Source: Actinostola sp. cb2023
Taxonomy: Eukaryota > Cnidaria > Anthozoa > Actiniaria > Actinostolidae
Length of the DNA: 64,000 nt
Direction: 5' to 3'
NCBI GenBank assembly: GCA_033675265.1
Contig: JAUJYZ010000484.1
Location: 1-64,000 of the forward strand
Below are positions 1-64,000 of the stretch, one piece after another (the first letter of the stretch is position 1; every line of letters starts with the position of its first letter). A model generated the notes under the pieces. The model did no database searches. It was not told the DNA's origin and saw only the letters and a program-made list of their open reading frames with translations. The translations under genes and the position numbers were made by a program.

Positions 1-1535
1 TTATTACAATCACTAATTATAAATATAATAATAATAATAAATAACATTCTTAATTAACTGCTAATTAAAGTTAGCACTGTTTCACGGTCACGTTTAGTGT
101 TTGCTCTCTATCTGTGTAGTTATTAGCATTGTTATATTAGTGGTATATTTATTCTTGTTTCATGTACCTTGTGGAAATAAAATGTGCGCTTGATTGATTT
201 TGTTGTTGTTTTGCGGCTCGGCATGTTCAATGGCTTGGTACCATGGCAACATACCTTCTTTTAAAAGTTTTCATTGCGAGCATCTACAGATAGCTGAAAC
301 TGTATCAGGTTCCTGAAGTCATCCAAGTACATAATCTAGAGAAAAGATACCTCAATGTCATTCGTAGGCAAAAACTAATTGGGAGTACATACAATAAACC
401 AGAAATAGTCTTCACGTGAAGATAGAATATATATATACCTGGTATGTATATACCCATTTTAGTGCTAGTCGAATATTCCATGGTTCTACTATTGTCTCAA
501 CTCTATCACTGTTAGTTAATAACTTAGTTCAACAATATATCATAAATAATACATTAACACATTGAAGAGCCAGTCTTCTGCATGTTGAAGTTACAGAACA
601 ACGAATTATTCTTGTACATGTAATATGTGCATGGTTCATATCAATATTTTATATTGATTGAAAATTCACTGGATACCTTGGATTGTCGTGGTGTTTCGCA
701 GTCCATGTCATCGATAAAGTATAGTACTAATAGCTTACAAAAGTCAGTGAGTAGGGACTGCAGTGCGCAGTAAAGGTCCGTTCCAGCTAGAACAACATTG
801 ATGGGATTGATAAGAAATAAACATGTGAAAACTTGTTAATTCGTTTATAATACCTTACTTACATTACTTCACCTCTTTAAGTTGGCGTACTTTTCTTCTC
901 AAATAAGCTGTTGTTTATTTGGAGTCTTCGCATGATTTTAGTTTTTCTTTACACAATGCTTACATGCAATCATTCGACTGGTGTGATGAGTAAATTATTC
1001 ACTTTTCTCTTTGTCACGACGAGAGAAGTCAGGTCGAAATCGTCAGGTCAGTAGCCGATAACTGCAGTGTCGATTGTTGGAATAGAAACCTTATATAAAC
1101 GCCTACTCAACGAGACATCCAACGATTCAGCTGACTATCGATTCCAAGTAGATCCAAGCGGCGGATAAAACACTGTTGGCTGAAGACCGAAGTGTACCAA
1201 ACACAACACCGAAGTTTCTTGAAGGCCTTGAACGATGGCCGATGTTTTTTGAATAAATTTTGTCTATTTTCGGCGTACAATTTCATCCGAAGGGAACGTA
1301 TATGCATGGATATACCTGGTACTAAACTATTGTTAGTAACAGTTAACATTTGCCGGGCCTCCAGCAACACAAAACTCTCCATTTCGATCTCGAACTCCAC
1401 TGGTCGCCATATTGTTCAGTACTCGCTACACAACTGATGACGTCCGAGCGAAAGGTCCATAGTACCAGGTTGGCAAGTGACGAAAAAGAGCGGACTCAAA
1501 ATTGTCCGACGTTTTTAGCGATCAAGTACGCAATA
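1..1535 (-). mobile_element. Left-arm partial copy of the Kolobok-like transposon (5' part, minus strand)
   Basis: This segment is the inverted counterpart of about 48850-50292, the first part of a TTAA-flanked transposon in the right arm. It contains the broken THAP frame. The terminal inverted repeat seen at 48695 is missing here, removed together with one unit of the ~200-bp flanking repeat by the rearrangement around 1440-1540. Relative to its partner this stretch carries many single-base extra letters, a net of about 32 over 1350 bp, unlike the rest of the arm. Confidence 0.75.
1107..1410 (-). pseudogene. THAP-domain transposase N-terminus, broken (left copy)
   Basis: The minus-strand frames read a THAP-type DNA-binding domain: an N-terminal Cys segment (FCVAGGPANVNC), then a PGISMH motif, a basic RRK stretch and a SVLC..HF closing motif. 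The pieces lie in more than one frame with a frameshift after SMH and an internal stop, so it is not translatable as one protein. THAP zinc fingers head the transposases of P and Kolobok elements. The TTAA target site seen for the right-arm copy favours Kolobok. Only the N-terminal domain is recognisable. Confidence 0.7.
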
Positions 1536-1900
1536 CCTATCATTTGAAAGCATATATAAAGTGTAAGTTCAGTTGTTAAGTAAGATTTTGACGAGTTTAT
1601 AGTGTATGCGATGACAAACTACGAAGTAATCAATTCGGCTTTTGTCTTCAAGTCGTTTGTTGTTGTCATTTGAATAACTAATACGCAAAACCTCTCAAAA
1701 ACCAGCAAAAAGCATATTATAAAGGCATGACGTTCGTGTAAATGTTGATTTCTAGAAGAGCCGTTGATCCATTGATAGTATTTCACTGGGTAGACAGGGT
1801 TTCTATCGCGTTATTTCATGCATATTAATGACGCCTTTAGAAATAGTTCGACTGTAAGTACATGTCCCAAAAGACAATAGGATTCTGTGCGATGGGAGTT

Positions 1901-2062
1901 TGTAATTTGTGAGTCCGTCGTTCATAAATTAAAGATCAGATTTGGAATACAAAATGTTTGTTCGTAGTTACATCTTTTTCAGTGTTGCTCTTTGACAGTT
2001 GGTATATAACAAAACACTTATTGACTGGGACCGAGGGAAAGCAGTGTGTTTTGTGGTCTCTC
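1901..2062 (+). repeat. Dispersed repeat copy 1 (TTGACAGTTGGTATATAACA family)
   Basis: About 160 bp, starting TGTAATTTGTGAG and running through CTTTGACAGTTGGTATATAA to GTTTTGTGGTCTC. It is repeated in the same orientation at 10128-10316 with small indels, and a short piece recurs near 53318-53340. This may be the end region of a transposon; no terminal repeats or target duplication could be fixed. The stretch 1536-1900 shows no gene. Confidence 0.7.
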
Positions 2063-2208
2063 GTTTTTTTTCTGGGGCGACATTTCGCTTTGCCTAGCCT
2101 CACAAATATATTTGAAGGGAGTTATTAGGTAATTTTTAATATGTGAGGACTAGGTAGCTAAAATGTCACCCCAGAAAAAAACCCCATGTGTATAGCGGGG
2201 TGGACTGC

Positions 2209-2355
2209 CATCGGGCCATTTCGGGCCATATCGGGCCATATCGGGCCATATCGGGCCATATCGGGCCTTATCGGGCCATTCCGGGCCTTATCGGGCCTTT
2301 ATCGGGCCACATCGGGCCTTATCGGGCCACATTCTAGGGCCACTTCGGGCCTTAT
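2209..2355 (+). repeat. Short minisatellite, about 11-bp unit (ATATCGGGCCA)
   Basis: Roughly thirteen tandem copies of an 11-bp unit with GGGCCA/GGGCCT variants. It lies about 70 bp upstream of the zinc-finger frame. An open frame runs through it only because stop codons are absent from the unit. Confidence 0.9.
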
Positions 2356-2426
2356 AGTTGACACCATAATCCGCTAGAAAATCATTTGGTTCGAGTCACC
2401 GTAGGGAGTGCATCCTTGAGTGAGAA

Positions 2427-2837
2427 ATGGGTCGCACTCATAGAAATTGTCCAGTGTTTGGTTGCACCAGCACCAATCTTGTTAGGTTGGCAAATCATTT
2501 AGACCAAGTGCATCATATGGAACAAGAGGAAAGAAAGAAATGGTTGCAATTGAACACGAGTAAAATGGGATTATGCAATATACTTCAAGGTCAAGAGATA
2601 AGAGAATACATAGGAAAAGAACAAAAAACATGTGTACAGAAGAGCTTTGACGATGTGTTACAGAGGCAAAACGAAATAGAATGCAAGTTTTATACTTACT
2701 TGAGAGATCGTGATTTGGATAAAAAAATACAATCCCACAAGAATAGTTTTAAAAAGAGAGGGAAATCATCCTACAGCAAAAAAGGATATAAAGTTGGCGC
2801 AAAATGGCTAACCCATGAAGTAGACCAAAAACGATGA
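2427..2837 (+). CDS. Small C2H2 zinc-finger protein, hypothetical
   Basis: A 136-residue frame starting at an ATG. Residues 8-30 form one C2H2-type finger: CPVFGC, then a hydrophobic linker and H-x4-H in HLDQVHH. The rest is highly charged and basic (KKIQSHKNSFKKRGKSSYSK), with no membrane segment. Just after the stop, another frame reads MCPHCQDNFH, a second possible zinc-binding motif, so the true 3' end may involve an intron or an old frameshift. The role is unknown; DNA or RNA binding is an inference. It begins the four-frame island 2427-5574 and is translated identically in the right arm. I recall similar short finger frames as dispersed families in cnidarian genomes, which suggests a mobile-element origin. 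Confidence 0.55.
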   Translation: MGRTHRNCPVFGCTSTNLVRLANHLDQVHHMEQEERKKWLQLNTSKMGLCNILQGQEIREYIGKEQKTCVQKSFDDVLQRQNEIECKFYTYLRDRDLDKKIQSHKNSFKKRGKSSYSKKGYKVGAKWLTHEVDQKR

Positions 2838-3074
2838 AAGAATGTGTCCGCATTGTCAAGACAACTTTCATTTGAGTATAATTGCATCTACCATAAAACC
2901 AAGTAAACATACACGCATGGGTGGATGAATAGATACTTGGAACACTAGTTGAGGTAGAGGCTTATTTATCATGGTGAATGATGTTCCTTTGCTTGGTGAC
3001 CACGCCTGTGTTAAATGTATATATAAGGGGCCATAACAGTCGGAGGAGAGAGGGAGAAAACTGACAAGGCCACC

Positions 3075-3584
3075 ATGTCCGCTCATTGCCAGGATGAAGA
3101 ATCCAGTTTAGATAGTAATCAGTAAAGTGAAGGTTCAGTTGGAATTCATTCTCAGGAAACAACAACATCGGAATCTTCAAACGATAGTCATGATGGAGTT
3201 GAAGAAAGTGTGTGGCAACGGATTCAGACAGAAGCAATAGAACGCCATGAGAACAAATGGCAACATTTAGTTGATAATTATGAACAAGCTGGCGAAAATG
3301 CAGAAACTGCTAAAATCAAAGCCAGTAACGACTTGGTACCGACATACAGAAAAGAGCTACGAGCTGTTTTATTTGAATATCTCAAATGGATACACGGATT
3401 AAAGAAAAATGCTGAATATCGAAAAGTAATGGCGACAAAACAAAGTCTTATGGACACAGAAGGCTTTGGATGGGAAGAAGCAACTGAGGCAGCTATAAAT
3501 CAACGAAAGTACTTGCTGAATAAACTCTTCTACAAACAGCCTATTCTAGAACACAATGCGAACCATTATCCTGTGTACAAGTAA
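3075..3584 (+). pseudogene. Hypothetical charged protein with one in-frame stop
   Basis: The frame opens at ATG 3075 and has a single TAA at codon 17 (after LDSNQ), then stays open to 3584. Without the stop it would be about 169 residues: an acidic, Ser-rich leader (TTTSESSNDSHDGVEES), then a helical, charged domain with WQRIQTEAIERHENKW, YLKWIHGLKKNAEY and GFGWEEATEAAINQRKYLL. No catalytic motif is visible. The stop may be a real lesion, or the start may be the later codon near 3210. An AATAAA lies directly after the stop codon. I cannot name the family. The same lesion is present in the right arm, so it predates the duplication or was copied with it. Confidence 0.5.
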
Positions 3585-4222
3585 ATAAACTATGATTGAA
3601 ATGTAGCTTCGTCAACTCATGTAATTCTTACTTTGCAATGGTTAAATAAACTTCTTGTTGAAATCCAACCTTTTGTCAATGTTTTTATTGTCAAATCCGA
3701 CTTCATAGCATGGGAAATATTCACACAAATATATCTAATCGCATGTTTTTATATTGCTTGAGCTATGGTATATATGAACTCAGGAGAACTGTGACTAATT
3801 ATTCAAATTGCGCGCATCCTTTTGAAATCAATTTGTTTTAAAACAATAACGGAAAACAGTTCCAAGCAATTACCAAAGTTTGTGAAAGAATAACGCTTGC
3901 TCTTAAACTTACGAATTAATATAATATTCACAACAAGTTAAAGTCGTTTAGGTGTATAACGAATTTTATTACAAAATCAGTATACTGAATATTTACATTC
4001 AATTTGATCAAGTTTAACAAATAGCAAATATAAGAGTTATTTAGCTAGGTTTTCTTGATTAGGATTGTGTTTTGGTTTGAAAACATATTTTCTTGGATAC
4101 AGTTTTCTTGCTTTGGGATTTCTTCCTCCCAATGTTCTGGTACAGAAAATTAATTTAGTTCTTCTTCTTTTTCTGCTTCTTTTACAAAGTTAAAATGAAT
4201 AGAACCTGGGTAAGGATAAGCT
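3585..4222. other. Intergenic stretch between convergent frames
   Basis: AT-rich, no frame of note. It includes AATAAA signals just after 3584 for the upstream frame and probably the 3' untranslated region of the minus-strand frame. Confidence 0.5.
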
Positions 4223-4903
4223 TTATAATACAAGTTCATATTTCCATGGTAGAGAATAGAACTCACTACACATGTGAGAGGTGAGCTTCGATCGAGGCCA
4301 CTTTTCGAGTTCAATGAAAGCCAGGTGGATCGTTGTTCTTGCGAGTTTTGGCAGTTCTGGTAGATAACGTTTCCAAGAATCGTGGAGTTGAATGTTCATG
4401 AAATGAGAAACATCGCATGCCGTTTCCCATACTTCTTGATAATCTATTTCTTGGACTGCATCATCATAATAACGGTCCAAGGTTTCTAGATCCATTTTGG
4501 GATGCTTGCTTGGCTGAACAAAGCCTTGGCAGTTCTTAACCATTTCATGCTTGATTTGATCTTTCATCAATCCAGCGAAGATTAAATTCAACATCACAGA
4601 GAATTGATGGCACGCTTCATCTCTCTCCAAAGCTTCTACTTCATCAACGATTATATGTTTCTGAATCCACATATTCTCAGCTACTTTTAAACTTGATTGA
4701 TCTTCTTGGCTTGGTGTTTTCAATGAGTGGAAATTCAAATTTGCCTCAACCGTTTTGTACCGTTGGAGGAGATAATAGACGCCAAAGCAGCACAATAGAG
4801 GGTTTATAAAAACAATAACAAACCTGCCACACCCCTTTTTCTGCATAGCTAATTCATCCACCCTTTTCCCAGTATCTATCCACCCACCACCATTCTTATC
4901 CAC
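4223..4903 (-). CDS. Hypothetical protein, minus strand, convergent with the preceding frame
   Basis: The frame has 226 codons. The first ~50 residues are doubtful: they come from a short GGTGGTGGGTGGATAAGAAT tandem repeat and a hydrophobic run (VIVFINPLLCCFGVYYLL), and may be intron or leader sequence. From about residue 48 (RYKTVEANLNFHSLK) the composition looks truly coding: soluble, alpha-helical, acidic, with EVEALERDEACHQFSVMLN, DLETLDRYYDDAVQEIDYQ and a Trp-rich C-terminus. No known catalytic motif is visible. Both arms encode the same protein. It could be an accessory frame of the same mobile element as its neighbours or an independent host gene; the family is not recognised. Confidence 0.45.
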   Translation of the reverse strand: MDKNGGGWIDTGKRVDELAMQKKGCGRFVIVFINPLLCCFGVYYLLQRYKTVEANLNFHSLKTPSQEDQSSLKVAENMWIQKHIIVDEVEALERDEACHQFSVMLNLIFAGLMKDQIKHEMVKNCQGFVQPSKHPKMDLETLDRYYDDAVQEIDYQEVWETACDVSHFMNIQLHDSWKRYLPELPKLARTTIHLAFIELEKWPRSKLTSHMCSEFYSLPWKYELVL

Positions 4904-4941
4904 CCACCACCATTCTTATCCACCCCTCCACCATCCACCAG

Positions 4942-5574
4942 GCTCCAAATGTCCCTCCTATACTGTGCCCAGTGAGGTCCTTCGAGCTTTATCTTTCCAA
5001 ACTACACCCGGAATTAGAGTTTCTTTGGCAACGACCAAAAGACATACCAAGCGAGACTGAGTCATGCGAGTCATGGTATAGCAGAGTACCACTCGGAAAA
5101 AAAACCATTGGGAACTTTATGAAAGAACTGTCCAAAACTGTAAGTTTGTCTAAACAGTACACAAATCACAGCCTAAGAGCCACTGCCTTAACAGTTTTGG
5201 ACCACTGTAACTTTGAAGCAAGACATATTATGAGAGTCTCAGGGCACAAATCCGAGGCCAGCATAAGGTCTTATTCTCGACGTCTATCCGAGAACAAGCA
5301 AAGGGAAATATCAGACGCCCTTGGTTTAGCCTGTGGATTACCAAATGAACAACAAACCCATGACGCAAGAAGTGAAGAATCACATGAAGTAACTGTTGAT
5401 CCTCCAGATAGCCCTACATTTGAACTGTCTAGCAGTCAGTTTGACTTTCCAGGACCACCAGTGGTCCAACAATCATCTATAAATACTGTGGAGAACCACG
5501 TCGGGCCCACAAGTTTCAAACATCGCCGTGTTCGCCAGGCAAGTGAACGTAGAACAAAATGGCGGCCTGTATAA
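4942..5574 (+). pseudogene. Truncated tyrosine recombinase, Crypton / DUF3504-like C-terminal half
   Basis: The open frame has no ATG at its start; it continues upstream of a GTG at 4972, after a possible CAG splice acceptor at 4939-4941. It encodes CPVRSFELYLSKLHPELEFL, then the C-terminal catalytic part of a tyrosine recombinase: NHSLRATALT (HxxR), SGHKSEASIRSY (GH box) and the nucleophile Tyr in RSYSRRLSE. The first catalytic Arg and the N-terminal half are absent. The last ~90 residues are Pro/Ser-rich. This arrangement is typical of Crypton transposases and of host proteins derived from them (KCTD1/ZMYM type). It is either one exon of a split gene or a truncated element. The right arm carries an identical copy. 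Confidence 0.65.
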
Positions 5575-8500
5575 ACATGCGGTGATGTTTTAGAGCATTT
5601 GTTCGGCGAATTTGACGAGGAAATTAACGAGAAAAAGATAATTTTGGTGAAGAAAAGGGGAGACATTAGATAAGTTCGATTTTGGAGATGGTTGTGAGAG
5701 GAAAAGGCCTCGATGGCGGATATTTTGAAGGAAAAAGCAACAGAAGAACACTCGATTAGATGGTAAGCTTATTAAGTTTCGCTGAAATAAATATATATTT
5801 CTTTATTTACGCCCTAAAGTAATTTTAGGGCTTTTATGTTGTGACGTTTGACTCATCAGTAAAATATTTTGCTATTGTAAATGTAAGATAATCGAGCAAA
5901 ATGCTACATAAATATAAAATAATGCCCTCACAGATTATACATTGTTTACCTCTAAATAAAATTAATCAAAGAAATCAATCAATTAGGCATTGAGTGATAT
6001 GAGTGGTTTTTACAATGTTATATATATTTTCTTTTAGGTACTCTAGAACCTCGACGTCAAGAACTTGAGTGTACATACTTGTATGATCTTTGAAAATATA
6101 TAATTAAATTATTACATGCATTGGAGTTTTGTTTATATATTTTCAACAAAACTTATAATTTATCCAACTGAGGTACATGTACATGATCTGTGTTATTGTT
6201 TCCAACATTATCAGTACCATTTCTTCCTGACCAAGAGTGAAGGTGGTACATGTAGCTAAGCAAAATTCACAAGAGATTATAATGTATTTGCAGGACAATA
6301 ACAATGTCCAAACTTGGCCAATCCTATTCTGATCTCCATTAAAATTTAGTTGCTGTTATGATCAGAAGAGTAGTGTGTAATTTATCTTAACGAATACAAA
6401 TAAGGAGTAACCAAGTACATGTAAATGCATGTACACATGGATGGAGCAAACACAATAATACTACAATAATACTAATTAATAACGTACAATAATTATTGGT
6501 TACTAGCCTTCTCTCTCTGTTTATGTGTTCCACTTCTGAGTTCAGGTGACTGATCTGACTTACACGTACAAACTTTCTGAACTTACATGAACGTTAGAGT
6601 GCATTTTAGAGTGTGATGATAAGTTTCATTATGTAGGTCTCACTGTGTGACAAGAAGCAAGGTCAAAAGTATTTGAATATTTCTGTCTCAACCTAAAACA
6701 ATAGTATGCAACAGACATACATGTATGTAAATCATTAAAGGTGGTGATGCTTGCGCCATACTGCTGCAATAATACCGGTACTTATTTTTGCCCCAGTCAT
6801 ATGTTGTAGTTTAAAATTATCTTTGGTTTAATTTAAATTGAACTGGTTTAATTTAAATTGAACCGGATCAAGTATAATTAGGGTTAGTACATTAGGGAAG
6901 ACATTATTTAGTTGTTCTTAGTGAAAATTATTTAGTTCTTTTTAGGACTTCCCCCCTCCCCCTCTAAAATTCCAAATATGCAGTTCAATTTAAATTGAAC
7001 CGGTTTAATTTAAATTGAACTGGTTTAATTTAAATTGAACCGGTTTAATTTAAATCGAACCGGTTTAATTTAAATTGAACTGGTTTAATTTAAATTGAAC
7101 CAAGGGATCATTTTAAACTACAACTAATATTTTAATTAATTAATGCTATTGTTTAGACTGCATATCAGAAAGTTGCCATCATGTCTCCAATGAATCTTGA
7201 ATTCAATCTCATTGTCTGTTATGGACTAAGGGGAAACCCTGTCTGTAGCTTACAGTCAAATGAACAACTTAGAAGAATTCTGAGTACTGATAAAAAAATT
7301 AGCCCATGGTTCATAATATGAGTTATTTTAGAAATTGGCAAAGGTAAGATGACCTGTATATTCAGACTTTGAAAGTGGTTGAAAATAAGGACACTGTATT
7401 TTATTTATTTAGTATTTAACAATAGATTAGACACTAAAACCATGCAACATTTTGTACTTAGCACTAATTAAACAATGTAGTAGAAAACAATATAAATGTC
7501 AGTATTTAGTACTAACAAAATACTATTTACATGTAGTTGCATGGCTTAAGTGTTTGCATGTGCTCTAGTATCCAATGTATTCTATGTAATGGTAGTAAAT
7601 GTAATGCAATTATTTAAAATGTACTCCATTTATGCTGTTATATGTGAGTTAAATTATAGTGTTTAATACCATTATTTAAAAAAACTTGTCATATACTTAA
7701 ACCATGAGGTATGATATTTCTGCAGAACTTTTACCCAGGGATTTTTTTCTACTCGCTACCGCAGTCCTGGGTGAGTAGAAAAAAAAAATCACAGGATACA
7801 GAACTTTACATGTAACCAAATAATAACTGGACACCAATCGATACCAACGTCACCTTTGTCACTACATAACTGTGGAATTATTTAAAAGAGTATATAGTTA
7901 TAAACCAGGCTAAGTGTTGGTATCACTGTTCACTGTGAACAATAGTTATATAACTTATATACATGTAAGAATGTCAGCATGTTTGTAGTATTTTTTTCAG
8001 ACTATCATATTGGTATTTATGAATCACTCATTTAATATAAATTAAATGACAATATAAGATAAACAGTTTTATTTCAATAAAATTGTAATTCGATCACAAG
8101 TCTATTGGCAAACTATAGTATATCAAATATATGTAGAGAAGCTCATATTCATATTTCATACAAGAAACTAAGATTATCTACAATATAGAATCCACTGGAT
8201 TCTAGTAAGCTAGTTACCATAGTAACACGTCAAAAGTCATATCTGGAATAATCCAATAAGTTCTCAAACAACAGTTCAATTAACACGTACGTCCAATATT
8301 CTAAGCTTAATTCACAAGTACAAATCTAATCTAATAAGTGTCAACACAGCTGATATATTTCCCAGCAAGATTGCGTCAACAACTTTCAATAACAACTCTT
8401 ATGTCTTGCGCAGTAGAGAACAAAGCACAAAGACACGTATCATGTTTACTAAGATAATAAGTTACAGAATTCGAGTCTTCAAACTCATGTAGTTTGATAA

Positions 8501-8716
8501 CTATCGAAGTATACTCAGATTTCAGTATTCTATTATTATCCAGATTCACGATACTTTCAATAGCCATAGAAATCGTATTGAAAAGATTACTTATAAACCT
8601 GTACTTTTGGGATTACTTCAACTATTGATACGCCTAGTTATGTATTATTCTGACGTATAGCATATTAGCATATGTTGACGTATTGCCATTATAAATATAG
8701 TGCACAAAGAGGTTGC
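5575..8716. other. AT-rich noncoding stretch
   Basis: No supported gene. It contains the 20-bp minisatellite at 6825-7101 and a small inverted repeat near 7738-7790 (CCCAGGGATTTTTTTCTACTC against GAGTAGAAAAAAAAAATC). Confidence 0.6.
6825..7101 (+). repeat. 20-bp near-palindromic minisatellite (GGTTTAATTTAAATTGAACC)
   Basis: Two units at 6825-6864 and six at 6981-7101, separated by about 115 bp of non-repeat sequence. Each unit is close to its own reverse complement, so the block can form many small hairpins. Units alternate CCGG and CTGG junctions. Confidence 0.9.
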
Positions 8717-8793
8717 ACTTCACTTCAGAGAGTACACACAGTACTTCACTTCAGAGAGTACACACAATACTTCACTTCAGTCATGTGTACAGT
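8717..8793 (+). repeat. 26-bp tandem repeat, three units
   Basis: Units of ACTTCACTTCAGAGAGTACA plus 6 bp at 8717, 8743 and (diverged) 8769. Confidence 0.8.
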
Positions 8794-9177
8794 GGACAGT
8801 TGAAACTTCACTTCAGTCATTTGTTAAGTTCAGTTGAGAGTCGAACCATGACTTGAGAACAACAAACCATAGTTAACCAGGAAAGACCGATGCAATCCTA
8901 TCCAGAGAGCTTCTAATAAACATCTTGTACCAACCAACCAGCCTACTGTTTCTACAAGTTCACATATACACAGTACATTCATCATTCTTTACAGTTCAAT
9001 TGTTTACATGCATGCACATTACATGCATACTCTCTTATTTTACAATCAAGACACCTATATCAATACACCTTCATATTGTCCTTCATTTCCTTGGTGTGGG
9101 CCAGTTGGTATAATGACACGGCCTAAAGTTAAGCTGCATGGCTGAAAAACAATATTAAGATTACGGATATAACATAC

Positions 9178-9213
9178 TTAAGCTTAAGCTTAAATCATAT
9201 AAGCTTAAGCTTA
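9178..9213. repeat. Small palindrome built of TTAAGCTTAAGC
   Basis: Two inverted TAAGCTTAAGCTTA arms separated by a 7-bp AT loop. The surrounding bases 8794-10127 show no convincing gene. Confidence 0.7.
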
Positions 9214-10127
9214 CTAATTCTGAAATACAAAACATTGATTTCACATGTCACAACCTACGTACAGCACACGAGATCTAGGACTAGCATTGTTATACCTCTT
9301 CCACTGACATAAGATGAAGAATATTTCCCTTACCATTACTACTTGGCTTCTAACTCTGTTTGTTTTCTTTGCCACTATAATTCTTCCCTCATAGACTTTT
9401 CTATCGGCAGTGTTTTTGATAAATTATGATGCCCTTTCTCTTGGTAAAAGCGACGACTTGAATACGCGGCAGCGTTGAAACTTACAGTCAACATAGTGAA
9501 AATTGACCAAAAACAATCGCTCAGCACAGAAAATCCAAAAAGAATTTCAAAAAACTAAAAAGAAGGCGACTTCACACAATTATCGAGGATTCAAACTACG
9601 TTTATTTCATTTACAAAATAATTAACACGGTGAAAATAAAACAAGAGTCAAAATATGCCCTTCAAATCAAAATCTTCAGATTTTCAAAACCAAGCGAAAA
9701 CAATAATCGTAAAAATATCGCTTTTCAATAATTACCCTTCGTGTTTGGTACCAAAATAGACAGCAAGGAAGGCTTCGTCTTTTCCTGTCTTCCGATTTTT
9801 CTTCGGAGAAATACGATCGACATACGAGGCTCCGAAAGAGAAGTCGTTTTGCACTCGACAAATTCGTCCTCAGTCTCCCAAATTTGCCGCCCGTCCAATA
9901 TGGCGGCATGCTACATTAATCCCGGCGTTTTTCTGGCTGTATGGGCCCGACGTGAATTAACCTTTATTTTAATTTGGAACTGGGGCATTTCAAAATTGTA
10001 ATATCTCATTCAATTTCAACTCAAAGTAGCTTATATTGCCCTTTGAAAGTTATATTTTTGACAGTTTATTACTGTAATGTACAAGCTTTGGCTTTTTTTA
10101 GTATGAACGGAAAATTTTTCAGTAACT

Positions 10128-10316
10128 GTAATTTGTGAGTTCGTCGTTCATAAAGATCAGATTTGGAATAAAAAATGTTTGTTCGTAGTTAGATATTTTT
10201 GTTGTTCTTTGACAGTTGGTATATAACAAAACACTTAGCAGCTCCACCTCGGGAAACATTCGCGGTCTCGGGACCACAAAACATACTGTTTCCCTCGGTC
10301 CCAGTCAATAAGTGTT
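10128..10316 (+). repeat. Dispersed repeat copy 2 (TTGACAGTTGGTATATAACA family)
   Basis: Second same-orientation copy of 1901-2062. After AAAACACTTA it differs: it contains GGGACCACAAAAC and CCCTCGGTCCCAGTCAATAA, which is the inverse complement of the tail of copy 1. Two ends of one element therefore seem fused head to head here. Confidence 0.65.
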
Positions 10317-10344
10317 AATTATATGAGTCGTGATGTCTTGATTG

Positions 10345-10530
10345 ATTTTCTTACAGAAAAGTAATAACAACAACAGACATCAGACAGCAAATGCAAATTA
10401 CTTTGTTAACTACATACATACATATCCAAATGGTCTTGAGAGCAGAAGCTTCGTCAATAATTCGATAAAGATTACGACAATTTTTAATGTAAACATGTTT
10501 CGGCAGTGCTGCTTCCATCATCGGTAATTT
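10345..10530 (-). mobile_element. Penelope-like element fragment
   Basis: The minus strand reads GATGATGGAAGCAGCACTGC followed by CGAAACATG, the type of hairpin-plus-GAAAC tail shared with the Penelope-like copies at 14598-15136 and 17371-17655. There is no coding domain in this fragment. Confidence 0.45.
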
Positions 10531-10788
10531 AATGAGTGATCTATACAGTGTATGAGCTTATATATAGTATATCAGTATGAAGAACAAAAGAACATTGAAG
10601 TGTGTGATTACAGTGAAAGTTTTAAATTTACATGAGAGACTTGTTGATTTAAAGAGGGCTTTTCCCAAAGGATGTGAATGGCTTCCTTAATTTTCATACA
10701 TACATATACATACTCGAGCGTGACAACTTTTGTCTCTGTCTTTACATTTTGCACATATACATACATATTATATATATGAAGCATTAGG

Positions 10789-10906
10789 ATTAAGAAGAGG
10801 CAGGCAACTTCTGAATGTCCAACAAGTTTAATGTAAACGTTTCGGCCCTTCGGCCCGTTTACATTAAGCTTGTTGGACAATCAGAAGTTGCCTGCCTCTT
10901 CTTAAT
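10789..10906. repeat. Long hairpin, arms about 50 bp
   Basis: The arm ATTAAGAAGAGGCAGGCAAC continues through TTCTGA and the GTCCAACAAG segment, then is inverted after a CGGCCCTTCGGCCCG turn. Only a few mismatches are visible. It is a foldback/MITE or the two ends of a collapsed element; the GAAACGTTTACATTAA part links it to the neighbouring Penelope-like tail. Confidence 0.85.
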
Positions 10907-11015
10907 ACTTATGCTACATATACATATTGGAGTGCAGACTGTGAATCCTGGAGGATCCTTTTATTGGGAGTTCATCGTTGAACATTAACACCTATTTATC
11001 TTTATTCTACTCATA

Positions 11016-11194
11016 CACCTGTTTTCAAAAACGTTGTCCATTTACAAAATACAAAATAGTAGAATGGAATTAACTACAGAGACAAAAGAAATTCAATCAT
11101 GCAGAACTCTGGCTAATTGTTTCTCTAATCAATTCTTTTTTACTATTTTACTATTTTGTATTTTGTAAATGGACAGCGTTTTTGAAAACAGGTG
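11016..11194. mobile_element. MITE, 179 bp, TA target duplication, ~48-bp TIRs
   Basis: Ends CACCTGTTTTCAAAAACG and the inverse, flanked by TA on both sides (11014-11015 and 11195-11196). TIRs continue through TGTCCATTTACAAAATACAA. A Tc1/mariner-type origin is inferred from the TA site. Confidence 0.85.
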
Positions 11195-11398
11195 TACATA
11201 TTATATATATATATACTTTATTTGGTACCATATAAACAAATGTTACATATTTACAATCTATTTATAGTCGACAATTAAATACAATTTACATCATCTGATA
11301 TTTACAATGTTTACAATAATATAAATTTAAGGAAGGGCTATTACATAATTATTGCCATAGATTATAAATAATATAGAAAAAGATTGAAGAGAAACATT

Positions 11399-11542
11399 AG
11401 AGTGGTTTTCATAAACCCGTGAAATACACTTTAGCGTATTTAGCACTACTTCACTCTAATTATTTTGTTTTCTATTGTGTTTATCTGACTATTACACCTC
11501 TAATTAGTACACTTTGTTTCACGGGTTAATGAAAACCACTCT
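11399..11542. mobile_element. MITE, 144 bp (AGAGTGGTTTTCAT..AACCCGTGAAA ends)
   Basis: About 25-bp inverted ends enclose an AT-rich middle. A related copy with AGTGATTG(C/T)AATAAACCTG ends sits at 50280-50425. Confidence 0.8.
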
Positions 11543-11777
11543 CTTAGGTACAGTGTGGCCTAGACTAACTAAAAAGCTAAACTAGCTAGGCCACTTAATA
11601 GAGAAAGATTGCATAATGTGGTCATGGTATGGAAAGGCAATAAACAATAAGATCTAATTAAATAAATGAATAAGAAAGAAAGACAGATATATATATCAGC
11701 AATATGAATGTAAATGGTGTACTACAAGCAGTCACGCAAATGATTGAATGGAACGAATGAAATAAAGAACCAAATGA

Positions 11778-11967
<190 letters not shown>

Positions 11968-11975
11968 TAAGTATA

Positions 11976-13084
11976 GGTAATCATACGGTTTCGAGTTCAA
12001 TTTGGGATTAATTCGCACGAGTGTGTTTTTCAACATCGCCAACTATTCCGGTCATCCGAAATTCACTCAGCGGCTTTCCTTCGGAACATAGACTTCGATT
12101 GATCACTCTTATCAGTAAAAATTCGCTCCAAAACAGGTTAAATAAGGCTCCTTTAGTTAATTAAACACCGTTGGACATTCAAACAACTACCAAACTGTAT
12201 GTGTTAGGTATATTTAGAGCCCAACATTATCGAAGAAACATTTTAGAAGCGAAATACTAACTCGGTTTGACGATTTTGATCAATAGCACAGGGAGCCCAA
12301 GCGCCCTCAGGCCCGGACTTGGATAAATCTAACTTACTTGCGACGGTATCCCTGTGCTTTAACAGCTATCCCATGGATCTTTACGGCAAATGAAAGATGG
12401 ATAACTGAGCTTCATTTGGGTTCCAAACATGACGATTTTCGGTAAAGTTTCGACTTCAAACTTCACTATAGTTTGCCCATCGGAAGCGGACATTTGGGGT
12501 TCTCATTTGGTGATAATGGAGCATTTTCAAAGTCAACAAGCAATGCTGTAATTATCTCTAATCTAGATAAGCTTTCGTGAATATCCTTACTGGTATGTTT
12601 ACTTTATATAGCCAGTTTGGCAAATTGAACAGAGTCATTTATATTTCCACAATTAGACTTGGAACTTCGCACTTTCGCACGTTTTTATCCAAATTTACAG
12701 AGACAGTATGGACGATATAAACGTCGATCGACTAGTTTAAATCGAATGGTAGAAATTTATATTTTCGTAATTTTTATTAGTTACAATAACGTACAAGGAG
12801 TAGTAGAATGCTATTCAATCTTGGCAAATTAATTTTCTTCAGAACGTACACTTTTATTTCCCTTGATTTGCTCGCTTCCCAGTCAAGCCTTGTATTTTTG
12901 TTCGCGATTGTCATTATTCGATTGGGGAAGACCGCTGTTCGTCGCGGGCTCAAGATGACCGGAATTGTTGGCGATGAAGAGTTCAAATTGCACGAGACCG
13001 TAGGTCGAGTGCAATTTGAGCTCTTTTGAAAAACACACGAGTGCGAATTATCCCAAATTGAACGAGAAATCGTATGATTACTTA
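11976..13084. mobile_element. Non-autonomous TIR element, about 1.1 kb
   Basis: The left end (11976 on) reads GGTAATCATACGGTTTCGAG through CGCACGAGTGTGTTTTTCAA to CCGGTCATC near 12055. The right end (12949-13084) is the inverse, with an extra self-complementary CACGAGACCGTAGGTCGAGTG insertion-like block. The internal ~0.9 kb has no open frame. A partial end of the same family lies in the palindrome spacer. It is directly abutted by the element at 13085, which probably inserted in its right end. Confidence 0.7.
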
Positions 13085-13616
13085 CAGGAGCCCATAAGTA
13101 GGAGCCTCCATCTACCATACTGGGTTTGTGAGACGACCTGTGACCGGGTCAGGCTATTTTTAGAACACCTATTCCCGCGAACTAATCATCAATCAATAGG
13201 AATCCCCCATGGGAATTACACATAGCCAATCAGCATCAATGAGGTAGATGATTTGTGTTTATTTGTGATATATGAACAAAGTGGCGGACGAAGAAATTGG
13301 CGAAATTGAAGAAACTGAAAGTGAAGAGAGCGAAAATGACAGTGATAGTTACAGTGACTCTTTTGCAGAGTTTAGTACTTCATCGGAAAGTGACCAAGAG
13401 TCTTCAAGTTCGTGTTCTGTTTCTCAAGGAACTAAAAAAACATCAAATAGTAAACCTACCAAGCCAAAAGCTAGAAACTTCCGTAACAAAGCCGAAATCA
13501 AAAATCCCTGGTGTTAAAATTTCGCGGCAAAACTGGTGTTCTAAAAATAGCCTGATCCGGTCACAGGTCGTCTCACGAATACATCCCAGATGGAGGCTTC
13601 TACTTATCGGCTCCTG
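13085..13616 (+). mobile_element. Non-autonomous DNA transposon, 532 bp, 7-bp target duplication
   Basis: Ends CAGGAGCC(C/G)ATAAGTAG with TIRs of about 90 bp, including GTGAGACGACCTGTGACCGG and GGCTATTTTTAGAACACC. The target duplication TTACTTA is present at 13078-13084 and 13617-13623. It contains one short acidic frame, probably the first exon of a lost transposase. Confidence 0.85.
13272..13517 (+). CDS. Short acidic leader frame inside the 532-bp transposon
   Basis: 81 codons from ATG: MNKVADEEIGEIEETESEES, then Ser/Asp-rich, then a basic tail (KPTKPKARNFRNKAEIKNPW). It looks like the acidic N-terminus seen on several transposases, with the catalytic part lost by internal deletion. A role of its own is not supported. 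It is identical in the right arm. Confidence 0.4.
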   Translation: MNKVADEEIGEIEETESEESENDSDSYSDSFAEFSTSSESDQESSSSCSVSQGTKKTSNSKPTKPKARNFRNKAEIKNPWC

Positions 13617-14517
13617 TTACTTATTAATAATATAGATGCAAAAATTTAGCGAAAATTAGACAGCAAAGGACACATGAAAACAAGCATGCACGTAGCGAAG
13701 TACTCGTTTATTTGACATCAAATTAATCGACACTACAACACAACAACTATAGTACATAATGATTGTAGCAACAAACAGTAATAAGTACAAAGGCTGTTCA
13801 TCGTTTTTAGAAAGTTGAAACGAGTACAAAACTCTGATTTTCTATTCCCGAAAGCTCAAAAGTTTGATCCTCAGACCTCAGTTTTTAATTGAGAGTTCAT
13901 TCACGCACTCAGATCAGAGAGAGAAATTCGACCAAACTTACTGTAAATCACTGGATATCCTTGATTACTTTCCTGACCACTCAAACCAAAGTTGAATACT
14001 GTACTCATTAATTTGTAGAAGTTTGAAGTACCTTTTGCTTACAAGAGCCAATAAAGTTCTTCATTTATCACGTACATGTAGTTTTCAGTTTTCCTTTCTA
14101 GAGAAGGCTCCCCCGTCAACTTTCATGTCGAGTCTATAAAATGGTGAAAATGTTGTTTTTGGTGCAGTTGTTAACTCCAGAATAACAGGCAGCGAGTCCT
14201 TCTTTCCATTCTTTCTGTCTTTTGTACTGCATAAAATTGATTTTTCAGTGATTTTGGTAGCGTTTTTCAACCCTTTTTCGGCAAAGATCCGCCATCTTGA
14301 AATTTTTGGATTTCTGTGAATTTTCTGTTGCCATGGAAACCACTGCAATGTGATTGGCTAAAATTATTTTCTATTGTTTATTAGCCAATCAAAAGCGAAA
14401 GTTTGTTTGTAATTTGCACTGTGTTACACTCTTTTGCACTGTGTTACACTTTTTTGCACAGTGTTTAGAATAAATAGCAAAGCTCTCAGCCAATCAAAAT
14501 CGAGTAATTTTTGCATC

Positions 14518-14520
<3 letters not shown>
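13617..14520. other. Noncoding stretch
   Basis: No supported gene. It contains inverted CCAAT-type motifs (GATTGGCTAA / TTAGCCAATC) at about 14350-14395 and a short tandem TGCACTGTGTTACACT repeat at 14416-14466. Confidence 0.5.

Positions 14521-14590
<70 letters not shown>
14521..14590 (+). repeat. (TAA)n microsatellite
   Basis: About 70 bp of pure TAA beside the 3' end of the Penelope-like element. Confidence 0.97.
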
Positions 14591-14591
<1 letters not shown>

Positions 14592-14597
14592 CTGGAT

Positions 14598-15136
14598 GAG
14601 TTTCGACTTAGAAACTATATTTATAAGAAAGACAAACGCAAGGAAATTACGACGTTTCGACATCGTCCGATGTCATTATCAAGTGAGTTTAATTTGAATA
14701 GCAAATAATATATGAGGCAGTTCATGGTTGATTGAATTGTTACAGTTGAGTGAATAAAGTAAATAATGATAAATTAAGTAAATAGTTTGGCCCGAACAGA
14801 GTCCGACTGAACATTCAATGTGGGCGATTTTTGCTTTATAAAAAGCATCTCGTACAGGAGACAGTCAAGTTTAGTTTTACATTTCTTCAAAATCGAGAAA
14901 CAATTGGGTGGTATGGCTGTGGTCAGTCCATGAAGTTCTCTTTGATGCTTCCCAATAGATGAGTAGCGGTGTTCATCAATGCGTTGGTGTAAGTGACGCG
15001 CTGTAAAACCAACATAGTCCGCATCACACAGACCACATTTGTAATGATACACAACAAGTTGTTGGTTTATGAGCGGTGGCTTTGGCTCTTTCATCTTGAG
15101 TACATCTCCGAGCTTTCGGCTTGTGAAAACAGGTTG
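14598..15136 (-). mobile_element. Penelope-like retroelement, 5'-truncated
   Basis: A minus-strand element whose coding part is the GIY-YIG domain at 15136-14774, followed by a 3' untranslated region carrying GACATCGGACGATGTC directly before GAAACG. (TAA)n tracts flank both sides. The reverse transcriptase is missing. Confidence 0.75.
14774..15136 (-). pseudogene. GIY-YIG endonuclease domain of a Penelope-like element
   Basis: The frame continues upstream of its first ATG (15094) as PVFTSRKLGDVLK and is cut by the microsatellite at 15138. It shows the GIY-YIG core of Penelope-like elements: VVYHYKCGLCDADYVG, then TARHLHQRIDEH with the conserved Arg, then SSIGKHQRELHG. It ends KQKSPTLNVQSDSVRAKLFT. 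In intact elements this domain follows a reverse transcriptase and nicks target DNA. Here only the C-terminal domain remains, so the copy cannot move by itself. The same frame is present in the right arm. Confidence 0.8.
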
Positions 15137-15137
15137 T

Positions 15138-15245
<108 letters not shown>

Positions 15246-15621
15246 GCGTAAGGCTCTCGATGCTCTTACACTGAATATCTAACCTACCTAAAAATAATAT
15301 TACATCATTTATTAATAAAACTACAATATTTGAGTTCATTATGATATGTCTAAAGCCCCGACCACACGTATTTTGAAAGCGATTTTTTTCTCCGTTTTGG
15401 CCTTCCGTCCACGCGACGTAAACGATCCCGAAAACTGAGTTTTTCAAAAACGCGGCTTCTCAAAGTGGAAGAGTAGAAACGGTTGTTACGTTAAACTCTC
15501 GTGTGGACGAGAAATTTTCGATGAAAAAAACTCCATTTTCAAACAGAAACGTCATACTTGTTGGACGGGGCTGAAATAAGCTTGTAAATAATTGTATTTC
15601 TTTCCAATCTTCCCTCTACAG

Positions 15622-15739
15622 ACTATCTGTCAGTCAAACAATCCTTGTAAAAATGATGGAGAGTGTATTGCCAGCACGGGACCATACAAATACCAGTGTA
15701 CCTGCACCAATGGATTCGCAGGGAGGAACTGTGAGAAAA
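15622..15739 (+). CDS. EGF-domain exon (left copy)
   Basis: A 118-bp exon bounded by a TTCCCTCTACAG acceptor and a GTAAGA donor. It encodes one EGF-like domain with six cysteines: TICQSNNPCKNDGEC, then YQCTCTNGFAGRNCEK. It starts in phase 0 and ends in phase 1. The next exon (17937-18424) starts with the two bases needed to complete the split codon, so the two splice in frame. No exon encoding a signal peptide is visible upstream in this arm; the candidate first exon occurs only once, at 54853-55263, on the other side of the palindrome. Confidence 0.8.
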
Positions 15740-15827
15740 GTAAGATATGCAATGTCATTTGCATAATATACATTATTAATATACATTGTTAGTGTAAGTC
15801 TCCTCTCATTGATCAACTAAGGGCATA

Positions 15828-16088
15828 TACAGCCATTCTCAAAAAGGTTGTCCAGATGAAAAGACTACAATACATCAATAAAGTCACGTGATTCATTATG
15901 TTTTCAATTACTGTGCGCAGAACTGCGAGTTGATACCAGCGCCATTACATTCAGTTCTCACAATGCCGTGTACTTTTACATTTCAAATTGAAATTCCACG
16001 CGAGGAAATTGAATACATAACGAATCACGTGACTTTATTGTAGTATTGTAGTCTTTTCATCTGGACAACCTTTTTGAGAATGACTGTA
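15828..16088. mobile_element. MITE, 261 bp, TA target duplication, in the EGF intron
   Basis: Ends TACAGCCATTCTCAAAAAGG with long TIRs (through CCAGATGAAAAGACTACAAT and AAGTCACGTGATTC), flanked by TA at 15826-15827 and 16089-16090. Confidence 0.88.
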
Positions 16089-16269
16089 TAACTGGAATAG
16101 GTATCTTCGCAAGTAAAGTTACAAAAGCGAGTAGACAAACACACCCGGCCGCTTTCTATTAATAATGACACTCCGACCGCGTCGTATTTTGCTACATCGG
16201 AGTGTCATCCCCATATCTAATACCACTAACAATGGAAGTAGGCATAATATAATACGATCATAGAGACTA

Positions 16270-16413
16270 CCAGGGGCGGATCCAGGGGGGTCCAAACGTA
16301 AATTTACTTCAAACCTGTGGCAAAACTCGATTCTAGGATAAAACAATTAATTGAACTTCAAGTATATGACAGGGGGTCCACGGACACCCCGAACCTCCCC
16401 CTGGATCCGCCAT
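16270..16413. mobile_element. Foldback MITE (GGCGGATCCAGGGGG ends)
   Basis: GGGGCGGATCCAGGGGG and its inverse, CCCCCTGGATCCGCC, bracket about 110 bp. Just upstream a small inverted pair GACACTCCGA / TCGGAGTGTC lies at 16168-16206. Confidence 0.7.
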
Positions 16414-16512
16414 GCACTGAAATTGACCGCAAGGACGTCTGGGAAAGCTGCAAAAGAGCCACCTTACATGCAGATGTATTGAAAATTATTGTGTTTTCAA
16501 AATCGAAGAATC

Positions 16513-17099
16513 ATCAATCAATCAATTAATCAATCAATCAATCACATAAATAAATAAACAAATCAATAAACAAATCAATAAACAAATCAATAAACGAATA
16601 AATAAATAAATGACATAAATCAATCAATAAATCAAACAATAAATGACATAAATAAATAAACAAATCAATAAACAAATCAATAAACAAATCAATAAACAAA
16701 TCAATAAACAAACAAATCAATAAATGACATAAATAAATGACATAAATATATGACATTAATAAATGACATAAAGAAATGACATAAAGAAATCAATCAATCA
16801 ATCAATCACATAAATAAATAAACAAATCAATAAAACAAATCAATAAACAAATCAATAAACGAATAAATAAATAAATGACATAAATCAATCAATCAATAAA
16901 TAAATCAATGACATAAATCAATAAACAAATCAATAAACAAATCAATAAACAAATCAATAAACAAATCAATAAACAAATCAATAAACAAATCAATAAACAA
17001 ATCAATAAACAAATCAATAAACAAATCAATAAGCAAACAAATCAATAAATGACATTAATAAATGACATTAATAAATGACATAAAGAAATGACATAAAGA

Positions 17100-17133
<34 letters not shown>

Positions 17134-17360
17134 CCAATCAATAAATAAATGACATAAATAAATAAACAAATCAATAAACAAATCAATAAACAAATCAATA
17201 AACAAATGACATAAATAAATGACATAAATAAATGACATGAATAAATGACATAAATAAATGACATGAATAAATGACATAAATAAATGACATAAATAAACAA
17301 ATAAATAAATAAATAAATAAATAAATTTAAATAAATGAATGAATGAATAAATAAATGTGT
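16513..17360 (+). repeat. Complex simple repeat (AAATCAATAAAC and variants)
   Basis: About 850 bp of CAAT, AAAT, AAACAAATCAAT and ATGACATAAATA units in blocks. Open frames here are artefacts. Confidence 0.95.
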
Positions 17361-17370
17361 AAAGCGAGAA

Positions 17371-17655
17371 TGATGACAGGATGTCATCGAAACGTAGTAG
17401 CTTAATATCACTTGTGTTTCTCCTTAACTCAATTTCTAAAGTTACCTTTATAAGAATCTTAAAACGTGATGATCAACTGCATTTATTCAGGCGACTTGAA
17501 GATTGCAGTGACATTGAACACTATTCTTATGTTAATTATGTAAATTTCGTACGTAACTTATATGTTACTCATTATTCATCTCACTTTACTTGATAATGAT
17601 GACAGGATGTCATCGAAACGTAGTAGCTTAATATCACTAGTTTTTCTCCTTAACT
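17371..17655 (+). mobile_element. Penelope-like fragment with direct terminal repeats
   Basis: Direct repeats of about 65 bp (GATGACAGGATGTCATC then GAAACGTAGTAGCTTAATAT..TTCTCCTTAACTCAA) at 17370 and 17595 enclose about 165 bp. The GATGACA-GGA-TGTCATC hairpin before GAAACG parallels the tail at 14600-14700. Penelope-like elements often have such repeated ends. Confidence 0.55.
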
Positions 17656-17886
17656 CAAATAAATAAATAAATAAACAAACAAACAAAAACAAACAAACAA
17701 AAACAATCAAAAAAAAAAAAAAAAAAAAAAAACAAACAAACAAACAAACAAACAAACAAACAAACAAACAAACAAACAAACAAACAAACAAACAAACAAA
17801 CAAACAAACAAACAAACAAACAAACAAATAAATAAAAAAATAAAAAATAAAAAAAATAAATAGATCGATCAATCAATCAATCAATC
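17656..17886 (+). repeat. (AAAC)n microsatellite with poly(A)
   Basis: Long AAAC tract, a run of about 30 A, then A-rich sequence, directly before the last exon's intron end. The right-arm tract differs inside the homopolymer part. Confidence 0.97.
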
Positions 17887-17936
17887 AGTGATGTCAATAA
17901 TGATGATGACACCAGGGTATTTTTATTTCTATTCAG

Positions 17937-18424
17937 AGTGCATTCTCTATGACTTTGAATCTGGACGATTGGACGGCTGGACCCTGACAGGAACAGCATT
18001 TGACAATCAGCCAACCTACGGCGACAACCCCAAAGCTAGAGGTCGACCAATGTCGAATCTTAAAGGTAACTGGTTCATCGCAACATTCGAGAACCGACCC
18101 AGTCCTTCTCACCCAGTAGCATTCCAAGGTGACATACCAACTGGAACCGCAACGTCACCACCGTTTCTGATCAAAGGTACCACGCTGAAGTTCTTGATTG
18201 GAGGAGGAGCTGACACCAATTTGTTACGCGTGGAGTTGCTGATCAGAGGGTCTGCCATTTACAGCGCCACATCTGACTACAATACTGAAACTATGGTCCA
18301 GAAGACGTTCGATGTAACAAACTACCGTGAACAGACCGCTCAGATTCGAATTGTCGATGAATCTTCAGGTGTTTATGGTATGATTAAGGCAGATCATTTT
18401 GAGGACAGTATCTGTGCTGAGTAA
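17937..18424 (+). CDS. Last exon: secreted beta-sandwich domain (left copy)
   Basis: The acceptor TTTCTATTCAG precedes a 488-bp exon ending in TAA, phase-matched to the EGF exon at 15622-15739. It encodes about 162 residues: CILYDFESGRLDGWTLTGTA, then RGRPMSNLKGNWFIATFENR, GTATSPPFLIKGTTLKFLIG, GGGADTNLLRVELLIRGSAI and GMIKADHFEDSICAE. The pattern (DFE..GW..G, GNWF, IGGG, V.LL, DVTNY, I.IVDESSG.YGMIKADHF) suggests a jelly-roll/concanavalin-like sandwich, resembling beta-sandwich modules found beside GH32-like domains. Two Cys only. Membrane segments are absent, so it is probably secreted. The translation is identical in the right arm. Confidence 0.75.
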
Positions 18425-18589
18425 AACACATATACCAAATATGGACTATTGCTACCATATAAGGAACTGACCGGAATATAACCATACAAGGTACCACATA
18501 AGGAACTTACCAAGAATGTTAACAGGACAAATTTCGTAGAATCACAATGATCAACTCACAAACATCCATATATTTATAGTATAATACAA

Positions 18590-18732
18590 TATACCACTTC
18601 ATGGTTCTGTTGAGTACCCATGAACAATGGTAGCAAGTCGAGGTTGTCATTGAGCAATAATTGAATGAAAGCACAAGAACAACCTCCAATTGATACCATT
18701 GTTCGTGGCTACTGAACAGAACCGTGGTGTAT
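18590..18732. mobile_element. Imperfect foldback MITE, about 143 bp
   Basis: TACCACTTCATGGTTCTGTT..ACAATGGTA is inverted, with mismatches, as TACCATTGTTCGTGG..GAACCGTGGTGTA. Confidence 0.6.
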
Positions 18733-18798
18733 AGAAAGATTCGCGCCCTCTGATTGGTCAAGTATTAATGACGTCATATGTTGCAATAGTCTAGTATA

Positions 18799-18979
18799 GA
18801 CCCTTTTAATAAATCCCACAATGCATGATTTTCCGCGCTTGACGTCAAATTTATTCTTTTGAATTCCATTCATTTTCCTTCATTGTTTTCAGTCTTTGTA
18901 TATTTTGAATAGAATTCAAAAGAATAAGTTTGACGTCAAGCGCGGAAAATCATGCATTGTGGGATTTATTAAAAGGGTC
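18799..18979. mobile_element. MITE, 181 bp, TA target duplication, ~70-bp TIRs
   Basis: Ends GACCCTTTTAATAAATCCCA, continuing through GCATGATTTTCCGCGCTTGA and GTCAAA, flanked by TA at 18797-18798 and 18980-18981. Confidence 0.88.
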
Positions 18980-19964
18980 TATGCCGCGCGGTGAACATAA
19001 GGTGGTATTCGTATGAGTAGGAAACGTCCCTACAGTACGTAGTTACCGTTACGGTACGCAATCGAAGACGCGCATCAGTATTCAACCAATCACAGCGCGA
19101 ATAATCATTGCTCAACCAATCAGAATGCTTGGACACGGCACGGTCACCGCACAGTGACTACTTCTCACTCATGCAAAAACGAGTGGAAGAGCGTGTGCAG
19201 AAAAGATGCGCGCGTCCAACGTCGTTCAATCTCACGATGTTGTAGTTCCATCTCAAATTAACTCATTGCCCATAAACTTGAACATTTGCTCTAGCTAGCG
19301 TACAGTATCTCGCACAGTCGTGGTTAAAACCGGCAATCGAATAAAACTTCATTGTGTTTGGTCACAGCGATCGTTTCGGCGAGTAGAGAGCAACGGTACG
19401 TGTATTGCACGAAGAATCTCCATTTCAGCCATCAAATTCTCGGCTCCAAATGCCTCCACCGACCCACAAAAGACCATCAACAATAGCAGGAAAGACCTAT
19501 AGTTTTTTGAAGTTTGCCCCATTGAAATTAATCGTAATATACGTGAATCTTATACCAAAATAACGGACATTTATCGGTGAATTCGATTTTCACGGTAAAA
19601 ATGTGTTTGGAGCATACGTATTAGAGTTTAAGCACAGTTATCTCATCTGACCGTGACAACAAGGTCACGCTCGCTTGTGAAAAGCACTACAACCGAGCTC
19701 TTCAAAATATATTTTGCACCATTAAATTGTAAAGCAGTGACTTTCAAAACTATCTTATATTACAGCTAAGATAATATATATTGTGAATTCACAGGTAAAA
19801 ATGTTGTCATTTACGAACATTTCGAGTAAAATCACAAAATGTTGTAAATTTTACGTGATTTTTACTTTGTTTATATCATGCCAGAGAGGTGGCGTGAGCA
19901 TGGAAACTAATTGGAGGCAAATGTTACAATGATTTTGATATGGTTTCTCTTGACTACAAAACAT
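18980..19964. other. Noncoding stretch, somewhat GC-richer
   Basis: It contains CCAATCA motifs near 19085-19125 and several CpG-containing words. Promoter-like, but no transcript start or coding exon can be supported; a 60-codon frame at 19320 has no family features. Confidence 0.4.
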
Positions 19965-22900
19965 CAACTAGATCAAATACAACAGGACCAACGACCTGAG
20001 ACTAAGAGACCATAAACTAGGTCAACTAGATCAAATACAACAGAACCAACGACTTGAGACTAAGAGACCATAAACTAGGTCAACTAGATCAAATACAACA
20101 GGACCAACGACCTCAGACTAAGAGACCATAAACTAGTTCGACTAGATGAAATACAACAGAACCAACGACCTGAGACTAAGAGACCATCAACTAGGTCAAC
20201 TAGATCAAATACAACAGGACCAACGACCTGAGACTAAGAGACCATCAACTAGGTCAACCAGATAAAATACAACAGGACCAACGACCTGAGACTTAAAGAG
20301 ACCATAAACTAGGTCAACCAAACATGTATGCATTTTGTCTGCGCATGCGTTTGGAATCAGATTTCAAAGTACTATTTGCATAATCGATACTTCAGCTTTT
20401 GTCATTCACTGTGCCAACGATGTGCCAACCAGAGATCGATTGGCTGTTGAAACAAAACGTGTGAAAAGTTTTTGTGGAAATGGTTGGCACATTTACATCA
20501 CAATGTTAATGTTTGTAAACATGAAGTATCGCTATTGTTTTGCCAAGTGCACTGCTGTGGAAGCCTTTAGTGAGCGATCTTCGTCTCTAGAATGAAGTTT
20601 AAGAAAATCATTGAAAGGAAATCAATAGTCCGCCTACTTTTGTGGTGCTGTGGATATTTTTTTCCGTATAAAGGAACAAAATCCGCCAAAATCCGGCAAC
20701 ATTCCTACGGAGAAGTCGGGTGAACGGAGTGATACTCGGCGCGACGTTAGTCCGACGTTTGCCCTAGGCCTTAGGGTATGCAGTCGGGCGCGAAAAGACA
20801 AAACATGTGTGTGCTCCCGTGCATTTTAATACGAAATTAGAATTAAAATTACAATGCGCGAGTGAATTAGATCGACATTAGTTCGACGTTTGCCGCCACG
20901 TCGGCCCTTAGTCGACCTTCTTCCACCAAAACTATAATTAATAGGTTCGGCGCGAAGTTAGTCCGACGTTTGCCCTAGGCCTTAGGCCTAGGCCTATTTA
21001 GTTCGGCGCGTGTTTTAAAACGGCGTTTGCCGCAAAGTCGCTCCAGAGTCGTAATATCCGACTTGGCTTGTCGAACTTATGATGGACTCGAACCTAATGA
21101 ATAGGGTCGACCTCAATTGCGGCAAACGTCGTACTAACCATGAGCCTATTTCAAAATTAATTGGTTCGACTGAATTAAGCTCATGGTTAGTTCGACGTTT
21201 GCCGTAGGCCTAAGAGACCATAAACTAGGTCAACCAGATAAAATACAACAGGACCAACGACCTGAGACTAAGAGACCATAAACTAGGTCAACTAGATAAA
21301 ATACAACAGTACCAACGACCTGAGACTAAGAGACCATAAACTAGGTCAACCAGATAAAATACAACAGGACCAACGACCTGAGACTAAGAGACCATAAACT
21401 AGGTCAACCAGATAAAATACAACAGGACCAACGACCTGAGACTAAGAGACCATAAACTAGGTCAACTAGATAAAATACAACAGGACCAACGACTTGAGAC
21501 TAAGAGACCATAAACTAGGTCAACCAGATAAAATACAACAGGACCAACGACCTCAGACTAAGAGACCATAAACTAGGTCAACTAGATAAAATACAACAGG
21601 ACCAACGACCTGAGACTAAGAGACCATCAACTAGGTCAACTAGATCAAATACAACAGGACCAACGACCTGAGACTAAGAGACCATCAACTAGGTCAACCA
21701 GATAAAATACAACAGGACCAACGACCTGAGACTTAAAGAGACCATAAACTAGGTCAACCAAACATGTATGCATTTTGTCTGCGCATGCGTTTGGAATCAG
21801 ATTTCAAAGTACTATTTGCATAATCGATACTTCAGCTTTTGTCATTCACTGTGCCAACGATGTGCCAACCAGAGATCGATTGGCTGTTGAAACAAAACGT
21901 GTGAAAAGTTTTTGTGGAAATGGTTGGCACATTTACATCACAATGTTAATGTTTGTAAACATGAAGTATCGCTATTGTTTTGCCAAGTGCACTGCTGTGG
22001 AAGCCTTTAGTGAGCGATCTTCGTCTCTAGAATGAAGTTTAAGAAAATCATTGAAAGGAAATCAATAGTCCGCCTACTTTTGTGGTGCTGTGGATATTTT
22101 TTTCCGTATAAAGGAACAAAATCCGCCAAAATCCGGCAACATTCCTACGGAGAAGTCGGGTGAACGGAGTGATACTCGGCGCGACGTTAGTCCGACGTTT
22201 GCCCTAGGCCTTAGGGTATGCAGTCGGGCGCGAAAAGACAAAACATGTGTGTGCTCCCGTGCATTTTAATACGAAATTAGAATTAAAATTACAATGCGCG
22301 AGTGAATTAGATCGACATTAGTTCGACGTTTGCCGCCACGTCGGCCCTTAGTCGACCTTCTTCCACCAAAACTATAATTAATAGGTTCGGCGCGAAGTTA
22401 GTCCGACGTTTGCCCTAGGCCTTAGGCCTAGGCCTATTTAGTTCGGCGCGTGTTTAAAACGGCGTTTGCCGCAAAGTCGCTCCAGAGTCGTAATATCCGA
22501 CTTGGCTTGTCGAACTTATGATGGACTCGAACCTAATGAATAGGGTCGACCTCAATTGCGGCAAACGTCGTACTAACCATGAGCCTATTTCAAAATTAAT
22601 TGGTTCGACTGAATTAAGCTCATGGTTAGTTCGACGTTTGCCGTAGGCCTAAGAGACCATAAACTAGGTCAACCAGATAAAATACAACAGGACCAACGAC
22701 CTGAGACTAAGAGACCATAAACTAGGTCAACTAGATAAAATACAACAGTACCAACGACCTGAGACTAAGAGACCATAAACTAGGTCAACCAGATAAAATA
22801 CAACAGGACCAACGACCTGAGACTAAGAGACCATAAACTAGGTCAACCAGATAAAATACAACAGGACCAACGACCTGAGACTAAGAGACCATAAACTAGG

Positions 22901-23365
22901 TCAACTAGATAAAATACAACAGGACCAACGACTTGAGACTAAGAGACCATAAACTAGGTCAACCAGATAAAATACAACAGGACCAACGACCTGAGACTAA
23001 GAGACCATAAACTAGGTCAACTAGATAAAATACAACAGGACCAACGACCTGAGACTAAGAGACCATCAACTAGGTCAACTAGATCAAATACAACAGGACC
23101 AACGACTTGAGACTAAGAGACCATAAACTAGGTCAACTAGATCAAATACAACAGGACCAACGACCTGATACTAAGAGACCATAAACTAGGTCAACTAGAT
23201 CAAATACAACAGGACCAACGACCTGAGACTAAGAGACCATAAACTAGGTCAACTAGATAAAATACAACAGTACCAACGACCTGAGACTAAGAGACCATAA
23301 ACTAGGTCAACTAGATCAAATACAACAGTACCAACGACCTGAGACTAAGAGACCATAAACTAGGT
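19965..23365 (+). repeat. Higher-order minisatellite: 58-bp units plus two 0.89-kb modules
   Basis: The unit CAACTAGATAAAATACAACA-GGACCAACGACCTGAGACTA-AGAGACCATAAACTAGGT is 58 bp. Arrays lie at 19965-20320 (about 6 units), 21211-21760 (about 9.5) and 22650-23365 (about 12), separated by two almost identical modules (20321-21210 and 21761-22649). The period from module to module is 1440 bp. Modules carry repeated GTTCGACGTTTGCC and CCTAGGCCTTAGGCCTAGGC motifs. An 86-codon frame in each module lacks an ATG start and is probably not coding. Unit order and number are preserved in the right arm. Confidence 0.95.
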
Positions 23366-23742
23366 GGTCGGGATGTTCGGTGTATTCTCGTATGTACAAC
23401 GTGATTCCTCGAGTGTGTTGGGGATGTTCGGTGTATTCTCGTATGTGCAACGTGATTTCTCGAGTGTGATCGTGATGTTCGGAGTATTCTCGTATGTTCA
23501 ACGTGATTCCTCGAGTGCGTTCGGGATGTTCGGTGTATTCTCTCGTATGTGCAGCGCGATTGCTCGAGTGTGGTCGGGATGTTCGGTGTATTCTCGTATG
23601 TGCAACGTGATTCCTCGAGTGTGGTCGGGATGTTCGGTATATTCTCGTATGTTCAACGTGATTCCTCGAGTGTGGTTCGTGGGATGTTCGGTGTATTTTC
23701 GTATGTGCAGCGCGATTGCTCTAGTGTGGTCGGGATGTTCGC
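23366..23742 (+). repeat. 51-bp minisatellite, about 7.4 units
   Basis: Unit GGTCGGGATGTTCGGTGTAT-TCTCGTATGTGCAACGTGAT-TCCTCGAGTGT. Because 51 is a multiple of three and the unit lacks stops in several frames, both strands stay open (17-residue repeats such as MFGVFSYVQRDSSSV). It abuts the 58-bp array without spacer. Confidence 0.95.
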
Positions 23743-23874
23743 GCACGAAAGGTGAATAGCACTATCCACCGGATAAGTCTTATCCAGCGGATAAAATTTA
23801 TTGGATAACTGCATCAGTTTATCCGTTGCATTGGATAAGACTTATCCGGTGGATAGCGCTATTCCCTTTCGTGC
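23743..23874. mobile_element. TTATCC-type foldback MITE, 132 bp
   Basis: Inverted ends GCACGAAAGG and ATAGCGCTATCCACCGGATA-AGTCTTATCCA. I recognise this GGATAAGTCTTATCC style foldback as widespread in anthozoan genomes; that memory is not a search result. Confidence 0.8.
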
Positions 23875-24829
23875 AACCGGGATCTGAATGGTTAACTACT
23901 ATGTTTACATGAGACTATGTAAACACGGCTGAAGAAAACAAACGCAGCGCGCGCTCGATTGTCGTCAGTAGCGCGCGCACTTCAACTGAAATTTTATTCA
24001 AAAACACAACAGAATCCTTAAATTTCTTGCCGTGTTTGTCACCATTCTTGTTCTTTTTTTCATCAAATATCCATAGTTTTGGTATGTCGCAATGTTTTCA
24101 ACACCAAAGTTGAAGAAACGTTTGATTTTAAGATCGTTTTAGTTATTCAACATCGATAAATACCTGCACTGACGCTTTGTCGTGTTTTACTTGATCACAC
24201 AAGCTCGAGCTCGGTTCATATAAAATGAACGCTGATTGGCTGTTCAAGCCATTTTTTATGTTAGGATAATTTAGCATTTGGTTTGGCTACTAAAAGTTGC
24301 TTTAATTCACCTTTGCGTCTCGTTATTTTACAAAATAAGAGATTAAAGAAGAGATACAAAAACAAGACCTAACTTTTTGTGTGTGACCGCCTTTCCCCAA
24401 AGACGCGCTCACACAAATATAAAACGTTTTCCGTGTGATATCGGCCTAATATAACACGAGGGGAAGATTGGGAGCTGCATGATGTGTAAAACCGAGCCGT
24501 ATTATATTTGTTAAGTTTAAAATGTGCAGGAATAACATTGCCCGTGTTACACAACAGAATTACTGATTTTATTCGGACAAATTAATTGTTGAGTATTCTC
24601 AAAATACCCAGAATTGTTGTGATGATTTATTAGGTGAAAATTTTCTTTTTCCTGATTTTTCAACACTTTTGTTGAGTGGAACAAACCAAACATGGAACTT
24701 TGTGCTGTTCGAAGAGAGACGAAATTGAAGAGCTATGATTGGTTGAAATTAGCACGTGACAAGTGACCACCCTCCTCCGCAAAATACCTTTAGATAAAAT
24801 AACTACATTCCTCTTATTTATTGATAAGC
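23875..24829. other. Inner end of the left arm, noncoding
   Basis: No supported gene. It contains GCGCGCGC-rich words near 23945-23980 and ends at the arm boundary TTGATAAGC. Confidence 0.5.
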
Positions 24830-25165
24830 ACACTCGTGCAAATTATTTCCAAATTGAACTCGAAACCGTATGATTACCTCTACTAATAATGATAAAAATA
24901 ATAAAAATAAAGGTTTATTCAATAGGTTCTTCGCCTATTGAAGACTATAAAAACTATCGATCTAAGGATATAAGTATATAAGTATGAAATAAGTGGGAAA
25001 TAGCAATAAGAAGTTCTGACGAAGTATAGTGTCTTTGGGTGTGGTAGACTAATGTGTATCAACAATGCCAAAACAGGTGGAGACTGAATGGTGAAAGAAA
25101 ATAAGAAACTGATCTAAAATATAATCTGGTTCTAATGGAACTGAAGTCTTAATAGGATTGACTTA
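24830..25165. other. Unique spacer at the palindrome centre, 336 bp
   Basis: Non-palindromic. It begins with ACACTCGTGCAAATTATTTC, then CAAATTGAACTCGAAACCGT-ATGATTACCT, which is an end of the TIR element family seen at 11976-13084, directly at the left-arm boundary. This is followed by TAATAATGATAAAAATAATA, a small TCAATAGG..CCTATTGA hairpin near 24918-24940, and A/G-rich sequence. No gene. Confidence 0.9.
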
Positions 25166-26122
25166 GCTTATCAATAAATAAGAGGAATGTAGTTATTTTA
25201 TCTAAAGGTATTTTGCGGAGGAGGGTGGTCACTTGTCACGTGCTAATTTCAACCAATCATAGCTCTTCAATTTCGTCTCTCTTCGAACAGCACAAAGTTC
25301 CATGTTTTGGTTTGTTCCACTCAACAAAAGTGTTGAAAAATCAGGAAAAAAGAAAATTTTCACCTAATAAATCATCACAACAATTCTGGGTATTTTGAGA
25401 ATACTCAACAATTAATTTGTCCGAATAAAATCAGTAATTCTGTTGTGTAACACGGGCAATGTTATTCCTGCACATTTTAAACTTAACAAATATAATACGG
25501 CTCGGTTTTACACATCATGCAGCTCCCAATCTTCCCCTCGTGTTATATTAGGCCGATATCACACGGAAAACGTTTTATATTTGTGTGAGCGCGTCTTTGG
25601 GGGAAAGGCGGTCACACACAAAAGTTAGGTCTTGTTTTTGTATCTCTTCTTTAATCTCTTATTTTGTAAAATAACGAGACGCAAAGGTGAATTAAAGCAA
25701 CTTTTAGTAGCCAAACCAAATGCTAAATTATCCTAACATAAAAAATGGCTTGAACAGCCAATCAGCGTTCATTTTATATGAACCGAGCTCGAGCTTGTGT
25801 GATCAAGTAAAACACGACAAAGCGTCAGTGCAGGTATTTATCGATGTTGAATAACTAAAACGATCTTAAAATCAAACGTTTCTTCAACTTTGGTGTTGAA
25901 AACATTGCGACATACCAAAACTATGGATATTTGATGAAAAAAAGAACAAGAATGGTGACAAACACGGCAAGAAATTTAAGGATTCTGTTGTGTTTTTGAA
26001 TAAAATTTCAGTTGAAGTGCGCGCGCTACTGACGACAATCGAGCGCGCGCTGCGTTTGTTTTCTTCAGCCGTGTTTACATAGTCTCATGTAAACATAGTA
26101 GTTAACCATTCAGATCCCGGTT
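25166..26122. other. Inner end of the right arm, noncoding
   Basis: Inverse of 23875-24829. It differs by homopolymer indels (for example CATGTTTTGG against the left-arm CCAAACATGG). Confidence 0.8.
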
Positions 26123-26254
26123 GCACGAAAGGGAATAGCGCTATCCACCGGATAAGTCTTATCCAATGCAACGGATAAACTGATGCAGTTATCCAATAAA
26201 TTTTATCCGCTGGATAAGACTTATCCGGTGGATAGTGCTATTCACCTTTCGTGC
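26123..26254. mobile_element. TTATCC-type foldback MITE (right copy)
   Basis: Inverse of 23743-23874. Confidence 0.8.
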
Positions 26255-26631
26255 GCGAACATCCCGACCACACTAGAGCAATCGCGCTGCACATACGAAA
26301 ATACACCGAACATCCCACGAACCACACTCGAGGAATCACGTTGAACATACGAGAATATACCGAACATCCCGACCACACTCGAGGAATCACGTTGCACATA
26401 CGAGAATACACCGAACATCCCGACCACACTCGAGCAATCGCGCTGCACATACGAGAGAATACACCGAACATCCCGAACGCACTCGAGGAATCACGTTGAA
26501 CATACGAGAATACTCCGAACATCACGATCACACTCGAGAAATCACGTTGCACATACGAGAATACACCGAACATCCCCAACACACTCGAGGAATCACGTTG
26601 TACATACGAGAATACACCGAACATCCCGACC
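26255..26631 (-). repeat. 51-bp minisatellite (right copy)
   Basis: Inverse of 23366-23742 with the same number of units. Confidence 0.95.
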
Positions 26632-29600
26632 ACCTAGTTTATGGTCTCTTAGTCTCAGGTCGTTGGTACTGTTGTATTTGATCTAGTTGACCTAGTTTAT
26701 GGTCTCTTAGTCTCAGGTCGTTGGTACTGTTGTATTTTATCTAGTTGACCTAGTTTATGGTCTCTTAGTCTCAGGTCGTTGGTCCTGTTGTATTTGATCT
26801 AGTTGACCTAGTTTATGGTCTCTTAGTATCAGGTCGTTGGTCCTGTTGTATTTGATCTAGTTGACCTAGTTTATGGTCTCTTAGTCTCAAGTCGTTGGTC
26901 CTGTTGTATTTGATCTAGTTGACCTAGTTGATGGTCTCTTAGTCTCAGGTCGTTGGTCCTGTTGTATTTTATCTAGTTGACCTAGTTTATGGTCTCTTAG
27001 TCTCAGGTCGTTGGTCCTGTTGTGTATTTTATCTGGTTGACCTAGTTTATGGTCTCTTAGTCTCAAGTCGTTGGTCCTGTTGTATTTTATCTAGTTGACC
27101 TAGTTTATGGTCTCTTAGTCTCAGGTCGTTGGTCCTGTTGTATTTTATCTGGTTGACCTAGTTTATGGTCTCTTAGTCTCAGGTCGTTGGTCCTGTTGTA
27201 TTTTATCTGGTTGACCTAGTTTATGGTCTCTTAGTCTCAGGTCGTTGGTACTGTTGTATTTTATCTAGTTGACCTAGTTTATGGTCTCTTAGTCTCAGGT
27301 CGTTGGTCCTGTTGTATTTTATCTGGTTGACCTAGTTTATGGTCTCTTAGGCCTACGGCAAACGTCGAACTAACCATGAGCTTAATTCAGTCGAACCAAT
27401 TAATTTTGAAATAGGCTCATGGTTAGTACGACGTTTGCCGCAATTGAGGTCGACCCTATTCATTAGGTTCGAGTCCATCATAAGTTCGACAAGCCAAGTC
27501 GGATATTACGACTCTGGAGCGACTTTGCGGCAAACGCCGTTTTAAACACGCGCCGAACTAAATAGGCCTAGGCCTAAGGCCTAGGGCAAACGTCGGACTA
27601 ACTTCGCGCCGAACCTATTAATTATAGTTTTGGTGGAAGAAGGTCGACTAAGGGCCGACGTGGCGGCAAACGTCGAACTAATGTCGATCTAATTCACTCG
27701 CGCATTGTAATTTTAATTCTAATTTCGTATTAAAATGCACGGGAGCACACACATGTTTTGTCTTTTCGCGCCCGACTGCATACCCTAAGGCCTAGGGCAA
27801 ACGTCGGACTAACGTCGCGCCGAGTATCACTCCGTTCACCCGACTTCTCCGTAGGAATGTTGCCGGATTTTGGCGGATTTTGTTCCTTTATACGGAAAAA
27901 AATATCCACAGCACCACAAAAGTAGGCGGACTATTGATTTCCTTTCAATGATTTTCTTAAACTTCATTCTAGAGACGAAGATCGCTCACTAAAGGCTTCC
28001 ACAGCAGTGCACTTGGCAAAACAATAGCGATACTTCATGTTTACAAACATTAACATTGTGATGTAAATGTGCCAACCATTTCCACAAAAACTTTTCACAC
28101 GTTTTGTTTCAACAGCCAATCGATCTCTGGTTGGCACATCGTTGGCACAGTGAATGACAAAAGCTGAAGTATCGATTATGCAAATAGTACTTTGAAATCT
28201 GATTCCAAACGCATGCGCAGACAAAATGCATACATGTTTGGTTGACCTAGTTTATGGTCTCTTTAAGTCTCAGGTCGTTGGTCCTGTTGTATTTTATCTG
28301 GTTGACCTAGTTGATGGTCTCTTAGTCTCAGGTCGTTGGTCCTGTTGTATTTGATCTAGTTGACCTAGTTGATGGTCTCTTAGTCTCAGGTCGTTGGTCC
28401 TGTTGTATTTTATCTAGTTGACCTAGTTTATGGTCTCTTAGTCTGAGGTCGTTGGTCCTGTTGTATTTTATCTGGTTGACCTAGTTTATGGTCTCTTAGT
28501 CTCAAGTCGTTGGTCCTGTTGTATTTTATCTAGTTGACCTAGTTTATGGTCTCTTAGTCTCAGGTCGTTGGTCCTGTTGTATTTTATCTGGTTGACCTAG
28601 TTTATGGTCTCTTAGTCTCAGGTCGTTGGTCCTGTTGTATTTTATCTGGTTGACCTAGTTTATGGTCTCTTAGTCTCAGGTCGTTGGTACTGTTGTATTT
28701 TATCTAGTTGACCTAGTTTATGGTCTCTTAGTCTCAGGTCGTTGGTCCTGTTGTATTTTATCTGGTTGACCTAGTTTATGGTCTCTTAGGCCTACGGCAA
28801 ACGTCGAACTAACCATGAGCTTAATTCAGTCGAACCAATTAATTTTGAAATAGGCTCATGGTTAGTACGACGTTTGCCGCAATTGAGGTCGACCCTATTC
28901 ATTAGGTTCGAGTCCATCATAAGTTCGACAAGCCAAGTCGGATATTACGACTCTGGAGCGACTTTGCGGCAAACGCCGTTTTAAACACGCGCCGAACTAA
29001 ATAGGCCTAGGCCTAAGGCCTAGGGCAAACGTCGGACTAACTTCGCGCCGAACCTATTAATTATAGTTTTGGTGGAAGAAGGTCGACTAAGGGCCGACGT
29101 GGCGGCAAACGTCGAACTAATGTCGATCTAATTCACTCGCGCATTGTAATTTTAATTCTAATTTCGTATTAAAATGCACGGGAGCACACACATGTTTTGT
29201 CTTTTCGCGCCCGACTGCATACCCTAAGGCCTAGGGCAAACGTCGGACTAACGTCGCGCCGAGTATCACTCCGTTCACCCGACTTCTCCGTAGGAATGTT
29301 GCCGGATTTTGGCGGATTTTGTTCCTTTATACGGAAAAAAATATCCACAGCACCACAAAAGTAGGCGGACTATTGATTTCCTTTCAATGATTTTCTTAAA
29401 CTTCATTCTAGAGACGAAGATCGCTCACTAAAGGCTTCCACAGCAGTGCACTTGGCAAAACAATAGCGATACTTCATGTTTACAAACATTAACATTGTGA
29501 TGTAAATGTGCCAACCATTTCCACAAAAACTTTTCACACGTTTTGTTTCAACAGCCAATCGATCTCTGGTTGGCACATCGTTGGCACAGTGAATGACAAA

Positions 29601-30033
29601 AGCTGAAGTATCGATTATGCAAATAGTACTTTGAAATCTGATTCCAAACGCATGCGCAGACAAAATGCATACATGTTTGGTTGACCTAGTTTATGGTCTC
29701 TTTAAGTCTCAGGTCGTTGGTCCTGTTGTATTTTATCTGGTTGACCTAGTTGATGGTCTCTTAGTCTCAGGTCGTTGGTCCTGTTGTATTTGATCTAGTT
29801 GACCTAGTTGATGGTCTCTTAGTCTCAGGTCGTTGGTTCTGTTGTATTTCATCTAGTCGAACTAGTTTATGGTCTCTTAGTCTGAGGTCGTTGGTCCTGT
29901 TGTATTTGATCTAGTTGACCTAGTTTATGGTCTCTTAGTCTCAAGTCGTTGGTTCTGTTGTATTTGATCTAGTTGACCTAGTTTATGGTCTCTTAGTCTC
30001 AGGTCGTTGGTCCTGTTGTATTTGATCTAGTTG
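26632..30033 (-). repeat. Higher-order 58-bp minisatellite (right copy)
   Basis: Inverse of 19965-23365: same order of arrays and modules. One unit near 27020 carries TGTTGTGTATTTTA, a 2-bp GT insertion missing in the left arm. Both modules here read GTGTTTAAAA, while the outer left module has one more T. Confidence 0.95.
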
Positions 30034-31018
30034 ATGTTTTGTAGTCAAGAGAAACCATATCAAAATCATTGTAACATTTGCCTCCAATTAGTTTCCATGC
30101 TCACGCCACCTCTCTGGCATGATATAAACAAAGTAAAAATCACGTAAAATTTACAACATTTTGTGATTTTACTCGAAATGTTCGTAAATGACAACATTTT
30201 TACCTGTGAATTCACAATATATATTATCTTAGCTGTAATATAAGATAGTTTTGAAAGTCACTGCTTTACAATTTAATGGTGCAAAATATATTTTGAAGAG
30301 CTCGGTTGTAGTGCTTTTCACAAGCGAGCGTGACCTTGTTGTCACGGTCAGATGAGATAACTGTGCTTAAACTCTAATACGTATGCTCCAAACACATTTT
30401 TACCGTGAAAATCGAATTCACCGATAAATGTCCGTTATTTTGGTATAAGATTCACGTATATTACGATTAATTTCAATGGGGCAAACTTCAAAAAACTATA
30501 GGTCTTTCCTGCTATTGTTGATGGTCTTTTGTGGGTCGGTGGAGGCATTTGGAGCCGAGAATTTGATGGCTGAAATGGAGATTCTTCGTGCAATACACGT
30601 ACCGTTGCTCTCTACTCGCCGAAACGATCGCTGTGACCAAACACAATGAAGTTTTATTCGATTGCCGGTTTTAACCACGACTGTGCGAGATACTGTACGC
30701 TAGCTAGAGCAAATGTTCAAGTTTATGGGCAATGAGTTAATTTGAGATGGAACTACAACATCGTGAGATTGAACGACGTTGGACGCGCGCATCTTTTCTG
30801 CACACGCTCTTCCACTCGTTTTTGCATGAGTGAGAAGTAGTCACTGTGCGGTGACCGTGCCGTGTCCAAGCATTCTGATTGGTTGAGCAATGATTATTCG
30901 CGCTGTGATTGGTTGAATACTGATGCGCGTCTTCGATTGCGTACCGTAACGGTAACTACGTACTGTAGGGACGTTTCCTACTCATACGAATACCACCTTA
31001 TGTTCACCGCGCGGCATA
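30034..31018. other. Noncoding stretch (right copy of 18980-19964)
   Basis: Inverse of the left-arm segment; no gene supported. Confidence 0.6.
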
Positions 31019-31199
31019 GACCCTTTTAATAAATCCCACAATGCATGATTTTCCGCGCTTGACGTCAAACTTATTCTTTTGAATTCTATTCAAAATATAC
31101 AAAGACTGAAAACAATGAAGGAAAATGAATGGAATTCAAAAGAATAAATTTGACGTCAAGCGCGGAAAATCATGCATTGTGGGATTTATTAAAAGGGTC
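31019..31199. mobile_element. MITE, TA-flanked (right copy)
   Basis: Inverse of 18799-18979. Confidence 0.88.
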
Positions 31200-31265
31200 T
31201 ATACTAGACTATTGCAACATATGACGTCATTAATACTTGACCAATCAGAGGGCGCGAATCTTTCT

Positions 31266-31408
31266 ATACACCACGGTTCTGTTCAGTAGCCACGAACAAT
31301 GGTATCAATTGGAGGTTGTTCTTGTGCTTTCATTCAATTATTGCTCAATGACAACCTCGACTTGCTACCATTGTTCATGGGTACTCAACAGAACCATGAA
31401 GTGGTATA
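31266..31408. mobile_element. Imperfect foldback MITE (right copy)
   Basis: Inverse of 18590-18732. Confidence 0.6.
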
Positions 31409-31574
31409 TTGTATTATACTATAAATATATGGATGTTTGTGAGTTGATCATTGTGATTCTACGAAATTTGTCCTGTTAACATTCTTGGTAAGTTCCTTAT
31501 GTGGTACCTTGTATGGTTATATTCCGGTCAGTTCCTTATATGGTAGCAATAGTCCATATTTGGTATATGTGTTT

Positions 31575-32062
31575 TTACTCAGCACAGATACTGTCCTCAA
31601 AATGATCTGCCTTAATCATACCATAAACACCTGAAGATTCATCGACAATTCGAATCTGAGCGGTCTGTTCACGGTAGTTTGTTACATCGAACGTCTTCTG
31701 GACCATAGTTTCAGTATTGTAGTCAGATGTGGCGCTGTAAATGGCAGACCCTCTGATCAGCAACTCCACGCGTAACAAATTGGTGTCAGCTCCTCCTCCA
31801 ATCAAGAACTTCAGCGTGGTACCTTTGATCAGAAACGGTGGTGACGTTGCGGTTCCAGTTGGTATGTCACCTTGGAATGCTACTGGGTGAGAAGGACTGG
31901 GTCGGTTCTCGAATGTTGCGATGAACCAGTTACCTTTAAGATTCGACATTGGTCGACCTCTAGCTTTGGGGTTGTCGCCGTAGGTTGGCTGATTGTCAAA
32001 TGCTGTTCCTGTCAGGGTCCAGCCGTCCAATCGTCCAGATTCAAAGTCATAGAGAATGCACT
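31575..32062 (-). CDS. Last exon: secreted beta-sandwich domain (right copy)
   Basis: Same acceptor, phase and translation as 17937-18424. Here the exon lies on the minus strand, downstream of the EGF exon 34257-34374 and, about 23 kb further, of the PAN exon 54853-55263 on the same strand. This copy is therefore the one that can belong to a complete gene with a signal peptide. The splice phases 0 (PAN to EGF) and 1 (EGF to this exon) are mutually compatible. The stop codon TAA is at 31575-31577. Confidence 0.75.
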
Positions 32063-32112
32063 CTGAATAGAAATAAAAATACCCTGGTGTCATCATCATT
32101 ATTGACATCACT

Positions 32113-32343
32113 GATTGATTGATTGATTGATCGATCTATTTTTTTATTTTTTTTATTTTTTTTTTTTTATTTATTTGTTTGTTTGTTTGTTTGTTTGTTT
32201 GTTTGTTTGTTTGTTTGTTTGTTTGTTTGTTTGTTTGTTTGTTTGTTTGTTTGTTTGTTTGTTTGTTTGTTTGTTTTTTTGTTTTTGTTTTTTTGATTGT
32301 TTGTTTGTTTGTTTGTTTGTTTGTTTATTTATTTATTTATTTG
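32113..32343 (-). repeat. (AAAC)n microsatellite (right copy)
   Basis: GTTT tract on the plus strand. Where the left arm has one uninterrupted A-run, this copy has G interruptions (GTTTTTTTGTTTTTGTTTTT). Confidence 0.95.
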
Positions 32344-32628
32344 AGTTAAGGAGAAAAACTAGTGATATTAAGCTACTACGTTTCGATGACATCCTGTCAT
32401 CATTATCAAGTAAAGTGAGATGAATAATGAGTAACATATAAGTTACGTACGAAATTTACATAATTAACATAAGAATAGTGTTCAATGTCACTGCAATCTT
32501 CAAGTCGCCTGAATAAATGCAGTTGATCATCACGTTTTAAGATTCTTATAAAGGTAACTTTAGAAATTGAGTTAAGGAGAAACACAAGTGATATTAAGCT
32601 ACTACGTTTCGATGACATCCTGTCATCA
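32344..32628 (-). mobile_element. Penelope-like fragment with direct repeats (right copy)
   Basis: Inverse of 17371-17655. Confidence 0.55.
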
Positions 32629-32637
32629 TTCTCGCTT

Positions 32638-32864
32638 TACACATTTATTTATTCATTCATTCATTTATTTAAATTATTTATTTATTTATTTATTTATTTG
32701 TTTATTTATGTCATTTATTTATGTCATTTATTCATGTCATTTATTTATGTCATTTATTCATGTCATTTATTTATGTCATTTATTTATGTCATTTGTTTAT
32801 TGATTTGTTTATTGATTTGTTTATTGATTTGTTTATTTATTTATGTCATTTATTTATTGATTGG

Positions 32865-32898
<34 letters not shown>

Positions 32899-33485
32899 TC
32901 TTTATGTCATTTCTTTATGTCATTTATTAATGTCATTTATTAATGTCATTTATTGATTTGTTTGCTTATTGATTTGTTTATTGATTTGTTTATTGATTTG
33001 TTTATTGATTTGTTTATTGATTTGTTTATTGATTTGTTTATTGATTTGTTTATTGATTTGTTTATTGATTTGTTTATTGATTTATGTCATTGATTTATTT
33101 ATTGATTGATTGATTTATGTCATTTATTTATTTATTCGTTTATTGATTTGTTTATTGATTTGTTTATTGATTTGTTTATTTATTTATGTGATTGATTGAT
33201 TGATTGATTTCTTTATGTCATTTCTTTATGTCATTTATTAATGTCATATATTTATGTCATTTATTTATGTCATTTATTGATTTGTTTGTTTATTGATTTG
33301 TTTATTGATTTGTTTATTGATTTGTTTATTGATTTGTTTATTTATTTATGTCATTTATTGTTTGATTTATTGATTGATTTATGTCATTTATTTATTTATT
33401 CGTTTATTGATTTGTTTATTGATTTGTTTATTGATTTGTTTATTTATTTATGTGATTGATTGATTGATTAATTGATTGATTGATG
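32638..33485 (-). repeat. Complex simple repeat (right copy)
   Basis: Inverse of 16513-17360 with small copy-number differences. Confidence 0.95.
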
Positions 33486-33583
33486 ATTCTTCGATTTTGA
33501 AAACACAATAATTTTCAATACATCTGCATGTAAGGTGGCTCTTTTGCAGCTTTCCCAGACGTCCTTGCGGTCAATTTCAGTGC

Positions 33584-33727
33584 ATGGCGGATCCAGGGGG
33601 AGGTTCGGGGTGTCCGTGGACCCCCTGTCATATACTTGAAGTTCAATTAATTGTTTTATCCTAGAATCGAGTTTTGCCACAGGTTTGAAGTAAATTTACG
33701 TTTGGACCCCCCTGGATCCGCCCCTGG
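33584..33727. mobile_element. Foldback MITE (right copy)
   Basis: Inverse of 16270-16413, GGCGGATCCAGGGGG ends. Confidence 0.7.
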
Positions 33728-33907
33728 TAGTCTCTATGATCGTATTATATTATGCCTACTTCCATTGTTAGTGGTATTAGATATGGGGATGACACTCCGA
33801 TGTAGCAAAATACGACGCGGTCGGAGTGTCATTATTAATAGAAAGCGGCCGGGTGTGTTGTCTACTCGCTTTTGTAACTTTACTTGCGAAGATACCTATT
33901 CCAGTTA

Positions 33908-34168
33908 TACAGTCATTCTCAAAAAGGTTGTCCAGATGAAAAGACTACAATACTACAATAAAGTCACGTGATTCGTTATGTATTCAATTTCCTCGCGTGG
34001 AATTTCAATTTGAAATGTAAAAGTACACGGCATTGTGAGAACTGAATGTAATGGCGCTGGTATCAACTCGCAGTTCTGCGCACAGTAATTGAAAACATAA
34101 TGAATCACGTGACTTTATTGATGTATTGTAGTCTTTTCATCTGGACAACCTTTTTGAGAATGGCTGTA
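33908..34168. mobile_element. MITE, 261 bp, TA-flanked (right copy)
   Basis: Inverse of 15828-16088. TA at 33906-33907 and 34169-34170. Confidence 0.88.
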
Positions 34169-34256
34169 TATGCCCTTAGTTGATCAATGAGAGGAGACTT
34201 ACACTAACAATGTATATTAATAATGTATATTATGCAAATGACATTGCATATCTTAC

Positions 34257-34374
34257 TTTTCTCACAGTTCCTCCCTGCGAATCCATTGGTGCAGGTACAC
34301 TGGTATTTGTATGGTCCCGTGCTGGCAATACACTCTCCATCATTTTTACAAGGATTGTTTGACTGACAGATAGT
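34257..34374 (-). CDS. EGF-domain exon (right copy)
   Basis: Same splice sites, phase and translation as 15622-15739. The exon starts in phase 0 and the PAN exon at 54853-55263 ends in phase 0 on the same strand, so splicing across a ~20-kb intron would give signal peptide, PAN/apple, EGF and beta-sandwich in order. PAN followed by EGF is a common order in cnidarian secreted proteins. The intron would contain the outer half of the right palindrome arm. Confidence 0.8.
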
Positions 34375-34751
34375 CTGTAGAGGGAAGATTGGAAAGAAAT
34401 ACAATTATTTACAAGCTTATTTCAGCCCCGTCCAACAAGTATGACGTTTCTGTTTGAAAATGGAGTTTTTTTCATCGAAAATTTCTCGTCCACACGAGAG
34501 TTTAACGTAACAACCGTTTCTACTCTTCCACTTTGAGAAGCCGCGTTTTTTGAAAAACTCAGTTTTCGGGATCGTTTACGTCGCGTGGACGGAAGGCCAA
34601 AACGGAGAAAAAAATCGCTTTCAAAATACGTGTGGTCGGGGCTTTAGACATATCATAATGAACTCAAATATTGTAGTTTTATTAATAAATGATGTAATAT
34701 TATTTTTAGGTAGGTTAGATATTCAGTGTAAGAGCATCGAGAGCCTTACGC

Positions 34752-34852
<101 letters not shown>

Positions 34853-34853
34853 A

Positions 34854-35216
34854 CAACCTGTTTTCACAAGCCGAAAGCTCGGAGATGTACTCAAGATGAA
34901 AGAGCCAAAGCCACCGCTCATAAACCAACAACTTGTTGTGTATCATTACAAATGTGGTCTGTGTGATGCGGACTATGTTGGTTTTACAGCGCGTCACTTA
35001 CACCAACGCATTGATGAACACCGCTACTCATCTATTGGGAAGCATCAAAGAGAACTTCATGGACTGACCACAGCCATACCACCCAATTGTTTCTCGATTT
35101 TGAAGAAATGTAAAACTAAACTTGACTGTCTCCTGTACGAGATGCTTTTTATAAAGCAAAAATCGCCCACATTGAATGTTCAGTCGGACTCTGTTCGGGC
35201 CAAACTATTTACTTAA
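34854..35216 (+). pseudogene. GIY-YIG domain of the Penelope-like element (right copy)
   Basis: Same frame as 14774-15136, with VVYHYKCGLCDADYVG and TARHLHQRIDEH. The upstream reverse transcriptase is missing and the frame is cut by the TTA tract, exactly as in the left arm. Confidence 0.8.
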
Positions 35217-35392
35217 TTTATCATTATTTACTTTATTCACTCAACTGTAACAATTCAATCAACCATGAACTGCCTCATATATTATTTGCTATTCAAATTA
35301 AACTCACTTGATAATGACATCGGACGATGTCGAAACGTCGTAATTTCCTTGCGTTTGTCTTTCTTATAAATATAGTTTCTAAGTCGAAACTC
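34854..35392 (+). mobile_element. Penelope-like retroelement, 5'-truncated (right copy)
   Basis: Inverse of 14598-15136. Confidence 0.75.
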
Positions 35393-35398
35393 ATCCAG

Positions 35399-35400
<2 letters not shown>

Positions 35401-35470
<70 letters not shown>
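35401..35470 (-). repeat. (TAA)n microsatellite (right copy)
   Basis: Inverse of 14521-14590. Confidence 0.97.
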
Positions 35471-35472
<2 letters not shown>

Positions 35473-36374
35473 GATGCAAAAATTACTCGATTTTGATTGG
35501 CTGAGAGCTTTGCTATTTATTCTAAACACTGTGCAAAAAAGTGTAACACAGTGCAAAAGAGTGTAACACAGTGCAAATTACAAACAAACTTTCGCTTTTG
35601 ATTGGCTAATAAACAATAGAAAATAATTTTAGCCAATCACATTGCAGTGGTTTCCATGGCAACAGAAAATTCACAGAAATCCAAAAATTTCAAGATGGCG
35701 GATCTTTGCCGAAAAAGGGTTGAAAAACGCTACCAAAATCACTGAAAAAATCAATTTTATGCAGTACAAAAGACAGAAAGAATGGAAAGAAGGACTCGCT
35801 GCCTGTTATTCTGGAGTTAACAACTGCACCAAAAACAACATTTTCACCATTTTATAGACTCGACATGAAAGTTGACGGGGGAGCCTTCTCTAGAAAGGAA
35901 AACTGAAAACTACATGTACGTGATAAATGAAGAACTTTATTGGCTCTTGTAAGCAAAAGGTACTTCAAACTTCTACAAATTAATGAGTACAGTATTCAAC
36001 TTTGGTTTGAGTGGTCAGGAAAGTAATCAAGGATATCCAGTGATTTACAGTAAGTTTGGTCGAATTTCTCTCTCTGATCTGAGTGCGTGAATGAACTCTC
36101 AATTAAAAACTGAGGTCTGAGGATCAAACTTTTGAGCTTTCGGGAATAGAAAATCAGAGTTTTGTACTCGTTTCAACTTTCTAAAAACGATGAACAGCCT
36201 TTGTACTTATTACTGTTTGTTGCTACAATCATTATGTACTATAGTTGTTGTGTTGTAGTGTCGATTAATTTGATGTCAAATAAACGAGTACTTCGCTACG
36301 TGCATGCTTGTTTTCATGTGTCCTTTGCTGTCTAATTTTCGCTAAATTTTTGCATCTATATTATTAATAAGTAA
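35471..36374. other. Noncoding stretch (right copy of 13617-14520)
   Basis: Differs from the left copy by one A in the run near 35745. No gene supported. Confidence 0.5.
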
Positions 36375-36906
36375 CAGGAGCCGATAAGTAGAAGCCTCCA
36401 TCTGGGATGTATTCGTGAGACGACCTGTGACCGGATCAGGCTATTTTTAGAACACCAGTTTTGCCGCGAAATTTTAACACCAGGGATTTTTGATTTCGGC
36501 TTTGTTACGGAAGTTTCTAGCTTTTGGCTTGGTAGGTTTACTATTTGATGTTTTTTTAGTTCCTTGAGAAACAGAACACGAACTTGAAGACTCTTGGTCA
36601 CTTTCCGATGAAGTACTAAACTCTGCAAAAGAGTCACTGTAACTATCACTGTCATTTTCGCTCTCTTCACTTTCAGTTTCTTCAATTTCGCCAATTTCTT
36701 CGTCCGCCACTTTGTTCATATATCACAAATAAACACAAATCATCTACCTCATTGATGCTGATTGGCTATGTGTAATTCCCATGGGGGATTCCTATTGATT
36801 GATGATTAGTTCGCGGGAATAGGTGTTCTAAAAATAGCCTGACCCGGTCACAGGTCGTCTCACAAACCCAGTATGGTAGATGGAGGCTCCTACTTATGGG
36901 CTCCTG
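36375..36906 (-). mobile_element. Non-autonomous DNA transposon, 532 bp (right copy)
   Basis: Inverse of 13085-13616, same TIRs and TAAGTAA target duplication. Confidence 0.85.
36474..36719 (-). CDS. Acidic leader frame in the transposon (right copy)
   Basis: Translation identical to 13272-13517: 81 residues, acidic and Ser-rich, then a basic tail. Probably the surviving first exon of a lost transposase; no independent role is supported. Confidence 0.4.
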   Translation of the reverse strand: MNKVADEEIGEIEETESEESENDSDSYSDSFAEFSTSSESDQESSSSCSVSQGTKKTSNSKPTKPKARNFRNKAEIKNPWC

Positions 36907-38016
36907 TAAGTAATCATACGATTTCTCGTTCAATTTGGGATAATTCGCACTCGTGTGTTTTTCAAAGAGCTCAAATTGCACTCGACCTACGGTCTCGTGC
37001 AATTTGAACTCTTCATCGCCAAACAATTCCGGTCATCTTGAGCCCGCGACGAACAGCGGTCTTCCCCAATCGAATAATGACAATCGCGAACAAAAATACA
37101 AGGCTTGACTGGGAAGCGAGCAAATCAAGGGAAATAAAAGTGTACGTTCTGAAGAAAATTAATTTGCCAAGATTGAATAGCATTCTACTACTCCTTGTAC
37201 GTTATTGTAACTAATAAAAATTACGAAAATATAAATTTCTACCATTCGATTTAAACTAGTCGATCGACGTTTATATCGTCCATACTGTCTCTGTAAATTT
37301 GGATAAAAACGTGCGAAAGTGCGAAGTTCCAAGTCTAATTGTGGAAATATAAATGACTCTGTTCAATTTGCCAAACTGGCTATATAAAGTAAACATACCA
37401 GTAAGGATATTCACGAAAGCTTATCTAGATTAGAGATAATTACAGCATTGCTTGTTGACTTTGAAAATGCTCCATTATCACCAAATGAGAACCCCAAATG
37501 TCCGCTTCCGATGGGCAAACTATAGTGAAGTTTGAAGTCGAAACTTTACCGAAAATCGTCATGTTTGGAACCCAAATGAAGCTCAGTTATCCATCTTTCA
37601 TTTGCCGTAAAGATCCATGGGATAGCTGTTAAAGCACAGGGATACCGTCGCAAGTAAGTTAGATTTATCCAAGTCCGGGCCTGAGGGCGCTTGGGCTCCC
37701 TGTGCTATTGATCAAAATCGTCAAACCGAGTTAGTATTTCGCTTCTAAAATGTTTCTTCGATAATGTTGGGCTCTAAAATACCTAACACATACAGTTTGG
37801 TAGTTGTTTGAATGTCCAACGGTGTTTAATTAACTAAAGGAGCCTTATTTAACCTGTTTTGGAGCGAATTTTTACTGATAAGAGTGATCAATCGAAGTCT
37901 ATGTTCCGAAGGAAAGCCGCTGAGTGAATTTCGGATGACCGGAATAGTTGGCGATGTTGAAAAACACACTCGTGCGAATTAATCCCAAATTGAACTCGAA
38001 ACCGTATGATTACCTA
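36907..38016. mobile_element. Non-autonomous TIR element, 1.1 kb (right copy)
   Basis: Inverse of 11976-13084. One T more in GGAATTGTTTGGCG and one T fewer in GCTCTTTGAAAAAC compared with the left arm. Confidence 0.7.
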
Positions 38017-38022
38017 TACTTA

Positions 38023-38219
<197 letters not shown>

Positions 38220-38451
38220 CATTTGGTTCTTTATTTCATTCGTTCCATTCAATCATTTGCGTGACTGCTTGTAGTACACCATTTACATTCATATTGCTGA
38301 TATATATCTGTCTTTCTTTCTTATTCATTTATTTAATTAGATCTTATTGTTTATTGCCTTTCCATACCATGACCACATTATGCAATCTTTCTCTATTAAG
38401 TGGCCTAGCTAGTTTAGCTTTTTAGTTAGTCTAGGCCACACTGTACCTAAG

Positions 38452-38595
38452 AGAGTGGTTTTCATTAACCCGTGAAACAAAGTGTACTAATTAGAGGTGT
38501 AATAGTCAGATAAACACAATAGAAAACAAAATAATTAGAGTGAAGTAGTGCTAAATACGCTAAAGTGTATTTCACGGGTTTATGAAAACCACTCT
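38452..38595. mobile_element. MITE, 144 bp (right copy)
   Basis: Inverse of 11399-11542. Confidence 0.8.
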
Positions 38596-38799
38596 AATGT
38601 TTCTCTTCAATCTTTTTCTATATTATTTATAATCTATGGCAATAATTATGTAATAGCCCTTCCTTAAATTTATATTATTGTAAACATTGTAAATATCAGA
38701 TGATGTAAATTGTATTTAATTGTCGACTATAAATAGATTGTAAATATGTAACATTTGTTTATATGGTACCAAATAAAGTATATATATATATAATATGTA

Positions 38800-38978
38800 C
38801 ACCTGTTTTCAAAAACGCTGTCCATTTACAAAATACAAAATAGTAAAATAGTAAAAAAGAATTGATTAGAGAAACAATTAGCCAGAGTTCTGCATGATTG
38901 AATTTCTTTTGTCTCTGTAGTTAATTCCATTCTACTATTTTGTATTTTGTAAATGGACAACGTTTTTGAAAACAGGTG
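38800..38978. mobile_element. MITE, 179 bp, TA-flanked (right copy)
   Basis: Inverse of 11016-11194. Confidence 0.85.
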
Positions 38979-39087
38979 TATGAGTAGAATAAAGATAAAT
39001 AGGTGTTAATGTTCAACGATGAACTCCCAATAAAAGGATCCTCCAGGATTCACAGTCTGCACTCCAATATGTATATGTAGCATAAGT

Positions 39088-39205
39088 ATTAAGAAGAGGC
39101 AGGCAACTTCTGATTGTCCAACAAGCTTAATGTAAACGGGCCGAAGGGCCGAAACGTTTACATTAAACTTGTTGGACATTCAGAAGTTGCCTGCCTCTTC
39201 TTAAT
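39088..39205. repeat. Long hairpin (right copy)
   Basis: Inverse of 10789-10906. Confidence 0.85.
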
Positions 39206-39463
39206 CCTAATGCTTCATATATATAATATGTATGTATATGTGCAAAATGTAAAGACAGAGACAAAAGTTGTCACGCTCGAGTATGTATATGTATGTATGA
39301 AAATTAAGGAAGCCATTCACATCCTTTGGGAAAAGCCCTCTTTAAATCAACAAGTCTCTCATGTAAATTTAAAACTTTCACTGTAATCACACACTTCAAT
39401 GTTCTTTTGTTCTTCATACTGATATACTATATATAAGCTCATACACTGTATAGATCACTCATT

Positions 39464-39650
39464 AAATTACCGATGATGGAAGCAGCACTGCCGAAACATG
39501 TTTACATTAAAAATTGTCGTAATCTTTATCGAATTATTGACGAAGCTTCTGCTCTCAAGACCATTTGGATATGTATGTATGTAGTTAACAAAGTAATTTG
39601 CATTTGCTGTCTGATGTCTGTTGTTGTTATTACTTTTCTGTAAGAAAATC
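39464..39650 (+). mobile_element. Penelope-like fragment (right copy)
   Basis: Inverse of 10345-10530. Confidence 0.45.
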
Positions 39651-39677
39651 AATCAAGACATCACGACTCATATAATT

Positions 39678-39866
39678 AACACTTATTGACTGGGACCGAG
39701 GGAAACAGTATGTTTTGTGGTCCCGAGACCGCGAATGTTTCCCGAGGTGGAGCTGCTAAGTGTTTTGTTATATACCAACTGTCAAAGAACAACAAAAATA
39801 TCTAACTACGAACAAACATTTTTTATTCCAAATCTGATCTTTATGAACGACGAACTCACAAATTAC
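39678..39866 (-). repeat. Dispersed repeat copy 2 (right copy)
   Basis: Inverse of 10128-10316. Confidence 0.65.
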
Positions 39867-42800
39867 AGTTACTGAAAAAATTTTCCGTTCATACTAAAAA
39901 AAGCCAAAGCTTGTACATTACAGTAATAAACTGTCAAAAATATAACTTTCAAAGGGCAATATAAGCTACTTTGAGTTGAAATTGAATGAGATATTACAAT
40001 TTTGAAATGCCCCAGTTCCAAATTAAAATAAAGGTTAATTCACGTCGGGCCCATACAGCCAGAAAAAACGCCGGGATTAATGTAGCATGCCGCCATATTG
40101 GACGGGCGGCAAATTTGGGAGACTGAGGACGAATTTGTCGAGTGCAAAACGACTTCTCTTTCGGAGCCTCGTATGTCGATCGTATTTCTCCGAAGAAAAA
40201 TCGGAAGACAGGAAAAGACGAAGCCTTCCTTGCTGTCTATTTTGGTACCAAACACGAAGGGTAATTATTGAAAAGCGATATTTTTACGATTATTGTTTTC
40301 GCTTGGTTTTGAAAATCTGAAGATTTTGATTTGAAGGGCATATTTTGACCCTTGTTTTATTTTCACCGTGTTAATTATTTTGTAAATGAAATAAACGTAG
40401 TTTGAATCCTCGATAATTGTGTGAAGTCGCCTTCTTTTTAGTTTTTTGAAATTCTTTTTGGATTTTCTGTGCTGAGCGATTGTTTTTGGTCAATTTTCAC
40501 TATGTTGACTGTAAGTTTCAACGCTGCCGCGTATTCAAGTCGTCGCTTTTACCAAGAGAAAGGGCATCATAATTTATCAAAAACACTGCCGATAGAAAAG
40601 TCTATGAGGGAAGAATTATAGTGGCAAAGAAAACAAACAGAGTTAGAAGCCAAGTAGTAATGGTAAGGGAAATATTCTTCATCTTATGTCAGTGGAAGAG
40701 GTATAACAATGCTAGTCCTAGATCTCGTGTGCTGTACGTAGGTTGTGACATGTGAAATCAATGTTTTGTATTTCAGAATTAGTAAGCTTAAGCTTATATG
40801 ATTTAAGCTTAAGCTTAAGTATGTTATATCCGTAATCTTAATATTGTTTTTCAGCCATGCAGCTTAACTTTAGGCCGTGTCATTATACCAACTGGCCCAC
40901 ACCAAGGAAATGAAGGACAATATGAAGGTGTATTGATATAGGTGTCTTGATTGTAAAATAAGAGAGTATGCATGTAATGTGCATGCATGTAAACAATTGA
41001 ACTGTAAAGAATGATGAATGTACTGTGTATATGTGAACTTGTAGAAACAGTAGGCTGGTTGGTTGGTACAAGATGTTTATTAGAAGCTCTCTGGATAGGA
41101 TTGCATCGGTCTTTCCTGGTTAACTATGGTTTGTTGTTCTCAAGTCATGGTTCGACTCTCAACTGAACTTAACAAATGACTGAAGTGAAGTTTCAACTGT
41201 CCACTGTACACATGACTGAAGTGAAGTATTGTGTGTACTCTCTGAAGTGAAGTACTGTGTGTACTCTCTGAAGTGAAGTGCAACCTCTTTGTGCACTATA
41301 TTTATAATGGCAATACGTCAACATATGCTAATATGCTATACGTCAGAATAATACATAACTAGGCGTATCAATAGTTGAAGTAATCCCAAAAGTACAGGTT
41401 TATAAGTAATCTTTTCAATACGATTTCTATGGCTATTGAAAGTATCGTGAATCTGGATAATAATAGAATACTGAAATCTGAGTATACTTCGATAGTTATC
41501 AAACTACATGAGTTTGAAGACTCGAATTCTGTAACTTATTATCTTAGTAAACATGATACGTGTCTTTGTGCTTTGTTCTCTACTGCGCAAGACATAAGAG
41601 TTGTTATTGAAAGTTGTTGACGCAATCTTGCTGGGAAATATATCAGCTGTGTTTGACACTTATTAGATTAGATTTGTACTTGTGAATTAAGCTTAGAATA
41701 TTGGACGTACGTGTTAATTGAACTGTTGTTTGAGAACTTATTGGATTATTCCAGATATGACTTTTGACGTGTTACTATGGTAACTAGCTTACTAGAATCC
41801 AGTGGATTCTATATTGTAGATAATCTTAGTTTCTTGTATGAAATATGAATATGAGCTTCTCTACATATATTTGATATACTATAGTTTGCCAATAGACTTG
41901 TGATCGAATTACAATTTTATTGAAATAAAACTGTTTATCTTATATTGTCATTTAATTTATATTAAATGAGTGATTCATAAATACCAATATGATAGTCTGA
42001 AAAAAATACTACAAACATGCTGACATTCTTACATGTATATAAGTTATATAACTATTGTTCACAGTGAACAGTGATACCAACACTTAGCCTGGTTTATAAC
42101 TATATACTCTTTTAAATAATTCCACAGTTATGTAGTGACAAAGGTGACGTTGGTATCGATTGGTGTCCAGTTATTATTTGGTTACATGTAAAGTTCTGTA
42201 TCCTGTGATTTTTTTTTTCTACTCACCCAGGACTGCGGTAGCGAGTAGAAAAAAATCCCTGGGTAAAAGTTCTGCAGAAATATCATACCTCATGGTTTAA
42301 GTATATGACAAGTTTTTTTAAATAATGGTATTAAACACTATAATTTAACTCACATATAACAGCATAAATGGAGTACATTTTAAATAATTGCATTACATTT
42401 ACTACCATTACATAGAATACATTGGATACTAGAGCACATGCAAACACTTAAGCCATGCAACTACATGTAAATAGTATTTTGTTAGTACTAAATACTGACA
42501 TTTATATTGTTTTTCTACTACATTGTTTAATTAGTGCTAAGTACAAAATGTTGCATGGTTTTAGTGTCTAATCTATTGTTAAATACTAAATAAATAAAAT
42601 ACAGTGTCCTTATTTTCAACCACTTTCAAAGTCTGAATATACAGGTCATCTTACCTTTGCCAATTTCTAAAATAACTCATATTATGAACCATGGGCTAAT
42701 TTTTTTATCAGTACTCAGAATTCTTCTAAGTTGTTCATTTGACTGTAAGCTACAGACAGGGTTTCCCCTTAGTCCATAACAGACAATGAGATTGAATTCA

Positions 42801-44424
42801 AGATTCATTGGAGACATGATGGCAACTTTCTGATATGCAGTCTAAACAATAGCATTAATTAATTAAAATATTAGTTGTAGTTTAAAATGATCCCTTGGTT
42901 CAATTTAAATTAAACCAGTTCAATTTAAATTAAACCGGTTCGATTTAAATTAAACCGGTTCAATTTAAATTAAACCAGTTCAATTTAAATTAAACCGGTT
43001 CAATTTAAATTGAACTGCATATTTGGAATTTTAGAGGGGGAGGGGGGAAGTCCTAAAAAGAACTAAATAATTTTCACTAAGAACAACTAAATAATGTCTT
43101 CCCTAATGTACTAACCCTAATTATACTTGATCCGGTTCAATTTAAATTAAACCAGTTCAATTTAAATTAAACCAAAGATAATTTTAAACTACAACATATG
43201 ACTGGGGCAAAAATAAGTACCGGTATTATTGCAGCAGTATGGCGCAAGCATCACCACCTTTAATGATTTACATACATGTATGTCTGTTGCATACTATTGT
43301 TTTAGGTTGAGACAGAAATATTCAAATACTTTTGACCTTGCTTCTTGTCACACAGTGAGACCTACATAATGAAACTTATCATCACACTCTAAAATGCACT
43401 CTAACGTTCATGTAAGTTCAGAAAGTTTGTACGTGTAAGTCAGATCAGTCACCTGAACTCAGAAGTGGAACACATAAACAGAGAGAGAAGGCTAGTAACC
43501 AATAATTATTGTACGTTATTAATTAGTATTATTGTAGTATTATTGTGTTTGCTCCATCCATGTGTACATGCATTTACATGTACTTGGTTACTCCTTATTT
43601 GTATTCGTTAAGATAAATTACACACTACTCTTCTGATCATAACAGCAACTAAATTTTAATGGAGATCAGAATAGGATTGGCCAAGTTTGGACATTGTTAT
43701 TGTCCTGCAAATACATTATAATCTCTTGTGAATTTTGCTTAGCTACATGTACCACCTTCACTCTTGGTCAGGAAGAAATGGTACTGATAATGTTGGAAAC
43801 AATAACACAGATCATGTACATGTACCTCAGTTGGATAAATTATAAGTTTTGTTGAAAATATATAAACAAAACTCCAATGCATGTAATAATTTAATTATAT
43901 ATTTTCAAAGATCATACAAGTATGTACACTCAAGTTCTTGACGTCGAGGTTCTAGAGTACCTAAAAGAAAATATATATAACATTGTAAAAACCACTCATA
44001 TCACTCAATGCCTAATTGATTGATTTTCTTTGATTAATTTTATTTAGAGGTAAACAATGTATAATCTGTGAGGGCATTATTTTATATTTATGTAGCATTT
44101 TGCTCGATTATCTTACATTTACAATAGCAAAATATTTTACTGATGAGTCAAACGTCACAACATAAAAGCCCTAAAATTACTTTAGGGCGTAAATAAAGAA
44201 ATATATATTTATTTCAGCGAAACTTAATAAGCTTACCATCTAATCGAGTGTTCTTCTGTTGCTTTTTCCTTCAAAATATCCGCCATCGAGGCCTTTTCCT
44301 CTCACAACCATCTCCAAAATCGAACTTATCTAATGTCTCCCCTTTTCTTCACCAAAATTATCTTTTTCTCGTTAATTTCCTCGTCAAATTCGCCGAACAA
44401 ATGCTCTAAAACATCACCGCATGT
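39867..44424. other. Noncoding stretch (right copy of 5575-10127)
   Basis: Contains the inverse 26-bp tandem repeat (about 41203-41279) and the small AAGCTT palindrome (about 40783-40818); the 20-bp minisatellite is listed separately. No gene supported. Confidence 0.6.
42897..43173 (-). repeat. 20-bp near-palindromic minisatellite (right copy)
   Basis: Inverse of 6825-7101, same unit numbers. Confidence 0.9.
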
Positions 44425-45057
44425 TTATACAGGCCGCCATTTTGTTCTACGTTCACTTGCCTGGCGAACACGGCGATGTTTGAAACTTGTGGGCCCGACG
44501 TGGTTCTCCACAGTATTTATAGATGATTGTTGGACCACTGGTGGTCCTGGAAAGTCAAACTGACTGCTAGACAGTTCAAATGTAGGGCTATCTGGAGGAT
44601 CAACAGTTACTTCATGTGATTCTTCACTTCTTGCGTCATGGGTTTGTTGTTCATTTGGTAATCCACAGGCTAAACCAAGGGCGTCTGATATTTCCCTTTG
44701 CTTGTTCTCGGATAGACGTCGAGAATAAGACCTTATGCTGGCCTCGGATTTGTGCCCTGAGACTCTCATAATATGTCTTGCTTCAAAGTTACAGTGGTCC
44801 AAAACTGTTAAGGCAGTGGCTCTTAGGCTGTGATTTGTGTACTGTTTAGACAAACTTACAGTTTTGGACAGTTCTTTCATAAAGTTCCCAATGGTTTTTT
44901 TTCCGAGTGGTACTCTGCTATACCATGACTCGCATGACTCAGTCTCGCTTGGTATGTCTTTTGGTCGTTGCCAAAGAAACTCTAATTCCGGGTGTAGTTT
45001 GGAAAGATAAAGCTCGAAGGACCTCACTGGGCACAGTATAGGAGGGACATTTGGAGC
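44425..45057 (-). pseudogene. Truncated tyrosine recombinase (right copy)
   Basis: Translation identical to 4942-5574: C-terminal catalytic half with NHSLRATALT, SGHKSEASIRSY and the Tyr in RSYSRRLSE, lacking the N-terminal half and the first catalytic Arg. Confidence 0.65.
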
Positions 45058-45095
45058 CTGGTGGATGGTGGAGGGGTGGATAAGAATGGTGGTGG

Positions 45096-45776
45096 GTGGA
45101 TAAGAATGGTGGTGGGTGGATAGATACTGGGAAAAGGGTGGATGAATTAGCTATGCAGAAAAAGGGGTGTGGCAGGTTTGTTATTGTTTTTATAAACCCT
45201 CTATTGTGCTGCTTTGGCGTCTATTATCTCCTCCAACGGTACAAAACGGTTGAGGCAAATTTGAATTTCCACTCATTGAAAACACCAAGCCAAGAAGATC
45301 AATCAAGTTTAAAAGTAGCTGAGAATATGTGGATTCAGAAACATATAATCGTTGATGAAGTAGAAGCTTTGGAGAGAGATGAAGCGTGCCATCAATTCTC
45401 TGTGATGTTGAATTTAATCTTCGCTGGATTGATGAAAGATCAAATCAAGCATGAAATGGTTAAGAACTGCCAAGGCTTTGTTCAGCCAAGCAAGCATCCC
45501 AAAATGGATCTAGAAACCTTGGACCGTTATTATGATGATGCAGTCCAAGAAATAGATTATCAAGAAGTATGGGAAACGGCATGCGATGTTTCTCATTTCA
45601 TGAACATTCAACTCCACGATTCTTGGAAACGTTATCTACCAGAACTGCCAAAACTCGCAAGAACAACGATCCACCTGGCTTTCATTGAACTCGAAAAGTG
45701 GCCTCGATCGAAGCTCACCTCTCACATGTGTAGTGAGTTCTATTCTCTACCATGGAAATATGAACTTGTATTATAA
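45096..45776 (+). CDS. Hypothetical protein (right copy)
   Basis: Translation identical to the 4223-4903 frame. The first ~50 codons come from the tandem GGTGGTGGGTGGATAAGAAT and a hydrophobic stretch and are doubtful; the helical acidic body from about residue 48 looks coding. Family not recognised. Confidence 0.45.
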   Translation: MDKNGGGWIDTGKRVDELAMQKKGCGRFVIVFINPLLCCFGVYYLLQRYKTVEANLNFHSLKTPSQEDQSSLKVAENMWIQKHIIVDEVEALERDEACHQFSVMLNLIFAGLMKDQIKHEMVKNCQGFVQPSKHPKMDLETLDRYYDDAVQEIDYQEVWETACDVSHFMNIQLHDSWKRYLPELPKLARTTIHLAFIELEKWPRSKLTSHMCSEFYSLPWKYELVL

Positions 45777-46414
45777 AGCTTATCCTTACCCAGGTTCTAT
45801 TCATTTTAACTTTGTAAAAGAAGCAGAAAAAGAAGAAGAACTAAATTAATTTTCTGTACCAGAACATTGGGAGGAAGAAATCCCAAAGCAAGAAAACTGT
45901 ATCCAAGAAAATATGTTTTCAAACCAAAACACAATCCTAATCAAGAAAACCTAGCTAAATAACTCTTATATTTGCTATTTGTTAAACTTGATCAAATTGA
46001 ATGTAAATATTCAGTATACTGATTTTGTAATAAAATTCGTTATACACCTAAACGACTTTAACTTGTTGTGAATATTATATTAATTCGTAAGTTTAAGAGC
46101 AAGCGTTATTCTTTCACAAACTTTGGTAATTGCTTGGAACTGTTTTCCGTTATTGTTTAAAAACAAATTGATTTCAAAAGGATGCGCGCAATTTGAATAA
46201 TTAGTCACAGTTCTCCTGAGTTCATATATACCATAGCTCAAGCAATATAAAAACATGCGATTAGATATATTTGTGTGAATATTTCCCATGCTATGAAGTC
46301 GGATTTGACAATAAAAACATTGACAAAAGGTTGGATTTCAACAAGAAGTTTATTTAACCATTGCAAAGTAAGAATTACATGAGTTGACGAAGCTACATTT
46401 CAATCATAGTTTAT

Positions 46415-46924
46415 TTACTTGTACACAGGATAATGGTTCGCATTGTGTTCTAGAATAGGCTGTTTGTAGAAGAGTTTATTCAGCAAGTACTTTCGTTGAT
46501 TTATAGCTGCCTCAGTTGCTTCTTCCCATCCAAAGCCTTCTGTGTCCATAAGACTTTGTTTTGTCGCCATTACTTTTCGATATTCAGCATTTTTCTTTAA
46601 TCCGTGTATCCATTTGAGATATTCAAATAAAACAGCTCGTAGCTCTTTTCTGTATGTCGGTACCAAGTCGTTACTGGCTTTGATTTTAGCAGTTTCTGCA
46701 TTTTCGCCAGCTTGTTCATAATTATCAACTAAATGTTGCCATTTGTTCTCATGGCGTTCTATTGCTTCTGTCTGAATCCGTTGCCACACACTTTCTTCAA
46801 CTCCATCATGACTATCGTTTGAAGATTCCGATGTTGTTGTTTCCTGAGAATGAATTCCAACTGAACCTTCACTTTACTGATTACTATCTAAACTGGATTC
46901 TTCATCCTGGCAATGAGCGGACAT
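46415..46924 (-). pseudogene. Hypothetical charged protein with one in-frame stop (right copy)
   Basis: Same frame and same codon-17 stop as 3075-3584. The shared lesion shows it was present before the arms separated, or was spread between them by conversion. Confidence 0.5.
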
Positions 46925-47161
46925 GGTGGCCTTGTCAGTTTTCTCCCTCTCTCCTCCGACTGTTATGGCCCCTTATATATACATTTAACACAGGCGTGGT
47001 CACCAAGCAAAGGAACATCATTCACCATGATAAATAAGCCTCTACCTCAACTAGTGTTCCAAGTATCTATTCATCCACCCATGCGTGTATGTTTACTTGG
47101 TTTTATGGTAGATGCAATTATACTCAAATGAAAGTTGTCTTGACAATGCGGACACATTCTT

Positions 47162-47572
47162 TCATCGTTTTTGGTCTACTTCATGGGTTAGCCATTTTGC
47201 GCCAACTTTATATCCTTTTTTGCTGTAGGATGATTTCCCTCTCTTTTTAAAACTATTCTTGTGGGATTGTATTTTTTTATCCAAATCACGATCTCTCAAG
47301 TAAGTATAAAACTTGCATTCTATTTCGTTTTGCCTCTGTAACACATCGTCAAAGCTCTTCTGTACACATGTTTTTTGTTCTTTTCCTATGTATTCTCTTA
47401 TCTCTTGACCTTGAAGTATATTGCATAATCCCATTTTACTCGTGTTCAATTGCAACCATTTCTTTCTTTCCTCTTGTTCCATATGATGCACTTGGTCTAA
47501 ATGATTTGCCAACCTAACAAGATTGGTGCTGGTGCAACCAAACACTGGACAATTTCTATGAGTGCGACCCAT
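47162..47572 (-). CDS. Small C2H2 zinc-finger protein (right copy)
   Basis: Translation identical to 2427-2837: one CPVFGC..HLDQVHH finger at the N-terminus and a basic C-terminus. Confidence 0.55.
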   Translation of the reverse strand: MGRTHRNCPVFGCTSTNLVRLANHLDQVHHMEQEERKKWLQLNTSKMGLCNILQGQEIREYIGKEQKTCVQKSFDDVLQRQNEIECKFYTYLRDRDLDKKIQSHKNSFKKRGKSSYSKKGYKVGAKWLTHEVDQKR

Positions 47573-47643
47573 TTCTCACTCAAGGATGCACTCCCTACGG
47601 TGACTCGAACCAAATGATTTTCTAGCGGATTATGGTGTCAACT

Positions 47644-47790
47644 ATAAGGCCCGAAGTGGCCCTAGAATGTGGCCCGATAAGGCCCGATGTGGCCCGATAA
47701 AGGCCCGATAAGGCCCGGAATGGCCCGATAAGGCCCGATATGGCCCGATATGGCCCGATATGGCCCGATATGGCCCGAAATGGCCCGATG
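47644..47790 (-). repeat. 11-bp minisatellite (right copy)
   Basis: Inverse of 2209-2355. Confidence 0.9.
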
Positions 47791-47936
47791 GCAGTCCACC
47801 CCGCTATACACATGGGGTTTTTTTCTGGGGTGACATTTTAGCTACCTAGTCCTCACATATTAAAAATTACCTAATAACTCCCTTCAAATATATTTGTGAG
47901 GCTAGGCAAAGCGAAATGTCGCCCCAGAAAAAAACG

Positions 47937-48098
47937 AGAGACCACAAAACACACTGCTTTCCCTCGGTCCCAGTCAATAAGTGTTTTGTTATATACCAAC
48001 TGTCAAAGAGCAACACTGAAAAAGATGTAACTACGAACAAACATTTTGTATTCCAAATCTGATCTTTAATTTATGAACGACGGACTCACAAATTACAA
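47937..48098 (-). repeat. Dispersed repeat copy 1 (right copy)
   Basis: Inverse of 1901-2062. Confidence 0.7.
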
Positions 48099-48299
48099 AC
48101 TCCCATCGCACAGAATCCTATTGTCTTTTGGGACATGTACTTACAGTCGAACTATTTCTAAAGGCGTCATTAATATGCATGAAATAACGCGATAGAAACC
48201 CTGTCTACCCAGTGAAATACTATCAATGGATCAACGGCTCTTCTAGAAATCAACATTTACACGAACGTCATGCCTTTATAATATGCTTTTTGCTGGTTT

Positions 48300-48690
48300 T
48301 TGAGAGGTTTTGCGTATTAGTTATTCAAATGACAACAACAAACGACTTGAAGACAAAAGCCGAATTGATTACTTCGTAGTTTGTCATCGCATACACTATA
48401 AACTCGTCAAAATCTTACTTAACAACTGAACTTACACTTTATATATGCTTTCAAATGATAGGTATTGCGTCAGTATTAGTTATCTGATAGAGCGAGAATG
48501 AGTTGAACTCGCGTCGGCCGCTAAGAGTCATTCAACAGTGACAACAAACGACTTGAAGACAGAAGCCGATTTTATTGCTTCATAGTTTTTCATCGCCGAT
48601 ACACTATAAACTCGTCATAAACTTACTTAACGACTGAACTTACACTTTATATAAGCTTTCAAATGATAGCTTTTGAGTATTAGTTATCTG
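48300..48690 (+). repeat. ~200-bp tandem repeat, two units, left of the Kolobok insertion
   Basis: Units contain GAGCGAGAATGAGTTGAACT, CGTCGGCCGCTAAGAGTCAT and ACACTATAAACTCGTCA, and end GCTTTCAAATGATAG. The left arm retains only one unit. A further unit lies right of the insertion at 52426-52640. Confidence 0.85.
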
Positions 48691-48914
48691 TTAAAGTGCC
48701 TATGCAGCCAAATTTTCGGATACAAAATAAACTCACTACTTGAAAGCTTTTGAGTTTCGTTATTGATTGTGAAAATTTCAGCAATTTTGAGTCACGGGAA
48801 GTATACTTTTTCGTCACTTGCATAACACCTGGTAGAGCTAAAAACGTCGGACATTTCCGCTCGGCCAAAACATGCCTCGTGACGTCATCAGTTGTGTAGC
48901 GAGTACTGAACAAT

Positions 48915-49215
48915 ATGGCGACCAGTGGAGTTCGAGATCGAAATGGAGAGTTTTGTGTTGCTGGAGGCCCGGCAAATGTTAACTGTACTAACAATAGTTT
49001 AGTACCAGGTATATCCATGCATATACGTTCCCTTCGGATGAAATTGTACGCCGAAAATAGACAAAATTTATTCAAAAACATCGGCCATCGTTCAAGGCCT
49101 TCAAGAACTTCGGTGTTGTGTTTGGTACACTTCGGTCTTCAGCCAACAGTGTTTTATCCGCCGCTTGGATCTACTTGGAATCGATAGTCAGCTGAATCGT
49201 TGGATGTCTCGTTGA
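48915..49215 (+). pseudogene. THAP-domain transposase N-terminus, broken (right copy)
   Basis: ATG 48915 opens MATSGVRDRNGEFCVAGG and the CTNNSLVPGISMH segment; after that the THAP pattern continues in a second frame (FPSDEIVRRK, then a stop) and returns to the first for RTSVLCLVHFGLQPTVF. One frameshift pair and one stop make it non-functional. The domain would bind the element's ends. It lies 220 bp inside the left TIR, the usual place for the first exon of such a transposase. Confidence 0.72.
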
Positions 49216-50279
49216 GTAGGCGTTTATATAAGGTTTCTATTCCAACAATCGACACTGCAGTTATCGGCTACTGACCTGACGATTTCGACCTGACTTCTCT
49301 CGTCGTGACAAGAGAAAAGTGAATAATTTACTCATCACACCAGTCGAATGATTGCATGTAAGCATTGTGTAAAGAAAACTAAAATCATGCGAAGACTCCA
49401 AAATAACAACAGCTATTTGAGAAGAAAAGTACGCCAACTTAAAGAGGTGAAGTAATGTAAGTATTATAAACGAATTAACAAGTTTTCACATGTTTATTTC
49501 TTATCAATCCATCAATGTTGTTCTAGCTGGAACGGACCTTTACTGCGCACTGCAGTCCCTACTCACTGACTTTTGTAAGCTATTAGTACTATACTTTATC
49601 GATGACATGGACTGCGAACACCACGACAATCCAAGGTATCCAGTGAATTTTCAATCAATATTAAAATATTGATATGAACCATGCACATATTACATGTACA
49701 AGAATAATTCGTGTTCTGTAACTTCAACATGCAGAAGACTGGCCTTCATGTGTTAATGATATTTATGATATATTGTTGAACTAAGTTATTAACTAACAGT
49801 GATAGAGTTGAGACAATAGTAGAACCATGGAATATTCGACTAGCACTAAATGGGTAATACATACCAGGTATATATATATTCTATCTTCAGTGATAGACTA
49901 TTTCTGGTTTATTGTATGTACTCCAATTAGTTTTTGCTACGAATGACATTGAGGTATCTTTTCTCTAGATTATGTACTTGGTGACTTCAGGAACTGATAC
50001 AGTTCAGCTTATCTGTAGATGCTCGCAATGAAAACTTTTAAAAGAAGTATGTTGCCATGGTACCCAAGCCATTGAACATGCCGAGCCGCAAACAACAACA
50101 AAATCAATCAAGCGCACATTTATTTCCACAAGGTACATGAAACAAGAATTAATATACCACTAATATAACATGCTAATACTACACAGTAGAGAGCAAACAC
50201 TAAAACCGTGAAACAGTGCTAACTTTAATTAGCAGTTTAATTAAGAATGTTATTTATTATTATTATTATATTTATAATT

Positions 50280-50425
50280 AGTGATTGTAATAAACCTGTG
50301 AAATAAAAATTCGATATTAGTGTGTAATAGTCAAATAGTCATAAAAGAAAACAATGGAAATAAAGTCTACTAGTGTCTATTAATTAGTCTACTTTACTAT
50401 TTCACAGGTTTATTGCAATCACTCT
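50280..50425. mobile_element. MITE, about 146 bp (AGTGATTGYAATAAACCTGTGAAA ends)
   Basis: Inverted ends enclose an AT-rich middle; related in design to 11399-11542. Base 1 of the window pairs with 50292, inside its left end. Confidence 0.75.
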
Positions 50426-50435
50426 AGTTAGTAAT

Positions 50436-50545
50436 TAGCCTCCTTTGCAGCCGTTCTTTGTTTCGGGATCCCTGTGCTCCCTCTCCATTATTGTGGAGAG
50501 GGAGCACAGGGATCCCGAAACAAAGAACGGCTGCAAAGGAGGCTA
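50436..50545. repeat. Perfect hairpin: two 52-bp arms, 6-base loop
   Basis: TAGCCTCCTTTGCAGCCGTT, then CTTTGTTTCGGGATCCCTGT and GCTCCCTCTCCA, is followed after TTATTG by its exact reverse complement. It is a compact foldback element. Confidence 0.95.
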
Positions 50546-52425
50546 GTTAGTAATGCCCACTAGTAATAATCACTATTTTAAAATATATGAATCCCACCCA
50601 TTTTATCAAAACATTATAAAGTAATAATTGATAATACTACATTTATTAAGAACCAAAATACCTTTAATAATAATAAGTAACAAGCTCCTTCTCTTTGACG
50701 TATTGTGTTTAATAAATTATTGATTGATTGAAATAGGTTATTACATTTAAAATTGAATTATGTACATTTTTTAATGTTTTTTTATTAAAATAAGGTGAAT
50801 ACATGTCAATATGTTTGGGCTATAATTACACAATTATAACTAGCATAGTTTACAAAATTCTGATGTCATACGTGTACATAACATTGTTATTCAATGACAT
50901 GTTACAAAAATACTCTAAATGATACATGTACCATGTATAATTCAATAATTTAATTATCATTTCAGTTCATATGCAAGATAAGAGAAGGAAACTCCTCCTG
51001 TTGCAAAGAAAAAGGCACCTTGCTGTAAAAAACCTGTCAGAAGTCTGTCAGAAGTCAACGAAGGGCCATTCTAAATCATCTTGCCAATCGTTGCAAAATA
51101 ATTAGCTTCAGAAATAAAAATAATATATATCCCTAGTTATCTCTTTCTGTGGTGGGTGTGTTATTTTTGTCCTAATATACAGGCTGGACAAGCTAGCTGG
51201 TCTTGCATTGTCCCATCCCAAATGGCCACATATCCACCTGATTAGCCACCTCTTTGCAGTTGCTCTGAGTATATATAATATATATAACAACTTTATTGAA
51301 TAAATAATACAATACGTAATATTTTTCAAAAGGGTTACAACAAAGAGGAACCTAATCCCCATATCAAAGTTACACCCCAATAAAATATATACTATACTAT
51401 ACAATATATAATATAGTAGTCTGTAATAATAGTATATAGTCTGTAATCAATGTAATAATTATATCAGTTGAATGTTCCACTGTGGCGAGTATGGGAGAAC
51501 AATAAAATAAACTTACTGATTTTCTGATCGACCTGGTACCATGTGTATGGCGATATTAATGTCTCCCTTGTTTGTCACAAGAGTGGGGGAAATTCGGGGT
51601 AATGTGCTTTCAAGAGTACTATATATACAGTGGTGTTTGTCATGGCTGCAAAGTCTGGGTGTTTTGTGATACATAAATTGTATCAGATGCCATATTTATT
51701 ATATTTTAGAGGTTATATAAATGTTATACTAGATGTTATGTTAGATATTATATAGCCATTTATACTGGTTTTGAATATTATTAGACTTTGTCAAGTGCTG
51801 GCAACTATTCAGATTCACGAAGGAGGACTACGAAACTACTTCTAAACAGCAAATCTTACTCCACTATGCATGCTCTATAAGTAAAAAGCACGGATAACGA
51901 TAAATATTATACTTACCATATCTGAACTAGGATCTGTTCCATTGTATCTCCTTTTCAAAGGCGACTGGCCATCTTCATCCTCACTTTTCATCACTCCACT
52001 ACTCGTCGTCTGCGAGTGGGTCATCTATAAGCTTATTAGAACTTACGGTAGAAAACCGCTTTCTACCTGATTTTCTTCGGAAAATCCAGACTCTCTATCT
52101 TCCTCTGATGAATCTGTTAATCACTTTCAGACACTGTTGCTTTTTTTTTAAACAAAAAGGTTATAAAACAAGAGATATTAACGTCAAAACCCCGGTCAAA
52201 ACAAGTACACTTCGGTTCACTCGAGCAATCATACACAACTGATGACATCACTAGACACCAGGCTCCTGTCTTAAATTTTATCGTAAAATTTCGAACTTTG
52301 AGCGCTAAAAGATATACGTTTTTTTGCGAATTGACAAATAATTTTTATTCCAAAGGAACACCCATAAGCTATATTTTTAGTATATATAATAAAAAATCGA
52401 CACTAATTTTCGCTGCATAGGCACT
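50546..52425. other. Remainder of the Kolobok element, noncoding
   Basis: AT-rich. An ACAACTTTATTGAATAAATA segment near 51284 resembles a retroelement 3' tail. No catalytic frame is recognisable. Confidence 0.45.
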
Positions 52426-52640
52426 TTAAAGCGAGAATGAGTCAGTTGAACTCACGTCGGCCGCTAAGAGTCATTCAAATGACAACAACTGCAAACGACT
52501 TGAAGACAGAACTGAGCCGAATTGATTACTTCGTAGTTTTTCATCGCATACACTATAAACTCGTCAAAAACTTACTTAACAACTGAACTTACACTTTATA
52601 TAAGCTTTCAAATGATAGGTTTTGCGTATTAGTTATCTGA
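52426..52640 (+). repeat. ~200-bp tandem repeat, unit right of the Kolobok insertion
   Basis: Continues the unit interrupted at 48690, then starts another (AAGCGAGAATGAGTTGAACT near 52650). Confidence 0.85.
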
Positions 52641-54852
52641 TAAAGCGAAGCTAAGCGAGAATGAGTTGAACTCACGTCGGTCGCTATGACAACAAGAGTC
52701 TCGTGAAGACCAATATTATTATAACTCGAAAAGGATACTATAAAGCTTCCGCGGATGATTCAACTTGATGGTGGAAGATGATCCTTATTTATTTATCTTT
52801 ATTTTCCACCCTTAATAACTGTGAATAGTTATCGTGATGAACAGAAAATATCGATGTTTCTAGGGTGCTTGTACAGTTTCTATAGTAAAATGACCAAAAA
52901 TATCCCTATTTTGTCATAAAAAAGGATACTATAACAAAATAAGTGTTGTAATTTTTATTCATATCAGCAATTGGTTTATCATCTTGACTTTCATTTCCAC
53001 CCTTAATAACTTTAGAAACTGATATACAAATCAAGAAAAAGACTGGCTTTGAGTACCCACTTCAGCCATTTTCGTCAAATTCCTTTGTAAATTGTAGTAT
53101 TAGCGAGTCACACTCTAATGAACATCATTTGAATCTCGCGCCAAACAATAGGCAATAATACGCAAAGTCCCGTATGTGTCCCTCCATTCTATGCGATGCG
53201 GGTTTTTTTATTGCCGGTCCACAACATATTGTTGCCCCCTGAGAGCTGTTGCCGGGGAAACATGAAAACTTGTTCACGTGATACCCGCTCGCCCAATCAG
53301 AGCACGAGAAAAATGGACTTTGACAGTTGGTATATAACAATGCATCACATAATCCCCTCAGGTTAGTCTACTGGCGACTCTTAATGTTAATAGGACTGAG
53401 TGGAATCCAATTCGGTCTGTAATCATACGAGGGATAAACAAAATTGGACGACCGCGTAGCTGGAAGTCCTGTTACCAATTAATCATAACTATTACAATTT
53501 CCGAGAAAAAAGATCTTCGTTATAAACAATGCTAAAATGACCAAAAACAATGACATATTTTGGTGAAAAAGCGAGAAAAGTTAGTGAAAAATTTCTTGAG
53601 CGCGCATTCTATAGCGTAGCGATAGCGTGATAGCGCGCGCATTTTACTTAAAAGGTGTAATGTGATTGGCGACACGATTTTAATGGCGCAGAATGTCACT
53701 TTCGCTTCAGGTATTTCACATATTTCAGATAAATAAATAGTAAATATTCATATTGTGAAGCCTTGTATTTTGCACATCTGAGCGCCAACTTATTATGCAA
53801 ATCAGGTTCAGAGGGAAAAGACCGCTACACCGTTGCCTTTGATGGCCACTCAAAGAAACACATTAAAAAAGAAAACTTTTCTGATTATCAAAACAGAGAA
53901 GTTAGGCGTAGTTCAAACGCCGTTTTTGCAAGAGCCGTTCTTAATTACTTCAAAAGAAGCCGCCTCAGTATCTACTGTTTGAAATGAGAATGGCTCATGA
54001 TTTGAACGACGTCTGAACTAGGCCTTAGCGGCGATGTACTTTCGTGAATCCGTTAAAAAAAAGAAGACTTTTTTGAGAAATAGCCACTAGCTACTACTAG
54101 TATTCGAAACAATCTAACCAATAAAATGTAAAATAAAAATGTTAGTACAGACTATTTGTGAAAATTAATTTGAGACTAATCATTCTCAAACTCATTAATT
54201 ATTCACTATAGGACATAAAGAAAATCCTTGGATATGTGAACTATCAATATAAGGATTGTGCTTTGAATATTTTAAGAAAATCACACCGGTACGTAAGCTA
54301 CACTGCTATTAAAATACGCAATACATCAATGCTATTACCAATCTCTACTGTCACAGAAATTATGTGAATACACAAGACACATTCAAAGGTATTTGAATCC
54401 ATTTTGAATGACACACCCTATAGGAACATGTGTATTACTTGAGGGTGGATGATATAAATAAATTAATATAATATTTGAGAACTCTCTATTTTAGGCAGCA
54501 GTGTTATTGTTAAGCTTAAACTCATATCAAATGAACTAAATGTGATACTAATCTACCACAAACACTTGTGTCAAATGTAACCAAAACAGTAGGTACGCGA
54601 TCCATTGAAAACTTTGAAAGGTCTTACGTTTCTCATACCATTTATCAGTCCAATGAAGAAAACTCATACAATATCAATGACAGTTTAACATACGTGCCTT
54701 TTACAGATATTCCCTAGCTTGATTCTGCTACGAATTTCTCCAAGAATTATTAATACCTTGATAAGCTACATCAAACACTCTAATAAAACACTCTTTCTCG
54801 TGCATGTTTGATCAATGTCTTACGTAAAATACTTCCATAAATCGTTGTTTAC
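52641..54852. other. Stretch without a supported gene
   Basis: Contains a short TTTGACAGTTGGTATATAAC repeat piece near 53318 and GATAGCGTGATAGCGCGCGC words near 53610-53640. A 74-codon frame at 53763 looks like repeat sequence. It would lie in the first intron of the PAN/EGF gene. Confidence 0.45.
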
Positions 54853-55263
54853 CTTCATTTGCATGCTGTATGAATCCTCCTTTGGAATAAGGCGTTTGCT
54901 AAACTCTGTACTTGACCAGTTGAGAAGCTCACAGCGATGAAACGATGGCTTGGAATTCAAAGGGATCACGTTGATAGACAAGCAATGCTTGTGTTGTACA
55001 CACTCTACTTGGCAGTCATCAATGCTTTTGGTTGTCAAATTCGACACCAGTTTTTCGGTTTTATTGAGAACGAATCCCTTAGGACTGTTCTGGATGAAGT
55101 TCCCGTATGTAATTTCACCTTCTTTGAGGTAAGGTTCAATTGATTGCACTTGGTGAGCGGAGATGGACAGAAAAAGGCTCCAGATTGGAAGGATCGCCAT
55201 TTCTCTCATTCTCTGCCAAGAAACTGAGTAATTGCAAACTGACTTCGACTTTTTGTGAGCCAA
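54853..55263 (-). CDS. First coding exon: signal peptide plus PAN/apple domain
   Basis: The minus-strand exon ends at a clear donor (ATGAAG then GTAAAC at 54852). It encodes up to 137 residues. The true start is probably a later Met (MAILPIWSLFLSISAH), giving a classical signal peptide, cleaved near HQVQS. Then follows a PAN/apple-type domain: NFIQNSPKGFVLNKTEKLVS, SIDDCQVECVQHKHCLSIN, FHRCELLNWSS and SYSMQMK. Four Cys fit the PAN core. The exon ends in phase 0. The next exons on this strand with matching phase are 34257-34374 (EGF) and 31575-32062. The exon lies outside the palindrome visible here. Function: secreted or extracellular adhesion/recognition protein, inferred from domains. Confidence 0.72.
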
Positions 55264-55730
55264 TTCTTATCATTAATTATTGATCATTCTCAAACCATTA
55301 ATAATTAATGCATGAAGGCAAAACAAAGGAAATAGCTACGATGAAGGATGTCTGAAAATGTGGTCTAATTGGCATACGATTTGGTCAACTTTAACTCTGA
55401 ATTTCTCCAGGAATTATTAATGGTTTGAGAAGCTAGATCAAACACGAGGGAGAGTGTTTCATGCACGATTTCAAAACACCGGCGCTCGAAGTTGGTTTAA
55501 ATAAACTCTTCTCGATGTTTTGATATATTACTTCATCATTATAGTTTAATTATCATCTTCAGGGGGTCAGATTGCTTTTCACTTCTGCGACTATACAAGT
55601 GTGAAGAAACTTTCAATGAGGATTTATATATTTCAAAACTCATAGGAGACATAGGACAAAAAAATGATTACAATAGCTGGAAAGAGCTCGTTGAAATTAG
55701 TAAAAATGTGAAGTTTGATAAAGATCGGTT
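55264..55730. promoter_or_regulatory. Upstream region of the PAN exon (minus-strand gene)
   Basis: Should contain the promoter and 5' untranslated region if 54853-55263 is the first exon. It has AT-rich inverted words (CATTAATTATTGATCATTCTC against GAATTATTAATGGTTTGAGA) but no clear TATA box position. Confidence 0.3.
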
Positions 55731-55892
55731 CACAAATTGCGAAGATATGAATTTTCAAAAATCAAAATTTTGTATGAAAACCTTTGTTGACCTTTGATGG
55801 TAGGCAAGAGTTGCCATACCAGCATAAATTTCCAAAGGTTTTCATATAAAATTTCGATTTTTGAAAATTCACATCTTCGCAATTTGTGAAGC
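55731..55892. repeat. Foldback, arms about 55 bp
   Basis: CACAAATTGCGAAGATATGA..AAACCTTTG is inverted as CAAAGGTTTTCAT..CACATCTTCGCAATTTGTG, with an ~50-bp loop. Near 55955 three copies of GAGGATTGGGACA follow. Confidence 0.85.
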
Positions 55893-56636
55893 AATCTTTT
55901 CCAAACGTTTTATTAATTGCAATTAATCATTACCAAAACGAGGATTGGGACAGAGGATTGGGACAGAGGATTGGGACCAAGCAAAAGTGGGCATCATTTT
56001 CTGAGAGAGCAGATCAAACTGAGCTAGTCTGGAAAGTTTGGTGAACTTCGGCTTAATATTGACGATGCTAGAAGGCATCAAAGATGTCTATTTTCCCATA
56101 CAAATTCTGTAAATGTTTTATGCTGTCCAGCCAAACCATACATTCACTGAACAATTTTGGCTGGACAACACAATTTCAAAAGTTGATAATTCCGACAGAA
56201 TTCGCTCAAATCACATCACAGGCTGCGTTCACACTGGGACTTTCTTCTCGATAAAAGCCGGTCATGTTACGTTTGCTTAAGCGTTCACACATGAAGTTGA
56301 ATACCATGAACTATTGCCGGCAAAGAGCTAGACTTCAAAGAAAAAGCCAATGTTTTACTTAGACGTTTCGACCCCTGTTCCCAACTAGGATTGTAGCCGT
56401 ACAACAACACAAGCAACCAATCAAATGAGTTATTGAGTTAATTGAATTAATTAAGCGTGTGAATTTAGCGCTAATGGTACCAAGTTCTTCTTGTCTCTTG
56501 TTGAAGATTCTAGCGAGTAATTCATGGCGAATAATAAAAACATTTGGCTTTCGCTACGTCTTCAGCCATTTTTTAACTCGTGGATTGCGAAGCATCCACG
56601 AGTTTTTGGATTTGGGCATTTTGAACCGGAAGTGTC

Positions 56637-56745
56637 ACTCACTCACTCACTCACTCACTCACTCACTCACTCACTCACTCACTCACTCACTCACTCACTC
56701 ACTCACTCACTCACTCACTCACTCACTCACTCACTCACTCACTCG
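56637..56745 (+). repeat. (CACT)n microsatellite
   Basis: About 27 units of CACT. Open frames with LTHS repeats here are artefacts. Confidence 0.98.
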
Positions 56746-56855
56746 AACAGTATAAACATTTGCTACTGCGCATGCGAACCGGAAGTCCCGGAGGATTATT
56801 CCTGGTCCTCATGCGACTCTTTGAATTTGAAAACAATCTCGTATCTTGTGGCATT

Positions 56856-57017
56856 TGTATTGTCAGCATTAGTTACTTGCAAATATGGGTTCCCTGTGTT
56901 ATTGATGGGTTCCCTGTTGTGGAACACATGTAGACAAGATGGCGTCCAAATAAACTCTCCTTTCACTACTTTCAATCCTTGGTAATCTTGTTGTATGATA
57001 ACCATCATACCACTACA
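56856..57017 (+). repeat. 5' LTR of the gypsy element
   Basis: 162 bp, TGTATTGTCAGCATTAGTTA to CATCATACCACTACA. It contains a duplicated TGGGTTCCCTGT and AAGATGGCGTCCAAATAAAC. Confidence 0.93.
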
Positions 57018-57030
57018 TGGTGTCAGAAGT
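57018..57030 (+). other. Primer-binding site
   Basis: TGGTGTCAGAAGT starts directly after the LTR. Its complement fits the 3' end of a leucine-type tRNA (TTCTGACACCA); the tRNA identity is inferred from memory. Confidence 0.6.
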
Positions 57031-57104
57031 CTTGACGAACTATTGATCTTCCATCAAGCAAACCCAGAATGCCGGATACAGATATATCCACCACCAGTTT
57101 TACA

Positions 57105-57669
57105 ACATGTTCCGTTCCCTTCAAAGCTAATCCTCAAGGATGACGCTAGTCGCAAGAAAGACTGGGAAATCTTCAAACAGATCTGGGAAAACTTCGAAAT
57201 ATCTTCCCAACTGAAAGAACATCCGAAACGAAGAAGAACAGCGACTCTCCTTACGTGTTTTTCGCCCTCAGCGTTGAAAGTGTACAACCGTTTATCGTTT
57301 GCCAACGACGACGACAAGTATGACATTGATATTGTCTTGAACAAGATGACAGAGTTTTGTAGAGGAGTAGTCAATGTCACGTACGAGAGGTATTTGTTCA
57401 ATACACGCTCACAAGAAAGCAACGAGAGCATAGATGAGTTTTATGGTGTATTATTAGCATTGTCAAAGAACTGCTCGTTTGGAGAACTAACATCGTCTCT
57501 CATAAGAGACATAATGGTCGTCGGAATACAAGATAATACGATAAGGCAAAAACTCTTAAGTGAAAAAAGAATTTCTCTTGAGAGACGTCTGGAGATATCC
57601 CGCTCATATGAAGCCACAAGAATTCGTATGAAAGCTATATGCACGAAAAGGGAGAAACAGAGACAGTAA
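57105..57669 (+). pseudogene. Gag-like capsid region
   Basis: The frame reads VPFPSKLILKDDASRKKDWE, FKQIWENFEIS, RTATLLTCFSPSALKVYNRL, ESIDEFYGVLLALSKNCSFG and LIRDIMVVGIQDNTIRQKLL, matching the retrotransposon Gag capsid pattern. The start codon is uncertain because the plausible ATG at 57069 is in another frame. The frame ends at TAA 57667, before the zinc knuckles, which are in a different frame. Confidence 0.75.
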
Positions 57670-57740
57670 GCTAAGTAAGAAAAGCTCAAATCAAGCCCAG
57701 ACAAGACCAGAAATACAAACCTTAATTTACTGGTGATGCA

Positions 57741-58598
57741 AGTAAGCCAAAACACTCTCCAAGAAAATGCTATTTCTGTGGTCAAGACTACCATAAACGT
57801 CAGTCCTGTCCAGCTAAAAATGCCACTTGCAACAACTGTAGCAAAAAAGGGCATTTCAAAGCAGTCTGCAAGTCTCAGAAAGCAGTGCATGGAGTACATG
57901 AAGACACATCAAGCCCCGAAGACAGTGCTTCATTTCTTGGTGCTGTATACAGTGTTGAGTCTGAAAGAAAAGAGTGGTCAGTTGATGTTTGTCTTGACAG
58001 TGTGGAGCTGAACTTCAAGATAGACACAGGAACAGACGTAGACATTATATCTGACAAGATATATAACATTCATTTCAAGCACAAGCCCTTATTCCCCTCG
58101 ACCAAGAAACTCAAAGGCCCAGACCAGAAACATTTACCAATACTAGGATATATCAAGTGTTCTATCACCAAGGGAAACAACACAACCCAATCAGAATTCT
58201 ATATCATGAAAGGAGGAACACCTCTACTCGGAAGAGAGAGCAGCGTGGCACTCAACGTTGTTGCTCTAATAAACAATGTCCAAAGGTATCCACAACTCTT
58301 TCATGGACTTGGCGAGATGCCATTACCATATAAAATCGAACTTGTAGAAGGAGTTGTTCAACCATTTGCAGTTCAATGTCCTCGAAGGATTGCAATCCCT
58401 TTGATGCCAAAAGTGAAACAAGAGCTCGACCGACTAGATAACTTAGGAGTCATCGAAAGAATAACCAAACCAACTGAATGGTGCGCACCCATCGTGGTGG
58501 TGCCAAAGCCAAATGACAAAGTTAGGATATGCGTTGACTTCACACGACTGAACCAAGCAGTACAGAGAGAGAGAGAGAGATATCCTACCAACTGTTGA
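57741..58598 (+). pseudogene. CCHC knuckles, protease and start of reverse transcriptase
   Basis: Two zinc knuckles CYFCGQDYHKRQSC and CNNCSKKGHFKAVC (57762-57875) are followed by an aspartic protease with the active-site FKIDTGTDVDIIS and the TPLLGRESS segment. Then comes the start of RT: GVVQPFAVQCPRRIAIPLMP, LGVIERITKPTEWCAPIVVV and KVRICVDFTRLNQAV. The frame fails in an expanded AG repeat at about 58565-58580. Confidence 0.85.
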
Positions 58599-59440
58599 TA
58601 CCGTGCTCGAACAGATGGCATGAGCAACAGTTTTCTCAAAGCTAGATGCGAACAGCGGTTTCCATCAAATCAAGCTGACAGAGGAATCAAAACCACTCAC
58701 AACCTTCATCACACCATACGGCAGATACTGCTACAATAGACTACCCTTTGGGATCAACTCTGGTCCCGAACACTTCCAAATGCAATTACATAGGGTACTG
58801 GAAAATCAGACAGGCGTGGTTTGTCTAATCGATGATACTGTGGTTTACGGCAAAGACAGCAAAGAGCACGACGAAAGACTTAACCAAGTTCTTGAAAGAC
58901 TGTCAAAAGCAAATATTACACTAAACAAAGAGAAGTGTCAGTTCAGAAAGCCTAACTTTCCAACCAAAGTCACAGCCGACAGTTCATCATATGGACTCGG
59001 TGCAGTTCTCACTCAAAAACAACTAGACGGATCGAAGATGGAGTCCTGTAGTATTTGCCTCCCGTTCTCTTACTCCAGCAGAGAGACGCTAAGCGCAAAT
59101 AGAAAAAGAAGCTCTGGCATTGACATGGTCATGCACCAGATTCCAAGACTACTTAACACAAGCCACTCGTTCCACTCCTTGGAACAGCAAAGTCACGCGA
59201 CGAGTTGCCACCTCGCATCCAAAGAATGAAGATGAGACTTATGAGATTCTCTTATGTAATTACACATGTCCCTGGCAAAGAATTGTACACAGCGGACACA
59301 TTATCGAGAGCACCCATCACAGAAACAAATGATGATAATGATCTTACAGAAGAAGTCCCTGCTTTTGTCAACTTAGTCATGCAAGGTATGCCTGCAACAG
59401 ATGTACAAAGTGTCGCAGAAGAGCAATACAGTCCGTCTGG
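58583..59440 (+). pseudogene. Reverse transcriptase core and RNase H, frameshifted
   Basis: After the AG repeat the RT continues in another frame with a TGA at 58621: VFSKLDANSGFHQIKL, PFGINSGPEHFQ and the catalytic IDD in VVCLIDDTVVYGKD. Past KEKCQFRKPNFP it jumps directly to the RNase H motif VTADSSSYGLGAVLTQ, so the thumb/connection is deleted. RNase H then runs in a third frame with a TAA and ends HVPGKELYTADTLSRAP. Confidence 0.82.
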
Positions 59441-59971
59441 TGGCCAGGTGTAAGTAAGAAAATCAAAGAATTGATAGACAACTGCAGAGTATGCTGTCAA
59501 GCAACAAAGCATCATCCAGAACCACTTCTACCTCAACAGATGCCACAACGACCCTGGCAAAAGATCGCAGCAGATCTCATGGAATTCAAGAAAGCTCAAT
59601 ATCTAGTGGTAGTGGACTACTACTCACGACACATTGAACTGTCTAAACTTGAAAGTACCACCAGCGAGTCAGTTATCAATTACTTAAAGTCAATATGCGC
59701 AAGACACGGAGTTCCAGAGACACTCGTTTCCGCTGACGGTCCACAGTTTTCATCGAAAGAGTTATCAGCATTTGCTAATGATTACGGATTTAGTCATATC
59801 ACAAGTAGCCCAGGACATGCTTCGGGAAACGGAGAAGTAGAACGCTCTGTACGCACCGTCAAGGAGTTATTGTATGCAGCAAAAGACCCATACATTGCCC
59901 TACTCAACCATAGAAGCACCCCGCTAGCAAATGGCTACAGTCCAGGGCCCGGTTGTTCGAAAGGCGATTAG
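59410..59971 (+). pseudogene. Integrase core
   Basis: SVWWPGVSKKIKELIDNC keeps the CxxC of the zinc finger, but the His pair is deleted. The catalytic core is present: Asp in AADLMEFKKAQYLVVVDYY, Asp in VSADGPQFSSKELSAF and Glu in GNGEVERSVRTVKELL. The frame is cut at 59971 by a GGGCCCGGTTGTTCGAAAGG repeat piece. Confidence 0.88.
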
Positions 59972-60037
59972 TGCTAATCCAGGATTAAATCTTAAGAAAA
60001 CTATTGATGCTAAACCACCAACAACATCAGATCCTAC

Positions 60038-60274
60038 TTGGTCAATACACCAACAGGAACATTCAGAAGAAATAGAGTTCAGTTAAACAAGCTTCCAGCT
60101 GAAAATACAACTAAAAGCTTCAAAGAACCAGATGACAAGAAATCTGCAACAGAAACAACAACACCCATGACAGAGGTACAGAAACCACCAATAGAGCATC
60201 CACCCCTGGAAAGAGCTGGAACAGTTCAAACAAGATCCGGGCGGATAATCAAGAAGCCTGATAGATATTATTAG
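60038..60274 (+). pseudogene. Integrase C-terminal tail
   Basis: In the same frame as the integrase core: VNTPTGTFRRNRVQLNKLP and the closing TRSGRIIKKPDRYY, typical of gypsy integrase tails. It is separated from the core by the repeat piece at about 59947-60000 and a deletion. Confidence 0.75.
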
Positions 60275-60325
60275 TTAAAGTCACTAGAGACACTTAGATA
60301 CATTTACGTTGTATTCGTTTTATCT

Positions 60326-60337
60326 CGAAAGGGGAGA
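60326..60337 (+). other. Polypurine tract
   Basis: CGAAAGGGGAGA immediately before the 3' LTR; it primes plus-strand synthesis in this element class. Confidence 0.8.
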
Positions 60338-60497
60338 TGTATTGTTAGCATTAGTTACTTGCAAAATATGGGTTCCCTGTGTTATTGATGGGTTCCCTGT
60401 GGAACACATGTAGACAAGATGGCGTCCAAATAAACTCTCCTTTCACTACTTTCAATCCTTGGTAAACTTGTTGTATGATAACCATCATACCACTACA
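60338..60497 (+). repeat. 3' LTR of the gypsy element
   Basis: 160 bp. It differs from the 5' LTR by two substitutions (GTTAGC/GTCAGC, GGTAAAC/GGTAATC), one extra A and loss of TTG. Confidence 0.93.
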
Positions 60498-60767
60498 GCA
60501 TTGATCATGAAAGATATAAACTGCGACGTGTGCTGGTTCCATGCTCAAACATGCCCTAATGTCTTCTTCAAGGCGTTCCTCGTCACTCACATACCGAAAA
60601 TCCACGAGTTCACCAACGGGTACCTTTGATTTCAATTTGGCGCGCGATTGAATACCGACAATGATAAGAGTGACGACAGCAATGTGACAGCTCAGCTCGG
60701 TAACTTATCGCGTGTGTGCCGTAAACTTCAAGATTCTAGATCGAAAAGTCCCAGTGTGAACGCAGCC

Positions 60768-61168
60768 ACTTTGTACAGATACTAACTTCAACATGCTGTT
60801 TCATGTCATAAACTTGTAATTGCATTAAATCTAATAAACTCGTTCCCAGTCCCCTGCTCGTTTAGATAATGGCTAATGAGCTCTTTCCAGCTATGATAAT
60901 CATATTTTTGTTTTTGAAATTACATGATAAACCCTCATTAAAGTGCTGCCTTATTAGAAGTCAGTTTAGTGAGATTTTTCAGTACTGATTATAAGTAATA
61001 ATAATTTATATATTTTATATATATACAGACTGTATTTATTTATATAATTTCTATATTTCTATAGCGCTCTAACTATGACTTCAAAGATTGAAGAACCATC
61101 TACATAACCTATTCGGTAAACTTTCGCAGGATCTCCCGTGTTTTATAGGTTACATTATTTTTGTAAAG
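60768..61168. other. Stretch without a gene
   Basis: AT-rich. GAGCTCTTTCCAGCTATGAT near 60872 is the inverse of a piece near 55670. Confidence 0.45.
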
Positions 61169-61171
61169 GAC

Positions 61172-61239
<68 letters not shown>
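61169..61239 (+). repeat. (TAA)n microsatellite
   Basis: Pure TAA tract. Confidence 0.97.
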
Positions 61240-61436
61240 CAATCATATATTACAATATAATAAAGTAGCTACTAAATAAATCTAAATATATTGGTAAATG
61301 TCTTGGTATAAGAATAAAAAAAAGAAGATATAATAAGAGGTCATCGTAAAACTGTAAAAAACTCTACTAAAAAAAAAGAGAATAAAACTAATAAAATGCA
61401 CTAACTAAAAAAAAACAAAAAAAAACAACAATAAAT

Positions 61437-61830
61437 CTAAATAATTGCTGCAATTGCAGTCTCAACATCCAAGTCTATGTCTTTTATGTTGCTATTTAAT
61501 CTTCTTGTGGTTCTTGAGCCTCTAAGGCACAGAAGAGCTGATCTCAAGATGGAGAAGGAGACCTTTGCCCGTATCCAGGATATAGTCGTAGCATAATCTT
61601 CCCCTTTCTTGTTGGCAATTAGTTCGGCGAGCCTACTGTGGTAACTTCTACACTCATCTGCCATACCTCCCGTTGTGGTAAATTACTAGAGGCGTAAAGG
61701 TCGCTTGTTCAATTTCCAGGACTCTGCTGGCGTACATGCGCTTTTTCTCATTTTCATGTTGGCGGTATATTTGCTGGGGGTGAGGTCTTTGTAGGACTCT
61801 GCATTGGGGTGACATACCCCAATTATTACT
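61437..61830 (-). pseudogene. Retroelement C-terminal fragment, copy 1
   Basis: The minus strand reads [10 protein letters not shown], then a frameshift, then [40 protein letters not shown] and RGSRTTRRL. It is a diverged copy of the last third of the protein at 62731-63462. Both sides end in A-rich or TAA sequence. Confidence 0.75.
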
Positions 61831-61991
61831 ATTATTACTATTATTATTATATAATAATATTTATTAATAATAATTATATAATAATAATAATAGTAATAAT
61901 AATAGTAATAGTAATAATAATAATAATAAATAATAATAATAATAATAATAATAATTAATAATAATAATAATAATAATAAATAATAATAAAT

Positions 61992-62030
<39 letters not shown>

Positions 62031-62080
62031 TAATAAATAATAATAAATAATAATAATAATAATAATAATAGTAATAATTA
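61831..62080 (+). repeat. (TAA)n / (TTA)n compound microsatellite
   Basis: 250 bp of TAA/TTA with short inversions. Confidence 0.97.
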
Positions 62081-62225
62081 ATTTGGATTAGAGCCAAAGT
62101 TTCGTTCTCAATATTGAGATCTGCGCTGCTGTGTCTAAGAGGCTCAAGAACATTTAAGAGATTACCTTGTGACATTAAAAACATTGATTCAGATGTAGAA
62201 ACCACAGTAGGAGCCATCTGTAAAT
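62081..62225 (-). pseudogene. Retroelement C-terminal fragment, copy 2
   Basis: The minus strand reads [20 protein letters not shown] then [19 protein letters not shown] and a stop: the terminal ~45 residues of the same family, followed by a 3' untranslated tail. Confidence 0.75.
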
Positions 62226-62299
62226 AATATTTTTATATCTTAATTTATTTATCTTTCTCTTTTTATATATATATAACCTCTGCTCGCAGGGTAGCTTAT

Positions 62300-62450
62300 A
62301 TTATATTATTCATATTTATTGTTTGTATTTTAATATCATTAGTTAATTGTTATTGAACAATCCAAGCGATCATTTTAAATTTTGTATATAAGGATTTTTT
62401 ATCTATTTTTTTATCTCTTATTTGTAATTTGTTTTGAGAGTTATTATTAT
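62300..62450 (+). mobile_element. Retroelement 3' tail, opposite orientation
   Basis: Inverse of the 3' untranslated tail at 62527-62690 (CAATCCAAGCGATCATTTTA, TTTTTTATCTCTTATTTGTA), ending in TTATTATTA. Confidence 0.8.
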
Positions 62451-62526
62451 TATTATTATTATTATATAATAGTAGTAATAATATTATTAATAATAATAAT
62501 GATAATAATAATAAATAATAATAATA
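62451..62526 (+). repeat. (TTA/TAA)n microsatellite between two inverted tails
   Basis: About 75 bp of mixed TTA and TAA. Confidence 0.95.
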
Positions 62527-63468
62527 ACTTTATTCCTCAAAACAAATTACAAATAAGAGATAGAAAAATAGATAAAAATCCTTATTTACAAAATTTAAAA
62601 TGATCGCTTGGATTGTTCAATAACAATTAACTAATGATATTAAAATACAAACAATAAATATGAATAATATAATATAAGCAATATATATATATAAAAAAGA
62701 TAAAAATAAATAAATTAATATATAAAAATATTATTTACAGATGGCTCCTACTGTGGTTTCTATATCTAAATCAATGTTTTTAATGTCACAAGGTAATCTC
62801 TTAAATGTTCTTGAGCCTCTCAGACACAGCAGCGCAGATCTCAATATTGAGAATGAGACTTTGGCTCTAATCCATGAGATAACTGTTGCATATTGTTCAC
62901 CTTTCTTTATAGCAATCAGCTCAGCAAGTCTACTGTGGTATCTCAAACATTCGTTTCCCATCCCTCCAGTTGTAGTAAAGACTAATGGTGTGAATGTTCC
63001 CTGTTCAATTTCCATCACTCTTTTCGAGTACATACGCTTCTTCTCGTTCTCGTGCATGCGGTAGATCTGTTGGGGATCGAGGTCTTTATAAGATTCTGCA
63101 TTGGGGTGGCAAACCCGATCATCAAAGAATGCAGATCTTTGTCTTTCCCAAAGCCCACGTGCATGGATATCTAAACGTGCGTCCGGTGCTTTATTTGATC
63201 CCCTATTCAATTCTTCTCCGGTGATATCTTGGAGGACGGGTTCAATTTCAACGTCACTACAGACCATATTCAATAGTTCAGCTTCAAGATCACGCAGCTC
63301 ATTATGACGCTGGATTATGAAACCGCCTCTTTTGCAAATCATCGCGTGGTCAATAGAGAAGGATTCACCACATACACAAGTGGAAGGATTACCATCTATG
63401 TGCCAATCATACCGCAGTTTAATAGCATCTCTAAACTCTCTTTTGTTCAAGTTAAAAGCCATTTCTTT
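62527..63468 (-). mobile_element. Retroelement copy 3, 5'-truncated
   Basis: Minus-strand element with a coding part at 63462-62731, a 3' untranslated tail of about 200 bp and TAA tracts on both sides. The tail recurs three times within 1.4 kb. Confidence 0.75.
62731..63462 (-). CDS. Retroelement C-terminal zinc-knuckle and nuclease-like domain
   Basis: 243 open codons. Residues 28-45 carry a [19 protein letters not shown] knuckle (C-x-C-x7-H-x4-C). Next come [25 protein letters not shown] and [27 protein letters not shown], a PD..D arrangement like the restriction-like endonuclease that follows the knuckle in R2-type elements. The C-terminal third ([40 protein letters not shown]) is conserved in copies 1 and 2. 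I recall this domain downstream of reverse transcriptases in cnidarian and lancelet repeats. The reverse transcriptase is absent here, because the frame starts at the TAA tract. Confidence 0.65.
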
Positions 63469-63490
63469 AATAATAATAATAATAATAATA

Positions 63491-63575
<85 letters not shown>
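63469..63575 (+). repeat. (TAA)n microsatellite
   Basis: Pure TAA tract at the truncated 5' side of retroelement copy 3. Confidence 0.97.
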
Positions 63576-63577
<2 letters not shown>

Positions 63578-63729
63578 TTTATTCCTCAAAACAAATTACA
63601 AATAAGAGATAGAAAAATAGATAAAAATCCTTATTTACAAAATTTAAAATGATCGCTTGGATTGTTCAATAACAATTAACTAATGATATTAAAATACAAA
63701 CAATAAATATGAATGATATAATATAAGCA

Positions 63730-63735
<6 letters not shown>
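63576..63735 (-). mobile_element. Retroelement 3' tail, copy 4
   Basis: Nearly identical to 62527-62690 (AACTTTATTCCTCAAAACAA, GATCGCTTGGATTGTTCAAT) but followed by TAA repeats instead of coding sequence. Confidence 0.85.
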
Positions 63736-63737
<2 letters not shown>

Positions 63738-63776
<39 letters not shown>

Positions 63777-63787
63777 TAATAATAATA

Positions 63788-63832
<45 letters not shown>

Positions 63833-63883
63833 TAATAATAATAATAACCAATAATAATAATAGTAATACTAATAATACTAATA

Positions 63884-63914
<31 letters not shown>

Positions 63915-64000
63915 TAGCAAAATAATAATAATAATAATAATAACAATAATAGTAATAATTATAATTATAATAATTATAATTATAATAATTATAATAATAA
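63738..64000 (+). repeat. (TAA)n compound microsatellite to the window end
   Basis: TAA with AAT, TAG and TTATAA variants; continues beyond the window. Confidence 0.97.

Follow-up and report, generated by a model that had tools for sequence, protein, structure and literature searches.

Does the near-perfect palindrome with which this contig begins exist in the chromosome, or did it arise on the way to the assembly? The window, i.e. the whole stretch of 64,000 nucleotides that was analyzed, comprises bases 1-64000 of a contig of 318,425 bp (C977) in an assembly of 424,152,321 bases and 1,594 contigs. Self-BLAST verified that two near-perfect inverted arms with a spacer of exactly 336 bp, as reported in a preliminary description of the locus, are present in the deposited sequence (Table 1). 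The arm body (1528-24829 versus 48470-25166) is 99.77% identical over 23,328 alignment columns with 5 mismatches and 30 gap openings, and its longest exact stretch common to both arms measures 2,593 bp, far above chance. The outer piece (1-1448 versus 50293-48876) aligns at 96.9% over 1,454 columns with 3 mismatches and 35 gap openings. Mirror symmetry is broken once, near the contig end, where 79 bp in the left arm (1449-1527) face 405 bp in the right arm (48471-48875). The constant sum of matched landmark positions that had been described earlier holds for the body (49995-49998 at its ends) and is lost beyond this break, the sum being 50294-50324 in the outer 1.5 kb. Several open reading frames form identical mirrored pairs across the arms. 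Taken together, the observations presented here indicate that the structure very probably stems from a chimeric, folded-back long read that forms the end of the contig rather than from a real chromosomal palindrome; the chimeric read, previously named as a main alternative to a genuine structure, is now the reading favored by the evidence.

Table 1. Features of the palindrome and its surroundings (window coordinates)
Feature	Position	Strand	Evidence
Left arm, mirror copy of 25166-50293, very probable assembly artefact	1..24829	-	self-BLAST, arm alignment
Outermost left arm, noisy-read quality	1..1448	-	comparison with seven outside copies
Garbled stretch replacing 405 bp of the right arm	1449..1527	.	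arm alignment; no listed match elsewhere for 1449-1519
Fold-back breakpoint, sole novel joint	24829..24830	.	listed outside matches stop at 24829
Spacer of 336 bp, native, continuing the right arm	24830..25165	+	self-BLAST, assembly matches
Dispersed element over the joint 25165/25166, resuming at 25390-25453	24990..25215	+	26 listed outside places; 7/7 loci
Right arm, native copy, continuous with the flank 50294-64000	25166..50293	+	self-BLAST, assembly matches
Dispersed repeat extending across 50293, the mirror end of the right arm	48691 to beyond 51200	+	at least 108 matches, many at 95-99%

The position of the palindrome is the first indication of its origin. Base 1 of the window is base 1 of the contig, left-arm homology is still running there and no outer left boundary is visible. 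Because the window starts at the first base of its contig, the palindrome has a right flank (50294-64000 and the rest of the contig) and no left flank, and this position removes the second flank that proof of a genomic palindrome requires. Long near-identical inverted arms, a short spacer and a contig end with a single flank are all traits of a fold-back artefact. A real and very young inverted duplication, in which a break at 24830 was healed by copying 25 kb or more in fold-back fashion, the 336-bp loop remaining as spacer, or in which the arms were subsequently gene-converted, is unlikely, even though it accounts for several of the same features. It would explain the end of the contig within the left arm, since assemblers stall in long identical repeats, and palindromes are known from other animal assemblies such as that of Botryllus schlosseri (PMC12448946, as reported there). 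Nevertheless, such a duplication should possess a left flank, whereas the homology reaches the first base of the contig inside a dispersed repeat and not at a repeat boundary.

Repeats found elsewhere in the assembly allowed us to determine which arm is the copy. A dispersed element lies across the joint between spacer and right arm. In a search with 24400-25600, for which the best 40 candidates were scored, 26 outside places among the 135 listed matches align unbroken over this joint (25165/25166), which is also continuous in all seven outside loci examined. The joint between left arm and spacer (24829/24830) is crossed by no outside match among the 135 listed, and the left-arm matches stop at or before 24829. 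Because, among the matches listed, the element crosses the right joint only, the right arm and the spacer are native and the left arm is the fold-back copy, with 24829/24830 as the sole novel joint. Among the matches listed, the first 157 bases of the spacer occur in this contig only; the same search also missed the related stretches 12033-11967 and 13026-13081, so this is weak evidence. Both stretches resemble 24821-24887 (82-90%). They read TTGAAAAAC where the joint reads TTGATAAGC, which is a weaker hint that another sequence probably lay to the left of 24830 in the native state and that there was slight homology at the turn. A further dispersed repeat of approximately 173 bp (25218-25390, about 95%) aligns with its copies on a single strand in each arm and looks like a small mobile insertion, because it interrupts the element at 24990-25215, which resumes at 25390.

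The arm-spacer-arm shape had been described before as fitting a fold-back, and this geometry is correct. The joint test fixes the direction of the event and not its cause. One native and one novel joint are predicted by the fold-back artefact and are equally expected of a real fold-back duplication, which would also produce identical arms.

The quality of the outermost left arm does differ from what a real duplication predicts. Seven outside copies of the repeat, chosen from many that were listed, were aligned with the outer ends of both arms. At all 35 positions in the outer 1.4 kb where left and right differ, most of the seven copies support the right arm (7/7 copies at 34 differences and 6/7 at one), and the left arm has majority support at none (0/35). 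In the left arm, 25 of these differences are insertions, 3 are deletions and the other 7 are substitutions or shifted bases. In addition, two bases and a 36-bp deletion are common to both arms and present in none of the seven outside copies. Because all 35 errors fall on the left and these private variants are shared, both ends represent one and the same genomic copy, the left one in noisy-long-read quality. The insertion-rich nature of the errors would also point to the type of sequencing platform. Noisy contig ends are possible without any fold-back. For a real duplication, though, similar coverage would be expected of both arms, and the outer end of the second should not be noisy. When the assembly was searched with 1380-1700, the garbled stretch 1449-1519 had no match besides the window itself among the matches listed. 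Minisatellite-like units of approximately 150 bp, which occur in tandem on many contigs, are located at 1527-1680 and 48298-48679; the unit 48541-48679 of the right arm is missing from the garbled stretch of the left arm.

The differences in the arm body follow another pattern, with errors falling on either arm. The 30 indel events comprise 16 in which sequence is missing from the left arm and 14 in which it is missing from the right; 23 of the 30 are single-base events and 23 of the 30 lie within runs of one base. Low-complexity runs hold three of the five mismatches (17716 and 17722 in an A-run, 11819 in an AAT array), which leaves two (3840 and 9646) in 23,328 columns. Comparison of 21 body differences with the outside loci examined rendered a single one decidable, at 12212, where the left arm is supported by all six outside copies. 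Within the window, the difference at 21013 could be compared with another internal copy found in both arms, which agrees with the right arm, and at 22973 the consensus of a 58-bp repeat agrees with the left arm. Judged from these alignments, the body differences look like consensus noise over identical arms. The region around the latter two positions (19964-23365, mirrored at 26632-30034) contains a 1.8-kb tandem unit (about 99%) and 58-bp satellite arrays of 6, 9.5 and 12.4 copies, and is followed by a 51-bp array at 23364-23741. Among the matches listed, the whole of 12200-14200 was found in this contig only, once per arm; one other contig (C492) carries a diverged part of this stretch (87%), and the first 0.8 kb is a common repeat.

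These results bear on the remaining explanations in different ways. The body of the left arm is polished to about the same degree as that of the right, which is compatible with a real second arm and speaks against an artefact. On the other hand, with no more than two credible substitutions over 23 kb, a real duplication would have to be very recent. An erroneous join between two haplotypes placed in opposite orientations, the other source of error raised in the preliminary description, would likewise yield inverted and similar arms in one contig and is very improbable. The haplotypes of an outbred marine animal differ by 0.5-1%, and over a hundred substitutions would be expected over the length of the arms, compared with the two mismatches outside low-complexity runs. 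Because the body differs by 30 indel events and five mismatches, three of them in low-complexity sequence, over 23,328 columns, the arms represent one haplotype and not two. The private variants common to both arms also contradict a haplotype join, unless the animal is nearly homozygous here.

The structure could have formed as follows. The left end of the contig would have arisen from a chimeric long read of the fold-back type, or from a few of these. Their source may have been a library fragment of approximately 25.5 kb (24830-50293), one end of which closed on itself without an adapter, for example by the joining of a 336-nt single-stranded tail to the recessed partner strand at 25166. Such a fragment would be read along one strand, around the 336-nt loop and back along the other strand, and the assembler would then have extended the contig with this fold-back read. 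Most of the extra arm may then have been put right by polishing with reads from the true locus, its last 1.5 kb staying raw; we conjecture that reads of this part perhaps extend beyond 50293 and find a better mapping on the right arm. The fold-back molecule itself is what we infer from the deposited sequence, which counts against an artefact, as does the good polish of the left body.

Palindromes have been reported in 0.5% of PacBio reads from unamplified DNA, one cause given being SMRTbell adaptors that were absent or went unrecognized (PMC6218980). If an adapter had simply been missed, no spacer of 336 bp would remain. At the turn, the closest resemblance to an adapter (25052-25098) scored 14.5 of 45, compared with a 95th percentile of 12 and a maximum of 16 in 200 shuffles. 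It lies inside the dispersed element and 6 of 146 window tiles score equally high, and an adapter in the spacer was rejected as this weak match is explained by chance. Because no adapter remnant is recognizable at the turn, the palindrome was not assigned to plain missed adapters.

The first 10 kb of 17 other contigs were compared in a manner that detects arms of up to 5 kb. A near-identical inverted repeat running from the first base was found in none of the 17 contig starts within this range of arm length. The survey gives no support for a widespread artefact, and arms of 25 kb are beyond its reach. The first 2 kb of one of these contigs (C971) hold inverted repeats that have diverged (75-81%). 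For another (C972), a search of its start against the assembly, crowded by a common repeat, returned no inverted match in its own contig among the matches listed, except for a local one at 378-567. In a third (C3), 5,000 of the first 10,000 bases are N, which represents a gap or else sequence that was withheld. An inverted chimera generated by whole-genome amplification before sequencing would be the same class of artefact from another source and appears extremely improbable. For amplified DNA, 25 kb per arm would be long, and palindromes should be frequent after amplification, yet none of the 17 contig starts carried a near-identical one (arms up to 5 kb). Where amplification was used, in two Arabidopsis PacBio sets, palindromes were reported in 43.6% and 47.8% of reads (PMC6218980).

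An organelle, rDNA or other RNA-gene palindrome was rejected, as the window yielded neither tRNA nor tmRNA, and none of its matches to Rfam reached the gathering score, and a plasmid origin was dismissed as 20000-25200 was without megablast match in a plasmid collection. No support was found for the gene conversion, amplicon, organelle or sex chromosome settings which had been considered for the palindrome.

The frames scanned in the window are mobile-element and domain fragments. A frame at 4849-5574 (mirrored at 44425-45150) has weak Phage_integrase and DUF3504 matches below the Pfam curated cut-offs and presumably represents the tyrosine recombinase of a Crypton-like element. Another frame at 14777-15265 (mirrored at 34719-35216), preceded by a microsatellite, encodes a GIY-YIG nuclease domain above the Pfam cut-off. 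Outside the palindrome, a broken retrotransposon lies at 56986-59971, with different frames encoding its reverse transcriptase, RNase H-like and integrase domains; we take it to be Gypsy-like. Another near-palindrome, local and 791 bp long (62084-62874), is 90% identical to its own reverse complement and adjoins ATA/TTA microsatellites. Among the 120 protein matches listed for one repeat-encoded, mobile-element-like frame, five carry an organism name (Porites lobata, Oculina patagonica, Exaiptasia diaphana, Paramuricea clavata and Stylophora pistillata), and this single protein suggests a cnidarian.

These observations call for caution. Where a contig ends in a palindrome of seemingly perfect symmetry, the structure can be mistaken for an amplicon or for a palindrome maintained by gene conversion, and whatever it contains appears in twice the number of copies. 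Two tests that require no reads can be applied to other cases: outside repeat copies reveal the erroneous arm, and dispersed elements identify the native joint. Should the palindrome be real after all, it would be an unusually young large palindrome with at least 25 kb per arm, in which substitutions had yet to build up or were erased by gene conversion, and whose left flank had failed to enter the assembly.

Among known systems, the palindromic reads addressed by Pacasus are similar in that near-perfect inverted copies of one locus meet at one turn and are able to damage assemblies; by comparison with that account (PMC6218980), the palindrome described here resides in a contig and not in a read, and has a native 336-bp spacer and no recognizable adapter. 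The fold-back reads treated by Breakinator also place their second half on the same locus in the opposite strand with the turn near the midpoint. They are reported to make up approximately 0.55-0.6% of Nanopore genomic reads and to be almost absent from three PacBio samples, and the cut-off of the tool is given as 200 bp, whereas the loop here measures 336 bp (PMC12870357). The 2013 assembly of Adineta vaga likewise yielded palindromes from a non-model animal, of which none were reported as detected in the related A. ricciae; there, homologous diverged gene copies were described as joined, whereas the arms here are the same copy (PMC5916493). Inverted duplications in one scaffold are also described for Folsomia candida, with 11 palindromes and a Ks of 0.2 for the Dscam2 palindrome (PMC5490193), and for Botryllus schlosseri, where palindromes were reported after depth, structural, BUSCO and CRAQ checks (PMC12448946). 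According to these accounts, the palindromes of both animals are internal and were found via gene synteny, in contrast to the present one, which occupies a contig end and has almost no divergence between its arms.
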